Below are positions 1 to 64,000 of a stretch of 64,000 nucleotides of DNA, in pieces. The stretch's first letter is position 1, and the number at the start of each line of letters is the position of its first letter. Under the pieces are notes generated by a model. It did no database searches, had not been told where the DNA came from, and saw only the letters and a program-made list of their open reading frames with translations. The DNA is taken from contig NZ_JAAVTX010000004.1 of assembly GCF_012163145.1 (NCBI RefSeq), forward strand, positions 682,001-746,000, read 5' to 3'. Source of the DNA: Falsiroseomonas frigidaquae (GTDB lineage Bacteria; Pseudomonadota; Alphaproteobacteria; Acetobacterales; Acetobacteraceae). Made by a program: the position numbers and the translations under genes.

Positions 1-1
1 C

Positions 2-340
2 TGCGCCGCCGCACTGGCCAGCCTGGCGATCTACCGGGAGGAAGCGCTGTTCGAGCGGGCGCGCGCGCTTTCGCCGTATTTTCTCGAAGCCGTTGCGTCC
101 TTGAACGATCTGCCCGTGGTGACCGAGACGCGCGGCTTCGGCCTGATGGCGGCGGTGGATCTGGCACCCGGCACCTCCCCGGGCGCGCGCGGCTTCGAGG
201 TGCTGAACAAGCTGTTCCAGGCCGGCGTCGTGGTGCGGGTGACCATGGACACCATCATCCTCGCGCCGCCCTTCACCTACACATGCGAGAATGTTGACGA
301 ACTCGTCGGCCTGATCCGCAAGACGGTCGGCAAGCTGTGA
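2..340 (+). CDS. Class III (omega) aminotransferase, C-terminal part
   Basis: This is the last 112 residues of a PLP-dependent class III aminotransferase; the start lies outside the window. The fold-type I small domain is visible: a helix ending in a TRGFGLMAAVDL strand, then VVVRVTMDTIILAPPF and a closing helix. This matches the C-termini of beta-alanine/omega-amino acid:pyruvate transaminases. Its stop overlaps the GTG start of the next gene (GTGA), so the two are translationally coupled. It begins the visible part of an operon with a decarboxylase, two M81 peptidases and a peptide-type ABC importer, which suggests amination or deamination of a product of that pathway. The substrate cannot be read from the fragment. 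Confidence 0.85.
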   Translation, partial: CAAALASLAIYREEALFERARALSPYFLEAVASLNDLPVVTETRGFGLMAAVDLAPGTSPGARGFEVLNKLFQAGVVVRVTMDTIILAPPFTYTCENVDELVGLIRKTVGKL

Positions 341-1587
341 GCCGCACCCGCTTCCCGAGCAACGGCCGCCCGCGCGCCGAATTGCTCGATGCCCTGGAAG
401 CGATGCGGGACGGCGATGCGGATTGGCGGCATGGCCGCGTGCCGCTCTATGTCTTCGGAGCCACGGATGACGTGGCGGAGATCGGCAAGGCCGCCTTCAA
501 CGCCTACTTCACGGAGAACGCGCTGGGCGGCAAGCGCGCGTTCGCCAGCCTGCGTCGGATGGAGGAGGAGGTGCTCGGCATCGGGCTCGACCTGTTCCAC
601 GCGCCGGAAGGGGCCAGCGGCACGCTGACCGGTGGTGGCACAGAGAGCATCCTGCTCGCGGTGAAATCGGCGCGGGATGCGCAGCGGGCGCTGCGCGGTG
701 GCCGTCATGCCGCCAATCTGGTGCTGCCGGTCTCGGCGCATCCAGCCTTCGACAAGGCGGCGGTCCTGATGGATCTGGAGGTCCGCCGCGTACCGGTCGC
801 GCCCGACTACCGCGCCGATGTGGCGGCAATGGAAGCGGCCATCGATGCCGACACCATCCTGCTGGTCGGCTCCGCACCCTGCTTTCCCTATGGCGTCGTG
901 GACGACATTCCGGCGATCGGCGACGTCGCGCTACGGCACGGCGTGGCGTTGCATGTCGATGCCTGCGTCGGCGGCTATGTCGCGAATTTCGCGCGGGAGC
1001 TTGGCGCGACGTTCGGTCCCTTCGATTTTGCGGTGCCGGCTGTCGTCTCACTCTCCGCCGATCTGCACAAGTTCGGCTTCTGTCCAAAGCCGGCCTCCAC
1101 CGTCTTCTTTAGGGATGCGGTGCGCGCGGGCGCAGCGGGCTTCGATCTCGATGTCTGGCCGAATGGCCGCTTCGCGACCAACACCTTCGTCGGCACACGG
1201 CCGGGCGGCGCGGTGGCCGCGGCCTGGGCGGTGTTGAACTTCCTGGGGCGCGAGGGCTATCTGGAGATCACGCGTCGCCTGCTGGCGATGCGCCAGGACT
1301 ACGAGGCGGGGATTTCCCGGATCGATGGCCTGGCGGTGGTCGGCAAGCCGGACCTGTCGATCCTCGCTGTCGGCAGCAGCGACCCTGCGATCGACATGTT
1401 CAAGGTCGCGGACGGAATGTCGGCCCGCGGCTGGATTCCCGGCCTGGTGCGGCAGCCGCGCGCCCTGCACAGCATGATGTCCCTGCTGCATGAACCGGCC
1501 CGGGAGGATTGGCTGCGGGATGTCGCAGCCTCCGTCACGGAGGCGCGGTCCGCGGTGGCTCCGGCGCAGCAGCAGGCGGTGTACTGA
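337..1587 (+). CDS. PLP-dependent decarboxylase/lyase (group II, sphingosine-1-phosphate lyase-like)
   Basis: The 416-residue protein has the group II pyridoxal decarboxylase fold. A glycine-rich TGGGTESI phosphate-binding segment lies near residue 95, and an acidic HVDACVGGY motif supplies the aspartate that pairs with the PLP nitrogen. The Schiff-base lysine is in SADLHKFGF, about residue 245. The family includes glutamate/tyrosine decarboxylases and S1P lyase; the short length and HVDAC motif are closer to the S1P-lyase/MfnA side. The GTG start at 337 overlaps the aminotransferase stop, and the stop is 2 bases before the first M81 gene. In context it probably removes CO2 or cleaves an amino acid or amino alcohol freed by the neighbouring amidohydrolases. 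The substrate is unknown. Confidence 0.8.
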   Translation: MSRTRFPSNGRPRAELLDALEAMRDGDADWRHGRVPLYVFGATDDVAEIGKAAFNAYFTENALGGKRAFASLRRMEEEVLGIGLDLFHAPEGASGTLTGGGTESILLAVKSARDAQRALRGGRHAANLVLPVSAHPAFDKAAVLMDLEVRRVPVAPDYRADVAAMEAAIDADTILLVGSAPCFPYGVVDDIPAIGDVALRHGVALHVDACVGGYVANFARELGATFGPFDFAVPAVVSLSADLHKFGFCPKPASTVFFRDAVRAGAAGFDLDVWPNGRFATNTFVGTRPGGAVAAAWAVLNFLGREGYLEITRRLLAMRQDYEAGISRIDGLAVVGKPDLSILAVGSSDPAIDMFKVADGMSARGWIPGLVRQPRALHSMMSLLHEPAREDWLRDVAASVTEARSAVAPAQQQAVY

Positions 1588-1589
1588 TC

Positions 1590-3071
1590 ATGACGCGCCA
1601 CGTCCTGCTCGCCTCGATCAAGCATGAGAGCCACACCTTCAACCGCTTTCCCACCAGCTTCGCGCTGATCCGCCGCCAAGGCTGGCGGGAGGGCACGGCG
1701 GTGGTGCAGGCCTATCGCGACACCGGCTCCGAGATGGCCGGCTTTCTCGACGTGGCGGAGGCGGCGGGCTGGCACATCATGACGCCGATCGCGATGAACG
1801 CCACATCCGGCGGTCGTGTCGCGGCGGACGCCTTCGCCGCGGCACTGGACGCGCTGGAGGCCGGGATCAAGGCGGCGGGAAAGCTGGACGGGATCCTGCT
1901 GGCGCTGCACGGCGCCATGGCGGCGGAGGGCGAGGATGATGCGGATGGCGCGATCCTGTCGCGCGTCCGCACCCTGGTCGGGCCCGACATCCCGCTGGCC
2001 GCGACGCTGGACCTGCATGCGAACGTGTCTGACCGCATGGCGGCTTCTGCGAACATCCTTGTCAGCTACCGCACCAACCCGCATGTCGATCACCGTGAGA
2101 CGGCGCATCGCGCCGCGCAACTGTTGATGCGCGCGATGGAAAGCGGCGTGCTGCCGGTCAGCGTGGTGGAACGCGCACCGACGCTGGTCGGATTCGACCG
2201 GGGCCGCACCCATACCGGCCATGGCCCGATGATCGATGCGCTCGCCGAGGCGGATCGCCTGGAACGCGATGTGCCTGGCGTGCTCGCGGTCTCCGTCAAT
2301 GGCGGCTACAGCCACGCCGACATGCAGGATGCCGGGCCCAGCGTGATTGTTACGGGCGAAGGCGATGCGGCGCTGCTGCGCGAATACGCCGCGTCGCTGA
2401 TGCGCATGGGCTACGAACGCCGGGCGGAGGAGACGGTGCGCCTCGCCACCATCCCGGAGGCGATCGCCGCCATGCGGGAAGGTCCGTTTCCTTGCGTCGT
2501 GGCGGACTACACTGATGCACCAGGCGGCGGTGCCTATGGCGATGCCACGCCGATGTTGCGCGCGATGATCGAGGCGGGACTGACAAACGCCGCCTTCGGC
2601 GCGATCTTCGACCCGAAGGCGGCGGCCATGGCTTGTGACGCCGGCGAGGGTGCGCGGCTGCACCTGTCCTTCGGCGGCTGGATCGATCCCGCCTTCTCCG
2701 GCGCGCCGATCGAGGCGGAGGTTGAGGTGCGGCATGTGTCGGATGGCGCCTATGTGCATGACGGCCCCTATGCCCCTGGCACCTGCGCCAGCTTCGGGCG
2801 CAGCGCGCTGGTCCGCGTCGGTGGGGTCGATGTCATCCTCTCCACGGAGAACAAGAACATCCTCGACCTGCAGCAATTCCGCATCTTCGGATTGGAGCCT
2901 GCGCGCCTTAGCGCCATCGGCCTGAAATGCATGCATGGCTTCCGTGCCGCCTTCGAGCCGATCGCGGCGCGCGTGCTGGCCTGCGATGCAGGCGGGCTCA
3001 CCACCTACCAGTATGAACGCCTCGGCTTCACCCGGGTGCGCCGGCCGGTCTGGCCGCTGGATGCGGTGTAG
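1590..3071 (+). CDS. M81 family metallopeptidase, MlrC (microcystinase C) type, copy 1
   Basis: This 493-residue protein is full length for family M81, whose best-known member MlrC finishes degradation of the linear microcystin tetrapeptide. Visible family blocks are the N-terminal IKHESHTFN with a metal-ligand histidine and glutamate, LHGAMAAEGEDD, DLHANVS, SYRTNPHVDH, RTHTGHGPM and DAPGGGAYGD. The MlrC C-terminal domain follows (TENKNILDL, KCMHGFRAAF). ATG at 1590 is the first methionine after the preceding stop and starts a typical MTRHVLLASIKHESH terminus. It is paired with a paralogue directly downstream (same blocks, about 500 aa). M81 proteins also occur widely in uptake operons for small amide or peptide-like compounds, so microcystin itself need not be the substrate. 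Confidence 0.9.
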   Translation: MTRHVLLASIKHESHTFNRFPTSFALIRRQGWREGTAVVQAYRDTGSEMAGFLDVAEAAGWHIMTPIAMNATSGGRVAADAFAAALDALEAGIKAAGKLDGILLALHGAMAAEGEDDADGAILSRVRTLVGPDIPLAATLDLHANVSDRMAASANILVSYRTNPHVDHRETAHRAAQLLMRAMESGVLPVSVVERAPTLVGFDRGRTHTGHGPMIDALAEADRLERDVPGVLAVSVNGGYSHADMQDAGPSVIVTGEGDAALLREYAASLMRMGYERRAEETVRLATIPEAIAAMREGPFPCVVADYTDAPGGGAYGDATPMLRAMIEAGLTNAAFGAIFDPKAAAMACDAGEGARLHLSFGGWIDPAFSGAPIEAEVEVRHVSDGAYVHDGPYAPGTCASFGRSALVRVGGVDVILSTENKNILDLQQFRIFGLEPARLSAIGLKCMHGFRAAFEPIAARVLACDAGGLTTYQYERLGFTRVRRPVWPLDAV

Positions 3072-3075
3072 CGCC

Positions 3076-4569
3076 ATGCGGGTCCTGGCAGCACAGATCA
3101 AGCACGAGACCAACGGCTTCAACCGCAACCCGACGACGCTCGCAGACTACCGCAGCGCCAGTCTCCGCCTCGGGGAGGAGGTGGCGCGGATCTATCGCGG
3201 CACCAGGCTGGAGATGGGTGGCTTCATCGCCGCGGCGGAGGCGCAGGGTTGGACGCTGTTCCACCCGGTCTGCGCTACCGCCAACCCGTCCGGCCCCGTC
3301 ACCGATGAGGCTTTCGAGTACCTCCTCACGCAACTGCTGGATGGCATCCGTGCCGCGCTGCCCTTGGATGGCGTGCTGCTGGCGCTGCACGGCTCCATGG
3401 TGACGGAATCGCTGGACGATCCCGAGGGCGAAATCCTGCGCCGGGTACGCCAGGCGGTCGGGCCCGATGTGCCCGTCGCGGTGACGCTCGACCCGCACGG
3501 CAATGTCACGCCGGAGATGGTGGCGCATGCCGACATCATGACGGCGTTCCGCACCAGCCCGCACACGGACCACTACGAAACCGCGCGCCGCGCCGCCGCG
3601 ATGCTCGCCCGTGCCATGCGCCGGGAGGTGCGCCCAACCCTGTCACTGGCGCGCCGCCCCATGCTGACCGGCTTCGATGGCTGCCGCACCCATACCGGCC
3701 ACGGCCCGATGATCGAGGCGCTGGCCATGGCAGCGGAGATGGAGGCGGAGCCTGGCGTGCTCTGCGTCTCCATCCAGTCCGGCTACTCGCGCTGTGACAG
3801 CGAAGCGGTCGGGCCCAGCGTCATCGTCACCGGCGATGGCAACGATCCGCGCTACCAGGTCCTCGCCGAGCGAATGATGGATTTCTGCTGGCAGACGCGC
3901 GGCGTGGTGACCGAGACGGTGCTGCCGGTCGAGGCCGGCATCGCGGCGGCCAGGGCCTGGAAGCCGGGCGAGCGCCCTGTCGTACTCGGCGATTTCGGCG
4001 ATGCGCCAGGCGGTGGCGGCTATGGCGATGGCACCGCGATCCTTGCCGCATTGATCGAGGCGCGGATCGAGGGCGCGGTGGTCGCGGCCATGATCGATCC
4101 GGCCACCGCGGCACAGGCCTGCGCCGCCGGGCGCGGCGCGCGCATCCAGGTCAGCCTGGGTGGGCGGGAGGATCCGGCGATGGGTGGCGGTCCTGTCATC
4201 GGCGAGGCCGAGGTGCTGGCCATCTCGGACGGCGCCTATGTCCACAAGGGCCCCTACGGAACCGGCACGCGCAACAGCTTCGGGCCCAGCGCGGCGCTTC
4301 GCATCGGTGGCGTGGAGGTGATCGTCGCCAGCCAGACCCGCGGCATCTACGATCTGGAGCAGCTCCGCATCTTCGGCATCGAGCCGACCGAGCGCGCCGT
4401 GCTGGCGGTGAAATGCATGCATGGCCACCGCGCGGCCTTCGAACCAATCTCCAGCCGGTGCCTCGACATCGATTCCGGCGGATTGACGAGCGGCGATCCG
4501 AAACGCTTCACTTTCCGCCGCGTCCGGCGCCCGGTCTGGCCGCTCGACGACATCGCCTGGCCATCATGA
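3076..4569 (+). CDS. M81 family metallopeptidase, MlrC type, copy 2
   Basis: This second M81 paralogue has 497 residues and starts 4 bases after copy 1 ends. It carries the same order of blocks: IKHETNGFN, LHGSMVTESLDDPEGE, DPHGNVT, FRTSPHTDHYETA, RTHTGHGPM, DAPGGGGYGD and KCMHGHRAAFEPIS. The N-terminal metal-ligand segment is intact, so both copies look active. Divergence between the copies is clear throughout, so this is an old duplication or two recruited enzymes, perhaps acting on successive intermediates or as a heteromer. The stop overlaps a possible ATG (4566) for the binding-protein gene. Metalloenzyme hydrolysis of an imported amide or peptide is the most likely role. Confidence 0.9.
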   Translation: MRVLAAQIKHETNGFNRNPTTLADYRSASLRLGEEVARIYRGTRLEMGGFIAAAEAQGWTLFHPVCATANPSGPVTDEAFEYLLTQLLDGIRAALPLDGVLLALHGSMVTESLDDPEGEILRRVRQAVGPDVPVAVTLDPHGNVTPEMVAHADIMTAFRTSPHTDHYETARRAAAMLARAMRREVRPTLSLARRPMLTGFDGCRTHTGHGPMIEALAMAAEMEAEPGVLCVSIQSGYSRCDSEAVGPSVIVTGDGNDPRYQVLAERMMDFCWQTRGVVTETVLPVEAGIAAARAWKPGERPVVLGDFGDAPGGGGYGDGTAILAALIEARIEGAVVAAMIDPATAAQACAAGRGARIQVSLGGREDPAMGGGPVIGEAEVLAISDGAYVHKGPYGTGTRNSFGPSAALRIGGVEVIVASQTRGIYDLEQLRIFGIEPTERAVLAVKCMHGHRAAFEPISSRCLDIDSGGLTSGDPKRFTFRRVRRPVWPLDDIAWPS

Positions 4570-4583
4570 GGAAGGGCAGACAC

Positions 4584-6215
4584 ATGCTGACTGACCGGCG
4601 CGGCTTTCTGGGTTCCGCGGGGCTGCTGGCCTCGGCGGCGATCGTCACACGCGGCGCGCAGGCGGCGACGCCGCGCGACGCACTTGTCATCGTGCGGGAG
4701 ATCTCCTCGATCTCGGATTGGGACCCCGCAGTTTCCCAGATCCTCGACACCAACGAGATCAATGGCGACCTTTATGACCGGCTGATCGGCTTCGATCCGC
4801 GTGATCCCCGGCAATTGGGCCCGATGCTGGCCGAGCGCTGGGACGTGGCGCAGGACGGCAAGCGCATCACTTTCCACATGCGCGCCGGTGCCAAATTCCA
4901 CTCCGGCAACGCGGTCACGGCGCATGATGTCGCCTACAGCTTCAAGCGCCTCCTTCTGCTGGGGCGGGAGCCTTCTTCCGGCATCCGCCAGCTCGGCTTC
5001 ACGCCGCAGAACATCGATGCCAATGCGCGCGCCGATGGCGACAGCCGCTTCGTCCTGACGCTGGAGGAGCGTTTCGCGCCCAGCTATGTGCTGGCGCTGC
5101 TGTCGAGCGCCTCCTTCTCCATCCTCGACGCCAAGCTGTTGCAGGCGCATGTCGAAGGCGGCGACTTTGGCAGCAAGTGGGTCTCGCGACGTACCGGTTC
5201 GGAACCCTCCGCAGGTTCGGGCCCCTACCGCATCCAGACCTACCGCGCGTCGGACCTGCTGATCCTGGCGCGCAACGACGATTACTGGCGCTTCCGCCCG
5301 CCGCTGCGGCGCGTGATCTTCCGGCATGTGCCGGAAGCCGGCACGCAACGCCTGCTGCTGGAACGCGGTGACGCCGATGTGGCCTTCAACCTGACGGCAC
5401 AGGATGCGGAAGCCCTGCGTGGCGTCTCAGGCGTCAAGGTCGAGGACTTCCCCTCCCGCCGCATCCTGTATTTCGGCTTCAACACGCTCACCAAGCCCTT
5501 CGACGATCTGCGGGTGCGGGAAGCCATGAAGTGGCTGATCGATTACGAGGGCCTGGAACGCACGGTGATGCGCAACCTGGGCTTCGTGCATCAGAGCTTC
5601 GTGCCGCGCGGCTGGCTCGGTGCGCTGGATGAGAAGCCGTACAAATTCGACGTCAACCGCGCCAAGCAGTTGCTCACCGAGGCTGGCCATGGCGATGGCT
5701 TCGGCTTCCGCTTCACCGCCTACAACCGCAAGCCGGAAATGGACCTCGCGACCTCCTTCCAGGCGACGGCCGCGCAGGCTGGCGTGCGCGTCGAAGTGCA
5801 GAACATGCCGCCGAGCCAGTCCATTCCACTCTATCGCGACCGCCGCGTGGAGGCCCTGCAGCTTTCCTACTACGGCGGCTACGGCGACCCGCATGCGACG
5901 GCGAGCAAATTCGCCTTCAACCCCGCCGCGATGCCCGGCGTCGATCCGGAAAGCCGCTGGCCGAGCGAGCTGACCTGGCGCCTCGGCTGGGCGCCGCGCG
6001 ACCTCTCGCGGCGCGTGGCGGAGGCGACGCAGGAACTGGACGAGTCGAAGCGCGGCACGTTGTACCAGGACATCCAGCGCGACGCCCGAAAGGAAAGCCC
6101 CTTCGCGTTCATGTTCCAGGCCACGCTGGCGCTCGGCATGCGCGACAATGTGCGGGGCTATGTCTATGGCAGCCGCGGCGCCGATACGAGCTTCGCGAAT
6201 ACCTCGAAGACATGA
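4584..6215 (+). CDS. Periplasmic solute-binding protein of a peptide/nickel-type ABC importer (SBP family 5)
   Basis: The 543-residue protein is a family 5 extracellular binding protein (DppA/OppA type). It starts with a Tat-like signal (DRRGFLG, then a hydrophobic stretch ending in TRGAQA-A). The family signatures follow: EINGDLYDRLIGFD, LAERWDVAQDGKRITFHMR, AHDVAYSFKR, ASGSGPYR-like SAGSGPYRI, and KPFDDLRVREAM near the middle. ATG 4584 is preferred because GAGGAAGGG lies about 7 bases upstream; ATG 4566, overlapping the preceding stop, would put a charged MRKGRH in front. It is followed by both permeases and both ATPases, so the importer is complete. Ligands of the family are di/oligopeptides and related amides, which fits the neighbouring M81 hydrolases. 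Confidence 0.92.
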   Translation: MLTDRRGFLGSAGLLASAAIVTRGAQAATPRDALVIVREISSISDWDPAVSQILDTNEINGDLYDRLIGFDPRDPRQLGPMLAERWDVAQDGKRITFHMRAGAKFHSGNAVTAHDVAYSFKRLLLLGREPSSGIRQLGFTPQNIDANARADGDSRFVLTLEERFAPSYVLALLSSASFSILDAKLLQAHVEGGDFGSKWVSRRTGSEPSAGSGPYRIQTYRASDLLILARNDDYWRFRPPLRRVIFRHVPEAGTQRLLLERGDADVAFNLTAQDAEALRGVSGVKVEDFPSRRILYFGFNTLTKPFDDLRVREAMKWLIDYEGLERTVMRNLGFVHQSFVPRGWLGALDEKPYKFDVNRAKQLLTEAGHGDGFGFRFTAYNRKPEMDLATSFQATAAQAGVRVEVQNMPPSQSIPLYRDRRVEALQLSYYGGYGDPHATASKFAFNPAAMPGVDPESRWPSELTWRLGWAPRDLSRRVAEATQELDESKRGTLYQDIQRDARKESPFAFMFQATLALGMRDNVRGYVYGSRGADTSFANTSKT

Positions 6216-7216
6216 CCAGGGCGCTGGCGCGGCAGGCGGGCATTCTTGCCGCGACCTTCCTGGGGCTGTTCTTCGTGACCTTCGCGATCGGGCGGCTGAT
6301 GCCGCTCGATCCGGTGCTGGCCGTCACCGGGCCGGATATCTCGGACGAGATCTACCAGCAGGTGCGCGCGGAGATGGGGCTGGACGACCCGATCATCGTG
6401 CAGTTCTTCCGCTATACCTGGCAGGTGGCGCGGCTTGATTTCGGCACATCGATCGTGACGCGGGAGACGGTGGCGGCGGATATCCTCCGCGTCTTTCCGG
6501 CGACGCTGGAACTGGCGACGGCGGGCACGCTGATCGGCATGCTGATCGGGGTGCCGGCCGGCATCGCCGCGGCGGTCTGGCGTGGCGGGGTGGTGGATGC
6601 GGTGGTGCGGGTGCTGACGCTGGTCGGCTACTCGGCGCCGGTGTTCTGGAAGGGGCTGATGCTGCTTCTGGTCTTCTACGTCTGGCTCGGCTGGGTGGAA
6701 GGCCCGGGCCGCATCGATGTGGTCTGGGAAGGCATGGTGGAGCCCGTGACCGGCATCATCATCCTCGATGCGGCCATGGCCGGGGAATGGGAGATGGTGC
6801 AGAACGCCTTCGGCCATCTGATTCTGCCGGCCGTCAGCCTGGGCTATGGCGCGGCCGCGTATATCGGGAGGATGACGCGCAGCTTCATGCTGGACCAGAT
6901 GCGCCAGGAATATGTCACCGCCGCGCGTGCGAAGGGGCTTTCCGAATTGCGCATCGTGGTGCGCCACGTGCTGCCAAACTGCGCGGTCCAGCTCATTACC
7001 GCCGTGGCACTGACCTATGGCCTGCTGCTGGAGGGCGCGGTGCTGACCGAGACGGTGTTTGCCTGGCCGGGGCTCGGCCAATACATGACGCGGGCGATGT
7101 TCAACGCGGATATGAACGCCGTGCTGGGCGGCACCTTCGTCATCGGCGCCGTGTTCGTTGCGCTGAACCTGGCTGCCGACACGCTGTACCGGGTGCTGGA
7201 CCCCCGCGCAGGATGA
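6212..7216 (+). CDS. ABC transporter permease, DppB-like
   Basis: This 334-residue inner-membrane permease has an N-terminal transmembrane segment (AATFLGLFFVTFAI) and the usual DppB block RAEMGLDDPIIVQFFRYTWQ. The BPD_transp_1 domain follows with five more membrane segments. The EAA loop is recognisable in the cytoplasmic stretch TAARAKGLSELRIVVRHVL. The C-terminal TETVFAWPGLGQYM is diagnostic of this subfamily. ATG overlaps the binding-protein stop (ATGA). It forms the transmembrane pore with the DppC-like subunit encoded next. Confidence 0.93.
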   Translation: MTRALARQAGILAATFLGLFFVTFAIGRLMPLDPVLAVTGPDISDEIYQQVRAEMGLDDPIIVQFFRYTWQVARLDFGTSIVTRETVAADILRVFPATLELATAGTLIGMLIGVPAGIAAAVWRGGVVDAVVRVLTLVGYSAPVFWKGLMLLLVFYVWLGWVEGPGRIDVVWEGMVEPVTGIIILDAAMAGEWEMVQNAFGHLILPAVSLGYGAAAYIGRMTRSFMLDQMRQEYVTAARAKGLSELRIVVRHVLPNCAVQLITAVALTYGLLLEGAVLTETVFAWPGLGQYMTRAMFNADMNAVLGGTFVIGAVFVALNLAADTLYRVLDPRAG

Positions 7217-8118
7217 GCGACACCCTTCCCTGGCGCGCCCGGCTGCTCTCGGGCGAATACGCGTCCCGCCGGGAGGCGTCGCTGGCGCGCTTCTATCTAG
7301 GCTGGCTGGCGCTGCGGCGCAGCCCGGCGGCGATGGCGGGCCTGCTGATTGTGGGCCTGCTGATCCTGACCGCGATTCTGGCGCCGTGGATCGCGCCGTA
7401 CCATCCGGATGTGCAGGCGCTGGACCGTGCGCTGCAGCCGCCTTCCGCCGCGCATTGGTTCGGCACGGACGAATTCGGCCGCGATGTCTTTTCCCGAATC
7501 GTCTGGGGCGCGCGCGTCACGCTGTACATCGTGCTGCTGGTCGCGGCCCTGGCCGCGCCGGTCGGGCTGCTGGTCGGCTGCGTCGCCGGCTATCTCGGCG
7601 GCTGGGTCGAGGTGGTGCTGATGCGCCTGACGGACATTGCGCTGGCATTTCCACGGCTGGTGCTGGCCCTGGCCTTCACCGCGGCGCTGGGGCCGGGTCT
7701 GGAGCATGCCGTCATCGCCATCGCCCTCACCGGCTGGCCGCCCTATGCCCGCATCGCCAGGGCGGAGACGCTGACCCTGCGGCGCAGCGACTTCATCGCG
7801 GCGATCCGGCTGCTCGGTGGTTCCTCCTCCCGCATCGTGCTCAAGCACATCGTGCCGCTTTGCCTGCCCTCCCTGCTGGTGCGGGCGACGCTCGACATGG
7901 CGGGGGTGATCCTGATCGCGGCGGGGCTCGGCTTCCTGGGATTGGGTGCGCAGCCGCCGACCGCCGAATGGGGCGCCATGCTGTCCTCCGGGCGGGACTA
8001 CCTGCTCTCCGCCTGGTGGGCGGCAACCTTTCCCGGGCTTGCCATCTTCATCGTCAGCATGGGCTTCAACCTGCTGGGCGATGGCCTGCGCGACGTGCTG
8101 GATCCGAAACACGCATGA
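7213..8118 (+). CDS. ABC transporter permease, DppC-like
   Basis: The 301-residue protein is the second permease of the importer. It has the OppC-type N-terminal cytoplasmic region, a first membrane helix (AGLLIVGLLILTAILAPWIAPY), and the DppC-specific HWFGTDEFGRDVFSRI motif. The domain then carries the EAA-like loop RSDFIAAIRLLGGSSSRIVLKHIVP and the closing GLGFLGLGAQPPTAEWGAML block. ATG at 7213 overlaps the previous stop by 4 bases, so expression is coupled to the DppB-like subunit. Confidence 0.93.
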   Translation: MSDTLPWRARLLSGEYASRREASLARFYLGWLALRRSPAAMAGLLIVGLLILTAILAPWIAPYHPDVQALDRALQPPSAAHWFGTDEFGRDVFSRIVWGARVTLYIVLLVAALAAPVGLLVGCVAGYLGGWVEVVLMRLTDIALAFPRLVLALAFTAALGPGLEHAVIAIALTGWPPYARIARAETLTLRRSDFIAAIRLLGGSSSRIVLKHIVPLCLPSLLVRATLDMAGVILIAAGLGFLGLGAQPPTAEWGAMLSSGRDYLLSAWWAATFPGLAIFIVSMGFNLLGDGLRDVLDPKHA

Positions 8119-8951
8119 ATCCGCTATTGCAGGTCGAGGATCTAGATGTCCGCTTCGCCACGCCGATGGGCCTGGTCCATGCGGTGCGCGGCGTCGGCTT
8201 CACCATGGGGCGGGAGAAGCTGGCGATCGTCGGGGAATCCGGATCGGGAAAATCGGTCACGGGACGCGCGCTGATGGGGCTGGTTGCCCCACCCGGGCGG
8301 GTTTCCGCGCATCGGCTGGATTTCGACGGCATCGCACTGGCCGATGCCGGTCCCGTGGCCTTCCGGCGCCTGCGCGGCAAGCGGATCGGCCTGGTGATGC
8401 AGGACCCGAAATTCTCGCTCAATCCGGTGCAGCGTATCGGCGAGCAAATCTCGGAAACCCTGCGGCTGCACACCGGCCTGTCCTCCGCCGCGGCGCGTTC
8501 GCGCAGCATGGCGATGCTGGAAGCGGTCCGGATCAGCGACCCGGAGCGCGTCTATCGCGCCTACCCGCATGAGCTTTCCGGCGGCATGGCGCAGCGCGCA
8601 ATGCTGTCCATGATGCTAGTCGCGGAACCGGACCTGCTCATCGCCGATGAGCCGACCTCGGCGCTGGATGTGACCGTGCAGCTGGAGATCCTCTCGATTC
8701 TCGACGAGCAGATCCGCCTGCGCGGCATGGGCCTGATCTTCATCAGCCACGACCTGCGGCTGGTCTCCCGCTTCTGCGACCGCGTTCTGGTCATGTATGC
8801 GGGACGTGTCGTGGAGACCATCGCCGCCGCCGATCTCGCGCACGCAAAGCACCCCTACACGCAGGGACTGTATCGCTGCCTTCCGAACCTCGACCGTCCG
8901 GGCGAGAAGCTGCCGGTGTTGAACCGCGACCCGGCCTGGCTGACCGCATGA
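8115..8951 (+). CDS. ABC transporter ATP-binding protein, DppD-like
   Basis: This 278-residue nucleotide-binding subunit has Walker A GESGSGKS, Q-loop VMQDPKFSLNPV, signature LSGGMAQRA, Walker B LLIADEPTSALD and the H-loop FISHD. At 278 residues it is shorter than a typical DppD (about 330). The C-terminal oligopeptide/dipeptide extension is present only as a brief KHPYTQGLYRCLPNLDRPGEKL segment with no cysteine cluster. It starts with an ATGA overlap and pairs with the DppF-like ATPase downstream to energise the importer. Confidence 0.93.
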   Translation: MNPLLQVEDLDVRFATPMGLVHAVRGVGFTMGREKLAIVGESGSGKSVTGRALMGLVAPPGRVSAHRLDFDGIALADAGPVAFRRLRGKRIGLVMQDPKFSLNPVQRIGEQISETLRLHTGLSSAAARSRSMAMLEAVRISDPERVYRAYPHELSGGMAQRAMLSMMLVAEPDLLIADEPTSALDVTVQLEILSILDEQIRLRGMGLIFISHDLRLVSRFCDRVLVMYAGRVVETIAAADLAHAKHPYTQGLYRCLPNLDRPGEKLPVLNRDPAWLTA

Positions 8952-9712
8952 GCCTCCCCTTCCTTGAGGTCGCGGCGCTGGAGGTCAGCTTCGGCGCCGG
9001 CGCACAGGCGGTGCGCGCGGTGCGCGGCGTGTCCTTCGCCGTGCAGCGCGGCGAGAGCTTCGGGCTGGTCGGTGAATCCGGCTCCGGCAAATCCACCATC
9101 CTGCGCGCGCTGGTCGGCCTCAATCCGGCGAGCGGCGGCAGCATGCGGGTGGATGGCGTGGAACTCGGCATGACGCGCGACAAGGCGCTGCGCCGCCGCA
9201 TGCAGATGGTGTTCCAGGACCCATACGGCTCGCTGCATCCGCGCCAGACGGTTGACAGCCAGCTTTCGGAAGCGCTGCGGATCCAGAGCCTGGCGGATGG
9301 CGAACGGCGCATCCGTACCATCCTCGACCAGGTTGGCCTGGGTCCACGCTTTCGCTTCCGCTATCCGCACCAACTATCCGGCGGCCAGCGGCAGCGTGTC
9401 GCCATCGCCCGTGCGCTGATCGTCGAGCCGGAGATCCTGTTGCTGGATGAGCCGACCTCGGCACTGGATGTCTCGGTGCAGGCGGAGGTGTTGAACCTGC
9501 TGATGGCGCTGCGGCAGGAACGCAACCTGACCTACATCTTCGTCAGCCACGATCTTTCCGTCATCGCCACCATGTGTGGTCGCCTGGCCGTGATGCAGTC
9601 GGGCGCCATCGTGGAGGAGCTGTCGGCGTCGCAGCTGCGCGATCGCCACACCACCACCGACTACGCGCGCACCCTGCTGGCTGCCAGCGAAGGCTATCGT
9701 CCGCAAGGCTGA
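8948..9712 (+). CDS. ABC transporter ATP-binding protein, DppF-like
   Basis: The 254-residue ATPase is the second nucleotide-binding subunit. It shows Walker A GESGSGKST, Q-loop VFQDPYGSLHPRQTV (the DppF-type SLxPR signature), LSGGQRQRVAIARAL, Walker B ILLLDEPTSALD and FVSHDLSVI. The start overlaps the DppD-like stop (ATGA). Its end closes the operon: a GC-only hairpin lies 8 bases beyond, and the next gene is 488 bases away. Confidence 0.93.
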   Translation: MSLPFLEVAALEVSFGAGAQAVRAVRGVSFAVQRGESFGLVGESGSGKSTILRALVGLNPASGGSMRVDGVELGMTRDKALRRRMQMVFQDPYGSLHPRQTVDSQLSEALRIQSLADGERRIRTILDQVGLGPRFRFRYPHQLSGGQRQRVAIARALIVEPEILLLDEPTSALDVSVQAEVLNLLMALRQERNLTYIFVSHDLSVIATMCGRLAVMQSGAIVEELSASQLRDRHTTTDYARTLLAASEGYRPQG

Positions 9713-9719
9713 GACGACG

Positions 9720-9736
9720 CCGCGCATGTCGCGCGG
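9720..9736 (+). terminator. Short GC hairpin after the importer operon
   Basis: CCGCGC (9720-9725) and GCGCGG (9731-9736) form a 6-bp GC-only stem with a 5-base loop just beyond the DppF-like stop. No T-run follows, so it may be a 3'-end stabiliser or part of a Rho-dependent end rather than an intrinsic terminator. Confidence 0.35.
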
Positions 9737-10200
9737 AAAGGACCGCGGGATGTGCCGCAGCCGCCCCAGCTGCCGAAGCAGCCGCGAGGGGCGACTTTCG
9801 CCGCAAGGCCTCGGTGCGCCGCATGCCGAAGCGGCTGCGCCGGCCGATCTCCTGGCAAACGCATGCGGACCGGCAGGGTCGCTCGAAGCCGCCGGCAAGG
9901 CCGGCAAGGCTCGGTGACCCTGCCAGCGCCAAGCCCGAGACGCAGGTTCCGCGACCGCCCCAGGATAGCACCATCGGGCCGGCCGGCTTGACACAGCGCA
10001 AGGCGCAGCATGCCCGCGCCGGTCCAGGATGCCGCCGAGCCGATGATGCGACCCATGCGAGGAAGGTGCCGATGAACCGTCAAGGCGTTGCCGCCGACGT
10101 CCGCGCCGATCGAGCCCCGACAAGCCCGACCACGCCGACACACACCGCAACGTTTCGAGCCGATGCGGACCACTCGCCATCCCAGCATGAAGGGGCACCC
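9737..10200. other. Gene-free leader region upstream of PEP synthase
   Basis: About 460 bases hold no convincing gene. The frame of the PEP synthase runs open upstream (to 9574), but that stretch is arginine/alanine/proline-rich low-complexity peptide with no homology that I recognise, as expected by chance at this GC content. The region should hold the promoter for the PEP synthase operon and any leader RNA. I could not identify a clear -35/-10 pair or riboswitch. A weak GGCACC sits just before ATG 10201. Confidence 0.6.
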
Positions 10201-12606
10201 ATGTCACAGGACCTGGTCATCTGGTTCGAGGAACTGGGCGTCGCGGATGTGCCGCGGGTCGGCGGCAAGAACGCATCGCTCGGCGAGATGACCCGGGCGC
10301 TAGGCGCCGCCGGCGTGCAGGTACCTGCCGGCTTCGCCACCACCGCCACGGCCTATCACGCCTACCTCGACGCCAACGGGATCGCGGGCCCGCTGCGCGA
10401 CCGTCTGGCCGATTTCCGCGCCGGGACCGCGACCCTGCAGGAGGCCGGGGAGGCCATCCGCCAATTGTTCCTGGACGGCCAGATGCCGGCCCGGATCGCC
10501 GAGGCGGTACGGGACGCCTATCGCCAGCTCGGCCAGCGCCAGAAGGAGGATGCGCCATCCGTCGCGGTGCGGAGCAGCGCAACGGCGGAGGACCTGCCCA
10601 CCGCCAGCTTCGCCGGCCAGCAGGAGACCTTCCTGAACGTGCGCGGCGAGACTGCCCTGCTCGACGCCTGCCGCCGTTGCTACGCTTCGCTGTTCACCGA
10701 CCGCGCGATCGCCTACCGCGAGGCGCAAGGCTTCGATCACCTGGCCGTGGCTCTCTCCATCGGGGTGCAGGTGATGGTCCGCTCCGACCTGGCAGGGTCG
10801 GGCGTGATCTTCACGCTCGACACCGAGACGGGCTTTCCCGACGTGGTCGTTCTCAGCGCCGCCTGGGGGCTTGGCGAGACCGTGGTGCAGGGGACCGTCG
10901 AGCCCGACAAGCTCACGGTCTTCAAGCCGTTGCTGGACGACGAACGGATGATCCCCATCATCGAGCGGACCCGTGGGGCCAAGGCGCAGAAGCTGGTCTA
11001 TGCGACCGGCGGCAGCGCGCGAACCATGCTGGTGGAAACGACGCGGCGCGAGCGCGAGAGCTTCGTGCTGCGGACGGCGGAGGTACTGCAGCTCGCGCGA
11101 TGGGCCGTCGCGGTGGAGCGGCATTACGGCCGACCGATGGATCTCGAATGGGCCAAGGACGGCCGGACCGGCGAGTTGTTCATCGTGCAGGCGCGGCCCG
11201 AGACGGTGCAGGCCCGGCGTGCCGGCCCCCTCCGGAGCTGGCATATCCGCGCGCACCGCGCGCAACCCATTCTCACGGGATCGGCGGTCGGCGAGGCCGT
11301 TGCGGCGGCCGAGGCCTGCGTGATCCGCAGCGCCGAGGACATCGCCGGCTTCCGGGACGGCGCCATCCTCGTGACGGAGGCGACCGACCCGGACTGGGTT
11401 CCGATCATGCGCCGCGCCGCCGGTATCGTGACGGATCACGGCGGCACCACCAGCCACGCCGCCATCGTCAGCCGCGAACTGGGCGTACCGGCCGTGGTCG
11501 GGACCGGCCACGCCACCACGACGTTGAAGGAGGGGCAGATCATCACCCTGTCCTGCGCCGAGGGTGACGAGGGGCGCGTCTATGAGGGCCGGCTCGAGTT
11601 CAGCGAAACCGAGCTCGACATCGCCGCACTGCCGCCGACGCGCACGGCGCTCATGCTGAACCTCGCCAATCCGGCCGCGGCGCTACGCTGGTGGCGGCTG
11701 CCGGCGGCAGGGGTCGGCCTGGCGCGGATGGAGTTCATCATCAACGATCACATCCGCATCCATCCCATGGCACTGGTCCGCTTCGATACGCTGCGCGACG
11801 AAAAGGCGAAGCGGCAGATCCAGGAAATCAGCCGCGGCTGGCCCTCCAGGACCGAGTATTTCGTCGATCGGCTGGCGCAAGGCATCGCGCGTCTCGCAGC
11901 GCCCTTCCATCCGCATCCGGTGATTCTTCGGCTGTCTGACTTCAAGACCAACGAATACGCCCACCTGCTCGGCGGCGCGGAGTTTGAGCCGGCGGAGGAG
12001 AACCCGATGCTCGGCCTGCGCGGCGCCTCACGTTACTATTCCGACCGCTATCGCGATGGCTTCGCCCTGGAATGCCGCGCCATCCGCCGGGTGCGGGAGG
12101 AAATCGGGCTGCGCAACCTCATTGTCATGGTGCCCTTCTGCCGCAGCCCCGCGGAGGCCGACCGCGTGCTGGCGGAAATGGCGCGGAACGGCCTGCGTCG
12201 CGGTGAGGATGGGCTGCAGGTGTATGTAATGTGCGAGATCCCCTCGAACGTCATCCTGGCCGAGGAATTCGCCGCGCGCTTCGACGGCTTCTCCATCGGC
12301 TCCAACGACCTGACGCAACTCGTGCTCGGGGTGGACCGCGATTCGGCTGAGCTCGCGCCGCTGTTCGATGAGCGGGACGAGGCGGTGAAACGCATGATCG
12401 CCGATGTCATCCGGCGCGCGCATGCCTGCGGCGCGAAGGTGGGCATCTGTGGCGAGGCGCCGAGCAACCATCCCGACTTCGCCGCCTTCCTGGTCGAGCA
12501 GGGCATCGATTCGATCTCGTTGAACCCCGACAGCTTCGCCGGCACGCTGCGACGCGTGGCGGAAATGGAAGCGCAGCTGGCTACCGGAAAGGAAGTGGCA
12601 CCATGA
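10201..12606 (+). CDS. ppsA: Phosphoenolpyruvate synthase (pyruvate, water dikinase)
   Basis: The enzyme makes PEP from pyruvate, ATP and water, the entry to gluconeogenesis from C3 acids. The 801-residue length matches E. coli PpsA. The order is complete: N-terminal ATP-grasp domain (GGKNASLGEM, RSSATAEDLPTASFAGQQE), the phosphohistidine swivel domain (GGTTSHAAIVSRELG with His419, equivalent to E. coli His421), and the PEP-utilising C-terminal barrel (EENPMLGLRG, IGSNDLTQLVLGVDRD, GICGEAPSN). ATG 10201 is chosen because MSQDLVIWFEELG begins the family's usual N-terminus. Its stop overlaps the next start (ATGA). The usual regulatory partner PpsR (DUF299) is not beside it. Confidence 0.95.
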   Translation: MSQDLVIWFEELGVADVPRVGGKNASLGEMTRALGAAGVQVPAGFATTATAYHAYLDANGIAGPLRDRLADFRAGTATLQEAGEAIRQLFLDGQMPARIAEAVRDAYRQLGQRQKEDAPSVAVRSSATAEDLPTASFAGQQETFLNVRGETALLDACRRCYASLFTDRAIAYREAQGFDHLAVALSIGVQVMVRSDLAGSGVIFTLDTETGFPDVVVLSAAWGLGETVVQGTVEPDKLTVFKPLLDDERMIPIIERTRGAKAQKLVYATGGSARTMLVETTRRERESFVLRTAEVLQLARWAVAVERHYGRPMDLEWAKDGRTGELFIVQARPETVQARRAGPLRSWHIRAHRAQPILTGSAVGEAVAAAEACVIRSAEDIAGFRDGAILVTEATDPDWVPIMRRAAGIVTDHGGTTSHAAIVSRELGVPAVVGTGHATTTLKEGQIITLSCAEGDEGRVYEGRLEFSETELDIAALPPTRTALMLNLANPAAALRWWRLPAAGVGLARMEFIINDHIRIHPMALVRFDTLRDEKAKRQIQEISRGWPSRTEYFVDRLAQGIARLAAPFHPHPVILRLSDFKTNEYAHLLGGAEFEPAEENPMLGLRGASRYYSDRYRDGFALECRAIRRVREEIGLRNLIVMVPFCRSPAEADRVLAEMARNGLRRGEDGLQVYVMCEIPSNVILAEEFAARFDGFSIGSNDLTQLVLGVDRDSAELAPLFDERDEAVKRMIADVIRRAHACGAKVGICGEAPSNHPDFAAFLVEQGIDSISLNPDSFAGTLRRVAEMEAQLATGKEVAP

Positions 12607-12935
12607 CGACGCAAAGCGTGCTGGTCGAGGTCGCGGCGGAGCGCACGCGGCAGGATGCGCAATGGGGCGGCGGAGAATGCGATGATGCGCTGCCGGTGAC
12701 GACCTTCGTCCAGTTGATCGGGGACTATGCCGGCTGGGCGCGGGTGAAGGCCCGCGAAGGCTCCGCCGTCGAGGCACGGCAACGCCTGGTCCAGGTGGCG
12801 GCTTTGGCCGTGGCGGCGGTGGAGACGCTCGACCGCCGTGGCGGCGGCCGGGCCGACCCCGCGCAGCCCGGCGAAATGTCCAAGGCTTCCGCCGACAGCC
12901 CTGCCCCGGGAAGCGCAGGGCTGAGTTGGGAGTGA
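12603..12935 (+). CDS. Small conserved protein, phage-type ERxxQDxxWG family
   Basis: This 110-residue protein is coupled to PEP synthase by an ATGA overlap. It has an N-terminal VLVEVAAERTRQDAQWGG motif, a HD-like DD pair (ECDDAL), a W near residue 45 and a helical LVQVAALAVAAVETLDR end. The pattern ER..Q...WG...DD......LVxVAALAVAAxExLDR recurs in uncharacterised phage and bacterial proteins that I associate loosely with MazG-like NTP-pyrophosphohydrolases; no catalytic metal site can be assigned. Coupling to ppsA is unusual for this family, so a role tied to PEP synthase is only a guess. Confidence 0.6.
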   Translation: MTTQSVLVEVAAERTRQDAQWGGGECDDALPVTTFVQLIGDYAGWARVKAREGSAVEARQRLVQVAALAVAAVETLDRRGGGRADPAQPGEMSKASADSPAPGSAGLSWE

Positions 12936-13028
12936 TGCCGGGCCGGCAGCTTCAATCCGCCAGGCGGCGCCGCACAGCCACGCCGCCGTGGGTTCCGGAT
13001 CTGTCGCGCTGCCTGGGCGCCTGAACTG

Positions 13029-14033
13029 ATGCGGCGCGGAACGAGGATGCTGTTGGCGCTGCTGGTGGCCGGCGCCGTGCTCGCCGCGGGCGGCTGGTCC
13101 TGGTGGCAGGGGCGGCAAGCGCGGCTGCCCGAGGGCATCGCCTTCGGCAATGGCCGGCTGGAGGCCGAGCAGGTGGATGTCGCCACCAAATATGCCGGCC
13201 GGGTCATCGAGATCCTGGCGCGTGAGGGCGATATGGTGGAGGTGGGCCAGATCCTGGCCCAGATGGACACCGCCGAGCTCGAGGCGCAGCTGCGCCAGGC
13301 CGAGGCCGAGACACGTCGCTTCCGGCGCTCCGTGGAGGAAGCGCTGGCGCAGCTCGAACAGCGGCGCGGCGAGGCCACCCTGGCGGCGCGCAACCTCGAC
13401 CGGACCCTGCGGCTGGCGGCCCAGGGCCATTCGCCGCAGCAGACGGTGGACCGGCACCGCACCGAGGCGCGGTCGGCCGATGCGGCGCGTGACGCGGCGG
13501 AGCGGCATGTCGAGGCGCTGCGGGAGGCGGTGCAGGCCGCCCAGGCCGCCGCCGAGCGGCTCAGCCAGCAGATCCAGGAGACGTCGCTGCGCGCCCCGCG
13601 GTCGGGCCGCGTGCAGTATCGCCTGGCACAACCGGGCGAGGTGCTGGCGCCGGGCGGCAAGCTGCTCACCATCCTCGACCTGACCGATGTCCATATGACG
13701 ATCTTCCTGCCGGCGCGGGCGGCAGGCCGGCTGGCGATCGGCGCGGATGCGCGGCTGGTGCTGGATGCCGTGCCGGATACCCCCCTGCCCGGCCGCGTCT
13801 CTTTCGTCGCCGCCCAGGCCCAGTTCACGCCGCGCCAGGTCGAGACGCGGGAGGAACGCGAGAACCTGATGTATCGCGTGCGCGTGAAGCTGCCGCCAGC
13901 GCTGCTGCGCCGCTACGAGGACCAGGTGAAGGTCGGCATCACCGGGCTCGCCTATGTGCGGCTGGACGCCGGCGTGCCCTGGCCAACCACCCTCCAGTCC
14001 CGCCTGACGGAACCGGATTGGTGGGCGGAATGA
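13029..14033 (+). CDS. HlyD-family membrane fusion protein (YhiI/YbhG-like)
   Basis: The 334-residue protein has an N-terminal membrane anchor ([19 protein letters not shown]) and a barrel/lipoyl half-motif ([24 protein letters not shown]). A long alanine/glutamate-rich coiled coil lies at about residues 80-190, followed by the second lipoyl half ([27 protein letters not shown]) and a beta domain. This is the periplasmic adaptor of an ABC exporter. Its stop overlaps the ATG of the fused ABC protein (ATGA), giving the yhiI-rbbA-yhhJ arrangement known from enterobacteria. Confidence 0.9.
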
Positions 14034-16759
14034 GCGCGGCGGCAGCACCCACGGTCGAGGCGTCGGGCCTGATCCATCGCTACAAGGCGACCGTCGCGCT
14101 CGACGATGTTTCGCTGATGCTGCAGGCGGGGGGCACGCTCGGCGTCATCGGTCCCGACGCGGTCGGCAAATCCACGCTGCTCGGGTTGCTGGCCGGGGCG
14201 CGAAGCATCCAGGCGGGGCGCGTGCGCGTGCTCGGCGGCGACATGGCGGAGGCAGCACATCGCCGCGCCGTCTCGCCGCGCATCGCCTATATGCCGCAGG
14301 GGCTCGGCCGGAACCTCTATGCGGACCTGACCGTGGCCGAGAACATCGACTTCTTCGCCAGGCTCTTCGGCCAGGCGCGGGCGGAGCGGCGCCACCGGAT
14401 TGGGGAATTGCTGGAGGCGACCGGCCTCGCGCCCTTCCCGGACCGCCCGGCGGGCAAGCTCTCCGGCGGCATGAAGCAGAAGCTCGGCCTGTGCTGCGCG
14501 CTGGTGCACGACCCTGACCTGCTGATCCTGGATGAGCCGACCACGGGCGTCGACCCGCTTTCGCGCCAGCAATTCTGGGAGCTGATCGAGCGCATCCGGC
14601 AGCGTCGGCCCATGATGGGCGTCATCGTCGCCACCGCCTACATGGAGGAGGCGGACCGCTTCGACCGGCTGGTCGCCATGCATGCCGGCCGCGTGCTGGC
14701 CTCCGGCGCGCCTTCCGAGTTGCGCGCGCGGACCGCGACGGCGACGCTGGAGGAGGCATTCGTGGCGCTGCTGCCGGAGGCCGCGCGGCACGGCGCGCGT
14801 CGCCTGGAAATTCCACCACACCGCACGGCGGAGGCCGCGCCCGCCATCGTCGCGGAGGGGCTGACGCGCCGCTTCGGCAGCTTCGTGGCCGTGGACCATG
14901 TCAGCTTCCGCATCGCGCGCGGCGAGATCTTCGGCTTCCTCGGATCGAATGGCTGCGGCAAGACGACGACGATGAAGATGCTGACCGGCCTGCTGCCGCC
15001 ATCCGAGGGCCGTGCCTGGCTGTTCGGCGAGCCGGCCGGCGGCGGCGGTCTCGAAACCCGCCGGCGCGTCGGCTACATGTCGCAATCCTTCTCGCTCTAT
15101 GCCGAGCTGACGGTCGAGCAGAACCTCAACCTGCATGCCCGTCTCTTCCACCTGCCACGCGCCAGCATCCAGCCGCGGGTGCAGGAGATGGTCGAGCGCT
15201 TCGGCCTGCTGGCGCACCGGGACGCGCGGGCAGCCGAACTGCCACTCGGCGTGCGGCAGCGGCTGTCCCTGGCCGTCGCGGTGATCCACGCGCCGGAGAT
15301 GCTGATCCTGGACGAGCCAACCTCCGGCGTGGATCCGCTGGCGCGCGACGCCTTCTGGGAATTGCTGGTCGACCTGTCGCGCCGCCAGGGCGTCACCATC
15401 TTCATCTCGACGCATTTCATGAATGAGGCGGCGCGCTGCGACCGCATCTCCCTGATGCACGCCGGCCGCGTCCTGGCGAGCGGCACGCCGCAGGAACTGC
15501 AGGCCGCGCGGGGCGCGGCGACGCTGGGCGAGGCCTTCATCGGCCACCTTCGCGAGGCGGAGACGGACGCTGCGGTGGTGGAGGCTCCGCGGGCGGCCAC
15601 ACCGCCCGGTATCGGCACAAGGCGGCCAGGCGGTGCGGGGCGTGCGGCGCTGCGCCGCCTGCTCGCCTATTCGTGGCGGGAGGCGCTGGAGCTTCGCAGG
15701 GACCCGATCCGGCTTTCCGTCGCGCTCATCGGGACGGCGCTGCTGATGCTGGTCTTCGGCTTCGGGATCTCCACGGACGTCAACCGCCTGACCTTCGCCG
15801 CGCTGGATCGCGACCAGACCACCGAAAGCCGCGCCTATCTGCGCGACTTCTCGGGCTCGGCCTATTTCGGGGAGCGGCCACCGATCGAGGACGCGGCGGC
15901 AATGTGGCGCCGCCTGCAATCCGGCGAGATCGTCGTGGCCATCGAGATTCCGCCGGGCTTCGGCCGCGATCTGCGTGCGGGCCGCCCGACGGAGGTCGCA
16001 GCCTGGGTCGACGGCGCCCTGCCGTTCCGTGCCGAGACGGCCACCGGCTACGTCGCCGGGCTGCATGCGCGCTTCCTCGCCGAGCGCAACCCAGGCAGCA
16101 CGCAGACCGCGGCACCGGCCGTGACCGAGACGCGATTCCGCTACAACCAGGCCTTCAAGAGCGTCTATGCGATGGTGCCCAGCACGATCGCCATCCTGCT
16201 GATGCTGATCCCCTCCATCCTGATGGCGCTTGGGGTGGTGCGGGAGAAGGAGCTGGGCTCCATCACCAATTTCTACGTGACGCCGGTGACGCGGCTGGAA
16301 TTCCTGCTGGGCAAGCAGCTGCCCTATGTCGTGCTGAGCATGGGCAACTTCGCCCTGATGTTCCTGATGGCCCTGTTCGTCTTCGATGTGCCGTTGAAGG
16401 GCAGCCTGGCCGGGCTGACGCTCGGCGCCTTGCTCTACGTGACCGCGGCAACCGGGATCGGCCTGGTGATGTCGGCCTTCACCCGCACGCAGATCGCGGC
16501 GCTGTTCGGCACCGCGATCGCGACGATGATGCCGGCCACGCAATTCTCCGGCATGCTGCAACCGGTCGCGAGCCTGGAGGGCGCCGGACGTGTGATGGGA
16601 GAACTCTTCCCGACCGGCCACTTCATGAAGATCAGCGTGGGTGCCTTCACCAAGGGGCTCGGCTTCGCGGACCTCCTGCCCTTCCTGCTGCCGCTCGCCG
16701 CCTTCATCCCGGTGCTGACGATGGCGAGCGTCCTGCTGCTGCGCAAGCAGGAGCGCTAG
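14030..16759 (+). CDS. Fused ABC exporter: two ATPase domains plus ABC-2 permease (RbbA/YhiH-like)
   Basis: The 909-residue protein holds two ABC ATPase domains followed by an ABC-2 membrane domain, the architecture of RbbA/YhiH. Domain 1 (residues about 5-230) has Walker [21 protein letters not shown] and [14 protein letters not shown]. Domain 2 (about 285-510) has [14 protein letters not shown], an atypical signature ([11 protein letters not shown] in place of LSGGQ) and [16 protein letters not shown]. The permease part has six hydrophobic segments after residue 560 and an external EAE-type loop. ATG 14030 (ATGA overlap) is chosen over upstream TTG/GTG codons. E. coli RbbA was described as ribosome-associated, but here the adaptor and second permease alongside suggest export. 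Confidence 0.9.
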
Positions 16760-16762
16760 CGG

Positions 16763-17890
16763 ATGGTGCGTGCCCTTTCCAACATTCTCTGGCTCGGCGT
16801 GAAGGAGTTGCAGAGCCTCCGCCACGACACCTTCCTGCTGGCCTTCGTCATCTATTCCTTCACCTTCGCGGTCTACAGCCAGGCGACGGGGGTACAGCAC
16901 GACCTGCGCAACGCCGCGATCGCCATCGTGGACGAGGACCGGTCCATGCTCTCGGGCCAGATCGCGGACGCCTTCCTGCCGCCGAGCTTCCGGCGCCCGG
17001 ACATCATCGCGCCGCCCGACCTGGCGCCTGGCATGGATGCCGCGCGCTGGACCTTCGTGCTGGATATTCCCCCAGACTTCGAGCGCGACGTGCGTGCCGG
17101 GCGGCATCCGGTCCTGCAGCTGAACGTGGATGCCACGGCGATGCTGCAGGCCGGCATCGGCGCGGGGTATATCGAGCGCATCGTCGCCAACGAGGTCCTG
17201 ACCCATGCCGGGGGCGAGGCGGCACTGCGGAACACGGGGGAAGCGGTGGCGCTGCAGCTGCGGATCGCGTTCAACCAGGCGATCGATAGCGCACGCTTCT
17301 CCGGCGCCATGGCGATCGTCAGCAACGTGACCCTGCTTTCGGTGCTGCTCGCCGGCGCCGCGCTGATCCGTGAGCGGGAGCACGGCACCATCGACCATCT
17401 GCTGGCCATGCCGCTGACGCCGCTGCAGATCATGGTGGCGAAGCTCTGGGCGAATGGCGTGGTCATCCTGACGGCGGTGGCGGTCTCGCTGGTCGTGGTG
17501 CTGCGCTGGATGGTGGGCGCACCGCTGGCCGGCTCGCTCGGCCTGTTCCTGGCGGGGACCGCGCTCTATCTGTTCTTCGCGACCTCGCTCGGCATCTTCC
17601 TCGGTACCGTGGCGCGATCCATGCCGCAGCTCGGCCTGCTCTTCATCCTGACGGTGCTGCCGATGAACATGCTTTCGGGTGCCGACGCGCCGATCGAGAG
17701 CATGCCGCTGCCGCTGCAATACGCGATGCAGCTGGTGCCCTCGACGCATTTCGTGGCCTTCGCGCAGGCGATCCTGTTCCGCGGGGCGGGCCTTTCGATT
17801 GTCTGGCCCAGCTTCCTGGCCACCGCGGTGGTCGGCGCAATCTTCCTGGTTCTTGGCCTGTGGCGCTTCCGGCGCGCCCTGGAAGCATGA
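16763..17890 (+). CDS. ABC-2 type permease (YhhJ-like)
   Basis: The 375-residue membrane protein completes the exporter. It has an N-terminal helix (FLLAFVIYSFTFAVYSQA), a periplasmic domain of about 150 residues with AIVDEDRSMLSGQI, then five clustered membrane helices. The ABC-2 motif REREHGTIDHLLAMPLTP precedes helix 3, and a NMLSGADAPIESMP block follows helix 5, both characteristic of YhhJ/YbhS-type permeases. It starts 3 bases after the RbbA-like stop. Substrate unknown; homologues export drugs or hydrophobic compounds. Confidence 0.9.
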   Translation: MVRALSNILWLGVKELQSLRHDTFLLAFVIYSFTFAVYSQATGVQHDLRNAAIAIVDEDRSMLSGQIADAFLPPSFRRPDIIAPPDLAPGMDAARWTFVLDIPPDFERDVRAGRHPVLQLNVDATAMLQAGIGAGYIERIVANEVLTHAGGEAALRNTGEAVALQLRIAFNQAIDSARFSGAMAIVSNVTLLSVLLAGAALIREREHGTIDHLLAMPLTPLQIMVAKLWANGVVILTAVAVSLVVVLRWMVGAPLAGSLGLFLAGTALYLFFATSLGIFLGTVARSMPQLGLLFILTVLPMNMLSGADAPIESMPLPLQYAMQLVPSTHFVAFAQAILFRGAGLSIVWPSFLATAVVGAIFLVLGLWRFRRALEA

Positions 17891-17975
17891 CGGCGCCGGC
17901 AGGCGATCCAGGACCGGGAAACACCTCAACAGCCGCCGCCGCGGCGATGTATCCTCGGGCAGAAGGAGAACGCGC

Positions 17976-19019
17976 ATGACAACCACGACCTTCGCCCCGA
18001 TCGGCGGGCGTGCGGCCTGGACCGGGGCCGAACTCGGCCGCGACGCGAGCTGGGTCGTCGCCCTGCCGCAAGCGGCGCTGAGCGAGATCGAGGCTGCGCT
18101 GGCAGGGCTCGGGGACCGCACCCAGCCGCGCTTCGATGCGCGCCACTTCCCCCTGCCGCGCACAGCTCCGCTGCTGGCCGAGGTGGCGCGGGAACTGGAG
18201 GAGGGGCGCGGCCTCGTGCGGCTGACCGGGCTGGATCCGGCGCGCTACCCGGCAGAGGATCTGAAGCGCATCTTCTGGGGGCTGATGTGCCACCTCGGCA
18301 CGCCCCTGCCGCAGAACACCACCGGCGAGATCCTCGCGGAGGTCAAGGACGAGACCGGCAGCGGCGCGGCGGTGGCCAGCGGCACGGCCCGCGCCCGCAG
18401 CCGCTCCACCGGGCCGCTACGCTTCCACACCGACAAATGCGACCTGCTGGCCCTGATGTGTGCCTCGAACGGCATCGCGGGCGGCGTCTCCCGCATCGTC
18501 TCGACGGTCGCGATCCACGATGCCATGGCCATCAGCCGGCCCGAGCTGCTGGAGGTGCTGTACGAGGATTTCTGGCGAGCCAGGCCGGCCGATGAGGAGG
18601 GCGAGAACATGGCCGCACGCCCGTTCCCCATGCCGGTCTTCGCGCGCGGCCCGGATGGCCATTTCACCAGCCAGTACAGCCGGACCTATGTCGAGCTTGC
18701 CCAGGGCCAGCCCGGCGTGCCGCCGCTGACGCCACGGCAGGTCGAGGTGATGGACCTGCTCGCCGCGCTGGCGGAAGAACTGTGCGTCGAGATGCCCTTC
18801 GAGCCCGGGCAGATCCAGTTGATGAACCAGCACGTCACCTATCACGGCCGCACCGCCTATGCGGATGGCGCGGGCGGACGCCGGAACCTGCTGCGCATCT
18901 GGCTGGCAAGCCCGCTCAGCCGGGCGCTGCCAGCCGGGCATGCCGGTCAGTGGGGCGACGTGCGCGCCGGCGCGGTGCGCGGCGGCGCCATGCCGGGACG
19001 CAGCGCGCTGGCGGCATGA
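17976..19019 (+). CDS. TauD/TfdA-family Fe(II)/2-oxoglutarate dioxygenase
   Basis: This 347-residue protein has the TauD fold. The HxD iron ligands are in FHTDKCD (His151, Asp153), and the distal region NQHVTYHGR carries candidate third-ligand histidines (286, 290) with the 2-oxoglutarate-binding arginine further on in RRNLLRIWL. The start has a good ribosome site (AGAAGGAG) 8 bases upstream. Relatives hydroxylate or degrade taurine, gamma-butyrobetaine and small organic acids; those closest in pattern (GLVRLTGLDPARYP, TASNGIAGG-like ASNGIAGGVSRIVS) are uncharacterised. It is separated from the exporter by 85 bases and may or may not share its transcript. Confidence 0.88.
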   Translation: MTTTTFAPIGGRAAWTGAELGRDASWVVALPQAALSEIEAALAGLGDRTQPRFDARHFPLPRTAPLLAEVARELEEGRGLVRLTGLDPARYPAEDLKRIFWGLMCHLGTPLPQNTTGEILAEVKDETGSGAAVASGTARARSRSTGPLRFHTDKCDLLALMCASNGIAGGVSRIVSTVAIHDAMAISRPELLEVLYEDFWRARPADEEGENMAARPFPMPVFARGPDGHFTSQYSRTYVELAQGQPGVPPLTPRQVEVMDLLAALAEELCVEMPFEPGQIQLMNQHVTYHGRTAYADGAGGRRNLLRIWLASPLSRALPAGHAGQWGDVRAGAVRGGAMPGRSALAA

Positions 19020-19069
19020 CACTCAGCGAGGCCCCGCGACCAGCGGCGGGGTTCCGACTATCTGTGCGA

Positions 19070-19741
19070 TCACCTCGATCCGTGGATATAGCCGCCGGGC
19101 GGGCCAGCATCGGGGCCACCGGGAGCGCCGCCGTTGGGCCGTATGCCGCCGGCGAGCGCCACGCACACCACCTCCGACAGGCTGCGGGCGCGCAGCTTCG
19201 CCATCAGGTTCGCGCGGTGGATCTCCACCGTGCGCGGACTGATCCCGAGGTCGAGGGCGATGATCTTGTTCTGCCGGCCGGAAACCAAGCCGCGCAGCAC
19301 CTCGGCCTCGCGCGGCGAAAGTGCCGCAAGGCGCTGCTTCGCAGCCTGCGCTTCCTCCGCCTCGTCACGCAGTGCCAGCGCGGCGGCGGCGGCACGCAAC
19401 AGGATGTCTCCGCTGAACGGCTTCTGCAGCACGTCGCAGGCGCCGGCCTTCATCATCCGCACCGCCAGCGGCACGTCGCCATGGGCGGTGATGACCACGA
19501 CAGGATGCCGCAGCCCCCGCGCCACCAGTTCCTGCTGCACCGCGACACCGTCGGTTCCCGGCATCCGCACATCCAGCAGCACGCAGCCGAAGGGCAGGTC
19601 ATGATGAGCGCGCTCCAGGAAGGCATCGCCCCCCGCGAATGTCTCAACGGCATAGCCCACCGAGCCCAACAGCATGGCGAGCGAGCGCCGTACCGCCGCC
19701 TCATCGTCTATGACGTAGCAGATGGAAGCTTCAGGCGGCAT
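19070..19741 (-). CDS. FixJ/NarL-type response regulator (receiver plus LuxR HTH)
   Basis: The 223-residue regulator has an N-terminal receiver (VIDDEAAVRR, phosphorylation site in CVLLDVRMPGTDG, T/K switch in VITAHGD and LQKPF) and a C-terminal LuxR-type HTH (LSPREAEVLRGLVSG, GISPRTVEIHRANLMAKL). ATG 19741 gives the natural MPPEASICYVIDD start; a longer reading to 19783 adds only an arginine-rich tail. The start overlaps the stop of a FixL-type kinase of which only the C-terminal end survives upstream, so the regulator appears to have lost its dedicated kinase. Confidence 0.9.
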   Translation of the reverse strand: MPPEASICYVIDDEAAVRRSLAMLLGSVGYAVETFAGGDAFLERAHHDLPFGCVLLDVRMPGTDGVAVQQELVARGLRHPVVVITAHGDVPLAVRMMKAGACDVLQKPFSGDILLRAAAAALALRDEAEEAQAAKQRLAALSPREAEVLRGLVSGRQNKIIALDLGISPRTVEIHRANLMAKLRARSLSEVVCVALAGGIRPNGGAPGGPDAGPPGGYIHGSR

Positions 19742-19873
19742 GTTGAGCCTCCTTGTCACCCGGCGCAGTCGCGGCGGCCACATCGATGGCGGTCAATGTG
19801 GAGCTGAACACCGAGCCGCCCTCCGGGTTTGGTGCCCAGGCGAGACGTCCGCCATGTTCTTGCGGCACCCCGG
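19731..19873 (-). pseudogene. C-terminal remnant of a histidine kinase
   Basis: The reading frame ending at 19731 encodes a recognisable G2-box tail of a histidine kinase ATPase domain (QEHGGRLAWAPN, PEGGSVFSSTL), normally the last 40 residues of FixL-type kinases. Upstream of about 19873 the homology stops abruptly; no N, G1 or H box can be found. The tail overlaps the regulator start by 11 bases, the usual kinase-then-regulator layout. A deletion removed the rest of the kinase, leaving the regulator promoterless or newly driven. Confidence 0.75.
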
Positions 19874-20042
19874 CGCGGGACGATGACGCAGCGGCGGAAG
19901 GCGATGGCAGGCGCGGTGCCTGCCTATGCCGCGAACAGGCACGCACGGCGGCGCGGGAGGTCGCTGCCGGATTCAGCCACGTCGGCGCAACCACAAAGCC
20001 GTTCCAGCGTCTGTCCTGCAGCCGCAAGAAGGAATAAGCGCG

Positions 20043-20351
20043 ATGCGAAACGCCATGATCCCTGCCGCCGCCTGCTTTGCAGCCCTGGCCCTGGCTGGCG
20101 GCGCCCGGGCGCAGACGCATGAAGTGACCGTCTGTTCCTCGCGCGGGGACGCCGAGCTGATGCTGGAGGCAGGCCGCCCTTCCTCGTTGCCGGAGGGTTG
20201 TCGCACCGCGACCTTACGCCGCATCGAGACGCCCGCCGGCCAGCTCTGCGCCATCGATATCGGGGGGCGGAGCGGCGTGGTCGCGGCATTGCGGGATGCG
20301 GTTGCGGAGACGGAGTGGTGGACCTCCTGCGCCAATCTGCGGGTGCCTTGA
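20043..20351 (+). CDS. Small secreted protein of unknown function
   Basis: This 102-residue protein starts with a clear Sec signal peptide (MIPAAACFAALALAGGARA, cleavage before QTHE). The mature part of about 79 residues has three cysteines (CSS, EGCRT, QLCAID) plus one near the end (SCANLRVP), so two periplasmic disulfides are possible. ATG 20043 follows AAGGAA by 10 bases. I do not recognise the family. It stands alone between the regulator and the minus-strand phosphodiesterase-fold gene. Confidence 0.7.
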   Translation: MRNAMIPAAACFAALALAGGARAQTHEVTVCSSRGDAELMLEAGRPSSLPEGCRTATLRRIETPAGQLCAIDIGGRSGVVAALRDAVAETEWWTSCANLRVP

Positions 20352-20370
20352 GACTGGCGCCCCGTGCCGG

Positions 20371-21459
20371 CTATGGCGGCGTCCCGGCTTCCCCGCGGCC
20401 CGCGGCTATGACACGTGCGGCCGCACGCGAGCGCGAGGGCACCGGCTGCGTTTGCGGCCCGTCAGGGTCCAGGCACAGCTCAGCATAGAGCGGCAGGTGG
20501 TCGGACCCGATATCCGGCAACCTGGCGAGGCGGAGCAGCCGGAACTCGCCGCTGAAGAAGACATGGTCCACCGGCCAGCGCAGGAACCATGGCCAGCCCG
20601 CCGGGAAGGTGGAGAACAGGCCACGCCCGATGCGCGGATCCATCAGCCCGCCTTCCCGCATGAACAGCTCCGTCTCACGCGACCACGCCACTGCATTCAG
20701 GTCGCCCGCGAGCACGGCCGGTCGCGGCCCGCAGCCGACGGCCCGCGAGGCCAGCAGAAGCTCGGCATCACGCTGCACCGTGCCATGCCCGAACAGCGTC
20801 GGCGGCTTCGGATGCACGCCGTGAAACGCGACCACCGCACCGGATGGCAGGCGCAGCCCGGTGCGGATCGACGGCACATAGGATTCCAGCAGGAATTGCA
20901 CCCCGGGATCCACCAGGGGCAGCCGCGCGTAGATGGCCATGCCCCAGAAATCGGCGCGCGGATGCACGAGATGATGCGGATAGTCCCGCTTGAGCGGCTC
21001 AAGCGCATCGGCCCAGCTCGCATCCAGCTCCACGACGAAGACCACATCCGGGTTTGTCCGGCGGACCTGCTCCAGCAGCCGCTCCGCGCCGCTGTTGCGA
21101 AGTTTGAGGTTGGCCGTCAGCAGGGTCAGCTTCTGGCCAGCCGCACAGCGGGCCGCAGGCTGCGCCTGCACCGCATGCAGAGGCGTGAAGGGCCAGATGC
21201 GGCGCAGCTGCGCCGCCAGTGCCAGCCCGCCGCTAGCCAGGATGCCGAGATGGGCCCAGCGGCCGGGATCACCCAGCGCGGCCAGCCCGGCCAGCGTGAG
21301 AGCCAGGAGCCCGGCGATCTGCGGCCGGGGAAAGTCCCAGACGCGAACCCACCAGGCCTGGCTGTGCAACCGCGGCAGCGCGGTCAGGAAGACCAGCAGG
21401 ACTGCCAGCACAAACAGTACCGCATAGGCCGCGGAGGCCATCACGCCTCCGCCGATCAT
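20371..21459 (-). CDS. Endonuclease/exonuclease/phosphatase-family membrane protein
   Basis: The 362-residue protein has two or three N-terminal membrane segments (AAYAVLFVLAVLLVFLTAL, IAGLLALTLAGLAALG) and then an EEP hydrolase domain. The EEP motifs are in order: LLTANLKLRNSG, VVFVVELDASW, VVAFHGVHPKPP, VLAGDLNAVAWS and the catalytic GSDHLPLYAEL. Such N-terminally anchored EEP proteins face the periplasm and may act on phosphodiesters or phospholipids; the specific substrate is unknown. It shares orientation with the protease gene and ends 19 bases from the secreted-protein stop. Confidence 0.88.
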   Translation of the reverse strand: MIGGGVMASAAYAVLFVLAVLLVFLTALPRLHSQAWWVRVWDFPRPQIAGLLALTLAGLAALGDPGRWAHLGILASGGLALAAQLRRIWPFTPLHAVQAQPAARCAAGQKLTLLTANLKLRNSGAERLLEQVRRTNPDVVFVVELDASWADALEPLKRDYPHHLVHPRADFWGMAIYARLPLVDPGVQFLLESYVPSIRTGLRLPSGAVVAFHGVHPKPPTLFGHGTVQRDAELLLASRAVGCGPRPAVLAGDLNAVAWSRETELFMREGGLMDPRIGRGLFSTFPAGWPWFLRWPVDHVFFSGEFRLLRLARLPDIGSDHLPLYAELCLDPDGPQTQPVPSRSRAAARVIAAGRGEAGTPP

Positions 21460-21490
21460 GGCCGCCCGGCCGGGCGGCGGCGCTTGCCGT

Positions 21491-22939
21491 TCAACCCTGG
21501 CCCTGTCTCAGCGGCAGCGCCACGAAGGTGCTGGCATTGCCACGCTGGATCTGGATGGCGATGGAGGATCGGTTGGCGCTGCGTGCCGCCTCCAACGCCG
21601 CGGCCACGTCGTCCGGGCCAGTCACCTCTCGTCCCCCCGCACGCAGGATCATGTCGCCAGCGCGGATGCCACGTTCCTCCGCGATGCTGCCGGGGGCGAC
21701 ACGGATCACGACCACGCCCTCCGCACCCTGGCGCGGGGCCAGGGCGAGGCCGACGGCGCCGGTGCTGCGCTCGCCCTGCCTGCCGCCGCTGCGATCGGCC
21801 GTTTCCGGCTGGTCGGGCCGCGGGGCGAGCGTCACCTGCTGCTGGCGTTGCTCGCCATCGCGGTGCAGCGTCAGCGTGATCGTGGCGCCGGGGTTCGCAT
21901 TGCCGACCGCGGTGGCGAGGTCCCGCGAATCCTGAACCTGCCGGTCGCCGGCCTGGGTGACGACATCGCCGGGCCGCAATTCGGCGCGCGCCGCCGGCGA
22001 CCCCGGCTCGATCGCTGCGATCAATGCGCCATGCGCCTGCGGCACGCCGAGCGCCTCGGCCAGCTCGCTGTCGACGTTCTGCAGCGACACGCCGAGCCAG
22101 CCACGCTCCACCCGCCCATCGTCGCGCAGATCCGAAACCACGCTCTGGGCGATCTGCGAAGGGACCGCGAAGCCGATGCCGATATTGCCGCCGGAGGGCG
22201 AGAAGATCGCCGTATTCACGCCAACCACCTGCCCGCGCATGTTGAACAGCGGGCCGCCGGAATTGCCCGGGTTGATCGAGGCATCGGTCTGGATGAAGTC
22301 GTCATACGGGCCGGCGCCGATCTGCCGGCCGCGCGCGGAGACGATGCCCGTGGTCGCGGTGCCGCCGAGGCCGAACGGGTTGCCCATCGCCAGCACCGGC
22401 TCACCAACGCGGAGATCGGCGCTCGGCCCCCAGGACACGGTCGGCAAGGATCCGCCCGCTTCCACCTTCAGCAGGGCGATGTCCGTCTGCGGGTCGGAAC
22501 CGACGACGCGCGCCGGAAGTTCCCGCCCATCGGCAAGTTCGACGGTGACGCGGCCGGCACTGCCGACGACGTGGTTGTTCGTCACGACGAAGCCGCTGGC
22601 ATCCACAATGAATCCCGAGCCCTGCCCCATCGCCCGGCGCGGCTGCTGCTGACGCTGCCCCGGGCCGCCAAACCTCCGGAAGAAATCCTCCAGCGGCGTG
22701 CCCCGCAGCTCCGGCGGGATCTGCGCCACCTGCGCGTCCCGCTGGCCCATGACGGTAACACGCACGACGACCGGCGCGACCTCGGCGACCAGATCGGCGA
22801 AATTGGGTGCGGCGGCCTGGACCCCGGAGGATGTGGAGGAGGAGGAAGATTGTGCGACCGCCGGCGGCACGGCAGGCGCGAGGACCAACAGGCCGAGGGC
22901 AAGCGCACCGGCCTGGGAGACGGTTCGGGCTGCGGACAC
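21491..22939 (-). CDS. Do-family periplasmic serine protease (DegP/DegQ-like)
   Basis: The 482-residue protein has a Sec signal (GALALGLLVLAPAVPPAVA-Q), a trypsin-like domain with the full triad, and two PDZ domains. The triad is histidine in VVTNNHVVGSA, aspartate in DPQTDIALLKV and serine in INPGNSGGPLFN. PDZ1 starts at RGWLGVSLQNV and PDZ2 near GAEGVVVIRVAPGS. A Q-rich LA loop (GGPGQRQQQPRR) fits DegP/MucD proteases. It serves envelope quality control. It begins a minus-strand unit and reads away from the gene-poor block before the chemosensory cluster. Confidence 0.93.
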   Translation of the reverse strand: MSAARTVSQAGALALGLLVLAPAVPPAVAQSSSSSTSSGVQAAAPNFADLVAEVAPVVVRVTVMGQRDAQVAQIPPELRGTPLEDFFRRFGGPGQRQQQPRRAMGQGSGFIVDASGFVVTNNHVVGSAGRVTVELADGRELPARVVGSDPQTDIALLKVEAGGSLPTVSWGPSADLRVGEPVLAMGNPFGLGGTATTGIVSARGRQIGAGPYDDFIQTDASINPGNSGGPLFNMRGQVVGVNTAIFSPSGGNIGIGFAVPSQIAQSVVSDLRDDGRVERGWLGVSLQNVDSELAEALGVPQAHGALIAAIEPGSPAARAELRPGDVVTQAGDRQVQDSRDLATAVGNANPGATITLTLHRDGEQRQQQVTLAPRPDQPETADRSGGRQGERSTGAVGLALAPRQGAEGVVVIRVAPGSIAEERGIRAGDMILRAGGREVTGPDDVAAALEAARSANRSSIAIQIQRGNASTFVALPLRQGQG

Positions 22940-23766
22940 GGGGGGCCTCCTTCATTTCGAAGCCCCTGGTGAAGACGCCCGGCGCTCCGGGGTTGCAGGA
23001 CTAGGGGATTGCCCGGATGGCACAGGCCCGCGCGACGCTCAGACCGAGAAGGGGATCTGGCCGTGATGGCCGTGCAGGCGTTCCTCGAAAGCCGCAGACA
23101 TCGGCCTCCGTCTGTCGCGAGACCGGTTCGTCGTGACCTCTCCCGGGGCCGTCCTCGACCTGCTTCCGGGTTGCGTTCACCGAGGACATGCGGGTTGCCG
23201 GGTCGGGATGCCCAGGCACGGAAGTGGGCAGAAGTGTGGGCTTCGAGGTGGCTCACCCTGCTTCGGTCGGCTTCCCAACCTCGCTCGTGAATCCCCCGAA
23301 AGCGCCTTGAACCCCAGGCCTTCCGAGGCTTTGCCGCGGTCGGAAGCCGAAGCGGCGGCGCTGACCGGCCGGTTCACTCGGCTGCTTCCGCAGTTCCGCA
23401 TCCCCGCCATCGGCGCACTCATGCGGGAAAGCCGGGCGATCCACCCCGATCGACCCGTAGAGTTGTGCAGCTTGTAGACGTCGCCCTTGTCCAGCGGCCG
23501 GCTCGCCTTGTGCAAGCATCACCAGGGACGGTGCTCTCGGCGCACTTAGCTGTTTGTCAACCTTCCGTGGGCGATAACATTCTCGGCAACCGCACCACCT
23601 CAACCCTCCGGTGCGGGCAGGGCCAGTTCTCCACAGTGTGAAGTCGCAGCCGGGCCCGATGAAGCGGTGCGTCGGCGAGGATCTCATGCATCTCGAAACG
23701 CCTTGGCCACCTGCCGTCCGCCCTGGCCGGACCGGCACCCCGATCCCTGTTCCACGGAGAAGTCTG
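22940..23766. other. Gene-poor block before the chemosensory cluster
   Basis: About 830 bases have no intact gene. It must contain the protease promoter at its left end and the promoter of the chemosensory operon at its right end; AAGTCTGATGG with GGAGA marks the start of the first che gene. A possible recombinase relic lies at 23325-23520. The rest shows no recognisable coding sequence, tRNA or riboswitch. Confidence 0.6.
23325..23520 (-). pseudogene. Possible serine-recombinase C-terminal relic
   Basis: On the minus strand, two frames together resemble the DNA-binding zone of large serine recombinases. One frame reads PLDKGDVYKLHN; the other continues with YGSIGVDRPAFPHECADGGDAELRKQ, which parallels the family consensus YxGxIxHKGxxFPGEHxPIxDxELW. 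The frame change and loss of flanking domains mean that this would be a dead fragment. The match is short and by eye, so the call is tentative. Confidence 0.35.
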
Positions 23767-25698
23767 ATGGCTTTGGCGAAGCGAGCGCAGGTTGTCACGG
23801 CCCGCCGCGATGAAGCGGCCATGCCGCCCCCGGCGCCCGAGCGCAATGCTGCCCAGGCCGACATCCAGCGCCGCCGGGCACGGACCTTCGCACGCCACCA
23901 GAAGATCGCCGAGCGCGTCGCCGCCGCGACCGCCGAGATGGCCTCCGGCATCAGCGAATCCGCATCCGCCGCAGCCCAGCTCCGCAAGTCGATGGAGCAG
24001 ATCGCAACCGGCGCAGAGGAAGCCGCCGGCGCCTCCCAGGAATCACTGAGCGCCGTCACCAGCATCGCCGCCGGAATCGTCCAGGCACGCGAGAAGGCGG
24101 AGGAGAGTCAACAGAAGACTGGCACCCTGCAGGTCCTGCTGATCGACCTGATCAAGCAGATCGCGACTTCCGTCACGAACATCGGCACCAGTGCCGACCG
24201 CCAATCGGCCTCGGTTCAAATGGTCGTCGAGTTGGAGAAGCAGGCCGCGAATATCGGCGAGATCGTCAAGGCCGTCGCGCGCATCGCCGACCAGACCAAC
24301 CTGCTCGCGCTGAACGCCGCGATCGAGGCGGCGCGGGCCGGACAGCATGGCAAGGGCTTCGCGGTGGTGGCCGATGAGGTCCGTACCCTGGCCGAGACCT
24401 CCGAGAAGAGCGCCCGGGACATCCAGGACCTGGTCGGCCAGATCCGCGGCGAGGTGAAGACCATAGCCGAGGGTATCAACGGCGCGGCCGAAGCGGCCCG
24501 CAGCGAGGTCGAGAAGGGTCGCGTGGTCTCCGTGCAGCTTGAGAAGGTTGCCGCCGAGATGAATACGGTCCTGGACGGCAGCGCGGAGATCCTCGCTTCG
24601 GCGATGGAATCCGACCGTGCCGCGCAGGAAGCGCAGAAGGGCGCCGAACAGATCGCCGCTGCCGCCGTCGAGCAATCCGCGGCCTGCGAGGAAGCGCTGC
24701 GCACCGTGGGCCAGCAGACCCAGGCGCTTGAGCAGAGCCAGACGGCCTCGGAGGAACTCTCAACCATCGCCGAGGATCTGAAGAACAGCACCGACATCTC
24801 GAAGAGCGCCGAGGAACTTGCCTCCGCCGCCGAGGAGCTCTCCTCCGCGGTGCAGGAAATCAGCGGTGCTGCCACGCAGATCATGGCGGCCATCGAGCAG
24901 ATCAACAAGGGGTCGCAGCAGGCTGCCGCCGCCGCACAGCAATCCACTACGGCCATCGTGCAGATCGAGCGTGGCGCAACGCTCTCCCAGGGCCGGGCAA
25001 GCGCCGCACGCGATAGTGGCCGCTCCATCGCCGAAATGGTCAGGACAAGCCGCGCCTCTGTCGACGAGCTGATCCAGGGCGTATCCACCGCCCTCGACGA
25101 GACCAACAAGAACAGCACCCGGATCGGGACGCTGGAGCAGGTCAGCCGCCGGATCGACAAGATCGTCGACTCGATCAACACCGTCTCGATCCAGACCAAC
25201 ATGCTCGCGGTGAACGGCTCGATCGAGGCGGCCCGCGCCGGCGAGTTCGGCAAGGGCTTCATGGTGGTTTCGACCGACATCCGCAACCTGGCGCGTGAAT
25301 CGGCCGAGAACGCCGACCGCATCAAGGATGTGGTGAAGGCGACGCAGGATCAGATCGTGGCCGTCCGCCGCGACCTGGAGCAGATCGCCGCCGCCGCGGA
25401 GGTGGAAGTCCAGAACAACAAGTCCATCACCGCCAATCTGGCGACCGTCGAGCAGGACATGCAGGTCGTCATCAGGGGCAGCGAGGAGATCCTGGCTGGG
25501 GCGGACGTCATCCTGCGCGGCGTATCGGAGGCGCAAAAGGGTACCCAGCAGATCGCCATCGCAGCCGACCAGTCGAGCAAGGGTGCGGGCGAGGCGGCAA
25601 CGGCCGCCAAGCAGCAGTCGCGCGGCGCGGAGGAACTGGCCGCCGCGGTCGAGGAAGTGGCTTCGCTGGCCGACGAGCTGCAGAACTCGCGCGATTGA
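23767..25698 (+). CDS. Soluble methyl-accepting chemotaxis protein with two signalling tips
   Basis: This 643-residue chemoreceptor has no transmembrane segment and no ligand domain. It is almost all coiled coil and contains two hairpin-tip sequences. The first (residues about 166-213) is the canonical [20 protein letters not shown] with [16 protein letters not shown]. The second (about 474-520) is a diverged tip, [20 protein letters not shown] with [18 protein letters not shown]. The helices between the tips include Ala/Glu/Gln pairs typical of methylation sites. ATG 23767 has GGAGAAG upstream and begins [10 protein letters not shown]; longer frames to 23611 lack structure. It opens the chemosensory operon, 13 bases before the triple-CheW gene. 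Confidence 0.92.
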
Positions 25699-25711
25699 TC
25701 GGGGCCAGCGC

Positions 25712-27301
25712 ATGAACATCCAAGCGCCACACCCGGGGGCTGCGGCCCTGACGGATCTTGCCTCTGCCACAGCCGACGCAGGCGGCAATGCCAGCCAGTA
25801 CGTTACCTTTCACATCGACGACGGCATCTTCGCAGTGCCGCTCGCCGAGGTGCAGGAAATCATTCGCGTCCCCGACGTGGTGAAGGTGCCACTCAGCCCG
25901 CCGAGCCTTGAGGGGCTGGCCAATCTGCGCGGCACCGTGATGTCCATCACCAGCCTCCGCCGCATCTTTCGCTACCCAGACCTGGGGCATGATGACGCGA
26001 CGCGCGTTGTCGTCATCAACCAGGGCGTGCCCGTCGGCCTCGTGGTCGACCGTATGTCAGCGGTGGTAACCGCCGACGCCGACCAGATCGAGACGGTGGC
26101 CGCCATCGAGGCGACGATCGACACGGACCTGCTTCGCGGGCTGATCAAGGCCGGCGATGGACGCGGTATGATCATGATCCTCGATCCGGCGCGCCTGGTG
26201 GCAAGCGAGTTCGGCGCAACCAACATCGCGAGCGGTCACGCCATGACGGCGGAGAGCACGCATTCCGAGGAAGTCGAGTCCACGCCCACGGCGACCGCCC
26301 AGGACGAACTGCAGCTCGTGAGTTTCGTGGTCGCCGAGCAGGAGTACGCACTCGGCATCGAGAGCGTGCAGGAAATCGTGCAGATGCCCGAGCGCATCGG
26401 CCGGGTGCCGCGTACGCAAAGCCATGTTCTGGGCGTTGTCACGCTGCGCAACCGGCTGCTGCCGCTGGTCAGCCTGCGCGAGATGTTCGGCCTGCCCACA
26501 GCGCCGCTCGATGAGCGCAACAAGATCGTCGTCGTGCCGCTGCCCGACAAGACGTCCGTCGGCATCGTCATGGACATGGTCCGTGAGGTTCTTCGGGTCA
26601 ATCGCAACCTGCTGGACCCGGTGCCGAGCCTGCTGCGCGGCGCCACCCGTCAGAACGAGATCCAGGGCATCTGCCGGCTCGCGGGTGGCAAGCGGCTGGT
26701 CTCCGTGCTCTCGGCCGAGGCGCTGTTCGAGAACGAAGCGGTGCGCCGCGCAGTCGCGGGTGGCGCGGATGCCGAGGAAGGGGAAGCAATGACTGCGCAG
26801 GATCAACTCCGTGACGCCGGTGTGCTTGAGGATGAGGAGCAGTTTGTCGTCTTCCGCCTTGCCAACGAGGAGTACGGAGCGCCCATCGCAGCAGTACAGG
26901 AAATCGTGCGCGTGCCCGAGGAACTCACCCGGCTGCCCAAGGCACCCGCCTTCATCCGCGGCGTGGTCAACCTGCGCGGCTCCGTACTGCCGGTGGTGGA
27001 TCAGCGCACCCGCTTCGACCTCGAGGATATCGAACGCAACGATCGTCAGCGCATCATGGTCTTCACCATCGAGGGAATTCGAACCGGCTTCATCGTCGAC
27101 CAGGTAACCGAGGTCCTGAAGATTCCGCGCGGGGCAATCGGGCCCACACCCGCGCTCTCGGCCGAACAGGCCCGCCTGATCTCGCGCGTGGCCAATCTGG
27201 AGAAGCAGCGCCGGATGATCCTGCTGATCGATGTGGACCATCTCCTGGCACCAAACGAGATCGGTGCGGTGCGTAGTGAGGCCGGCGTCGCGGTCCACTG
27301 A
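25712..27301 (+). CDS. Triple-domain CheW coupling protein
   Basis: The 529-residue protein is three CheW (SH3-like) domains in tandem, at about residues 28-165, 200-345 and 376-510. Each begins with the CheW strand pattern (VTFHIDDGIFAVPLAEVQEI; VSFVVAEQEYALGIESVQEI; VVFRLANEEYGAPIAAVQEI) and has the LRGxVxxxxxLRR/REM/QRT block. Domains are joined by acidic, threonine-rich linkers. Normal CheW is one domain of about 150-170 residues. Three linked domains could crosslink several receptor tips or P5 domains, matching the double-tip receptor next to it. It follows the receptor gene by 13 bases. Confidence 0.95.
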   Translation: MNIQAPHPGAAALTDLASATADAGGNASQYVTFHIDDGIFAVPLAEVQEIIRVPDVVKVPLSPPSLEGLANLRGTVMSITSLRRIFRYPDLGHDDATRVVVINQGVPVGLVVDRMSAVVTADADQIETVAAIEATIDTDLLRGLIKAGDGRGMIMILDPARLVASEFGATNIASGHAMTAESTHSEEVESTPTATAQDELQLVSFVVAEQEYALGIESVQEIVQMPERIGRVPRTQSHVLGVVTLRNRLLPLVSLREMFGLPTAPLDERNKIVVVPLPDKTSVGIVMDMVREVLRVNRNLLDPVPSLLRGATRQNEIQGICRLAGGKRLVSVLSAEALFENEAVRRAVAGGADAEEGEAMTAQDQLRDAGVLEDEEQFVVFRLANEEYGAPIAAVQEIVRVPEELTRLPKAPAFIRGVVNLRGSVLPVVDQRTRFDLEDIERNDRQRIMVFTIEGIRTGFIVDQVTEVLKIPRGAIGPTPALSAEQARLISRVANLEKQRRMILLIDVDHLLAPNEIGAVRSEAGVAVH

Positions 27302-27322
27302 ATCTCGGAACGGATCAGGCCG

Positions 27323-28408
27323 ATGCCAAAGCTGCTGATCGCCGACGACAGCGCGCTGATGCGCAAGTTTCTCGGCGAGATATTTCGCATCGAAGGCGAT
27401 TTCGAACTCGCCTTCGCACGCAATGGACTTGAGGCGCTGGCGATGGCGCACAGCTTCGCACCGGACGTGATAACGCTCGACGTGAACATGCCCGAGATGG
27501 ATGGCATCACCTGCCTGAGCCGGATAATGGTCGAGTGCCCGAAGCCGGTTGTGATGGTCTCCTCGCTGACCAGCCAGGGCGCGGAGGTGACGTTGCAGGC
27601 GCTGAGTCTTGGCGCCATAGACTTCATCGCCAAGCCCGACGGAACTGTCTCGCTGCACATCGACAAGATCCGCGGCGCGCTGGTCAGCCGGGTACGCAAC
27701 GCGGCGAGTACCAGGATCCGCGCCAGCCGGAACCTGCTCGAGCGGTTGCGCCACGGTGCCGAAGCCGGCGGCACCTCTACTGCCCGCGCATCGCGCGGGA
27801 CCGTCGCAAGGGTCGGTACCGGGGCCTCGGGACCGGTTCGTGGCGTCGTGTTGATCGGCGTCTCGACCGGCGGACCGTCCGCGATCGAGACGATCCTGCC
27901 ACGCCTGGCCGAGGACTTTCCCTGGCCGATCGTGGTCGCGCAGCACATGCCGGAGAGCTTCACCGGTGTCTTCGCTCGGCGGATCGATAGCCTCTGCCAG
28001 ATCCGGGTGGTCGAGGTGTCGCGGGCAACGCCGCTTGCTGCCGGAATGGCCTACGTCGGCCGGGGCGACGCTGACATCGTGCTGACCACCCGCGCCGGCG
28101 CATTGCACGCGGTGCCGATGCCGGCCTCGGCCCGACACGTGTGGCACCCAAGCGTCGAGCGTCTCGTGACGAGTGCGATGGACCAGGTCCCTGTGCAGAA
28201 TCTGCTTGGCGTGATGCTCACCGGGATGGGCGACGATGGCGCCGAAGCGATGACTGATCTGCGTGCGCGCGGCGGCAGGACCATTGCGGAGGCGGAGGAA
28301 ACCGCGGTGGTCTGGGGCATGCCGGGCGAATTGGTGCGGCGTGGCGGTGCCAATCTGGTGCTGCCGCTGCACCGCATCGCCGACCAGATGGCGCGATGGA
28401 CGAACTGA
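27323..28408 (+). CDS. cheB: Chemotaxis methylesterase/deamidase CheB
   Basis: The 361-residue CheB has a receiver (IADDSALMRKFL, Asp in ITLDVNMPEMDG, VMVSSLTSQGAEVT) and a C-terminal methylesterase. The catalytic triad is visible: serine in IGVSTGGPSAIE, histidine in VAQHMPESFTG and aspartate in TGMGDDGAEAM. CheB removes methyl groups from receptor glutamates when phosphorylated by CheA, so adaptation is part of this pathway. It lies between the CheW scaffold (21 bases) and the HEAT protein (17 bases). Pairing with cheR two genes on supports a complete adaptation loop. Confidence 0.95.
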   Translation: MPKLLIADDSALMRKFLGEIFRIEGDFELAFARNGLEALAMAHSFAPDVITLDVNMPEMDGITCLSRIMVECPKPVVMVSSLTSQGAEVTLQALSLGAIDFIAKPDGTVSLHIDKIRGALVSRVRNAASTRIRASRNLLERLRHGAEAGGTSTARASRGTVARVGTGASGPVRGVVLIGVSTGGPSAIETILPRLAEDFPWPIVVAQHMPESFTGVFARRIDSLCQIRVVEVSRATPLAAGMAYVGRGDADIVLTTRAGALHAVPMPASARHVWHPSVERLVTSAMDQVPVQNLLGVMLTGMGDDGAEAMTDLRARGGRTIAEAEETAVVWGMPGELVRRGGANLVLPLHRIADQMARWTN

Positions 28409-28425
28409 CATGAGGGAGCGCTAAC

Positions 28426-29064
28426 ATGGCATTCGTCAGGGCCGCCGTACCGGGCCTTGCGCCGCCACCGGCAGCGACGGTGGAGGAGCGGGTCGCCCGC
28501 CTTGCAGATGCCGATCCAACCGTGCGCCGGCTTGCGGCACGCAGCCTGGCGGACGCGCCCGTGGCAGCCGCCGCACTGGCTGCGCGCATCGAGGACGAGG
28601 CTGATCTCCGTGTACGGGAGGCGCTGTTCGGCAGCCTCGTGTCGATCGGCGGCACCGATGTCGCGGCGCTGATGGCGCCCTTCCTGCGCAGCCAGGATGC
28701 CGGCCTGCGGAACGGCGCATTGGAATCGTTGAAGCAGATCGGCGCGGAGTCCTGCCGTGCCGCAATCGATGCTTTGGTGGTGGACGCGTCCCCGGATGTG
28801 CGGCTGCTTGCCATTGAGGTCACGCGCGCCTGGCCTGGCCCGCTGGCCGAGCCACTCCTGCGCCAGCTGATCGAGACCGATCCGCATGTGAATGTCTGCG
28901 GCGCCGCAGTGGATGTTGCGACCGAGCTTGGCAGCGCTGCGCTACTGGCGCCGCTCGCCGCCCTTCGGGCCCGCTTCGTCGATGAGCCCTTTCTCGCTTT
29001 CGCGGTCGATGTGGCGCGCGCGCGGATTGCGGGCTGGCAGCAGCCTTCGGGGCCGAAGCGCTGA
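28426..29064 (+). CDS. HEAT-repeat protein within the chemosensory operon
   Basis: The 212-residue protein consists of helical pairs of HEAT/PBS-lyase type: DADPTVRRLAARSLAD, EADLRVREALFGSLVSIG, SQDAGLRNGALESLKQIG, DASPDVRLLAIEVTRAW and DPHVNVCGAAVDVATELG. It has no enzymatic motif. HEAT proteins in che loci usually act as protein-interaction scaffolds (some bind CheA or receptors), but its partner here is unknown. The stop overlaps the cheR start (TGATG). Confidence 0.85.
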   Translation: MAFVRAAVPGLAPPPAATVEERVARLADADPTVRRLAARSLADAPVAAAALAARIEDEADLRVREALFGSLVSIGGTDVAALMAPFLRSQDAGLRNGALESLKQIGAESCRAAIDALVVDASPDVRLLAIEVTRAWPGPLAEPLLRQLIETDPHVNVCGAAVDVATELGSAALLAPLAALRARFVDEPFLAFAVDVARARIAGWQQPSGPKR

Positions 29065-29951
29065 TGCCCCCACTCTCCGCGACCGCAACGGGAAGCCGTG
29101 CCGCGCTGGACGCCGCCGGCATTACTGAATCCGACTACCTGCGCTTCTGCGAGTACTTCTATCGCCGAACCGGAATCGCCTTCGGCGACAACAAGCGCTA
29201 CTTCGTCGACAAGCGCCTGATCGAGCGCATGCACGCCACCGGACATGGCAGCTTCGAACCCTACTTCCTGAGCCTCAGGCGCTTCGATGCCCAGGCCGAG
29301 ATCGAGCGCCTGACCAACCTCCTGACTGTCAACGAGACGTATTTCTACCGCGAGGATCACCAGTTCCACTGCCTCAGCGCCAGCATCCTGCCGGAGGTCA
29401 CCGCGGGGCGCCGGCATGGTGACCGCGTACGCATCTGGTCGATGCCGTGTTCGACCGGCGAGGAGCCCTACTCCATCGCGATCCACCTGCTTGAGAATTG
29501 GGCGCGGGTGGATGACTTCAACATCGAAATCATCGCCTCCGACATCGACACCAAGGTGCTGCGTTCGGCCGCCGAGGGCCTGTATGACGCGCGCTCGCTG
29601 CATCGTCTGCCGCGCGACCTCGTGCGGCGCTACTTCGTGACCGAAGGCGCGGACCGCTTCCGCCTGATCGATGCGATCCGGCAGTCGGTCAGCTTCACCA
29701 CGCTCAACGCGAGCGATCCGGCAGCGATGCGCGCCTATGCCGGCGTCGATGTGATCTTTTGCCGCAACATGCTGATCTACTTTGACGACAAGTCGCGCAA
29801 GCAGGTCGTTGAGTCATTCTACGACAGTCTGACCGAAGGCGGTTTCATCTGCCTCGGCCACTCCGAGTCGATGAGCAGAATCTCGCCCATCTTCAAGGCC
29901 CGCGCCTTCGCCCAGGCCATCGTCTACCAGAAACCCGGAGGTCCGCGGTGA
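29064..29951 (+). CDS. cheR: Chemotaxis methyltransferase CheR
   Basis: The 295-residue enzyme methylates receptor glutamates using S-adenosylmethionine. It has the N-terminal helical CheR domain (RFCEYFYRRTGIAFGDNKRYFVDKRL, LLTVNETYFYRE) and a Rossmann domain with the SAM loop SMPCSTGEEPYSIA. The acidic ASDIDTKVL and the family end motif VIFCRNMLIYFD follow. It has no TPR or pentapeptide tether extension. The GTG of the next receiver gene overlaps its stop. With cheB it provides adaptation for the receptors at both ends of the operon. Confidence 0.95.
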   Translation: MPPLSATATGSRAALDAAGITESDYLRFCEYFYRRTGIAFGDNKRYFVDKRLIERMHATGHGSFEPYFLSLRRFDAQAEIERLTNLLTVNETYFYREDHQFHCLSASILPEVTAGRRHGDRVRIWSMPCSTGEEPYSIAIHLLENWARVDDFNIEIIASDIDTKVLRSAAEGLYDARSLHRLPRDLVRRYFVTEGADRFRLIDAIRQSVSFTTLNASDPAAMRAYAGVDVIFCRNMLIYFDDKSRKQVVESFYDSLTEGGFICLGHSESMSRISPIFKARAFAQAIVYQKPGGPR

Positions 29952-30394
29952 CCATGCCAGACAGCCCGGCGCAGGACAGAACGGCCGGCGCCGACGCGCC
30001 CGCGAAGATCCTCGTGGTCGACGACGCAACCGTGGTGCGGCTCTACTACGGCCAGACCCTGGCTGCCGAGGGTTACGCGATGGCCGAGGCCATCAATGGC
30101 CAGGAAGGGATCGAGCGCGCGCTTTGCGAGCGCTTCGACCTCTGCGTGGTCGACGTGAACATGCCGGTGATGGATGGCTATGCCTTCGTGCGCGCGCTCC
30201 GCGCCGAACCCGCGACGGCCGCAACACCGGTTCTGATGACCAGCACCCAGTCGGGCGACGTGGATCGCCGGCTGGCGGTCGAAGCAGGGGCGAATTTCTA
30301 CCTGGTCAAGCCGGTGCAGCCGGCGGCCCTCGCCGCAACGGTCGCCGCCATGATCGGCCGCCGACCCGCGCCCCAGGAAGGATCGAGCGCATGA
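29948..30394 (+). CDS. Single-domain response regulator (CheY-like)
   Basis: The 148-residue receiver has the acidic pocket VVDDATVVR, phospho-acceptor Asp in CVVDVNMPVMDG, TSTQSG and the lysine in LVKPVQP. A proline-rich N-terminal tail of about 20 residues precedes the fold. The start is GTG 29948 (GTGA overlap with cheR) or ATG 29954. Its stop overlaps the cheA start (ATGA). It is one of three separate receivers in the cluster and could be a phosphate sink or an output for CheA. Confidence 0.9.
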   Translation: MTMPDSPAQDRTAGADAPAKILVVDDATVVRLYYGQTLAAEGYAMAEAINGQEGIERALCERFDLCVVDVNMPVMDGYAFVRALRAEPATAATPVLMTSTQSGDVDRRLAVEAGANFYLVKPVQPAALAATVAAMIGRRPAPQEGSSA

Positions 30395-32709
30395 ACGAGC
30401 TGCTGGCCAGCTTCGTCACCGAAGCGCGCGACCTGCTGGCGGAGGCCGCCGAGGATCTGCTGGCGCTGGAGCGCACACCTGACGACGAGGCCGCGATCAA
30501 CCGCCTGTTCCGCTCTGTGCATACGCTGAAAGGCTCGTCGGGACTGTTCGACGTGGCGCCGCTGACACGCATTCTGCACGCGGCCGAGGACATGTTCCAG
30601 GCGGTGCGCGAGCAGGGCGTGGCGCTGAGCGCCGAGATGGTGGACGTGGCGCTGCGCACGCTGGACCAGACCGGGCTCTGGATCGACGCGCTGGAACGCA
30701 ACCAGACCTTGCCGGACACCGCGGCCGCGGCGTCGCAGACCCTGGCGGCCACGCTCCGGGCGGCATTCGGCTCCGTCGCCACTGGCGGTGCAGCAGCCAC
30801 GGCGGCGAGCCCGGACACCGCCCCGGAGGCAGGCGCAGCCGCCGAACTCCTGGCCTGCTTCGACGCGACGCTGCGCCGCGTGCTGTCGCGCGAGTCCGGC
30901 TCCTTCCGACTGATCACCTATGAGCCTGACGAGGCCTGCTTCTTCAAGGGAGAGGACCCCTTGCATCTGGCGCTGCAGATCCCGGGCATGGCAGCGCTGG
31001 CCAGCACGGCGCGCAGCCCCTGGCAGACGCCGGACGCGCTCGACCCGTTCATGTGCAATCTGCGCTTCCACGCCCTGTCCCGCGCCGGCCACGACACGTT
31101 GGAGGCGCTGTTCCGCTATGTGCCTGAACAGGTCACGATCCTCGACATCCCGGCGGCCGCGTTGCTCCATGCGATTCCGGCAGGCGCTGCGCCGGCCACG
31201 CCCGCGGCCAACCCGCTGACGGGGGAGTTGCTCTCGGCCCAGCTCGCGCTGCTCGATGCCCCTGCGCCGGAGGCGGAACGCGCCGGCCGCTGGGCGGCGG
31301 CGGCGGACGTCGCGCGCCATGTGCTCCAGGCCGACGGCCATAACGCCGCGGCAGCGTCGGTCGCGGCGGCGCATGCCGAAGCCGAGGCAGCATGCCTGCC
31401 CGGCCGGCTGCGATCCGCGATCGCCGACGTGCTCGCCAATCTCGCAGCCGTTGTTCCTGCCTTGGCCGCCGCGCCGGCCATGCCCGGCCGGGATGCCCAG
31501 GCCCGGCCCGCCGCCGAGCCACCGGAGCGTACGGCACCGCGCACGTTGCGGATCGACCAGGAGAAGATCGACCAGATGATGAATCTGGTAGGCGAGCTGA
31601 TCGTCGCGAAGAACAGTCTTCCCTTCCTCGCCCGCCGCGCCGAGCAGCAGTTCGGCCAGCGTGAACTGGGGCGCGAGATCCAGGACCAGTACAGCGTGAT
31701 CGACCGCATCGCGCAGGAGCTGCAAGGCTCCGTCATGGCGGTGCGGATGATGCCCATGGGTCAGGTCTTCCAGCGATTTCCGCGCCTGGTCCGCGACCTC
31801 GCACGGAAGCTCGGCAAGCAGGTCGAGCTGGTGATCGAGGGCGAGCAGACGGAAGCCGACAAGAACGTCATCGAGACCCTGTTCGACCCGCTGCTGCACA
31901 TGGTGCGCAACTGCCTTGACCATGCCGTGGAGCCACCCGCGGAGCGCATCGCGCTGGGCAAGCCGGAGACCGCGATCGTCAAGCTCGCCGCCCGGCAGGA
32001 CAGCGATCAGGTCGTGATCGAGATCATCGACGACGGGCGCGGACTGGACCCCGAAAAGCTGAAGCGCAAGGCCTATGAACGCGGCCTGATCGATGAGGAC
32101 CGAATGGCCGCGATGAGCGACCATGAGGCCCGCATGTTGATCTTTGCCGCCGGATTTTCAACCGCCGCGACGATCTCCGACGTATCCGGCCGCGGTGTCG
32201 GCATGGATGTGGTGCGCAATGCGGTGGAGAAGGCCGGCGGGCGCGTAGCGCTGTCGAGCGAGCTTGGGCGTGGGACGACGGTACGGCTCAACCTGCCGCT
32301 CAGCATGGCGGTGACGCGGGTGATGACCGTGACGCTGCATGAGCGGCTGTTCGGCATCCCGATGGACCTGATCCGGGAGACGGTACGCGTGCCGGCGGCA
32401 GACATCCTGCGTATCAAATCAAGCGAAGCCTTCCTGCTGCGTGACCGGGTGGTACCGCTGCTCCGCCTGGCCTCGCTGCTCGAGATGACGGAGCCAGAAG
32501 CTGCCGGGGATGATGTCGCGGTGCTGGTGGTACGGGTTGGCGGGCAGACCATCGGGCTCGGCATCACTGCATTCGGCGAGGGCATGGAAGTCATTCTTAA
32601 ACCGCTGGCTGGCATGCTGGCCGCTCTCGGCGGCTACGCCGGCACCGCGCTCCTCGGCGACGGGCGGGTTCTCCTGGTGCTCGATCTGAAGGAGTTGATC
32701 GCGACATGA
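30391..32709 (+). CDS. cheA: Chemotaxis histidine kinase CheA
   Basis: The 772-residue kinase shows P1 with phospho-acceptor His44 (SVHTLKGSSG) and a P2-position domain at about 155-265 (EPDEACFFKGEDPLHLALQIPG) of the variant seen in some non-enteric CheAs. A long Ala/Pro-rich linker follows, then the P3 dimerisation helix (EKIDQMMNLVGELIVAKNSL, about 386). P4 has HMVRNCLDHAVE, DDGRGLDPEKL and GRGVGMDVVRNAV, and P5 is a CheW-like domain. It lacks a fused receiver. ATG 30391 overlaps the receiver stop; upstream frame to 30124 is spurious. All ATP-binding boxes are intact, so it should be an active kinase controlled by the two receptors via the CheW scaffold. Confidence 0.95.
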   Translation: MNELLASFVTEARDLLAEAAEDLLALERTPDDEAAINRLFRSVHTLKGSSGLFDVAPLTRILHAAEDMFQAVREQGVALSAEMVDVALRTLDQTGLWIDALERNQTLPDTAAAASQTLAATLRAAFGSVATGGAAATAASPDTAPEAGAAAELLACFDATLRRVLSRESGSFRLITYEPDEACFFKGEDPLHLALQIPGMAALASTARSPWQTPDALDPFMCNLRFHALSRAGHDTLEALFRYVPEQVTILDIPAAALLHAIPAGAAPATPAANPLTGELLSAQLALLDAPAPEAERAGRWAAAADVARHVLQADGHNAAAASVAAAHAEAEAACLPGRLRSAIADVLANLAAVVPALAAAPAMPGRDAQARPAAEPPERTAPRTLRIDQEKIDQMMNLVGELIVAKNSLPFLARRAEQQFGQRELGREIQDQYSVIDRIAQELQGSVMAVRMMPMGQVFQRFPRLVRDLARKLGKQVELVIEGEQTEADKNVIETLFDPLLHMVRNCLDHAVEPPAERIALGKPETAIVKLAARQDSDQVVIEIIDDGRGLDPEKLKRKAYERGLIDEDRMAAMSDHEARMLIFAAGFSTAATISDVSGRGVGMDVVRNAVEKAGGRVALSSELGRGTTVRLNLPLSMAVTRVMTVTLHERLFGIPMDLIRETVRVPAADILRIKSSEAFLLRDRVVPLLRLASLLEMTEPEAAGDDVAVLVVRVGGQTIGLGITAFGEGMEVILKPLAGMLAALGGYAGTALLGDGRVLLVLDLKELIAT

Positions 32710-32737
32710 CCACCCTGCACCGGCCGGCCAAGGCGCC

Positions 32738-32995
32738 ATGAGCATCCGACGCGACGGCGACGGCATCCTGCTCGAGGGCGTCTGCCCGATCGAGGATGCC
32801 GAGGCCATGCTGCGCCACGCCCAGGAGGGTGCCGGCTTTGTCGACTGGAGCGGCTGCACGCATCTGCATGCGGCCTGCCTGCAGGTGCTGCTGTCCAGCG
32901 GCCTCGCCTTGCGCGGCACGCCGGCCTCGCCGCTTCTCGCCCAATGGCTGGTGCCCATGCTGCCGGTCGCAAGCACCCAACTGAGTGAGGCCTGA
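32738..32995 (+). CDS. Small STAS-like protein
   Basis: The 85-residue protein begins with an alternating beta pattern (IRRDGDGILLEGVCPIEDAEAM) and has a FVDWSGCTHLHAACLQVLLSSG block. That resembles the phospho-site strand and helix of STAS proteins (vDlSgvtxlxsaxLqvLl), with Ser/Cys/Thr where anti-sigma antagonists carry the phosphorylated Ser. Such mini-STAS proteins occur between cheA and cheY in several alphaproteobacterial and spirochaetal che clusters. The start lies 28 bases after cheA; cheY begins 3 bases later. A link to the stressosome at the operon end is attractive but unproven. Confidence 0.7.
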   Translation: MSIRRDGDGILLEGVCPIEDAEAMLRHAQEGAGFVDWSGCTHLHAACLQVLLSSGLALRGTPASPLLAQWLVPMLPVASTQLSEA

Positions 32996-32998
32996 GCC

Positions 32999-33370
32999 AT
33001 GGCTGCCGTCCTGGTACTCGACGATTCCGCGACCATGGTCATGAGCCTCTCGCGCATCCTGAAGAACGCCGGCCACACCGTCGATACCGGCGCCGATGGG
33101 CGCGAAGGCGTGGCCAAGCTGACTGGCGGGTTGAAGCCGGCAATCATCCTGACCGACCTGAACATGCCGAACATGGACGGCATCGCCTTCATCAAGGAGG
33201 CACGGCGCAACGCCGCCACGCGTTTCACGCCGATCGTGGTGCTGACCACGGAATCAAGCGCCGGCAAGCGTGAGGAAGCGCGCGCTGCCGGCGCCTCCGC
33301 CTGGTTGATCAAGCCGACGGAGCCGAATGCGCTGCTCTCCACCTTGAAGCAGTTACTGCCGGCGGCATGA
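32999..33370 (+). CDS. Single-domain response regulator CheY
   Basis: The 123-residue protein is a minimal receiver of CheY length. It has LVLDDSATMVMSLSRIL, phospho-acceptor Asp in IILTDLNMPNMDGI, the switch threonine in VVLTTESS and lysine in LIKPTEP. No output domain is present. ATG 32999 is 3 bases after the STAS-like stop; its own stop overlaps the next ATG. The MPNMDG and KPTEP variants are typical of CheYs encoded beside cheA in alphaproteobacteria. Confidence 0.92.
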   Translation: MAAVLVLDDSATMVMSLSRILKNAGHTVDTGADGREGVAKLTGGLKPAIILTDLNMPNMDGIAFIKEARRNAATRFTPIVVLTTESSAGKREEARAAGASAWLIKPTEPNALLSTLKQLLPAA

Positions 33371-33813
33371 GCATGGCCTCGGCTCATTCGCCCAGCTCGG
33401 CATCGGCCGCGGCCGACGCCGAGGAACGCCTGGCTTGCGCGGTCCTCGCCGCGCAGGTGCTTGCATTGCGCGAGGAGTTTCGTGTTGTCGCACTGTCGGA
33501 CCAGATCTGGACCGCAAGCGAGACGCTGACGCGCCTGGCCGATCCGGCGGCGGCAGTCGATGCCGCGACGCTGGAGCAGGTCGCGCGCATGCTGGAGACC
33601 CATGCCTTCCTGCAGGCCCAGAGCTTCGACCGCGCCAGCCAGATGGCCGATACCGTGGCCACCGGGCTGCGCGCGCTTGCCGCCTCCGAACGGCCGCCGG
33701 GCGCCCGCCTCGCCGCGCTTGACCTGCTAGGGCTGTATGTCTGCGAGGAGCAGCGCCGCGTTCATGATGCGGTGGTCAACCCGATGCCGGACAGCCCAAG
33801 GGAAACATCGTGA
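33367..33813 (+). CDS. Helical protein of unknown function in the che operon
   Basis: This 148-residue protein is almost all helix by composition: Ala/Leu/Glu-rich segments AEERLACAVLAAQVLALREEF, DAATLEQVARMLETHAFLQAQSFDRASQMAD and ALDLLGLYVCEEQRRVHDAVV. The position in the operon (after cheY, before a receptor, both by 4-bp overlaps) and the four-helix look suggest a CheZ-like or receptor-associated adaptor. I see no CheZ signature (no QDLTGQ), so no function is assigned. Confidence 0.65.
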   Translation: MSMASAHSPSSASAAADAEERLACAVLAAQVLALREEFRVVALSDQIWTASETLTRLADPAAAVDAATLEQVARMLETHAFLQAQSFDRASQMADTVATGLRALAASERPPGARLAALDLLGLYVCEEQRRVHDAVVNPMPDSPRETS

Positions 33814-34955
33814 ACGGACGCGAAGCCTGTTTCCCGCTCGGCCATGGCGCAGCCGGAATCGCGATCCTGGTTTCGGCTGGGTCCTCGCTGCCGGTTACGC
33901 TGCTGGGCGCCGCCGTCACCACGCTCTCGATCACCGCGCTGCTGCTGCGCCGCCCCTGGAGGCGCCAGGCCCCGGTCGGCGTGCTGGAATCATCCAACGA
34001 TGCCGACGCCGTGGCACCGCTGGGGCATGACGGCATGGCGCTCGCCGTCGCCTCGGGCGGCACGTCGCGCGACATGGAAACCGCGCTGCGCCTGCTCGGC
34101 TCCACCATCGTCGAACAGGTGGATACCTCGGTACGCACGGTGCTGGAGGAAAACCACCAGATGCGCGAGATGGCGAGTGAGATGGCCTCCGCGGCGGAGC
34201 AGGCCAAGACACAGTTCTACCACTCCATGCAGCGCGCCACGCAATCCGAAGCGAGCATCGAGGAACTGCAATCCTTCAGTGGCGAGCTTGCCGGGTCGAT
34301 CGGGGTGATCGGCGCGGCGGTCGGCAGTTCCATCGCCATCGTCAAGGACGCAACCGCGCGTGCGGCCGCGACGCGCGCCTGCGTGGAGACCATGGCGCAG
34401 CTATCGGACGCGGTTGCCGAGGCAATCCGGATGATCGACCAGATCGCGCGGCAGACCCGGATGCTGGCGCTCAACGCCACGATCGAAGCAGCACGCGCCG
34501 GTGCCGCCGGCAGCGGCTTCGCAGTGGTGGCTGAAGAGGTCAAGCAACTCGCGAGACAGACCGCGGAAGCAACGCAGACCATCGGTGCCAAGCTGGCCGA
34601 ACAGAATGCCATGGTGGCGAGCGTCGTTCTTTCACTGCAGGAGCTGACGGGTACGATCGAGAGCGTCGACCAGGCCAGCGGATCCATCGGCCGCGCCATT
34701 GCGGACCAGGAAGGCATCGCGCTGCGCGTCACCTCCAGCCTCACGCAGATGCGCGACGCCGTCTTCACCCTCTCGCGTGAGATACGCGAAGCGGCACAGA
34801 TCGCGGCCAATAGCGGAATGCTGTCGGACCTGGTCCTGGAGACTGCGAATTCCGTCGATGGGCTGATGAACGGTCTCAAGGTGAAGCTAAGCGATATCGG
34901 TGAGGGCATGATCCCGAACGGTTCGGACGCCGCCCGCCGGCGTGACGCGGCCTGA
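33810..34955 (+). CDS. Membrane-anchored methyl-accepting chemotaxis protein
   Basis: The 381-residue receptor has an N-terminal hydrophobic hairpin (residues about 12-47: AAGIAILVSAGSSLP, TLLGAAVTTLSITALLL) with no periplasmic ligand domain between the two helices. A cytoplasmic coiled coil follows. The signalling tip is QIARQTRMLALNATIEAARAG with GFAVVAEEVKQLARQTAEAT (about 210-250). With so little outside the membrane it should sense membrane state, or a signal in the cytoplasm or relayed by a partner. The GTG start overlaps the preceding stop (GTGA). It sits 6 bases before the LOV kinase gene. Confidence 0.92.
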   Translation: MNGREACFPLGHGAAGIAILVSAGSSLPVTLLGAAVTTLSITALLLRRPWRRQAPVGVLESSNDADAVAPLGHDGMALAVASGGTSRDMETALRLLGSTIVEQVDTSVRTVLEENHQMREMASEMASAAEQAKTQFYHSMQRATQSEASIEELQSFSGELAGSIGVIGAAVGSSIAIVKDATARAAATRACVETMAQLSDAVAEAIRMIDQIARQTRMLALNATIEAARAGAAGSGFAVVAEEVKQLARQTAEATQTIGAKLAEQNAMVASVVLSLQELTGTIESVDQASGSIGRAIADQEGIALRVTSSLTQMRDAVFTLSREIREAAQIAANSGMLSDLVLETANSVDGLMNGLKVKLSDIGEGMIPNGSDAARRRDAA

Positions 34956-34961
34956 TCGGCC

Positions 34962-36524
34962 ATGCCCGGCCGGCTTTGCCCTGGGTCATCCACATCGCCA
35001 GGCGGCGGGGCGCGCATGGCGCGCGCGCTGGGGCTGGCGCGGATCGCCTGCTTCGAGATGGAAGCGGGAAAGGACGGTGCCTGGCGCTGGTTCGGTGCGA
35101 CCTTCGGCATCACCGGCGTCGACGGGCCGGAGGGGCGCGCGCGGCTGCTGGAGGCCGTCTTCGATGCCGACCGCCCGAGCCTATGGGTCTTGTTGAGCGA
35201 GGAAGGCGCTGCAGCCGCAGACAACGGCCTGCTGAGCGTGGAGATCCGCATCCTGACCGCGCATGGCGGCAGCCTGGACCTGCAATGCGAGGTCACGGCC
35301 GAGCCTGCGTCGCCGTTCGGGCCGGCCACCCTGATCGGCACCATCCGCGACGTCACCCACGAACGGCGCTTCGAGGCCGACCTCAGCGAGCTGGTGCGGC
35401 ACAACCACCTGCTTCTGGCGACCATCGATGCCTGTCCGCTCAGCATCACGGTTTCCGACATGACGCGGCCGGACGCGCCGCTGATCTATGCCAACCGGCG
35501 GTTTCTCGAGATCACCGGCTACCAGGCCGATGAAGTGATCGGGCACAACTGCCGCTTCCTCCAGGGTCCGGGTACGGACCGCACGGCGGTGGAGCGCATC
35601 CGCGGCGCGATCGCGCGCGGAGAGCAGACCGAGCTTCGGCTGCTGAACTACACGCGGGCCGGCGAGCCCTTCCTCAACAACCTGATGCTGTCGCCGTTGC
35701 GCGACGAGGCCGGCGCGCTCAGCGCCTATCTGGGCCTGCAGGAGGATGTGACACTTGAGGCCGCGCGGAGCGAGGCCGAGGCGCAGCGCCAGAAGATGGA
35801 GGCGCTCGGGCGGATGATGGGCGGGGTGGCGCATGAGGTGAACAACATGCTCCAGCCGATCGCCCTGCTCGCGCAGCATCTGCTCGACGCCGGGCTCGCG
35901 CAGGGCGAGGCGCGCGAGCATGTAGAGGTGGTACTGGATTGCAGCCTCAAGGCGCGCCAGATCATTGGCGACCTGCTCACCTTCTCCCGCCCTGCCACCC
36001 GCCTTGCGCAGCGCCACGCGGCCGCGGCACTGATGCAGGACGCCCTGCGCCTGGTGCGCCCGGCGCTGCCCGCCGGCATCGCCCTGGTGGTGCAGATCCG
36101 CGAGACGCTGCCGGATGTGGCCATCGAGCGCACGGTCTTCGCACAGATCGTCCTGAACCTTGCCACCAACGCGGCCGCAGCCATGCAGGGCAGCGGCCGC
36201 CTGTCAGTTACCGTCGAGCCAATGCCATCGGCGCTGCCGATCGAGGCGCCTTCCCTGGCTGGCGGGCTCCGGATCCGCGTCATCGACACCGGCTGCGGCA
36301 TGGACCGCGTGACCCTCGACCGTGCCTTCGAACCCTTCTTCACCACCAAGCCGGTCGGCCAGGGCACCGGGCTTGGCCTGCCGATGGTCTATGGCCTGGT
36401 CCGCGAAGCCGGCGGCAGCATCACGTTGCAAAGCCAGCCTGGAATCGGGACCGCCGTGACGATCCTGCTGCCCCCTGCCCCGCCCGAGGAGATGCCCGCC
36501 CATGGCCACCATCCTGGTCATTGA
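34962..36524 (+). CDS. LOV-domain (blue-light type) PAS histidine kinase
   Basis: This 520-residue soluble kinase has a PAS-like N-terminal domain (about 20-130) ending GTIRDVTHERRFEADL. A second PAS domain of LOV type follows (about 140-260), and then HisKA (VAHEVNNMLQPIALL) and HATPase (LNLATNAAAA, DTGCGMD, GTGLGLPMVYGLV). The LOV signature GHNCRFLQ contains the photoactive cysteine (Cys197), and the FMN-binding NRRFLEITGY, NNLMLSPL and YLGLQEDVT segments are present. Blue light should form a cysteinyl-flavin adduct and change kinase activity. The start is ATG 34962 or ATG 35016. Its end overlaps the next receiver by 23 bases, implying a kinase-regulator pair. Confidence 0.9.
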   Translation: MPGRLCPGSSTSPGGGARMARALGLARIACFEMEAGKDGAWRWFGATFGITGVDGPEGRARLLEAVFDADRPSLWVLLSEEGAAAADNGLLSVEIRILTAHGGSLDLQCEVTAEPASPFGPATLIGTIRDVTHERRFEADLSELVRHNHLLLATIDACPLSITVSDMTRPDAPLIYANRRFLEITGYQADEVIGHNCRFLQGPGTDRTAVERIRGAIARGEQTELRLLNYTRAGEPFLNNLMLSPLRDEAGALSAYLGLQEDVTLEAARSEAEAQRQKMEALGRMMGGVAHEVNNMLQPIALLAQHLLDAGLAQGEAREHVEVVLDCSLKARQIIGDLLTFSRPATRLAQRHAAAALMQDALRLVRPALPAGIALVVQIRETLPDVAIERTVFAQIVLNLATNAAAAMQGSGRLSVTVEPMPSALPIEAPSLAGGLRIRVIDTGCGMDRVTLDRAFEPFFTTKPVGQGTGLGLPMVYGLVREAGGSITLQSQPGIGTAVTILLPPAPPEEMPAHGHHPGH

Positions 36525-36903
36525 AGACGTGTCCGCCGTGCTGCTTTCGCTGCGCATCGTGCTGCAGGGCGCCGGCCACAAGGTTACCGGAGCCGGGGAC
36601 GGAGCCGCTGGGCTTGAGCTGATTGCGGGCGGCGGCTTCGACCTCGTCATCACCGATATCTGGATGCCGGGCCTGAGCGGTGCCGAGGTCATCCGTGCCG
36701 GACGCGCGCAATCGCCGCGCACGCGCTTCCTGGCGATCAGCGGCGGCGATCCGAACAGCGAGTCTCGCCCCGAATGCCTGGCCTCGGACGCTTTCGGCGC
36801 AGACCGCCTGCTGTCGAAGCCCTTCGAGAAGGAGGCCCTGCTGCGCGAGGTCGCCCTGCTGCTCGATCCCGCCCCTGCCAACTCACAAGGAAGGACTCCA
36901 TGA
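36502..36903 (+). CDS. Single-domain response regulator partner of the LOV kinase
   Basis: The 133-residue receiver has VIEDVSAVLLSLRIVL (the second acidic residue of the pocket is D), phospho-acceptor Asp in LVITDIWMPGLSG, the switch serine in LAISGGDPN and lysine in LLSKPFEKE. There is no output domain. It overlaps the LOV kinase gene by 23 bases and the RsbR gene by 4. This makes it the natural phospho-acceptor of the kinase and a physical bridge between the light kinase and the stressosome genes. Confidence 0.9.
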   Translation: MATILVIEDVSAVLLSLRIVLQGAGHKVTGAGDGAAGLELIAGGGFDLVITDIWMPGLSGAEVIRAGRAQSPRTRFLAISGGDPNSESRPECLASDAFGADRLLSKPFEKEALLREVALLLDPAPANSQGRTP

Positions 36904-37754
36904 GTGACACCCCGGATGCGGCTGGTCCGTCGCATCGTATCGCGCTGTGCCTGCGGGAACACCGAGCCGCCATTCTCCGACAGTGGTTTGCCCATCTGGT
37001 GGAGGACGGCCAGATCGCGCGGATCGATGCGGAGACGCTGCGCGACCTCTCGACCCGCCTGCTGGATGAGTTGATCGGCGCGCTCGACCAGCCGCATCGC
37101 CGCGATCTCGCAAAGGGCATGGCCGATCTTCTCTCAGGCATCTCCATCGATTTCGTCGAGCGCGGCTTCACTCCCTCACGGACCGCCACCTTCATCTTCA
37201 GCCTCAAACACCCGATCTTTCCGCTATTCGCGCAGGACCCCGCAGCGCAGTTCGAGGTGCTCGGCTGGATCGACCGGATGGGCCTGCACAGCATCGATGC
37301 CTTCATCGCGCGTCGCGAGGCGGTGATCAGGCGGCAGACGCAGGAACTGCTCGAGGTCTCGGTACCGGTGGTGCCGCTTGCGGAGGGCATTCTCTCGCTG
37401 CCGATCATCGGCACGCTCGATTCCGGACGCGCGCAGGCAATCACCGAGAAGCTTCTGTCGGAGATCGCACGTACCGCCTCGCGCTACGCAGTCCTCGACA
37501 TCAGCGGGGTGCCGACGGTCGATACCCAGACGGCGCAGTATCTCGCCAGGACCGCTGCGGCGGCGCGGCTGATGGGCTCCGAATGCGTCATCACCGGCAT
37601 CCGCCCGGCGATCGCGCAGGTCATGGTGGCGCTCGGCATCGATATGGCATCGATCGAGACTCGCTTCTCGCTGGCGGATGGGCTGCGCCATTGCCTCGGG
37701 CAGCAGGGCCTGGAGATCGCGCCGCGGGCCCCTGCCCTGCGCGGCATCGGCTGA
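36900..37754 (+). CDS. rsbR: RsbR-type stressosome protein (N-terminal helical sensor plus STAS)
   Basis: The 284-residue protein has an N-terminal all-helical domain (LREHRAAILRQWFAHL, LLDELIGAL) of the RsbRD type, a linker helix (FIARREAVIRRQTQELLEVSVPV), and a C-terminal STAS domain. The STAS phospho-site region reads AVLDISGVPTVDTQTAQYL, with threonines where B. subtilis RsbR is phosphorylated by RsbT. In stressosomes RsbR and RsbS form a large shell whose phosphorylation releases RsbT. Only one RsbR is encoded. ATG 36900 has AAGGA just upstream and overlaps the receiver stop; it is coupled to rsbS by TGATG. Confidence 0.9.
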   Translation: MSDTPDAAGPSHRIALCLREHRAAILRQWFAHLVEDGQIARIDAETLRDLSTRLLDELIGALDQPHRRDLAKGMADLLSGISIDFVERGFTPSRTATFIFSLKHPIFPLFAQDPAAQFEVLGWIDRMGLHSIDAFIARREAVIRRQTQELLEVSVPVVPLAEGILSLPIIGTLDSGRAQAITEKLLSEIARTASRYAVLDISGVPTVDTQTAQYLARTAAAARLMGSECVITGIRPAIAQVMVALGIDMASIETRFSLADGLRHCLGQQGLEIAPRAPALRGIG

Positions 37755-38119
37755 TGGCCGGCGCCACCATCATCGCCATCGGCGGTACACTCATCGTGAC
37801 GCTGCACGACGACGCCGCCTCGACCGAGGCCGACGACCTCATGGCGCTGGTCTGCGGACGCATCGTGGCACATGCGGCGAACAACGTCGTGATCGACATC
37901 GCGCCACTCTCGATGGTGGACAGCTACCTCGCGCGGACGCTGGGCGGCCTGGCGGCCGCGGGCCGGCTCCTCGGGGCGGAGACGATCCTTGCCGGGATGC
38001 GGCCGGAGGTCGCGATCGCGATGGTGGAGCTCGGCACGGACCTGCCCGGTCTCCGCACCGCGATGAATGTCGAGCTGGCCATGGCCGCGCTGGGGCCGCA
38101 TCATCGGCCAAGCCGTTGA
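37754..38119 (+). CDS. rsbS: RsbS stressosome core protein (STAS)
   Basis: The 121-residue single STAS domain matches RsbS in length. The phospho-acceptor serine lies in IDIAPLSMVDSYLARTLG, equivalent to the B. subtilis S-x-x-D-S-Y motif, and AGMRPEVAIAMVELG follows as in RsbS. RsbS forms the stressosome scaffold with RsbR and holds RsbT. Starts at ATG 37754, overlapping the rsbR stop by one base; its TGA is shared with a TTG start for rsbT. Confidence 0.92.
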   Translation: MAGATIIAIGGTLIVTLHDDAASTEADDLMALVCGRIVAHAANNVVIDIAPLSMVDSYLARTLGGLAAAGRLLGAETILAGMRPEVAIAMVELGTDLPGLRTAMNVELAMAALGPHHRPSR

Positions 38120-38541
38120 TCGCGGCCGGGGCGTCTTCCGATGGCGCGAGCCTTGTCCTTCCCATCGAAACCGCGGTGAGCCTGGTCGCGGTGCAGCGCG
38201 CGGTCACCGGGGCGGCGGGACTGATCGGCCTCGGCCTGGTCGAGAAGACCAAGCTCCTGACCGCCAGCAGCGAACTCGCGCGCAACATCCTGGTCCATGC
38301 CGGCAAGGGCGAGGCCCGGATCGACACCATCGAGGGTCTGCCCCGCAGCGGCATCCGCATCAGCTTCACCGATAGCGGCCCGGGCATCACCGACATCGAC
38401 CGAGCGATGCAGGATGGCTTCAGCAGTTCGCGTGGCATGGGTCTCGGCCTGCCGGGAAGCCGCCGGCTGGTGCATGAATTCGCCATCGATTCCACGCCGG
38501 GACGGGGCACACGCGTCGTGATCGCCATATGGAAGCGGTAG
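38116..38541 (+). CDS. rsbT: RsbT switch kinase
   Basis: The 141-residue protein is a GHKL-type Ser/Thr switch kinase. It has the N-box ASSELARNILVHAG, G1 FTDSGPGI and the RsbT-specific FSSSRGMGLGLPGSRRLVHEF. It phosphorylates RsbR and RsbS and, once freed, normally activates an output phosphatase. No ATG lies at the right place; TTG 38116 (TTGA overlap with the rsbS stop) gives MIAAGASSDGASLVLPIET, in register with family N-termini. Rare TTG initiation by coupling would tie its level to RsbS, which makes sense for a stoichiometric complex. Its end overlaps the phosphatase gene by 13 bases. Confidence 0.88.
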   Translation: MIAAGASSDGASLVLPIETAVSLVAVQRAVTGAAGLIGLGLVEKTKLLTASSELARNILVHAGKGEARIDTIEGLPRSGIRISFTDSGPGITDIDRAMQDGFSSSRGMGLGLPGSRRLVHEFAIDSTPGRGTRVVIAIWKR

Positions 38542-39551
38542 CACGACCCGACCACCAGCACCTGGCGGTGACCGTGGCCCTGGCGCCAGATGTTCTGGAG
38601 GCACGCAACACCGGCCGCGCGATGTGCGAAGGCACGACCCTGTCGCCGACGCAGCGGGAGCGCGTCGCGCTTATCGCTACGGAACTGGCCACCAATCTGG
38701 TGCGTCACGCTTCCGCCGGGGGCACCATGCTGTTCCGCAGGATCGATGGGCGCGCCGGGGTGGAGTGCCTCTGCCTCGACCGCGGGCCTGGCATGGCGGA
38801 TATCGCAGTGGCGCTGCGGGATGGCGCCAGTGGAGGGCCGGGGCGCGGCGAAGGGCTCGGCGCGGTGCGGCGGCTCAGCGACGCCTTCGACATCCACTCA
38901 AGACCCGGCCTCGGCACCGCCATCCTCGCGCGCGTCTCGGCGGAAGGCGATGAGGAGGCGGGACGGGCCGGGCCCGGTGTCGGGGCCGTGATGCTCGCAA
39001 TGGCCGGAATGGAACAGTGCGGCGATGGCTGGATGGTGCGGCCGGACGGGCTCGTGGTCGTTCTCGACGGGCTGGGCCACGGGCCGGAGGCCTCGCTGGC
39101 GGCGCGGCGGGCGGAGGCCAGCGTGATGCACGGAGATCCGGACCCGCTCCACCTGCTGCACGCCATGCACGAGGCGCTGCGCGGCACCCGCGGCGCGGTG
39201 GCATTTGTCGCCCGGCTCGAAGCCGATGCCGTGGAATTCGCAGGCGTCGGGAACATCGCGGGCGCCATCATCGGCGGGGACGGCATCCGGCGGCTGCATA
39301 GCAGTTGGGGGGTGGTCGGCGGTCGTCTTGGCACGCCAGGTCGGCGCCGCATGCCCTGGAAGGCCGGCGAGGCGCTGTTGCTGCACAGCGATGGCGTGAG
39401 CCGGGCTGCGGAAGCCTATGCGGCGGCGCATCTGCGCTATGCCGATCCGACGCTGGCCTGCGCCATCGCGCTGCGCGACGGCACCACGAAGCTGGATGAC
39501 CAGACCGTGTTCATCGCCCGGCATGGAGGGATAGAGAGCAGGCCTCATTGA
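38529..39551 (+). CDS. RsbX-like protein: GHKL ATPase fused to a PP2C/SpoIIE phosphatase
   Basis: The 340-residue protein joins two parts. Residues about 1-135 are an RsbT/RsbW-like ATPase (LIATELATNLVRHAS, CLDRGPGM, GEGLGAVRRLSDAFDI). Residues about 145-335 form a PP2C-like domain (LVVVLDGLGHGPEAS, VGNIAGAII, LHSDGVSR, LDDQTVFIAR). B. subtilis RsbX is the phosphatase alone and resets RsbS-P/RsbR-P; the fused kinase-plus-phosphatase form is known from non-Firmicute stressosome clusters. It can plausibly add and remove phosphate in the same complex. It is the last gene of the operon; a hairpin follows at 39669. Confidence 0.88.
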   Translation: MEAVARPDHQHLAVTVALAPDVLEARNTGRAMCEGTTLSPTQRERVALIATELATNLVRHASAGGTMLFRRIDGRAGVECLCLDRGPGMADIAVALRDGASGGPGRGEGLGAVRRLSDAFDIHSRPGLGTAILARVSAEGDEEAGRAGPGVGAVMLAMAGMEQCGDGWMVRPDGLVVVLDGLGHGPEASLAARRAEASVMHGDPDPLHLLHAMHEALRGTRGAVAFVARLEADAVEFAGVGNIAGAIIGGDGIRRLHSSWGVVGGRLGTPGRRRMPWKAGEALLLHSDGVSRAAEAYAAAHLRYADPTLACAIALRDGTTKLDDQTVFIARHGGIESRPH

Positions 39552-39668
39552 GATTGACGTGTTCCCCGCGGTTCCGGCCAGGGATGCGATAGGCCCGCGA
39601 CGCCAGGAGCCACCCGGTTCGCGGCGAACCCACGGTCGGGCGATTTGCGGCACTATCCGGACGCAAGA

Positions 39669-39702
39669 AAGCCGCCTTCGGAGTGGTTCTCCGAGGCGGC
39701 TT
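39669..39702 (+). terminator. Long inverted repeat downstream of the chemosensory/stressosome operon
   Basis: A 14-15-bp GC-rich arm (39669-39683) pairs with 39689-39702 across a 5-base loop, with one bulged base. It lies 117 bases after the last gene of the 17-gene operon and is well placed to end transcription. No T-tract follows, so it may rely on Rho or act as a 3'-end stabiliser. Confidence 0.55.
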
Positions 39703-39720
39703 GGAATGCGGTGATTTGGA

Positions 39721-39784
39721 TAGGTGTTTGGGAGGCGGGGACAGGGTTCGGCTTATACCGAACGAAACTTGGCTAGGTGTTTGG
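39721..39784 (+). repeat. 11-bp direct repeats flanking a small hairpin
   Basis: TAGGTGTTTGG occurs at 39721-39731 and again at 39774-39784. Between them, GTTCGG (39746-39751) and CCGAAC (39758-39763) form a 6-bp hairpin. The second repeat abuts the left end of an IS481-like element, so one copy may belong to the IS terminus or mark a former insertion site. Confidence 0.5.
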
Positions 39785-39833
39785 TCCCACGGTTTGATGG
39801 TGCGATCCTTTCGAACGAGTGGAAGGAGGCACT

Positions 39834-39937
39834 ATGGGCCAGGTTCGTCACGGCAGCCCCACGACCACGCACGCCGTCAGAGCAGCAATACAGCGATCGC
39901 AGGCTTCGCTCTCGCCGCTGAGCCGCCAACTGGGTGG
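39834..39937 (+). pseudogene. IS481-family transposase, N-terminal fragment
   Basis: ATG 39834 with a strong GGAAGGAGG site 5 bases upstream starts MGQVRHGSPTTTHAVRAAIQ followed by RSQASLSPLSRQLG, the N-terminal HTH of IS481 transposases. After about 35 residues the homology stops at the junction with the minus-strand IS2-like remnant. The upstream ACGGTTTGATGGTGCGATCC (39790-39809) looks like the IS481 left end. The element was truncated by later insertion or deletion. Confidence 0.75.
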
Positions 39938-40577
39938 AGGCGAGGGCGACGACGGTGCCCTCATGGGCGCGGATCGGCGCCTGCCGGTGTGGGGCTGAAG
40001 CAGCCATGAGGAGAGGCGCATCAGCCGGAAGATGCGCTTGTGATTGATCAGGGGCTCGTCGGAGCTGCGCCTGGAGCGGTTCAGCAGGGCGGTGACGCGC
40101 CGGTAGCCGTAGGTCGGGCGAGCGTCGGTGATTGCTCGGATCTCGGCCAGCACGGCCTCGTCCTCGGCACGGCGGTAGGGGCCACGCCGCGGCCGGTCGG
40201 GGCGCCGGAGTTCCTCGACCAAGTTGGACCTGGCGACGCCGAGTGTGTCGGCCACGGCCTTCACCGGGAACCGCCCCGTGGCGGCGACGGCAAGCGCAAC
40301 GCCTGTTTTTTTGGGCGTGCGGCTTCCAGGGCCTCGCGGAGGATCTCGGTTTCCATGGTCTTGCGGCCGAGGAGGCGCTCCAACTCACGCACCTTCGCCT
40401 CGAGCTCGCGGACACGGCTCGCGGCCACCACGTCCTCGTCAGCCCTGACCGCCTCCAGGCCACCCTCGGTCATGCGTCGCCTCCACCCGAAGAGAAGGCT
40501 GGGGGACACGCCATGGAGCCGGGCGACGGCGGAGACCGTCATGCCGGGCTGCATCGTCTGGCCTGCTGGCGGTTCGC
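39935..40577 (-). mobile_element. IS2-group (IS3 family) remnant with broken orfA and orfB
   Basis: On the minus strand, the orfA 3' part (stop at 40261) reads GMTVSAVARLHGVSPSLLFGW and a leucine-zipper helix (VRELEAKVRELERLLGRKTMETEIL). It has lost its first 40 or so residues at the junction with the neighbouring IS (40578). orfB starts at 40264 (MKAVADTLGVARSNL) and runs through RPTYGYRRVTALLNR and HKRIFRLM. It changes frame near 39983 (HTGRR then PIRAHEGTVVALAS in another frame) and is cut at about 39937 by IS481 DNA. It lacks the DDE core and cannot transpose. Confidence 0.8.
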
Positions 40578-41785
40578 TGGACACCCAGTTTAGCCTGAAC
40601 TGGCCAAGCGCTCGAACGCCACGGGGCTGAGATAGCCGATGGCCGAGTGACGTCGCGTCGGATTGTAGAACCGCTCGATGTAGTCGAACACTTCTGCCCA
40701 GGCGGCGTCGCGAGTACGGTAGATCTTGCGAGCAAGGCGCTCGGTCTTCAACGATGAGAAGAAGCTCTCCATCGCGGCGTTGTCCCACACATCGCCCGAT
40801 CTGCTCATCGAGCAGGTGACGCCGTGGTCGGCCATCAGCCGCTGGAAGCCCTCGCTGCTGTACTGGCTGCCCCTGTCCGAATGGTGCAGGAGGGCTCTTG
40901 GCCTGCCACGTCGCCAGATGGCCATAACCAGGGCATCGGTGACTAGCTGCGCCGCCATCGTGGCACTCATCGACCACCCCACGACGCGGCGTGAGAAAAG
41001 GTCGATGACGACTGCGACATAGAGCCAGCCCTCCGCGGTCCAGATATAGGTGAAGTCGGCCACCCACTTCTGGTTCGGAGCCTCCGCCTGGAACTGGCGG
41101 TCCAGGATGTTGGCTGGGACGACGCCTGATGCCCGCTCGCCCCTGTCCGGCGGCAGGCCACGTCGCCGCGGCCTGGCCCGAGGCGCGCCCTGGCGCATCA
41201 GCCGCTCGATCTTGTGCAGCCCGCAATTGACGCCGTCCGCCAGGACGTCGTGCCAGACGCGGCGGGCACCATAGGTCCGGTCGCTCGCCAGAAAGCTGGT
41301 GCGGGCCATCGCGCCAACCCGCTCGTCGTCGAGGGCGCGTTGGCTCGGCTTGGGGGTCAGCCAGGCATGGAAGCCGGAGCGCGATACACCCAGCGCCGAG
41401 CACAGCCAGGACAGCGGCCAGATACCCTTGTGCTTCGCGATGAAGGCGAACCTCTTGTCGCATCTCTCGCGAAGTAGGCCGCGGCCTTTTTTAGGATGTC
41501 ACGCTCTGCCTTGAGCTTGGCGACCTCCCGCCGGAGACGGCCAATCTCCTGCTGCTCAGGCTTTACCTGGCCATGGCCAGGAAAGGCGTGTCGCGGGTCC
41601 GCCTCGGTCTCCCGCATCCAGCGGCGCAGCACGCTCTCCGCGATCTCGAGGTCGCGACAGGCCTGAGCCACCGCAACCCCGCGATCTCTGACCAACTTTA
41701 CCGCCTCGAGCTTGGACTCGCGGCTGAACGTCCTTCGTCCCATCCCAGGGCCTCCGATCGGGTGAAAACCTTATCCAGGTGTCCA
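40578..41785 (-). mobile_element. Apparently intact IS3-family insertion sequence (1208 bp)
   Basis: The element is bounded by imperfect inverted repeats. TGGACACC starts at 40578, and its complement GGTGTCCA ends at 41785; the following bases match partly. It contains orfA and orfB on the minus strand joined by a frameshift site. No target duplication is visible: the flanking triplets differ. The left side is IS2-like DNA and the right side a DUF2924 gene. It therefore probably mediated a deletion or rearrangement after insertion. Confidence 0.8.
40590..41743 (-). CDS. IS3-family transposase OrfAB (programmed -1 frameshift)
   Basis: orfA starts at 41743 (MGRRTFSRESKLEAVKLVRD, HTH and leucine zipper QQEIGRLRREVAKLKAERDILKK). 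At 41492-41486 the minus strand reads A AAA AAG in the orfA frame, the classic IS3 slippery site. A -1 slip continues into orfB (FAFIAKHKGIWPLSWLCSALGVSRSGFHAW) through to 40590. orfB has the DDE catalytic residues in WVADFTYIW, LLHHSDRGSQYSSEGF and DNAAMESFFSSLK. The joined product is about 384 residues and has no internal stop, so it looks functional. Unshifted orfA ends at 41357. Confidence 0.9.
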
Positions 41786-41929
41786 CCAAACCGGCAGCAG
41801 GCCACACTGCTGCTTCAGCGTGGTCGTCGGCGCCGCCTGCAGCGCGGCGAGGCGACTCAGTACCTGCGTCGGCGGGATCTTCGGGATGGTGGGCGCCGGC
41901 ACGGGCGCGGCGGTCGATCGTCTGGTCAT
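41771..41929 (-). pseudogene. DUF2924 protein gene, 5' part, cut by the IS3 element
   Basis: ATG 41929 with an AGGAAGGGA site starts MTRRSTAAPVPAP, then VLSRLAALQAAPTTTLKQQ. This is the N-terminal helix and PTTxLK motif of DUF2924 proteins found in phage and mobile regions. Homology ends at the IS boundary (41785) after about 48 residues; the next residues come from the IS end and stop at 41771. The remainder of the gene is not found on the other side of the IS. Confidence 0.7.
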
Positions 41930-41962
41930 GCGAGTCCCTTCCTGTTGGGGTTCGCATGCAGG

Positions 41963-42657
41963 CGCTACCTGGCGGTGGAGTGTACTGGCACGACCAACTT
42001 CATCCACACCTTCGCCTCGGGCGCGGCGTCGCTGCCTAGCGACGCGATGGAGATCGGCAACCCGGACGCACCGTCCTTCGACGTCTGCACCGGCGTGCGT
42101 GTCGACACGCTGGAGATGGACTTCACGCCGACCGGCGCGGCGACGGCGACCTTCGGCTGCTGGGCCAGGGCTCGGTGCGCACCGTCGCCACGTCAGGCGG
42201 CACACCAACCAGCGCGGCGTACACCGCCTTCAACAAGGCGCAGGGCAGCATCACGCGCAGCGGCTCCGCGCTGGCGCAAGTCACCGGCGCCCGGCTGACC
42301 TATGCGAACGGAATGGAGGCGGTGCGCACCATCCGTGCCGATCGTCGCGTCGAAGGCGTGGATCCTGGCATCGCGCGTTGCACGGGCCAGATCACGGTGC
42401 GCTTCGTGAACACCACGCTGTTGGCGCAGGCACAGGCCGGCACCTCGGCGGAATCCGCCCTGGCCTTCACCATCGATGCCAACCGCAGCCTGACGATCAC
42501 GCTGCACGAGGTCAATCTCGCGGCGGCCAAGACGCCGATCGAGGGGCCGGCCGGGCTCGAGGCCAGCTTTGACTTCCGGGCGGCGTTCAACGCGACTGCG
42601 ACGCGGATGATGACGGCGGTGCTGCGGAACCAGCAGGCGGGGCCAGAGTATACCTAG
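41963..42657 (+). pseudogene. Phage tail tube protein, truncated and frameshifted
   Basis: Two frames together encode a tail-tube-like protein. The first (41963 to about 42165) reads YLAVECTGTTNFIHTFASGAA, PDAPSFDVCTGVRVDTLEMD. The second (about 42166-42657) continues GSVRTVATSGGTPTSAAYTAF and GITVRFVNTTLL-like strands to an EYT end. A one-base change near the gggccagggctc stretch (about 42160-42171) breaks the frame, and the N-terminus is missing at the junction with the DUF2924 leader. Alternating beta strands and the position just before a tail-assembly chaperone support a major tail (tube) protein of a siphovirus-like prophage or GTA-like element. Confidence 0.65.
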
Positions 42658-42725
42658 GATTGGCGAGGCACCCTGAGGATTCGTCCAGAACGAAAGTCGG
42701 ATTCCTAACTTCTTGGCGGCGAGGC

Positions 42726-43703
42726 TCACGGCCGTAGTGCATCCGTCATGAATCGCACCATCTCGGCGTTGAATCGCGCATGAAACACAGCTCGGTCAAA
42801 GCCTGGCCTGTTCTCGCAGATCGCCGGCGCGACGCGGGCCAGCCCCTCCGGGCAGGGTGCCATGAAGTCAAAATGTCCGGCACCGGCCACCCTGTGGAAC
42901 TCCGGCGCCCGAGGCAGGGCGGCTCGCACAGGTTCCGCATAGTGTGGCGCAGGCAGTATGGCATCCTCCTCCGCCTGCCAGAGCTGCACGGGCATGGTCA
43001 GTTCGGCCAAGGATCCGGGGCCGAAGGTGTAGCCGAGCGCCGGCGCGGCTAAGACCAACGCACGCAGTGCGCGCGGCGCGCGCGTCAAGACCGGCGGTGT
43101 GATGGAGGGCGTTGCGGCGGCGATCAACCGGCACTCGAAGAAACTGGGATGCTCCGCGCAATGCACTACGACCCGGCTGCGATCCGGTGTTCCGCCCGCC
43201 GCCACCAGCACAGTGAAGGCGCCAGCCGAATAACCGAAGGCGCCAATCCGGTCGGGATTCACGGCACCGGGATCCCAATGGTCCGCAACGTAGTCAATCA
43301 CCGCCGCGAATTGGCGCGTGCGGGCGCCAAGATCAGCGGCGCCGCTGCGGTCGCGCGTGTTGTCGCCAGTGTGGGTCGGTGCGGCTACGACGAAGCCTGC
43401 CTGGGCAAGGGCGAAGGCCGTGTCCACATGTCCGGTGAACGAGCTGCTGCTGCCATGCGAGATGACGATGAGTGGCAGGTTGCGGCCCTGCACCGGGGCC
43501 CCCGGCGCTAGATCCTGGCTCAAGACGTCGAGCCGTGTGGCACGTGGCGTCACACTCTCCGCCGGGTACCACAGGGCAGTTTCAATCGGGGCGGCCGTGC
43601 CGTTCGGCACCGCGATTACCGCGAACCCCACGACCCCATTCTCGGCCCGGGCCGGAACACAGGCGGCAAGAAGTACAAGCACGACGACCTGGAGGAGGCG
43701 CAT
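42726..43703 (-). CDS. Exported alpha/beta hydrolase (dienelactone-hydrolase/PAF-acetylhydrolase-like)
   Basis: The 325-residue protein has a signal peptide with a lipobox-like LAAC (residues 12-15), so it is secreted or a lipoprotein. The alpha/beta-hydrolase core is complete: oxyanion loop VISHGSSSSFTGH, nucleophile serine in GAFGYSAGAFT, acid in WQAEEDAILP and histidine in AGAGHFDFMAP. The family covers dienelactone hydrolase-like esterases with a C-terminal His after a cap loop (CPEGLARVAPAIC). It lies on the minus strand between the phage tail-tube relic and the tail-assembly chaperone, so it may be a moron gene or an insertion. Confidence 0.85.
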   Translation of the reverse strand: MRLLQVVVLVLLAACVPARAENGVVGFAVIAVPNGTAAPIETALWYPAESVTPRATRLDVLSQDLAPGAPVQGRNLPLIVISHGSSSSFTGHVDTAFALAQAGFVVAAPTHTGDNTRDRSGAADLGARTRQFAAVIDYVADHWDPGAVNPDRIGAFGYSAGAFTVLVAAGGTPDRSRVVVHCAEHPSFFECRLIAAATPSITPPVLTRAPRALRALVLAAPALGYTFGPGSLAELTMPVQLWQAEEDAILPAPHYAEPVRAALPRAPEFHRVAGAGHFDFMAPCPEGLARVAPAICENRPGFDRAVFHARFNAEMVRFMTDALRP

Positions 43704-43894
43704 CCATCGATCCTTCGGGACGAGGTATCGCCCAATCCTCTGTAGCGCGACCGGCCTCCGCGCTGCGTTACGTCTGGAACACCCAGGCTTCCATCGAGTG
43801 AGGGTCCTGTCCTGGCTCAGCGTAATGCCTGACTTTCCTCTGCCGCCGTGCTGCGCGACGGCGCAGCACCAAATGCAATCCAGCGGAGAATCTG

Positions 43895-44245
43895 ATGCTC
43901 ACCCTCGACCTGCCGCGCGGCGTGCGCGTGGAAATCCGCCCCGTCAACACCGCCGTCATGGCCGCCGCCGAGGCCGGCTCCGCCCGCCGCCTCGGCGCGG
44001 TGCGGGCCGCGGAGGCCGACCTCGACCCCGACATGGCGCGCGGCATGGCCTTCGCCTTCCTGGTCAAGGCGCTGGCCCGCCACGCCGTCACCGCCTGGGA
44101 GGGTGTCGGCGACGCCGCCGGCAAGCCGCTGCCGCTCTCGCCCGAGGCTGTCGAGCGGCTGATGGACATCGACGAGATGGCTGCTGCCTTCTGGGATCGC
44201 GCCATCGGCCCGGTTGCCGCCGTGGCCCTGGAGGGAAACGGCTAA
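43895..44245 (+). CDS. Phage tail assembly chaperone (gpG-like, unshifted product)
   Basis: The 116-residue protein (MLTLDLPRGVRVEIRPVNTA, then helical segments AEADLDPDMARGMAFAFLVKALARHAV and LSPEAVERLMDIDEMAAAFWDRAI) resembles small tail assembly chaperones that follow the tail tube gene in siphovirus-like modules. GGAGA lies 7 bases before ATG 43895. The last codons before the stop contain GGGAAAC in the shift frame, and the -1 frame stays open for another 107 codons. Confidence 0.75.
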   Translation: MLTLDLPRGVRVEIRPVNTAVMAAAEAGSARRLGAVRAAEADLDPDMARGMAFAFLVKALARHAVTAWEGVGDAAGKPLPLSPEAVERLMDIDEMAAAFWDRAIGPVAAVALEGNG

Positions 44246-44562
44246 GGGTCCGGGCCGAATGGCACTTCGGCCAGGGAACTGACTACTGCCGCGGCTGCGC
44301 GGCGCTCGATCGCGACTGCGGCCTCGCCTGCCCCTACGCCGCGCATGCCTCTGCCAGCGTCGAGGGCGCTGCAGCTTGGTCCGCCGGCACCACCTGCGCC
44401 ACGGCGACCATGGCGGGCCTTGATCTCGACATGCCGGCGGCGCTGACCACCGCCCGCGAGATGGGCGCCTCCGGCTGGGCTGCCGTCGAACTGCTGCTGG
44501 CCCTGCGCATGGGCCTCGCCGCCGGCAGCGCCGCTCGACGCACTGATCCCCGCGGGTCCTGA
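43895..44562 (+). CDS. Tail assembly chaperone, -1 frameshifted long form (gpG-T-like)
   Basis: A -1 slip at 44233-44239 would add 107 residues to the first 115, giving a 222-residue protein. The extension starts RLRVRAEWHFGQGTDYCRGC, has four closely spaced cysteines (CRGCAALDRDCGLAC) and ends in helices (AALTTAREMGAS, AAVELLLALRMGLAAG). In lambda-type phages the G and G-T proteins at this exact genomic position are made this way and chaperone the tape measure protein. The extension itself is not a family I recognise. No tape measure gene follows; the next sequences are decayed tail-spike fragments. Confidence 0.65.
44233..44239 (+). promoter_or_regulatory. Programmed -1 ribosomal frameshift slippery heptamer
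   Basis: GGGAAAC is placed as G GGA AAC relative to the 43895 frame, the canonical X XXY YYZ form. The zero-frame stop TAA is at 44243-44245, just 3 bases downstream of the heptamer. The -1 frame is open to 44562. A GC-rich stretch follows and could hold a stimulatory structure. Confidence 0.7.
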
Positions 44563-45507
44563 CCGCCCGCAACGCCGAGAAGCTCTACACCGGGCTGAAC
44601 GTCATCCGGCAGACGCTGTCGGACTGGCCCTCCGAGGCCGACATCGGCATCACCGTGCGCAACGTCGGTGCCCCGCAGATCGAGCTGCGACGGGTGGAGG
44701 GCTTCACCATCGGCATGCGCACGCTGGGAGATGGCGCGGGGTGGAGGACAGCACCTTCACGCTGGGTCGCATCGTCAACAACCGCATCGGCCTCGACATC
44801 TGGTGCGCGACGGCCACGGCCTGGAACACCTCGATCCGCTACTATGGCGGCCACTTCGCCCAGGCCACCGGCGTGAATGCCTTGCAGGACCGGTTTGGCG
44901 TGCGCTTCGGCAATGCGGTCGGCGTCTATTCCAACCACAACCGCCACGTCTTCGACGCGCCGAACTTCGAGCTCCGCCAGGCCGGCAGCAACATCGCCAT
45001 CCCCTTCCTGAACCAGACCTCGGGCAGCGCCATCATCGCGCGCAACATGCGCATGGAAGCCTGATCGCCGCTGGCGGCACGGCACACCGCCGGGGCGCAA
45101 GACTGCGAGTACGACATCGCCTGGACCAACACCTACATGGTGGGCATCGACTACACGGCAATGTGGTGATCAACCGGCATCGGGCGCCGGCGTCGCGGTT
45201 CCAGCGCTTCCTGGCCGGCGTGCCGAACACTCGGGCCGCGGCCTTCCGGCAGTCGGCGACCGAGGTCGGCGTTGAAGGGCTGATCACGATCGCCACCTCC
45301 ACCACCACCACAACCTTCATGGCGGATTTCTGCTTCAACGGGCTGACTGACTTGACGCCGACTGATCGCGCCGTGACGCTGGCGGCGAACCGTGGGCTGG
45401 GCTGGATGCTCGACACGTCCCAGGCGGCGGAATTCGCGCTGGCACACTGGCTGACGAGTAGCGCTTCGGGCGGTCGGCTCTTCGTGCGCGTGTTCGACGG
45501 CGCCGGT
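44563..45507 (+). pseudogene. Decayed phage tail-spike/appendage genes
   Basis: Fragments of phage structural proteins lie in several frames. The first (about 44570-44735) reads NAEKLYTGLNVIRQTLSDWP and RRVEGFTIGMRTLGDGAG. The frame then changes to 44741-45064 (DSTFTLGRIVNNRIGLDIW, YYGGHFAQATGVNALQDRFG), a repetitive beta-rich pattern like right-handed beta-helix tail spikes. It stops, resumes as YDIAWTNTYMVGIDYTA, then NRHRAPASRFQRFLAGVPNT and TFMADFCFNGLTDLTPTDRA. Multiple frameshifts and stops show that it is no longer functional. The start is missing too. Confidence 0.55.
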
Positions 45508-45939
45508 GGCCAGGATGCACGCCTGCCCCGGTGGACGCGACAGCAAGTCCCGCAGGCCGGTGATGGTGCGCGGATTGCCGACCCGCACGAGCAGTGCGGC
45601 GGGCCGGACGAACAGCGTGGTGCGGGTCGCAGCCTCCAGCAGGTCGCGGAACTGCGCCATGAAATCGTCCTTCATGTATTCGGCGCCGGAGAAAACGAGA
45701 TCGGCCTCTCGGGCCACGCGCCCGGCCCAGCCCGGTGTAGGGCCAGCGATGACCTCGACCGGCACGCGCTGGGCGGCGCGAAAGGCCTCAGCCGCGGCGC
45801 GCATGGCCGGGGCGGGCCCGCCGGGACCGAAGACGCGGATCGGCGCGGTCTTCTGCGCGGCCGCGACACGCGCTATGGACAGCGTCGTAGCGCAGGCCTG
45901 CTGCGCCTTGGAGCATAGCACGGCGGCCATGTGCGACAT
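45508..45939 (-). pseudogene. AcfC-like periplasmic binding protein, N-terminal part
   Basis: The minus-strand frame from 45939 encodes a signal-like start and then the ABC-type binding-protein fold of accessory colonisation factor AcfC: IRVFGPGGPAPAMRAAAEAF, EVIAGPTPGWAGRVAREADLVFSGAEYM, LFVRPAALLVRVGNP. Homology ends at about residue 140 (GLRDLLSRPPGQACIL), where sequence continues into the phage fragment. The C-terminal lobe is missing. The recombination that removed it also ended the prophage relic. Confidence 0.65.
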
Positions 45940-46073
45940 TATCGGAAGAACTCATGCGAAGATCCTTTCGATCGATGAGGCAGTAGGCCCCGAGTGAAGC
46001 CGCCGACAGGCGAGCCTTGCGTGCAGCATGGCGGAGGTGCCGCGTGCGATGTTCGCGCTGGCTCGGCTCGGCA

Positions 46074-46742
46074 CTATTGCTGCGCGGTTCGACCGCGGGC
46101 CTTGGCTACCGTCTCCACCAGGTTCTCGTAGGTCATAGCGCCCGGCACGAGATACGACCCGATGATGAAGGCAGGCGTGCCTTGCAACCCAATCGACAGG
46201 GCCTGCATGGCGACGCGCCCCAGGCTCTGCTCTATCTCGCCGCCTTGGGCCGAAAGGTCCGCGTCCATCCGCGCCAGGTCCAACCCACCCTCCTCCGCCG
46301 CCGCGCGGATTTTGGAATCGTCGAGCTGCCGGCCGACCTTGAACAAGGCATCATTCACCGGCGCGAAGCGGCCCTGCAGATGGGCCGCCAGCGCCGTCCG
46401 CGCGGCGCCGACCGAAGGCCCGCCGAAGACCGGCCATTGCTTGGCGACCAAGCGGATATCGCGATCCTCCGACAGCAGCATCTCCGTCAGCGCGTGCATC
46501 CGGATGCAGTAGGGGCAGCGGTAGTCGTAGAACTCGACGATGGTGAGCCCGCCGGCCGGATTGCCGAGCACGGGGTCGCGTGGATCGCGGAACAGCGCCT
46601 CCGCGGCCGCTGCGGCCTGCTCCCGGTCTTCGCGGCCCTCGGCGGCGCCAAAGAAGAACTTGCGGGCGAAGATGCCGCCGCCGATTGCGAGGCCCGTCAG
46701 GCCGAGCATTCCGGCGGTCCGTCGATTGAACGTCAGCGTCAT
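46074..46742 (-). CDS. DsbA-family thiol:disulfide oxidoreductase (ScsC/BdbD-like)
   Basis: The 222-residue protein has an N-terminal membrane anchor or signal (GMLGLTGLAIGGGIFA) and a DsbA-type thioredoxin fold with active site CPYC in VEFYDYRCPYCIRM. The helical insertion and the cis-proline loop GTPAFIIG are both present. Such proteins act in the periplasm as oxidase or isomerase. It is the last gene of the minus-strand operon, with its ATG overlapping the DsbD-like stop (4 bases). Paired with a DsbD/ScsB-type reductase it is more likely kept reduced as an isomerase or reductase, as in Scs copper-resistance systems. Confidence 0.9.
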   Translation of the reverse strand: MTLTFNRRTAGMLGLTGLAIGGGIFARKFFFGAAEGREDREQAAAAAEALFRDPRDPVLGNPAGGLTIVEFYDYRCPYCIRMHALTEMLLSEDRDIRLVAKQWPVFGGPSVGAARTALAAHLQGRFAPVNDALFKVGRQLDDSKIRAAAEEGGLDLARMDADLSAQGGEIEQSLGRVAMQALSIGLQGTPAFIIGSYLVPGAMTYENLVETVAKARGRTAQQ

Positions 46743-48913
46743 GGCTGGGATCCTCTGCTTTGTCGTGAGATCAGCGCGGCCGCCTGCGGGCCGGCACCCG
46801 CGGCGGCGTCCAGCGCCTCCAGCACCCGCGCCCGGGACAGCAGTTCCGGCAGCACGATGCCGTCCGGCGCCGCGGGTCCGTAGACGGCGGTGAAGGGAAT
46901 GCCGTAGCGGCCGAAGCTCTGGAGATAGGCGGTGATGGCGGGGTCGGGCCGGGTCCAGTCGGCCAGCATCGGCGCGACGCCGGCAGCCGCCAGGCGTTCG
47001 CGCACCGTGGCGTCGGCCAGCACAACCCGTTCATTGACCTTACAGGTGATGCACCAATCGGCGGTGACCTCGACGAACACCACCTCGCCGCCGGCGACGC
47101 GGCGGGTGATTTCGGTGGTGTCGAAGTGGGTCCAGTCCAGGCCGGCGACGGCGCGGGGAGCCGCATCCGGGGTGGCGGGCGGCGCGGTGGCGGCCAGCGG
47201 CGCCAGCAATGCCGCCGCGGCCAGCGCCACCGCCGAAAAGCTGGCGAGGCGCTGCCGCCCCACCGCCGACTGCCTGCTGGCGAGCATCAGGCCTAATGCG
47301 AGCATCAGCAACGCAACCAGCAGCGCCGTGAGCGCCCCAGCCTGCGCCGCCAGCACCGCCAGCAGCCAGGCGGCGGTCAGCAGCAGCGGCACCGCCAGCA
47401 GCCGGCGAAGCACCAGCATCCAGCGCCCCGGCCGCGGCAGCCGCGCGGCCACGCCAGGGAAGGCGGCGACGAGAAGGTAGGGCAGGCCCAGGCCCAGACC
47501 GAGGGCCGTGAACACCAGGTAGATCTCGGCCGGCCCCTGGGCCAGCGCGAAGCCCACCGCAGTACCCAGGAAGGGCGCCGAACAGGGCGTCGCCAGCAGC
47601 GTGGCGAAGGCCCCAGTGGCGAAATGCCCGGCCAGCGAACCGCCCTGTCCCTGCCGGCCGCCGTTCAGCCGGTCGGCCAGGGCGCGAGGCAGCGGAATCT
47701 CGAAGCCGCCCAGCAGGTTCACCGCGAACAGCGTCAGCAGTGTGACCAGCAGCACCAGGAAGACCGGCTGCTGGAACTGGATGCCCCAACCCACCGCCGC
47801 GCCGGCCGCCTTCAGCCCGACCATGGCGGAGGCCAGCACGAGGAAAGAGGCGACGATGCCGGCCGCCGAGGCCAGGAAGCCCAGCCGGATGGCGCGCGGC
47901 GCCGCGCCGCCCTGCCGCGCGAGGGAGACCAGCTTCAGCGACAGCACCGGCAGCACGCAGGGCATCAGGTTCAAGATCAGCCCGCCCAGCAGCGCCGTCG
48001 CCAGCATGGCCAGCAGCCCGACGCCGGCCGCCTCGGCCACGAAGCCGCCGGTATCGCCCGCTGGCAGCGCAGCGAGCCGCGCCTCCGCCATCACGGCGCG
48101 CGCGCCATCCACCAGGGTCAGCCCTGCGAGCAGCCCCTCCAGCGCCACGCCGGGCGGCAGCGGGGCGGTGAGCGGCGCGATCATCTCCACGCGGCGCCGG
48201 TCGTCGGTGAAGCGCAGCCGGGGGGCGCCGAACGCGATCGGCGGGTCGGTCTCGACGAACAGGTCTGGCGTGCCGAATGCCGTCGCGCCGGTCGCCACCA
48301 CGCGCAGCGCGGGGCCTTCCGGGGTCTGCAGGATACCGGCATCGCCCAGCGCCAGGCCTGCCTCGGCGGGGGCAACCGGCACCCGGGCGCGGAAGGTCTC
48401 GATCCGCGCGTCGCCGGGCCCGGTGACGCCGGGCGTCACCTCAGCCGCGAAGGCGATCTCGACGCGGGTGCAGACATCGCTACAGACATAGACGGCGCCC
48501 TGCAGGTCGAGGCGAGCCGGTGCCCCCGGGTCGGCCAGCTGCACATCGATCGGCAGCACCACGTCGGCGCCGTAGCCGATGGTCTCAAAGCCCAGGAAAT
48601 GCTGCCGCTCCGGCGCCGGCCACAGCAGCGTGGCGCGCGTCACATTGGTGGAGGCGGCGGTATCGATTTCGGCCGGAAAGCCGCCTTCGCCGGGCGTGCG
48701 CCAATAGGTTTTCCAGCCCGGCTGCAGATCAATCTCCAGCCCGAAGCGCGCCATGCCCTGCGCGTCCGCCTCGCCCTGCAGCAGCCGGATGGTGGCGCCG
48801 GGCGAGATCACCTCCTCCGCCTGGCCAGGCACGGCGCCGAGCATGAGCAGCGCCGCCAGGCTGGCGTGCAGCAGCAGGCTTTTCAGGGGCCGCCGGAGGA
48901 AAGCGAGGGTCAT
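46739..48913 (-). CDS. DsbD/ScsB-like thiol:disulfide interchange protein
   Basis: The 724-residue protein moves electrons from the cytoplasm to periplasmic thiol proteins. After a signal peptide (SLLLHASLAALLMLGAVPGQA) comes an extended N-terminal ScsB-type domain with cysteines (VYVCSDVCT). Eight hydrophobic segments with the paired cysteines LNLMPCVLPVL and LLATPCSAPFLG follow, and then a C-terminal thioredoxin domain with EVTADWCITCKVNE. Classical E. coli DsbD is about 560 residues; the longer N-terminal region marks the ScsB/CcdA-fused class associated with copper tolerance. Overlaps of 4 bases with genes on both sides tie it to the kinase and the DsbA-like partner. Confidence 0.93.
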   Translation of the reverse strand: MTLAFLRRPLKSLLLHASLAALLMLGAVPGQAEEVISPGATIRLLQGEADAQGMARFGLEIDLQPGWKTYWRTPGEGGFPAEIDTAASTNVTRATLLWPAPERQHFLGFETIGYGADVVLPIDVQLADPGAPARLDLQGAVYVCSDVCTRVEIAFAAEVTPGVTGPGDARIETFRARVPVAPAEAGLALGDAGILQTPEGPALRVVATGATAFGTPDLFVETDPPIAFGAPRLRFTDDRRRVEMIAPLTAPLPPGVALEGLLAGLTLVDGARAVMAEARLAALPAGDTGGFVAEAAGVGLLAMLATALLGGLILNLMPCVLPVLSLKLVSLARQGGAAPRAIRLGFLASAAGIVASFLVLASAMVGLKAAGAAVGWGIQFQQPVFLVLLVTLLTLFAVNLLGGFEIPLPRALADRLNGGRQGQGGSLAGHFATGAFATLLATPCSAPFLGTAVGFALAQGPAEIYLVFTALGLGLGLPYLLVAAFPGVAARLPRPGRWMLVLRRLLAVPLLLTAAWLLAVLAAQAGALTALLVALLMLALGLMLASRQSAVGRQRLASFSAVALAAAALLAPLAATAPPATPDAAPRAVAGLDWTHFDTTEITRRVAGGEVVFVEVTADWCITCKVNERVVLADATVRERLAAAGVAPMLADWTRPDPAITAYLQSFGRYGIPFTAVYGPAAPDGIVLPELLSRARVLEALDAAAGAGPQAAALISRQSRGSQP

Positions 48914-50304
48914 GGCACCTGCCTGAAAGGAGTGGGCAGCACCGCATCAGGTGCCGCATCGTCGGCCGGGACCCGCGTCGCCCCAAGCAAGATTTCCGCG
49001 CGCAGACCGCCGCCCGTTCGGTTCGCCAGATGCAAGCCGGCGCCGCAGCGGCGCAGCGCCTGCTCCGCGATGGACAGGCCAAGGCCGGTGCCGAGGCCGT
49101 TGCGATGGCGGCCGCGGAAGAAGCGCCGCGTCACCAGCGCCAACTCCTCCGCCGGGATGCCCGCCCCCTCATCCTCGATCGCCAGCGCGGTCCCATCGCG
49201 CTCCAGCGAAAGCCGCACGCGACCGCCGGTCGGCGTGTGCTGAATGGCGTTCTCAACCAGGTTGCGAAGGGCCGTGGCAAACAGGTGCTCATCGACACGC
49301 AGGAGGACCCCGTCGATCGCCGCGTCGGTCTCCAGCACGATGTCGCGCGCTCGGCAGGGCGCTTCCAGTGCCTGTTGCAGCCCGACGACCAAGGCACCCA
49401 GTGCGACCACGGCGAGCGCCGGCGGTGCCGCCTCGGCATCCAGGCGCGACAGATCGAGAAGCTGCCGCACCAGCCGCGTGGTGCGGTCGACCGAGACCAG
49501 GATCTGCCGCAGCGCCTGGCTCCGCATCGCGGGCTCCTGCGCCGCCAGCGCGACCTGCGCCTGGGTCCGCAGCCCGGCCAGGGGCGTCCGAAGCTCATGC
49601 GCGGCGAAATCGATGAACTGCCGCTCGCGCTCGCGCGCCGCCGCCAGGCGGTGGAATAGTCCGTTCAGTGCCTCCGCCACCGGGCGGATCTCGGCTGCGT
49701 CGGAGCCTGGATCGAGCGGCGCCAAATCCTCCACGTCGCGGGTGCGCAGCGTGCCGGCGATGCGGCGCAGCGGCGCCAGGCCACGGCCAACGCCGAGCCA
49801 GATCAGCAGCGCCAGCGCCGGCAGCACCAGCGCCACCGGCAGCAGCAGGCCGAGGATGACATCCCGCACCAGCCGGTCCCGCACGGCGACGTTGTCGCCG
49901 ACCAGGATGCGCGCCTGCCCGCCCGGATCCTCGATGGCGAAGACGCGCCAGGTGACGCCGTCGATGACGGTTTCGGAGATGCCGCTGCGGAGCGAAGTCA
50001 GTGCCGCCTCCGGCGCATCCGCGGAACGGCCGAGCAGGCGGCCATCCAGTGACCATATCTGGCAGGAGAGCTGGCGCCCATAGCCGCCTTGCGCCGCTAC
50101 CGGCAGTTGTGCCGCCGCACCAGGGTCGATCCGCTGGCCGGCGACCAGCGAGGCCACCATGCGCCCCGCTTCCACCAGCCGCGCATCCAGCGCACGGTCC
50201 AGCTCCCGTTGCGTGCTGATCCAGATCCAGCCGGCGGCAAACAGCCAGACCAGGCCGGTGGCCGCCGTCAGCAACAGGAAAAGCCGGGCGCGCATCGAGC
50301 TCAT
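48910..50304 (-). CDS. Membrane sensor histidine kinase (QseC/TctE-like)
   Basis: The 464-residue kinase has two membrane helices (LFLLLTAATGLVWLFAAGWIW and the LLLPVALVLPALALLIWLGVG region) enclosing a periplasmic 2CSK-N-type domain of about 110 residues. A HAMP segment, HisKA (DFAAHELRTPLAGLRTQ) and HATPase (LRNLVENAIQHTP, IEDEGAGIP, GTGLGLSIAEQAL) follow. There is one visible periplasmic Cys-containing motif (QLSCQIWSLDGRLL) in a beta strand. It is coupled by ATGA to the regulator upstream and by 4 bases to the DsbD-like gene downstream, so the system very likely controls its own thiol-redox operon. The signal may be redox state or a metal. Confidence 0.92.
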   Translation of the reverse strand: MSSMRARLFLLLTAATGLVWLFAAGWIWISTQRELDRALDARLVEAGRMVASLVAGQRIDPGAAAQLPVAAQGGYGRQLSCQIWSLDGRLLGRSADAPEAALTSLRSGISETVIDGVTWRVFAIEDPGGQARILVGDNVAVRDRLVRDVILGLLLPVALVLPALALLIWLGVGRGLAPLRRIAGTLRTRDVEDLAPLDPGSDAAEIRPVAEALNGLFHRLAAARERERQFIDFAAHELRTPLAGLRTQAQVALAAQEPAMRSQALRQILVSVDRTTRLVRQLLDLSRLDAEAAPPALAVVALGALVVGLQQALEAPCRARDIVLETDAAIDGVLLRVDEHLFATALRNLVENAIQHTPTGGRVRLSLERDGTALAIEDEGAGIPAEELALVTRRFFRGRHRNGLGTGLGLSIAEQALRRCGAGLHLANRTGGGLRAEILLGATRVPADDAAPDAVLPTPFRQVP

Positions 50305-50966
50305 GGCCCCTCGCCACCCAGCCGATAGCCGGCGCCGCGCACGGTCTCAATGGCGTCGCGACCAATCTTGGCGCGGAGATTGTGCACATGCACCTCCACC
50401 GCGTTGCTCTCCACCTCCTCCTGCCAGCCATAAAGACGGTCCTGCAGCCGGTCCTTGGAGAGGATCGTGCCCGGACGCTCCATCAGCGCCTCCAGGATGG
50501 CGAATTCGCGCCGCGACAGGGCGATGGCCCGGCCCTCGTTCTCCAGACTGCGCCGCGCGGGGTCGAGGCGCAGGCCACGCCAGGCGAGCAGCGGGGCAGA
50601 GCGGCCCTGCGCCCGCCGGATGATGGCGCGCAGCCGCGCCGCGACCTCCTCCAGGTCGAAGGGCTTGCCGAGATAATCATCGGCACCAGTATCCAGCCCG
50701 GCGATGCGGTCGCCTACCGCATCGCGCGCCGTCAGCAGCAGCACCGGCGTGCGGTCGCCACGGCCGCGCAGCTCCTTCAACACCGAGAGGCCGGAGCCAT
50801 CCGGCAGCATCAGGTCGAGCACCACGGCGCTGAAGCTGTTGGCCCGCAGGGCGGCGCGCGCATCCTCGCAGGTGCCGACCGTCTCCGCCGCAATGCCATG
50901 CAGCGACAACCCGGCGCGGATTCCGTCCGAAAGCACCTCATCGTCCTCGACCAGCAGGATTCGCAT
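50301..50966 (-). CDS. OmpR-family response regulator (QseB/PmrA-like)
   Basis: The 221-residue regulator has a receiver (LLVEDDEVLSDGI, Asp in AVVLDLMLPDGSGL, LLTARD, GKPFDLEEV) and a winged-helix DNA-binding domain (LSRREFAILEALMERPG, ESNAVEVHVHNLRAKIG, TVRGAGYRL). ATG 50966 gives the standard MRILLVEDDE start; the longer frame to 51092 overlaps the promoter. Its family binds direct repeats like CTTAAG-N5-CTTAAG, and precisely such a repeat lies 38 bases upstream (51004-51020). Autoregulation and control of the divergent tlpA-like gene are the obvious hypotheses. Confidence 0.93.
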   Translation of the reverse strand: MRILLVEDDEVLSDGIRAGLSLHGIAAETVGTCEDARAALRANSFSAVVLDLMLPDGSGLSVLKELRGRGDRTPVLLLTARDAVGDRIAGLDTGADDYLGKPFDLEEVAARLRAIIRRAQGRSAPLLAWRGLRLDPARRSLENEGRAIALSRREFAILEALMERPGTILSKDRLQDRLYGWQEEVESNAVEVHVHNLRAKIGRDAIETVRGAGYRLGGEGP

Positions 50967-51003
50967 GCTTGACCCTTTCGTGCCGTCCGCTTGCCGGGCT
51001 TGG

Positions 51004-51020
51004 CTTAAGGCCACCTTAAG
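51004..51020. promoter_or_regulatory. CTTAAG-N5-CTTAAG direct repeat (PmrA/QseB-type box)
   Basis: Two CTTAAG half-sites (51004-51009 and 51015-51020) are separated by 5 bases, an 11-bp period that puts both on one DNA face. This is the published consensus architecture for PmrA/QseB-class OmpR regulators. It sits in the 161-base divergent space between the regulator gene and the TlpA-like gene. AT-containing sites of this kind stand out in this GC-rich DNA. Confidence 0.75.
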
Positions 51021-51127
51021 GTCTGCCGGCGATAGCGCAGGTCGGTGTCCGGTAGCGCGGGCATATCGGCGGGAGGATCGGCCTTGCGACAAGATTTTTA
51101 TGGGACGACGCCAGCGACGGCCGCATC

Positions 51128-51937
51128 ATGGGCGTGATCTCGATCGGACCGCTGGTGATGGCGGCGGATCGCTTCGCAGCGATCCTTGGAATCGGTGCCT
51201 TCCTTCTCGTCGCGTCGGTCCTGGCAGAACGGCGGGAGCCACGGCTGGGCTCCTGGGCCATGCTGGCGGTCGTCACGGGCGTGGCAGCGGCGCGAATGGG
51301 CCATGTCATCGAACATGCCGGCAGCTTTGCAATGGAGCCGCTGCGGGCCTTCGCCTTCTGGCAAGGCGGCTTTTCCTTCACCTGGTCGGTGCCGGTCCTG
51401 GCGATGGTGAGCCTGCTGCGACTGCGGGACACAAGCGCGCGGGCCTGGGCCGTGGCACCGCTGGCCGCCGGGCTGCTGGTCTGGAGCACCACACTGCATC
51501 TGGCCGAAGCCACCGCCGCGCCGCCCCGACCGCTGCCGGCTCTGATCCTGCCGCAGATGGCCGGGGCTCCGATCGACCTTGGCAGCACCGGCGGCCGGCC
51601 ACGGATGCTGAACCTCTGGGCCACCTGGTGCCCGCCCTGCAGACGGGAGATGCCGCTGCTGCAGGAGGTGGCACGGACCACGCCGGGAGTCGATTTCCTG
51701 TTCGTGAACCAGGGGGAGGACCGCGCGCGCATCGCCGCCTATCTGGCACAGGCAGGTCTGAACCTGCCGCATGTGGTGCTGGATTCCACCTCCGCCGTCT
51801 CCCGGCATTTCGCGTCGCGCGGTCTGCCGGCAACCTTCTTCTTCGACGCGGATGGCCGCATGCGGCACCTGCATGTTGGCGAGGTGTCGCGCGAGTTCCT
51901 CGCCGGCTACCTGCACGACATGGCGCCGGCGCCCTGA
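51128..51937 (+). CDS. Membrane-anchored TlpA-like thioredoxin
   Basis: The 269-residue protein has an N-terminal part with four hydrophobic segments (FAAILGIGAFLLVASVLA, GSWAMLAVVTGVAAARMGHV, FTWSVPVLAMVSLLRL, AWAVAPLAAGLLVWS). The RMGHVIEHAG and FWQGGFS motifs recall prolipoprotein diacylglyceryl transferase (Lgt) helices. The C-terminal 130 residues are a TlpA/ResA thioredoxin with NLWATWCPPCRREMPLL and the cis-proline region RGLPATFFFD. This Lgt-like-plus-TlpA fusion is a known domain pairing. It is divergent from the DsbD/DsbA operon and shares its CTTAAG region, so it should belong to the same thiol pathway. Confidence 0.88.
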   Translation: MGVISIGPLVMAADRFAAILGIGAFLLVASVLAERREPRLGSWAMLAVVTGVAAARMGHVIEHAGSFAMEPLRAFAFWQGGFSFTWSVPVLAMVSLLRLRDTSARAWAVAPLAAGLLVWSTTLHLAEATAAPPRPLPALILPQMAGAPIDLGSTGGRPRMLNLWATWCPPCRREMPLLQEVARTTPGVDFLFVNQGEDRARIAAYLAQAGLNLPHVVLDSTSAVSRHFASRGLPATFFFDADGRMRHLHVGEVSREFLAGYLHDMAPAP

Positions 51938-51947
51938 TGCGGCCGGG

Positions 51948-53393
51948 TCAGACCGCGAGCACCGCGGACGGCGCTTCCACCGCGGCATCGACATGGGTGG
52001 CGAGGTAGCGGCGCAGCGCCTCGATGGCGCGGATGTCGAGGTCGCGGCGATCCCGGCCAAATTTTCCGGGCACGCCCTGGGCGGTGACATAGGCGGCGCG
52101 GTAGCTGCGTTCTGGCTCCACCTCCGCCGCGCCGATGAACAGCCGCTCCACGCGCTGGCCGTACGGGTTTTCCAGCTTGGCGTGCAGGCGCAGCCCGCGG
52201 CATCGCTTCACATAGCCGCCCATCTGGCCGTAGGGATCCGGGCAGAAAGTGCGTTCCAGATTCTCCTCCAGCATCGCCACCAACTCCGCCCCTGTCAGCT
52301 CCACCACCGATACCGGCGGGTTGGGCGGGATGATGTTCCACAGATCGTTCATCGTGACTGGGCCGGGCGGTACCGGCGCGCCGTAGCGCCAGCCATTCGA
52401 AAAGGCGAGGTCGGTGTCCGCGGCCTCCGCGATGGCAGCGAGCAGCAGAGCGTCCATCGGGGTGTGGAACATGGTGTTACGATGCAGCGGCTGCGCCGTG
52501 TGGCCGACCACCTCTTCCAGCATCCCGCGATGCGGCGCCAGCGCGGCATCGACCAGCGCCTTCACCGCGGCATCTTCGGGGAAGCTGTCATCCAGCGCGA
52601 TCAGTTCATGCGCGACGCGTACCACCTTCCCATCCGCTACATCGAGGTCGAGCCGGCCGGCGAAGGCGCCGTGGCAGCCGGACTGGATGATGGGCGTTCC
52701 GTTGACGAAGGCCGGCTGCGCCATGCGGTTGTGGGTGTGGCCACTGAGCAGCGCGTCGATGCCCGGCACCGCGGCAGCCAGCTTCATGTCCTGCGGAAAG
52801 CCGAGATGCGAAAGCACGACAATGAGATCGGCGCCGTCCCGCAGCCGCAGCCGTGCGATGTGGCCAGGCAGTTCATCCTGCCCCAGGGTCAGGCGCACGC
52901 CGGTGCTGAAATGCGGCGGCATGGTCTTGTCCACGATGGTCGCGGCGATACCAATGACCCCGACGCGCAGCCCGCCGCGTTCCAGCACCCGCGTTTCCGG
53001 GAATGCGGGCGCGCCGCCCTCCTTCTCGAAGCAGTTGATGGCGAGCAGAGGATAGTCGAGTTGCGCCGCCAGCGCCCGCAGATGCTGCGTGCCATAGGCG
53101 AAATCCCAATGCGCCGTCATCCCATCCAGCCCAATGGCATTCAGGATCGGCACCAGCGCCTGGCCCTTGCTGCTGACTACCGGATAGGTACCGTGGAAGG
53201 TATCGCCATTGTCGAGCGCGACGACCGCGCCGGGCCGCTCAGACCGCAGCCTTCGCAGCAGCGTCGCGATGCGCGCATAGCCGCCGAGGCGCCTGAACGC
53301 CATCCGGTCGCCGTGCCAGACCGGCTCCGCATGAGGTTCCAGGTAGCCATGCACGTCATTGAGTTGAAGCAGGGTGACGCTGCCGGATGCCAT
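51948..53393 (-). CDS. 5'-nucleotidase/SoxB-family metallophosphoesterase
   Basis: The 481-residue protein has the N-terminal calcineurin-like dimetal domain (LLQLNDVHGYLEPH, DNGDTFHGT, VVLSHLGF, SGHTHN) and a C-terminal 5'-nucleotidase domain (FSNGWRYGAPV, VVELTGAELVAML). The segment MTAHWDFAYG, with histidine where nucleotidases have N-H-E/D, and YPLLAINCF resemble SoxB thiosulfohydrolases. There is no clear signal peptide, unlike most SoxB. ATG 53393 has GAGGACGAC upstream; the frame to 53441 is spurious. With the MBL protein beside it, a sulfur-compound role is plausible, but plain nucleotidase activity is possible. Confidence 0.8.
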   Translation of the reverse strand: MASGSVTLLQLNDVHGYLEPHAEPVWHGDRMAFRRLGGYARIATLLRRLRSERPGAVVALDNGDTFHGTYPVVSSKGQALVPILNAIGLDGMTAHWDFAYGTQHLRALAAQLDYPLLAINCFEKEGGAPAFPETRVLERGGLRVGVIGIAATIVDKTMPPHFSTGVRLTLGQDELPGHIARLRLRDGADLIVVLSHLGFPQDMKLAAAVPGIDALLSGHTHNRMAQPAFVNGTPIIQSGCHGAFAGRLDLDVADGKVVRVAHELIALDDSFPEDAAVKALVDAALAPHRGMLEEVVGHTAQPLHRNTMFHTPMDALLLAAIAEAADTDLAFSNGWRYGAPVPPGPVTMNDLWNIIPPNPPVSVVELTGAELVAMLEENLERTFCPDPYGQMGGYVKRCRGLRLHAKLENPYGQRVERLFIGAAEVEPERSYRAAYVTAQGVPGKFGRDRRDLDIRAIEALRRYLATHVDAAVEAPSAVLAV

Positions 53394-53412
53394 GTCGTCC
53401 TCCGAATCGTGT

Positions 53413-54318
53413 TCAGTCCCAGGGCGCGTCGCCGAGCGCATCCAGCGGAATCTTGAGGTTGCGGCGGCCGTCGCTTTCCGCCTGCGGCAGGCGGCCGCCG
53501 GTGATATTCACCTGCAACGATGACAAGATGAGCTTCGGCATGGGCAGGGTCCGGTCGCGCTCGATCCGCAGCTTCACGAAGCTCGCCTCGTCCTGGCCGC
53601 GCAGATGCGCGTTTTCCGTCTTCTGTTGCGCGACGGTGCTTTCCCACGCGACCTTGCGGCCGCCGGGCTGGTAGTCATGGCCGGTGAACAGGCGCGTCGC
53701 GTCGGGCAGCGCGATGATGCGCTGGATGCTGGCCCACAGGGCCTTCGCATCGCCGCCGGGGAAATCCGCGCGCGCGGTGCCGCCATCCGGCATGAACAGC
53801 GTATCGTGGATGAAGGCGGCGTCACCGATGACATAGGTGATGGAGGCCATGGTATGGCCAGGCGAGAACATCACCGCGGCCTCGAGATCACCGATGCGGA
53901 AACGGTCGCCATCGGCAAACAAGCGGCTCGACTGTCTACCATCGGTCGGGAAGCCGTCCGGGTAATTGTACAGGCGCTTCCAGAGTTGCTGCACCTTGAC
54001 GACATGCTCGCCAATCGCGGTCGGGGCACCCGTGGTGTCGTGCAGATAGCCGGCGGCCGAGAAATGGTCGGCATGCGGATGCGTGTCGAGGATCCAGTCC
54101 AGGCGCAGCCGCTGCTCTCGGATGAAGTCCAGCATCGCATCGGCGGAGCGCGTGGCGGTGGCGCCGGACTTCTCGTCGAAGTCGAGCACCGGGTCGATGA
54201 TGGCGCAGGCCCGCGTGGCGGGATCGGCGACGACATATTGCAGGCTGGAGGTGCGCTTGTCGTAGAAGGCGGTCACCTCGGGACGGCCTGCCATGCCGGG
54301 TCGCGATGGAACGCTCAT
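53413..54318 (-). CDS. MBL-fold hydrolase, persulfide-dioxygenase/BlhA-like
   Basis: The 301-residue metallo-beta-lactamase-fold protein has THPHADHFSAAGYL with the metal motif HxHxDH, MFSPGHTMASITYV and FTGHDYQPGG. This spacing and the YVVADPATRACAIIDPVLDFD opening fit the ETHE1/BlhA persulfide-dioxygenase-like subgroup rather than glyoxalase II. It lies 20 bases upstream of the nucleotidase/SoxB-like gene, on the same strand. Its ATG region overlaps the stop of an IS701 transposase remnant by 4 bases, so its original promoter may have been replaced by IS sequence. Confidence 0.85.
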   Translation of the reverse strand: MSVPSRPGMAGRPEVTAFYDKRTSSLQYVVADPATRACAIIDPVLDFDEKSGATATRSADAMLDFIREQRLRLDWILDTHPHADHFSAAGYLHDTTGAPTAIGEHVVKVQQLWKRLYNYPDGFPTDGRQSSRLFADGDRFRIGDLEAAVMFSPGHTMASITYVIGDAAFIHDTLFMPDGGTARADFPGGDAKALWASIQRIIALPDATRLFTGHDYQPGGRKVAWESTVAQQKTENAHLRGQDEASFVKLRIERDRTLPMPKLILSSLQVNITGGRLPQAESDGRRNLKIPLDALGDAPWD

Positions 54319-54900
54319 GCGGCCCGCGCCTCGGCGAAATGCCGTTCGCGGTGCTTCACGTCGAACTCGCTGCCGCGCAGCATCATGTTCCAGTACGGGG
54401 CTCTGCTGAGGGGGAAATCGTCGTCCATTCGGCGATCAAAAAGCCCGTAGGCGGCGATGCGAAGGGTGGCGTGGTGGTGGAAGCCACGCCAGCCGCAACC
54501 CTCGTAGTGGCCGAGCCCGATCTCTTGCTTCAGCTCCTGGTAGTCGCGCTCGATGCGCCAGCGCAGCATCGCGTGGCGGACCAGCCTGACGCGGCTGGTG
54601 GTGGCCGGCAGGGTGGAGAGCCAGAACTTGCTGGGCTCGGCCTCCCCGATCGGCCATTCGATGAGGCACCACTCCTCGGGCCTTGGCGTTGCGGCGTTGT
54701 AGTCCCGGTGGGCGGGGCGAACGCGGATGGCGGCAAAGCGGGAGGCGAGAGGCGCATTCGTGCCCTGGCGCCAAGTCGCCCGGCGTCCTTGGGCAGACTA
54801 GCGGCGAGGTCCTTGGCCGAAACCGGCTTGTGGTCGGCGCTGCGCCCGACACGGCTCGTCGGGCGCCCCCGTCCACTCCGGGGAAAATCACCCTACATAC
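54315..54900 (-). pseudogene. IS701-family transposase, C-terminal remnant
   Basis: Minus-strand frames encode the C-terminal third of an IS701 transposase: KPVSAKDLAASLPKDAG, PAHRDYNAATPRPEEWCLIEW, then MLRWRIERDYQELKQEIGLG with HYEGCGWRGFHHHATL, ending at 54315. A frame change occurs between the first and second blocks (near 54740), and the first two thirds are missing. The stop sits inside the start of the MBL gene, so the IS end is directly next to that gene. Confidence 0.75.
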
Positions 54901-54944
54901 GAACGCGACGCCGAATCGCACAGGTATATTATGACACAGTAGTA

Positions 54945-55328
54945 TTAGGCCTGGGAAGTAGAACCTATGGGCGTTGGCAGCATGTCGAACGCATGTGTTT
55001 CGACCCAGCGGTCAAGCGTGATGACAACCGGGCTGAGTGACCAGCCTCTTTCGGTGAGTGCGTATTCCACCCTTGGCGGGACTTCGCGGTAGTCGCGCCG
55101 GTCGATGAGGCCGACTGATTCCAGACGCCGCAATGTCTGAATCAACATTTTCTCGGAGATGCCGCCGATCTGCCGCCTCAGCGCACTCGTGCGCTTGGGT
55201 CCTTCGCTAAGCGCCTCGATCACCAGCAACACCCATTTCTCCGCGAGCAACGCCAGCACGGCCCGCGCCCGGCATTCCGCCAGCATCACGTCGCCAGCGA
55301 CTGGGGTGGGCTCCGGGAAGCCGGCCAT
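54945..55328 (-). CDS. HxlR-family transcriptional regulator
   Basis: The 127-residue protein is a MarR-like winged-helix of HxlR type. It has a cysteine in AECRARAVLALLAEKWVLLVIEAL, the recognition helix in GGISEKMLIQTLRRLESVGLI and the wing DRRDYREVPPRVEYALTERG. HxlR proteins often sense electrophiles or aldehydes through the N-terminal cysteine. It is divergent from the alpha/beta hydrolase gene 84 bases away and probably controls it. Confidence 0.92.
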   Translation of the reverse strand: MAGFPEPTPVAGDVMLAECRARAVLALLAEKWVLLVIEALSEGPKRTSALRRQIGGISEKMLIQTLRRLESVGLIDRRDYREVPPRVEYALTERGWSLSPVVITLDRWVETHAFDMLPTPIGSTSQA

Positions 55329-55412
55329 ACTTACTCCTGGGTCAGTACTTGAGAGATGGTATGTATGCGGTCATCTGCGGCCTGACAATCGCAGAAAGAT
55401 CGAGGTGAAACC

Positions 55413-56282
55413 GTGGCGACCATCCATTACCGGCGACAGCAGGTCAGCGACGTTGAGGTGTTCTACAGAGAGGCGGGACCTGCCGACGCTCCGGTCCTCC
55501 TGCTTCTCCATGGCTTTCCGACCGCCAGCCACATGTTTCGTGACCTGATCCCACTGCTTGCGGATCGCTACCGGGTGATCGCGCCAGATCTTCCCGGCTT
55601 CGGGCAGACCAAGGCGCCGAAGCGCGGGCATTTCAACTATAGCTTCGACGCGCTTGCCGAGGTCATCGGCGGCTTCGTCGATGCGATCGGTCTCGAACGC
55701 TACGCCTTGTACATCTTCGACTATGGCGCGCCGACCGGCCTGCGCCTCGCGATGCAGCACCCCGAGCGCGTCACCGCGATCATCTCCCAGAACGGCAATG
55801 CCTATGTCGAAGGCTTCAGCGATCAATGGGGCGCATGGAAAGCCTATTGGCATGTCCCAAACGAGGCGAACCGGGAAGCGTGCCGGGCTTCCCTTTCGCC
55901 GGAGACGATCCGCAACTGGCAATATGGCACAGGATCGGACCTCACCCTGTTGTCGCCTGATGGGTATGAACTGGACATCGCCTACATGGCGCGTCCGGAG
56001 GCCGAGGAGATCCAGCTCGACCTGATCCTCGACTACCGCAGCAACGTGGCCTTGTACCCGGCATTTCAGGCCTATTTCCGCGAGCATCAGCCGCCGCTTC
56101 TCGCAGCATGGGGATGCCATGATCCGGCCTTCGTTCCCGCCGGCGCCAACGCTTACAAGCAGGACCTCCCGGACGCCGAAATTCACCTGCTCGACGCGGG
56201 GCACTTCGCGCTGGAGACGCATCATCAGGAGATCGCCGCGCTGGTACGCGACTTTCTTGGTCGCCAATCGGCGACCTTCTAA
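55413..56282 (+). CDS. Alpha/beta-fold hydrolase (haloalkane dehalogenase/epoxide hydrolase-like)
   Basis: The 289-residue enzyme has the oxyanion motif LLLHGFPTASHMFRDL, the PDLPGFGQTKAP loop, and a nucleophile elbow IFDYGAPTGLRLA carrying an aspartate. Asp rather than Ser indicates the haloalkane-dehalogenase/epoxide-hydrolase branch. The catalytic histidine is in DAGHFALETHHQEIA. The only good start is GTG 55413, with CGAGGTGAAA upstream. It is divergent from hxlR, so induction by its substrate is expected. The substrate is not predictable. Confidence 0.88.
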   Translation: MATIHYRRQQVSDVEVFYREAGPADAPVLLLLHGFPTASHMFRDLIPLLADRYRVIAPDLPGFGQTKAPKRGHFNYSFDALAEVIGGFVDAIGLERYALYIFDYGAPTGLRLAMQHPERVTAIISQNGNAYVEGFSDQWGAWKAYWHVPNEANREACRASLSPETIRNWQYGTGSDLTLLSPDGYELDIAYMARPEAEEIQLDLILDYRSNVALYPAFQAYFREHQPPLLAAWGCHDPAFVPAGANAYKQDLPDAEIHLLDAGHFALETHHQEIAALVRDFLGRQSATF

Positions 56283-56342
56283 CGATCCGCCGGGCGACTG
56301 GATCGAGATTGAGGAACCTGCTGCCCAACGGATTTGGGCCCT

Positions 56343-57236
56343 TCAACCAGCCCTGCTTGCCCCAAGCGCTTCCTTGAACAGTTCGAAGGCCGTCGTGCCC
56401 TGCCGATCGGGGTAATAGAGGTGGTAGCCGGCGAACGGCTCGCACCACGGTTCGAGCAGGCGGATCAGACGGCCATCGGCAACCGGCGCCGCCACCAGGT
56501 CCTCCAGGATATAGAGGACGCCGAACCCCTCGAGCGCGGCGGCCACCAGCAGGTCGCCGTCGTTGAACACCGGCCCGCGGCCCGGCGTGACCGTCACCGC
56601 ATGGCCGTCGCGCTCGAACGACCAGGGAGACAGGTCGCTCTGCGCGTCGCGATAGGCGATGCAGCGATGGCCTACGAGGTCGGCGGGCGCCATCGGCGCC
56701 GGATGGTCACTCAGATAGCCGGGAGCGGCCACTACCGCGACGCGCAGTGGCGGCCCGACCGCCAGCGCGATCATGTCCTTCTCCAGTCGCTCGCCCAGCC
56801 GGATGCCCGCATCACAGCGGTCTGCCACGACGTCGGTCATGCCGTCCTCCACGCGCACCTCCACCTCGATGCCGGGGTAGCGGCGCAGGAAGGACGGGAG
56901 CATCGGCCACAGCAGCGTGTCCGCGGCGTGTTTGCCCGTCGCGATCCGGACCGTGCCGATCGCTGCCCCGCGTGCCTGCGACAGCGCCGCGACCTCGGCG
57001 GCGAGCCCGGCGAGCGCCGGCGACAGGGTGGCGAGCAGGCGCTCGCCGGCGGCGGTCGGGGCAACGCTGCGCGTCGTGCGGGAGAGCAGGCGAAAACCCA
57101 GCTGCCCCTCCAGCCGCTTCATGGTCTGGCTCAGCGCCGACTGGGTGACTCCCAGCCGTTTCGCGGCACGCGTGAAGCTGCGGTCGGCGGCGATCGCCGC
57201 GAAGACGGCGAGGTCGCCGAGCTGGTCCGGACGCAT
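56343..57236 (-). CDS. LysR-family transcriptional regulator
   Basis: The 297-residue regulator has the LysR N-terminal HTH (DLAVFAAIAADRSFTRAAKRLGVTQSALSQTMKRLEGQLGFRLL) and a C-terminal periplasmic-binding-protein-like effector domain. It is divergent from the SDR gene across about 100 bases, the normal LysR/target layout. CATTGATGATC and the GATTAGGCGGTTATC stretch in the gap could contain the T-N11-A operator. Effector unknown. Confidence 0.92.
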   Translation of the reverse strand: MRPDQLGDLAVFAAIAADRSFTRAAKRLGVTQSALSQTMKRLEGQLGFRLLSRTTRSVAPTAAGERLLATLSPALAGLAAEVAALSQARGAAIGTVRIATGKHAADTLLWPMLPSFLRRYPGIEVEVRVEDGMTDVVADRCDAGIRLGERLEKDMIALAVGPPLRVAVVAAPGYLSDHPAPMAPADLVGHRCIAYRDAQSDLSPWSFERDGHAVTVTPGRGPVFNDGDLLVAAALEGFGVLYILEDLVAAPVADGRLIRLLEPWCEPFAGYHLYYPDRQGTTAFELFKEALGASRAG

Positions 57237-57338
57237 TGATGATCCCGGCTACTGGGGCCCATGACTGATTAGGCGGTTATCGCGATCCATTAGCAGGACT
57301 ACCTGTTCAGCAACAGCGGACAGAATGAGGATCAGGCG

Positions 57339-58154
57339 ATGGGCAAGGTGTGGCTGGTGACAGGCGCAAGCCGCGGACTCGGGCGCGAGATCGCGCGCGC
57401 GGCGCTCGATGCGGGCGAGACGGTCGTGGCGACGGCGCGGTCCGCCGACGCGGTGCGCGATGCCTTTGGCGGCGAACAGGGCCGCCTGCACGCCCTCGCG
57501 CTTGATGTCACCGACGCCGCAGCCGCGACCGCGGTCGCCGCCGAAACCGCCGGGCGGTTCGGAGCGATCGACGTGCTGGTCAACAATGCCGGCTATGCCG
57601 AACTAGGCTTTTTCGAGACCTTCACCGATGCCGCTGTGCGGCGCCAGTTCGAGGTCAACCTGTTCGGCACGATGAACGTCGCGCGCGCGATCGCCCCCCA
57701 TATGCGCGTGCGTCGCTCAGGCCTCATCGTCACCATCTCGTCGGTGAGCGGGCTCGTCTCCAACGGCGGCGGGGCGGTTTACTCGGCCTCGAAGTTCGCG
57801 ATCGAGGGATGGATGGAGGGCTTTGCGCAGGAGCTGGCACCGCTGGGCGTCCGCTCCCTGCTGGTCGAGCCGGGGATGCTGCGCACCGACTTCATGGGCG
57901 GCAAGTCGGCGCGCTTCGGCAGCATCGACATTCCGGATTATGCCGAGGCGGTCGCGCAGTACCGCGCGTTCGTGGACGGGGCCAACGGCAACCAGCCGAA
58001 CGACCCGAAGCTGCTCGCCGCGCGGATCGTCGCCCTGGCTTCCCAGGACAAGCCGCCATCGCGGCTCATCTTCGGTGACGACGCTCGGCAGTGGGCCGGC
58101 GCGAAGGTCGACCAACTGCGGCAGGAGATCGCCCAGTCCGCCGATCGCGGCTGA
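57339..58154 (+). CDS. Short-chain dehydrogenase/reductase
   Basis: The 271-residue classical SDR has the NADP-binding motif TGASRGLGREIARAAL with an arginine favouring NADP(H), the NNAGYAE loop, the catalytic serine in IVTISSVSG, and YxxxK in AVYSASKFAIEG. The VEPGMLRTDF segment follows. The gene starts at ATG 57339, with AGGCG ahead. Divergent LysR regulation suggests that it reduces a carbonyl substrate or inducer. A 57-base spacer separates its stop from IS3 end DNA. Confidence 0.93.
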   Translation: MGKVWLVTGASRGLGREIARAALDAGETVVATARSADAVRDAFGGEQGRLHALALDVTDAAAATAVAAETAGRFGAIDVLVNNAGYAELGFFETFTDAAVRRQFEVNLFGTMNVARAIAPHMRVRRSGLIVTISSVSGLVSNGGGAVYSASKFAIEGWMEGFAQELAPLGVRSLLVEPGMLRTDFMGGKSARFGSIDIPDYAEAVAQYRAFVDGANGNQPNDPKLLAARIVALASQDKPPSRLIFGDDARQWAGAKVDQLRQEIAQSADRG

Positions 58155-58211
58155 CACGATAAGGTGCCGGCAAGGGAGGTGATTGCCCCGCCCCGGCGGT
58201 ACCCCTCGGGC

Positions 58212-58722
58212 TGAAGTGGCCCCCATCCGTCGGACAGCTTGACGGCCTGGATAAGCTCGGTCCTGGTTGTCCTCAGGCCGCCAACTTCTCTAGCTCGTTC
58301 GCCGCATATGCTTCGTCGGGAGTCCGGCCCGCCAGCGCGCTATGTGGGCGCCTGGCGTTGTAGTAGCCGATCCACTTCGACAGCCCGCCCCGCACCTCCG
58401 AGCCGGTCTCAAAAGCATGCAGGTAGACGCTCTCGTACTTCAGGCTGCACCACAGCCGTTCGATGAACACGTTGTCCATCCAGCGACCGCGACCGTCCAT
58501 GGAGATCCGGACCCCAGCCTTCAGCAGCAAGCCGGTGAACCGCGGCGAGGTGAACTGGCTGCCCTGGTCGGTATTGAATATCTCCGGCCGCCCGAAGCGC
58601 GCCATGGCCTCCTCCAGCACCTCAAGGCAGAACTCCACCTCCATGGTGTTTGACACCCGCCAGGCCAGCACCTTCCGCGTCGCCCAGTCCATTACCGCAA
58701 CCATGTAAAGGAAGCCGCGCGC
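58212..58722 (-). mobile_element. IS3-family element, 3' half (truncated transposase)
   Basis: TGAAGTGGCCCCCA at 58212 looks like the terminal repeat of an IS3-family element. On the minus strand a transposase OrfB C-terminal half ends at 58273. It reads ARGFLYMVAVMDWATRKVLA, NTDQGSQFTSPRFTG, FIERLWCSLKYESVYLHAF and YNARRPHSAL, with the last two of the DDE acidic residues visible. The first DDE aspartate and everything upstream are gone at about 58722, where the sigma-54 activator sequence begins in the opposite orientation. The copy cannot move on its own. Confidence 0.8.
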
Positions 58723-59550
58723 CGGCTGCATGCCCTGTCCGGCGCCCGCGCCGCGGCGCCCTTCGTGGTGGTCGACTGCGCCGCCCTGCCCGCCGAGACG
58801 GCCGCGGCGGAGGCTGCGTTGTTTGGCGGCGACGAAACGCCGGGCCTGGTGGAATCCGCCGGGGCTGGAACGCTGTTCCTGGACGAGATCGGCGATCTGT
58901 CCGCGTCCTTGCCGGCGCGGCTGCTGCGGCTGATCGCGGAGCGCCGCTTCCTGCGGATCGGCGCAGCGGCGCCGGTGGAGACGCAGGCGCGCATCGTCGC
59001 CGCGACCAATGCCGACCTGCCTGCCCGGGTGGCCGCAGGCGCGTTCCGCGCGGATCTGTGGTTCCGGCTGTCGGGCATCAGGCTCGCCCTGCCGCCGCTC
59101 CGCACCCGGCCTGACGACCTGCAGGATCTTGCGCCGCACTTCCTGCGACGCTTCGCAAAGACCGAGCGAACCTTCGCCGACGACGGCATGGCGGCGATCC
59201 TGGCGCATCCCTGGCCTGGCAACGTGCGGGAACTGCGCAACCGGCTGGAGCAGGCGGTCCTGTTGGCTGATGCTGTCGCTCTTGGCGCGTCAGACCTTTT
59301 TCCGGAACGCGCCAACCGGGCGGAACCGGCGCCTTCTCCCGCGGTGGATCCGCCGGGTGACGTCGTCGAGGCCGCGACGGAGACGGAGCTGCTCTCACTG
59401 GCCGAGGCGCGTGATACGGCGGAGCGGGCGCATATCCAGCGGGTGCTGGCGCGCTGCGGCGGGCGGATCGGCGATGCCGCCGCCGCGCTGGGCGTCTCGC
59501 GCACGACGCTGTGGGACCGGATGCGTCGGCCTGGCATCCCGGCTCGCTGA
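58723..59550 (+). pseudogene. Sigma-54-dependent activator, decapitated by the IS
   Basis: The open frame begins RRLHALSGARAAAPFVVVDC, which is mid-AAA+ domain just after Walker A of an NtrC-type activator. It continues through AGAGTLFLDEIGDL (Walker B), RIVAATNADL, FRLSGIRLALPPLRTR and HPWPGNVRELRNRLEQAVLL. It ends with a Fis-type HTH (RIGDAAAALGVSRTTLWDRM). The N-terminal sensor domain, Walker A and GAFTGA loop are missing, so it cannot act as an ATPase activator; a DNA-binding fragment might still be made (GTG 58765). The sensor part was lost at the IS junction. Confidence 0.85.
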
Positions 59551-59765
59551 CCCAGCGTATCGCTGAACTCAGCCGAGGCCCGCGGCATGTCCAGTATTCC
59601 GGGCGTCGGCGTCAGCGATTGCGGACACCCTGTCCTCGAGGGTGAGCGCCAAGGCATGACTGGGCTCCAAGCGGAACAGCATCGAACGCCTCCCGCACGA
59701 GACGGTTGAAGCAGCACGCGGAATGCTGCGCCCGCACGACCGGCCAGTCCGCGTTCCCCTCGGAT

Positions 59766-59978
59766 ATGCAGGAGTATCCCGTGACCAGATCGACCACGTC
59801 GCCGCGCATGGAAGAACTCGACGCGCTGCGCGGCATCGCGGCCTTGATCGTGCTGCTTCATCATGCCTGGCTGCTGTTGCCCCGGTCACCGGGGGACATG
59901 CTGGGCCCGGTGGACTGGCTGCTGGAGGAGACCCCGTTACGCGTGCTGGCGCTGGGCCGGCCGCCGGCGGTGATCCTG
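59766..59978 (+). pseudogene. Acyltransferase-3 (OafA/YrhL-like) N-terminal fragment
   Basis: ATG 59766 starts MQEYPVTRSTTSPRMEELDALRG and continues IAALIVLLHHAWLL, the first membrane helix with the HH motif of acyltransferase-3 proteins, then the LALGRPPAVIL block. At the point where the FVLSGF motif should follow, the sequence changes to unrelated residues and stops at 60047. About 300 residues of the membrane protein are missing. Confidence 0.6.
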
Positions 59979-59995
59979 CCGACACGGCCCTCCGT

Positions 59996-60159
59996 CGATC
60001 GAAGGCGCTCATCGCCATCGCTCCGTAATGGCCCAGGGCGATGGTGAGGCCGGCAACGGCCAGGCTGTGGACGAAGAAGCCGGCGACCGAGGCCTCGAAA
60101 TCCCACCAGTCGAGCGAGACCTGCATCGAGAGCCTGGTGCCCAGGCCTACGCGGTCGGA
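59996..60159 (-). pseudogene. Unidentified hydrophobic protein fragment
   Basis: A minus-strand frame reads LGTRLSMQVSLDWWDFEASV then AGFFVHSLAVAGLTIALGHYGAMAMSAF. The hydrophobic stretch and natural amino-acid composition look like real membrane-protein coding, unlike the surrounding arginine-rich shadow frames, but I do not recognise the family. It meets the acyltransferase fragment tail-to-tail near 59980. Confidence 0.35.
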
Positions 60160-60389
60160 CGAGGATGTGCGCCGTCCGGATGATGTAGCTGGGACGCAAT
60201 CAGCCTCGGTCCGAGCGGGTCAGGGCACCCGCCGCTTGGCCAGCCCCACCGAGAGCGTAACCGCCGCCCGATCGAACGTGGCGCCGGAGATGTTTCGCGC
60301 CATCACGCGCCCTGACTGAACAGTCACCACGAGACGCCCGGGATTCGAGGGTCGCGCGGCCAACCACGCCTCTGTATGATCGCAGTCAC

Positions 60390-60992
60390 ATGAGCCCCGA
60401 TCTCCTCAGTACCCTGCCGCCCGGCCGTGCTGTCGCCTTAGCGCGTGGCGAGACCTTGTTTCGCGCCGGTGATCCCGCGCTCGGCCTCGTCCTCGTGCGC
60501 CAGGGGACACTGGAACTCGTCCGCACTTCGCCGGAGGGGCGCCGGCTGGTTCTGCACCGTGCCGGGCCCGGCGACACCTTCGCGGAGGCCTCGATCTTCG
60601 AAACCTGCCATCACTGTGACGCCGTCGCCGCCATGCCGAGCCGCATGACGCTCTACGCGGCATCAGACCTGCGACGGGCGGCCGAGACCGATCCCACCCT
60701 CGGCTGGCGCATCGCAGCACACCTGGCGTCGCGCCTGGTCGCCGAGCGGGCACGGGCCGAACGCCTGGCCCTGCCACATGCGGCGGATCGGATCCTGGAC
60801 GTGCTGCATGCCCTTCCGTCGGAGCCTGACGGTTCGCGGCGGCTCGACAGGTCCTGGAAGACCCTCGCAGCGGAACTCGGCCTGTCCCACGAAGCGACCT
60901 ATCGCGCCCTGGCCCGGCTGGAACGGTCAGGCCGCCTGTCGCGGGAGGGCGATGGTCGCGTGCGGCTGCCAGCTGCGGCGGCCCTGGCGTGA
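60390..60992 (+). CDS. Crp/Fnr-family transcriptional regulator
   Basis: The 200-residue protein has a cyclic-nucleotide-binding-type beta barrel (ARGETLFRAGDPALGLVLVRQGTLEL, GPGDTFAEASIF) and a C-terminal winged HTH (WKTLAAELGLSHEATYRALARLERSG). The N-terminal cysteine cluster of Fnr is absent; two cysteines are in FETCHHCDAV, in the barrel-helix region, with adjacent histidines that could bind metal or haem. Its stop overlaps the GTG of the MOT1-like transporter (GTGA), so it probably regulates molybdate or sulfate uptake. Which ligand it senses is unknown. Confidence 0.9.
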   Translation: MSPDLLSTLPPGRAVALARGETLFRAGDPALGLVLVRQGTLELVRTSPEGRRLVLHRAGPGDTFAEASIFETCHHCDAVAAMPSRMTLYAASDLRRAAETDPTLGWRIAAHLASRLVAERARAERLALPHAADRILDVLHALPSEPDGSRRLDRSWKTLAAELGLSHEATYRALARLERSGRLSREGDGRVRLPAAAALA

Positions 60993-62131
60993 CGACTCTC
61001 GCGCGCCCGACCGTCGCCGGCGAGGTGGGCGGCGCTTTCGGTGATCTCGGCACCCTGCTACCGATCCTGCTTGGCGCGATCGCCGTCGCGGGCATGTCGG
61101 CGGGCGGCGTGCTGATGGGTTTCGGCGTGTTCCTTATCGCTACCGGCCTGATCTATCGGCTGCCCTTGCCGGTACAGCCCATGAAGGCGGTCGGCGCGCT
61201 GGTCATCGCCGGCGGCCTCATGTCGGGCGAGGTGGCCGCCGCCGGCATCGCGGGGGGGCTGATCCTGCTGGCGCTCACGCTGTCCGGCGCGACATCCTGG
61301 GCGGCGCGCGTCGTGCCGCGTTCGGTGGTGCTGGGGCTGCAGCTTGGTGTCGGCGCCAGCATGGCCTGGATCGGGCTTGGCCTCGTCTGGGCGGGGCCGC
61401 TCGTGGCGGGCGTCGCCCTGGTTCTGCTGATCGGCCTGCCGCGGGTCGCGCCGCGGCTTCCCGCGGTGCCGCTGGCGCTCGCGGGCGCGATCGCCGTGGA
61501 CCTCGCCGCCGGCGGGGTGCTGCCGCCGCTGCCCTCGATGGCCTTCACCTTGCCGCCGCTCGTCCTGCCGAGCGGTGGCGAGGAGGCGTGGCGCGGCTTC
61601 CTGCTCGGCGCGCTGCCGCAACTCCCACTTACCCTCGCCAATGCCGTTCTGCTGCCGGCCCTGCTGGTGCGCGAGATGTTCCCGCCCGGCGCCGCGGCAC
61701 GCGCCTCCGAAGGCAGGCTTGGTCTCGTGACCAGTGGCGCCAATGTGCTGCTCGCACCATTCGGTGCCTTGCCGATGTGCCATGGTGCGGGTGGGCTGAT
61801 CGCACAGCACCGCTTCGGGGCGCGCACGGGCTGGGCGCCGGTGCTGCTCGGCGCCCTGCTGCTGCCGCTTGGCCTGTTCTTCGCCGAGGATGCGGCCCGG
61901 CTGCTCGCGGTGGTTCCCGCGGGCGCGCTCGGTGCCCTGCTGATCCTGGCGGGCAGCGACCTCGCCTTGTCGCGGCGGCTGCTCGAGGTCCGCAGCGAAT
62001 GCCGGCCCGCCATCGCCGCGGCGGCGCTCGCGACCTTCGCGCTCAACCCCGCCCTCGGCGTGGCAGCCGGCTGGATCCTGGAGGGGGTGCGCGCGGCCCT
62101 GCGTCCCGACCGGCGCACCGACGCGGCCTGA
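60989..62131 (+). CDS. MOT1-type molybdate/sulfate transporter
   Basis: The 380-residue membrane protein has about 10-11 hydrophobic segments and the two MOT1 signatures. One is GGAFGDLGTLLPIL with PVQPMKAVGALV near the N-terminus; the other is LPLTLANAVLLPALL with FGALPMCHGAGGLIAQHRFGAR near the C-terminus. MOT1 proteins are high-affinity molybdate carriers related to SulP sulfate transporters but lacking a STAS domain; this copy also has no STAS. GTG 60989 overlaps the Crp-like stop. No molybdenum-cofactor gene is nearby, so sulfate cannot be excluded. Confidence 0.88.
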   Translation: MTTLARPTVAGEVGGAFGDLGTLLPILLGAIAVAGMSAGGVLMGFGVFLIATGLIYRLPLPVQPMKAVGALVIAGGLMSGEVAAAGIAGGLILLALTLSGATSWAARVVPRSVVLGLQLGVGASMAWIGLGLVWAGPLVAGVALVLLIGLPRVAPRLPAVPLALAGAIAVDLAAGGVLPPLPSMAFTLPPLVLPSGGEEAWRGFLLGALPQLPLTLANAVLLPALLVREMFPPGAAARASEGRLGLVTSGANVLLAPFGALPMCHGAGGLIAQHRFGARTGWAPVLLGALLLPLGLFFAEDAARLLAVVPAGALGALLILAGSDLALSRRLLEVRSECRPAIAAAALATFALNPALGVAAGWILEGVRAALRPDRRTDAA

Positions 62132-62174
62132 GCGCGGCGCCCGGGTGCGGCCACGACCCACCCCGACCGGCGCC

Positions 62175-62924
62175 TCATCCAAGGGGAAATGATAGCGTCC
62201 CGCCCGCCAGCAGTCCGAACTCATCGAGATGCGCCGTGGCATCGCGCGCCGGCGACACCCAGTGGCAATGCAGCGGATCCCCGGCATGGGAGATGATGCC
62301 GACCATGTCAGCGCTGGCGTGGAAGCCGATAACCTCGCCCTCGAGCCGGGCTTCCCGAAACAGGTCGGCCACCGCCATGGGGACGGGCGAGCCATGCCCG
62401 GTGAAGCGCGGGTCGGGGCCGCCGTTCACATGCATCAGAACGTCCTGCAACGTACCTCGGAACCGGAAGGGGAAGGCCATGCCGAGATTGAGGCCATTGG
62501 CCCGCGCCCGCTCCGCGATAAAGGCTCGCAGCGCGCGTTCCGGCACATCCTGCGGCACGGTCTCGCTGCGCCAGTGCGACACGCGCGTGGCAACGAGCAG
62601 GGTAGCGGATTCTGCGGCTGGCCCACAGCCTGCGCAGGGTCCGAGCGAGACGACCTCGCGCCCATCGATCACCGTGACCTCGCCGCGCAGTTCGGACAAT
62701 GCCCCGACCGCCTCCGTCACCCCTTCGGCGCGCAAGCGCGCAAGCTCCACCTTGGGTGTGAAGTCGCGGCGCTGCATGAGATTGCGAAAGGCGCCATGGG
62801 CGACGATGCCACCGGGAGCGGTGGCGGCTGCCGGCTGAGCCGAGGCGCTGCCCGCCGCCAGGCAACCGAGGCACAGCGTCCCTGCCCCTTGCAGGAAACG
62901 ACGACGGGAGCGCGGTTCGGTCAT
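62175..62924 (-). CDS. Tat-exported acetolactate-decarboxylase-like protein
   Basis: The 249-residue protein starts with a twin-arginine signal (RSRRRFLQGAGTLCLGCLAAGSASA). The mature part resembles alpha-acetolactate decarboxylase: GAFRNLMQRRDFTPKVELARL, MAFPFRFRGTLQDVLMHV and EGEVIGFHASADMVG. The zinc-type ligands H-x-H are in DPLHCHWVS, with another His in DATAHLDEF. Normal BudA is cytosolic, so a Tat-exported member is unusual; Tat export would fit cytoplasmic metal loading. ATG 62924 gives MTEPRSRRRFL; ATG 62945 is possible. It is divergent from a secreted protein gene, with a palindrome between. Confidence 0.8.
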   Translation of the reverse strand: MTEPRSRRRFLQGAGTLCLGCLAAGSASAQPAAATAPGGIVAHGAFRNLMQRRDFTPKVELARLRAEGVTEAVGALSELRGEVTVIDGREVVSLGPCAGCGPAAESATLLVATRVSHWRSETVPQDVPERALRAFIAERARANGLNLGMAFPFRFRGTLQDVLMHVNGGPDPRFTGHGSPVPMAVADLFREARLEGEVIGFHASADMVGIISHAGDPLHCHWVSPARDATAHLDEFGLLAGGTLSFPLG

Positions 62925-62989
62925 GGGCCGGGTCTTTCGATGCATTATCGGCGGAGATATCCCAGCCCGACGCGTGACCTGTATGACCG

Positions 62990-63003
62990 GGATCATATGA
63001 TCC
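62990..63003. promoter_or_regulatory. Perfect 14-bp palindrome GGATCATATGATCC in the divergent promoter region
   Basis: The palindrome is centred 66 bases upstream of the decarboxylase-like ATG and 60 bases from the secreted-protein ATG. A perfect palindrome this AT-rich stands out in the GC-rich surroundings and is a good candidate for a dimeric regulator's operator shared by both genes. The binding protein is unknown. Confidence 0.5.
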
Positions 63004-63055
63004 GCCTCGCGGGGGGTGTAGCCTGCGCGACAACCGGCACCCTGCGGAGAACTCC

Positions 63056-63640
63056 ATGTCGCCAAAGCTCATCGCCATGACGGCCGGCGCCGTGCTCGCC
63101 ATGGTGGCCGCCATGGGCGCCCTGCATTTCGCCCCGTCCTTCGCGCAGTCGCCGGCGCATGGCCACGCGGCCATGCACCGGGACGCGCCGGCCGCCATGC
63201 CGACGCTGCCGGGCCAGGATGCCTTCGGTGCGATGCAGGAAATCGTCCAGATCCTTCAGGCGGATCCCTCGACCGACTGGTCCAAGGTCAATCTGGCCGC
63301 GCTGCGCGAGCACCTGGTGGACATGAACGAGGTGACCCTTCGGGCCGTGGCCACCGAAAGCGCGGTTGACGGTGGTGTTGCCATCGCGGTGACCGGCAGT
63401 GGCCGGACGCTGGACGGCATCCGGCGCATGATCCCGGCCCACGGGCAGGAATTGAATCGGCTCAATGGCTGGCGCGCTACCACGGAAGCCCTGCCCGATG
63501 GCGTGCGGCTGACCGTCACCTCGGCCGATCCTGCACAGGTGGTCCGCCTGCGGGCGCTCGGCTTCGCGGGCCTGCTGGTGAGTGGCGGACACCACCAGCC
63601 GCATCACCTGATGATGGCCCGCGGCGAGCATTTCCACTGA
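63056..63640 (+). CDS. Secreted histidine-rich protein of unknown function
   Basis: The 194-residue protein has a signal peptide (MTAGAVLAMVAAMGALHFAPSFA-Q). A histidine/methionine-rich segment at each end could bind metal: AHGHAAMHRDAPAAM after the signal and GGHHQPHHLMMARGEHFH at the C-terminus. The middle is a mixed domain (DWSKVNLAALREHLVDMNEVTLRA, GMIPAHGQELNRLNGW-like) that I do not recognise. GGAGAAC precedes ATG 63056. It is divergent from the decarboxylase-like gene and may be co-regulated through the palindrome. Confidence 0.75.
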   Translation: MSPKLIAMTAGAVLAMVAAMGALHFAPSFAQSPAHGHAAMHRDAPAAMPTLPGQDAFGAMQEIVQILQADPSTDWSKVNLAALREHLVDMNEVTLRAVATESAVDGGVAIAVTGSGRTLDGIRRMIPAHGQELNRLNGWRATTEALPDGVRLTVTSADPAQVVRLRALGFAGLLVSGGHHQPHHLMMARGEHFH

Positions 63641-63645
63641 TGTGA

Positions 63646-63810
63646 GCCGAGCCGGTCATCGAAGCGGTCAGGCTGACGCGGCAATACGGCGATCGGCTGG
63701 CGCTGGACGACGTCCACTTTGCCGTCGCAAGTGGTAGGATCGTTCTCGGCCCGAACGGAGCCGGCAGGAGCACCATGGCCTTGATGGCGCGCGATACCTC
63801 TCCGCCGTGA
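63646..63810 (+). pseudogene. ABC transporter ATPase relic
   Basis: A 54-codon open stretch reads EPVIEAVRLTRQYGDRLALD then DVHFAVASGRIVLGPNGAGRSTMALMA, the N-terminus of an ABC ATPase. The usual FGLL before the Walker A is deleted, the Walker A lysine is arginine (GPNGAGRST), and the frame stops 15 residues later. No start codon lies at the right place, and the rest of the ATPase is absent. It is a dead remnant. Confidence 0.75.
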
Positions 63811-63903
63811 CGAGCGTTGCGGCGCTGCCCGGCCTCTCGACCGGATTGCGGGTGGCGATCCGCGTGCTTCACTCGGTGACGCAGTTACGGGCGCGATAGG
63901 GGG

Positions 63904-64000
63904 ATGGCCATGCGTCGTCGGTTGGTATTGTTTGTTGCCCTTCCGCTTCTGCTGCTCGGCATGGCAGGGGGATTCGCCTACCTGCGAAACTGGCGGCCGC
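63904..64000 (+). CDS. N-terminus of an exported or membrane-anchored protein (cut by window end)
   Basis: ATG 63904 or 63910 starts M(AM)RRRLVLFVALPLLLLGMAGG followed by FAYLRNWRP. This is a charged N-region and single hydrophobic helix typical of a membrane fusion protein or exported protein. GGGGG lies just upstream. The position after an ABC ATPase relic makes a HlyD-type adaptor possible, but only 32 residues are visible. Confidence 0.5.
   Translation, partial: MAMRRRLVLFVALPLLLLGMAGGFAYLRNWRP

What the first reader, a model, noticed from the sequence alone, without database searches (positions are those of the whole stretch)
23767..39551. Chemosensory array, LOV kinase and stressosome encoded as one 17-gene operon
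Seen directly: 17 co-directional genes, nearly all overlapping or within 30 bases, run from a soluble MCP through cheW3, cheB, cheR, cheA and cheY into a LOV histidine kinase, a receiver, rsbR, rsbS, rsbT and an RsbX-like phosphatase. Known: che systems and stressosomes each form large supramolecular arrays, and LOV domains occur in some stressosome RsbR proteins. Inference: this operon could encode a combined device in which light or redox state and receptor signalling feed both CheA and RsbT. No flagellar, pilus, sigma factor or c-di-GMP gene is present, so the output is open. This is my main candidate for an undescribed system.
Basis: partly seen in the sequence, partly recalled or inferred. 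Interest (0 to 1): 0.85.

Follow-up and report, generated by a model that had tools for sequence, protein, structure and literature searches.

The report
Chemosensory and stressosome genes in one operon
In a number of related bacteria the genes for a chemoreceptor-type signalling array sit next to the genes for a stressosome and its histidine kinase, and this pairing seems to have come about at least twice, which suggests that the two kinds of signalling assembly work together.

Summary
In detail: 17 co-directional open genes (23767-39551) encode a complete chemosensory (Che) set followed by LOV histidine kinase, receiver, RsbR, RsbS, RsbT and an ATPase-phosphatase fusion, with no + strand terminator found inside. 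The halves are separable: same-genus and same-family genomes have the Che part alone. Yet the union recurs: of 16 che-class genomes with RsbS (49 searched), 12 have RsbS 6.7-10.0 kb from the triple-CheW gene, same strand, and 2 more have it beside cheY and mcp2 on another contig. In 32 other sampled genomes, RsbS lies near a CheA in only one, itself such a locus. Type A (window, Azospirillum) has a LOV kinase. Type B (Methylobacterium, Rhodoplanes, Magnetospirillum) has a kinase with an RsbU_N-like domain, the RsbT docking domain of RsbU. Their RST genes form separate lineages (one clade rejected, p-AU 0.005), which suggests independent joining. Best explanation: the stressosome gates a kinase-receiver pair that works with the Che pathway. 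Genetic coupling is shown; wiring is inferred. Stressosome-kinase operons and a che-partner-switch locus (Shewanella) are known; ten searches of an open-licence library found no che array with a full stressosome.

The parts
23767..25698 (+). mcp1: soluble chemoreceptor-like protein with two receptor tips and no recognised sensor domain
   Evidence: MCPsignal 5.6e-57, two stretches; tips at residues 176 and 476, no hydrophobic segment
25712..27301 (+). cheW3: three CheW domains
   Evidence: CheW 1e-94, 3 stretches
27323..28408 (+). cheB
   Evidence: CheB_methylest 6.7e-51, Response_reg
28426..29064 (+). HEAT-repeat protein
   Evidence: HEAT_2 2.9e-14
29064..29951 (+). cheR
   Evidence: CheR 1e-56
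29948..30394 (+). rec1: single receiver
   Evidence: Response_reg 6.1e-24
30391..32709 (+). cheA
   Evidence: Hpt, H-kinase_dim, HATPase_c, CheW
32738..32995 (+). small STAS protein that follows cheA with or without rsb genes; usual DS site reads HA here
32999..33370 (+). cheY
   Evidence: Response_reg 5.7e-21
33367..33813 (+). unk10: possible CheZ-like phosphatase (D-x-x-x-Q); resembles by eye the C-terminus of mcp2 of other che loci
   Evidence: no Pfam match, nothing over cut-off; alignments, fifth copy
33810..34955 (+). mcp2: short, probably membrane-anchored chemoreceptor-like protein
   Evidence: MCPsignal 5.8e-25; hydrophobic residues 14-47
35016..36524 (+). LOV histidine kinase (alternative start 34962)
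   Evidence: PAS_9, HisKA, HATPase_c; NCRFLQ motif; phototropin LOV structures 1e-31
36502..36903 (+). rec2: single receiver between kinase and rsbR
   Evidence: Response_reg 2.5e-17; homologue in type A and type B loci
36900..37754 (+). rsbR: RsbRD_N + STAS
   Evidence: RsbRD_N 1.8e-17, STAS 1.5e-14; stressosome RsbR chains 2.5e-26
37754..38119 (+). rsbS
   Evidence: S57 in DS motif invariant in 7 of 7; RsbS chains 3.5e-39 with profile A4
38116..38541 (+). rsbT: switch kinase, TTG start
   Evidence: HATPase_c 3.9e-11; start; alignment; no PDB match by phmmer
38529..39551 (+). rsbX: RsbW/T-like ATPase fused to SpoIIE-type phosphatase
   Evidence: HATPase_c_2 5.2e-12, SpoIIE 1.1e-5
39669..39702 (.). 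strong hairpin after the last gene, possible operon end
   Evidence: RNA fold -32 kcal/mol for 39660-39720, z -4.6

Best explanation
The locus encodes one composite signalling unit. A chemosensory set (double-tipped soluble receptor, second receptor with a membrane segment, triple CheW, CheA, CheR/CheB, CheY) is joined to an add-on of stressosome proteins plus a histidine kinase-receiver pair. Proposed working: RsbR/RsbS hold RsbT; under stress RsbT is released and acts on the histidine kinase, which in this window is also a blue-light (LOV) sensor; the kinase phosphorylates the single receiver rec2; rec2 and the CheA-fed receivers then act in the same pathway. The stressosome would thus be a gated input to a Che array whose receptors have no recognised ligand-binding domain, not a route to a sigma factor. 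Shown here: the genes, their recurrent linkage, two RST lineages, and the RsbU_N-like domain on the type B kinase. Inferred: assembly, RsbT-kinase contact, direction of flow and the rec2-Che contact.
For: Linkage: of 16 che-class genomes with RsbS, 12 have it 6.7-10.0 kb from cheW3 on the same strand; in 2 more (G748, G792) mcp2, cheY and unk10 lie directly before the LOV kinase on a contig other than cheW3's. Control: in 32 genomes from class and phylum samples 1 RsbS lies within 20 kb of a CheA match (E<=1e-60), and that is G644, a type B locus. In one class sample of 385 genomes RsbS occurs in 14, the che class in 5, both in 4, two of them unlinked (Fisher p 1.2e-4 without the window genome). 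Two orders of the same genes: window che first, Azospirillum RST first. Two RST lineages, A and B as one clade rejected, p-AU 0.005. Type B kinase: RsbU_N match at E<=1 in 10 of 10 members, best 4.6e-7; the profile's only PDB hits at E<=10 are four RsbU sequences, best 2.6e-5; in 7 of 7 type B or reduced genomes the best RsbU_N match lies in this kinase, 3 over the cut-off. Kinase and rec2 are in both forms.
Confidence: 0.42

Rival explanations
1. Parallel pathways, shared promoter: che array and stressosome-kinase module are co-expressed because both serve the same condition, but have separate targets; RsbT drives HK-rec2 towards an unlinked output and CheA drives CheY elsewhere.
For: Both modules occur without the other: RsbS not within 20 kb of a CheA match on its contig in 31 of 32 genomes (some contigs are short), che without RsbS in 33 of 49 genomes.
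Against: Recurrent union with one che class, from two RST lineages, is hard to explain by co-expression alone; in G792 the RST unit keeps cheY and mcp2 beside it.
Confidence: 0.33
2. The chemosensory array is the input and the stressosome the output stage: CheA phosphorylates rec2, which resets RsbR/RsbS and so frees RsbT to act on an unlinked target, as Shewanella Che1 is thought to act on the CrsR/CrsA partner switch.
For: Shewanella precedent (PMC9855816, passages); rec2 lies next to rsbR in both forms; no RsbU_N match in type A genomes.
Against: In type B the RsbU_N kinase is inside the locus, which makes the kinase the likely RsbT target; Rhodoblastus keeps rec2-ATPase-kinase without R and S.
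Confidence: 0.15
3. Fortuitous neighbourhood of two mobile signalling cassettes.
For: Patchy distribution: RsbR in 6 of 299 order genomes at E<=1e-12, the CheW3 in 5 of 16 genus genomes at E<=1e-60, two of the five distant; IS3-type transposase downstream.
Against: 12 of 19 RsbS loci in che-class genomes are linked against about 0.4% expected per locus (lineages are not independent, five groups by my own grouping); Che and RST trees agree in outline inside A and B (by eye).
Confidence: 0.1

Closest known systems
Gram-negative stressosome RSTX modules with downstream two-component or c-di-GMP proteins (Vibrio vulnificus and others, PMC9237108; V. brasiliensis, PMC4976288)
   Same: RsbR, RsbS, RsbT, phosphatase and two-component proteins in one cluster; RsbU_N on some downstream proteins already reported in alpha, beta and gamma groups; a CheY-like gene beside V. 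brasiliensis RST was noted, with aerotaxis suggested (passages only)
   Different: No complete chemosensory set in the passages seen; RsbR there has a globin, here RsbRD_N; the window kinase has LOV instead of RsbU_N
RsbU_N histidine kinase / RsbT coiled-coil linker model (eLife 2025, PMC12143880)
   Same: Proposes RsbT control of kinases with RsbU_N; type B kinases fit (passages only)
   Different: The word chemotaxis does not occur in the text held; CheA appears in the passages seen only as a structure
Shewanella oneidensis Che1 with CrsR/CrsA partner switch (PMC9855816)
   Same: Chemosensory and partner-switch genes in one locus, thought to control RpoS (passages only)
   Different: [quoted passage not shown] no RsbR/RsbS/RsbT named in the passages seen
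Rhodospirillum centenum Che3 (CheA3-CheS3-CheY3, PMC3868531)
   Same: A che cluster whose CheA phosphorylates the receiver of a second histidine kinase (passages only)
   Different: CheA3 is a hybrid kinase; the terms STAS and sigma factor do not occur in that text; controls cyst formation
LOV histidine kinases and LOV-STAS proteins (YtvA)
   Same: LOV sequence with NCRFLQ
   Different: LOV is on the kinase, not on the STAS protein

Membership tests
Stressosome (RsbRST) | RsbR with sensory N-domain plus STAS and phospho-Thr site | tested here: met
   RsbRD_N and STAS; RsbR chains of solved stressosomes 2.5e-26; first site VDT kept in the window, second site V in the window and the three other type A rows, T in type B rows and in L017; which Thr sites are phosphorylated in B. 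subtilis is recalled
Stressosome (RsbRST) | RsbS single STAS with phospho-Ser | tested here: met
   DS motif invariant in 7 of 7; RsbS chains 3.5e-39
Stressosome (RsbRST) | RsbT switch kinase | tested here: met
   HATPase_c, motifs in alignment, position after rsbS; no PDB match by phmmer
Stressosome (RsbRST) | assembly into a large RsbR/RsbS complex | not testable with these tools
   needs purification and electron microscopy
Chemosensory (Che) pathway | receptor tip, CheW, CheA, adaptation enzymes CheR and CheB, CheY | tested here: met
Chemosensory (Che) pathway | array formation | not testable with these tools
   needs microscopy
Chemosensory (Che) pathway | assignment to a named Che class (F9, ACF and so on) | not tested
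   class names for Azospirillum seen only in passages of PMC3245306
RsbU_N-gated histidine kinase | RsbU_N at the kinase N-terminus in the window | tested here: not met
   no match at E<=1 in the window genome
RsbU_N-gated histidine kinase | RsbU_N at the kinase N-terminus in type B relatives | tested here: met
   10 of 10 members at E<=1, best 4.6e-7; PDB hits RsbU only; 3 of 7 genomes over the curated cut-off; one of the 11 kinases of A5 (L124) was left out of A8
RsbU_N-gated histidine kinase | fold like RsbU N-domain | tested here: inconclusive
   [not shown]
Shewanella Che1-Crs type | receiver fused to an anti-sigma domain plus its antagonist | tested here: not met
   receivers in the operon are single-domain or in CheB; the Crs layout is from PMC9855816 passages
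LOV photoreceptor | LOV domain with the reactive-Cys motif | tested here: met
   NCRFLQ in 5 of 5 type A kinases aligned; phototropin LOV 1e-31; photochemistry not testable here
CheZ-like phosphatase (unk10) | D-x-x-x-Q helix acting on CheY-P | tested here: inconclusive
   motif by eye in 5 of 5 copies; no Pfam CheZ match in the three copies scanned

The most novel reading that the evidence does not exclude
A two-assembly signalling machine: a stressosome serves as the sensor of a chemosensory array whose own receptors lack recognised ligand-binding domains, with RsbT acting as a soluble messenger that switches a histidine kinase (through RsbU_N in type B, through another contact in the LOV type A), so that serine/threonine partner switching is converted into His-Asp phosphorelay inside the Che pathway. 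The union evolved at least twice in Alphaproteobacteria.
Probability: 0.25. Interest if true: 0.88.

Novelty: new variant of a known kind. Interest (0 to 1): 0.7.

Why it matters
Chemosensory arrays and stressosomes are two well-studied large bacterial sensing assemblies, treated as separate. A recurrent locus that holds both makes a direct exchange between partner switching and His-Asp phosphotransfer testable, gives stressosomes of Gram-negative bacteria a candidate partner pathway, and offers workable hosts (Methylobacterium, Azospirillum, Magnetospirillum, Rhodoplanes).

Tried and rejected

Window-unique fusion: held, dropped.

Stand-alone type A module: I first took G792 (L126) for one (note, label), because my listing was cut at 12 kb. 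One search shows mcp2, cheY and an unk10-like gene before its kinase. G751 (L125) has no che gene on its 9.5 kb contig.

Single origin of the che-linked RST: tested and rejected (L126 and L124 counted in A and B), but I had seen the quick tree before naming the groups, and the root is unknown; modules without che could derive from linked ones.

In one search loci cut short by contig ends count as 'none seen'. The 32 genomes leave out G540 and G635 (short contigs, no che hit) and the window genome; only the CheA places lying on an RsbS contig were typed in.

c-di-GMP as output: some che loci without RST have GGDEF/EAL genes nearby (L093, L047, L099); such genes are common, so this is only a lead.

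CheS of Sinorhizobium as relative of the small STAS protein is recalled, not tested. Plasmids: 105 records match RsbR, all under 60% identity; none was followed up.

Not in print, as far as searched: in an open-licence library; nine papers were seen in passages only, the rest as listings. Subscription papers, among them early RST surveys that I only recall, were not seen.
Full report
What is there. The window holds 17 co-directional open genes from 23767 to 39551. Pfam identifies the chemosensory half (double-tipped MCP, triple CheW, CheB, HEAT protein, CheR, receiver, CheA, small STAS protein, CheY, an unmatched 148-residue protein, second MCP) and the second half (LOV histidine kinase, receiver rec2, RsbR, RsbS, RsbT and an ATPase-phosphatase fusion). 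15 of 16 junctions overlap or are at most 28 bp. The consensus scan finds no + strand terminator in the operon, the mcp2-kinase junction is not structured (z +1.5), and a strong hairpin follows the last gene (z -4.6). RsbR and RsbS match chains of solved stressosomes; RsbT finds no PDB match by phmmer. The LOV part matches phototropin LOV structures.

The host. 

The halves are separable. Che orthologues without RST occur in the same genus (G359, G360) and family (G143), ending at mcp2 with unrelated genes behind. RsbR is found in 6 of 299 genomes of the order, and among the 8 same-genus genomes listed only in the window's own. The 16 RST loci without che that I fetched and re-read have no best match to CheA, CheW, CheR, HEAT or mcp1 in their fetched flanks, which are 3 to 20 kb in all.

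The union recurs. G644, another family of the class, carries che and RST on one strand. A scan of genome contigs with the triple-CheW alignment gave 69 loci; 15 of 69 show rsbR within the 10 kb flank and two (Rhodoblastus) a reduced rec2-ATPase-kinase form. In 49 of the genomes behind these loci, 16 have RsbS, and in 12 of the 16 it lies 6.7-10.0 kb from cheW3 on the same strand; counted by RsbS loci, 12 of 19. In two more (G748, G792) mcp2, cheY and unk10 stand directly before the LOV kinase on a contig other than cheW3's. G785 has its RST at a contig end, and G751 on a short contig without che genes. As a control, RsbS loci of 32 genomes from class and phylum samples were compared with CheA matches at E<=1e-60: 1 of 32 lies within 20 kb, and that is G644; many lie on contigs without a CheA and some of these are short, so linkage there could be missed. 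In one class sample of 385 genomes RsbS occurs in 14, the che class in 5, both in 4; two of these four (G608, G708) are not seen linked (Fisher p 5e-6 with and 1.2e-4 without the window genome). The binomial figures ignore shared descent.

Two forms. Type A (window, Azospirillum, G792) has the order LOV kinase, rec2, R, S, T, fused X. In the window this follows mcp1...cheA-STAS-cheY-unk10-mcp2. In Azospirillum the order is mcp2-cheY-unk10-kinase-rec2-R-S-T-X, then, in L043 and L044, a receiver, a 208-216-residue protein (CheX-like in L043) and a kinase, then mcp1...cheA-STAS. Type B (Methylobacterium, Rhodoplanes, Rhodovulum sp. PH10, Magnetospirillum, an Azospirillaceae MAG, G644) has che...mcp2-rec2-R-S-T-second ATPase-phosphatase-kinase, in several loci with a ParA-like gene between STAS and cheY; some genes are not called or look broken in L117 and L118. 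A concatenated RsbR-RsbS-RsbT tree puts A (100/100) and B (99/96) apart, A beside eleven alphaproteobacterial modules without che (99/99); one clade of A and B is rejected with p-AU 0.005 (caveats in Tried and rejected). On the Che tree the RST label needs 7 changes. Inside A and inside B the Che and RST trees agree in outline by eye.

Details. unk10 carries D-x-x-x-Q in 5 of 5 type A copies seen. mcp2 of two type B loci and of two che loci without RST carries QFQDxxRQ and an IELF end, 4 of 4 aligned; that the two correspond, and that they act like CheZ, is my reading by eye. RsbS keeps its DS serine in 7 of 7. RsbR of type A lacks the second threonine (V in 4 of 4 aligned). The rec2 rows aligned keep the acidic pair, the Asp and the Lys (9 of 9, by eye). 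The small STAS protein is predicted with a STAS fold nearest SpoIIAA and RsbV, but goes with cheA whether or not RST is there.

Reading. The genetic coupling of one che class with stressosome plus kinase-receiver is well supported. The most likely working is a stressosome-gated kinase-receiver pair acting on, or with, the Che pathway; direction and contact are inferred. Precedents exist for each half-step: RST with two-component genes, che with a partner switch in Shewanella, CheA speaking to a second kinase in Rhodospirillum centenum. A che array with a complete stressosome was not found in ten searches of an open-licence library.

Noticed in passing
window 40593-41309, - strand: IS3-type transposase (integrase core, HTH_21) about 1 kb downstream of rsbX; a phage tail tube fragment lies at 42175-42657.
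   Followed up: no
L009 = G000:C17:156500-176400: The same genome has a second che locus with multi-CheW, CheB, CheR, CheA, small STAS, receiver and a large kinase, also seen in G003, G011, G053, G088 (twice), G364 and, partly, G138; it recalls R. centenum Che3 in layout, not tested.
   Followed up: partly
L093 / L128: The che locus closest to the window's (Acetobacteraceae bog MAG) has a phytochrome-GGDEF-EAL protein about 2.2 kb behind cheY; L047 has PAS-GGDEF-EAL right behind the small STAS gene and L099 a GGDEF gene.
   Followed up: partly
L119, L127 (Rhodoblastus): Reduced form: rec2, one RsbT-like ATPase and an RsbU_N-like kinase behind che, without RsbR, RsbS and phosphatase.
   Followed up: partly
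L124 and L090 (Chromatiaceae MAG G785): An RST-ATPase-kinase-receiver-ParA contig starts inside a gene, and the che contig of the same genome ends inside the gene behind cheY; possibly one locus outside Alphaproteobacteria. Not joined.
   Followed up: no
L126 (G792, Paracraurococcus): mcp2-cheY-unk10-LOV kinase-rec2-R-S-T-X stands apart from the only CheW3 locus found in that genome, whose Che genes group with another clade.
   Followed up: partly
mcp1, window 23767-25698: A receptor-like protein with two signalling tips and no sensor domain; by a strict pattern 29 of 67 relatives show two tips, 35 one, 3 none.
   Followed up: partly
L048, L052, L053, L067 and others: ParA-like ATPase between small STAS and cheY in many of these che loci, with and without RST, possibly placing a cytoplasmic array.
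   Followed up: no
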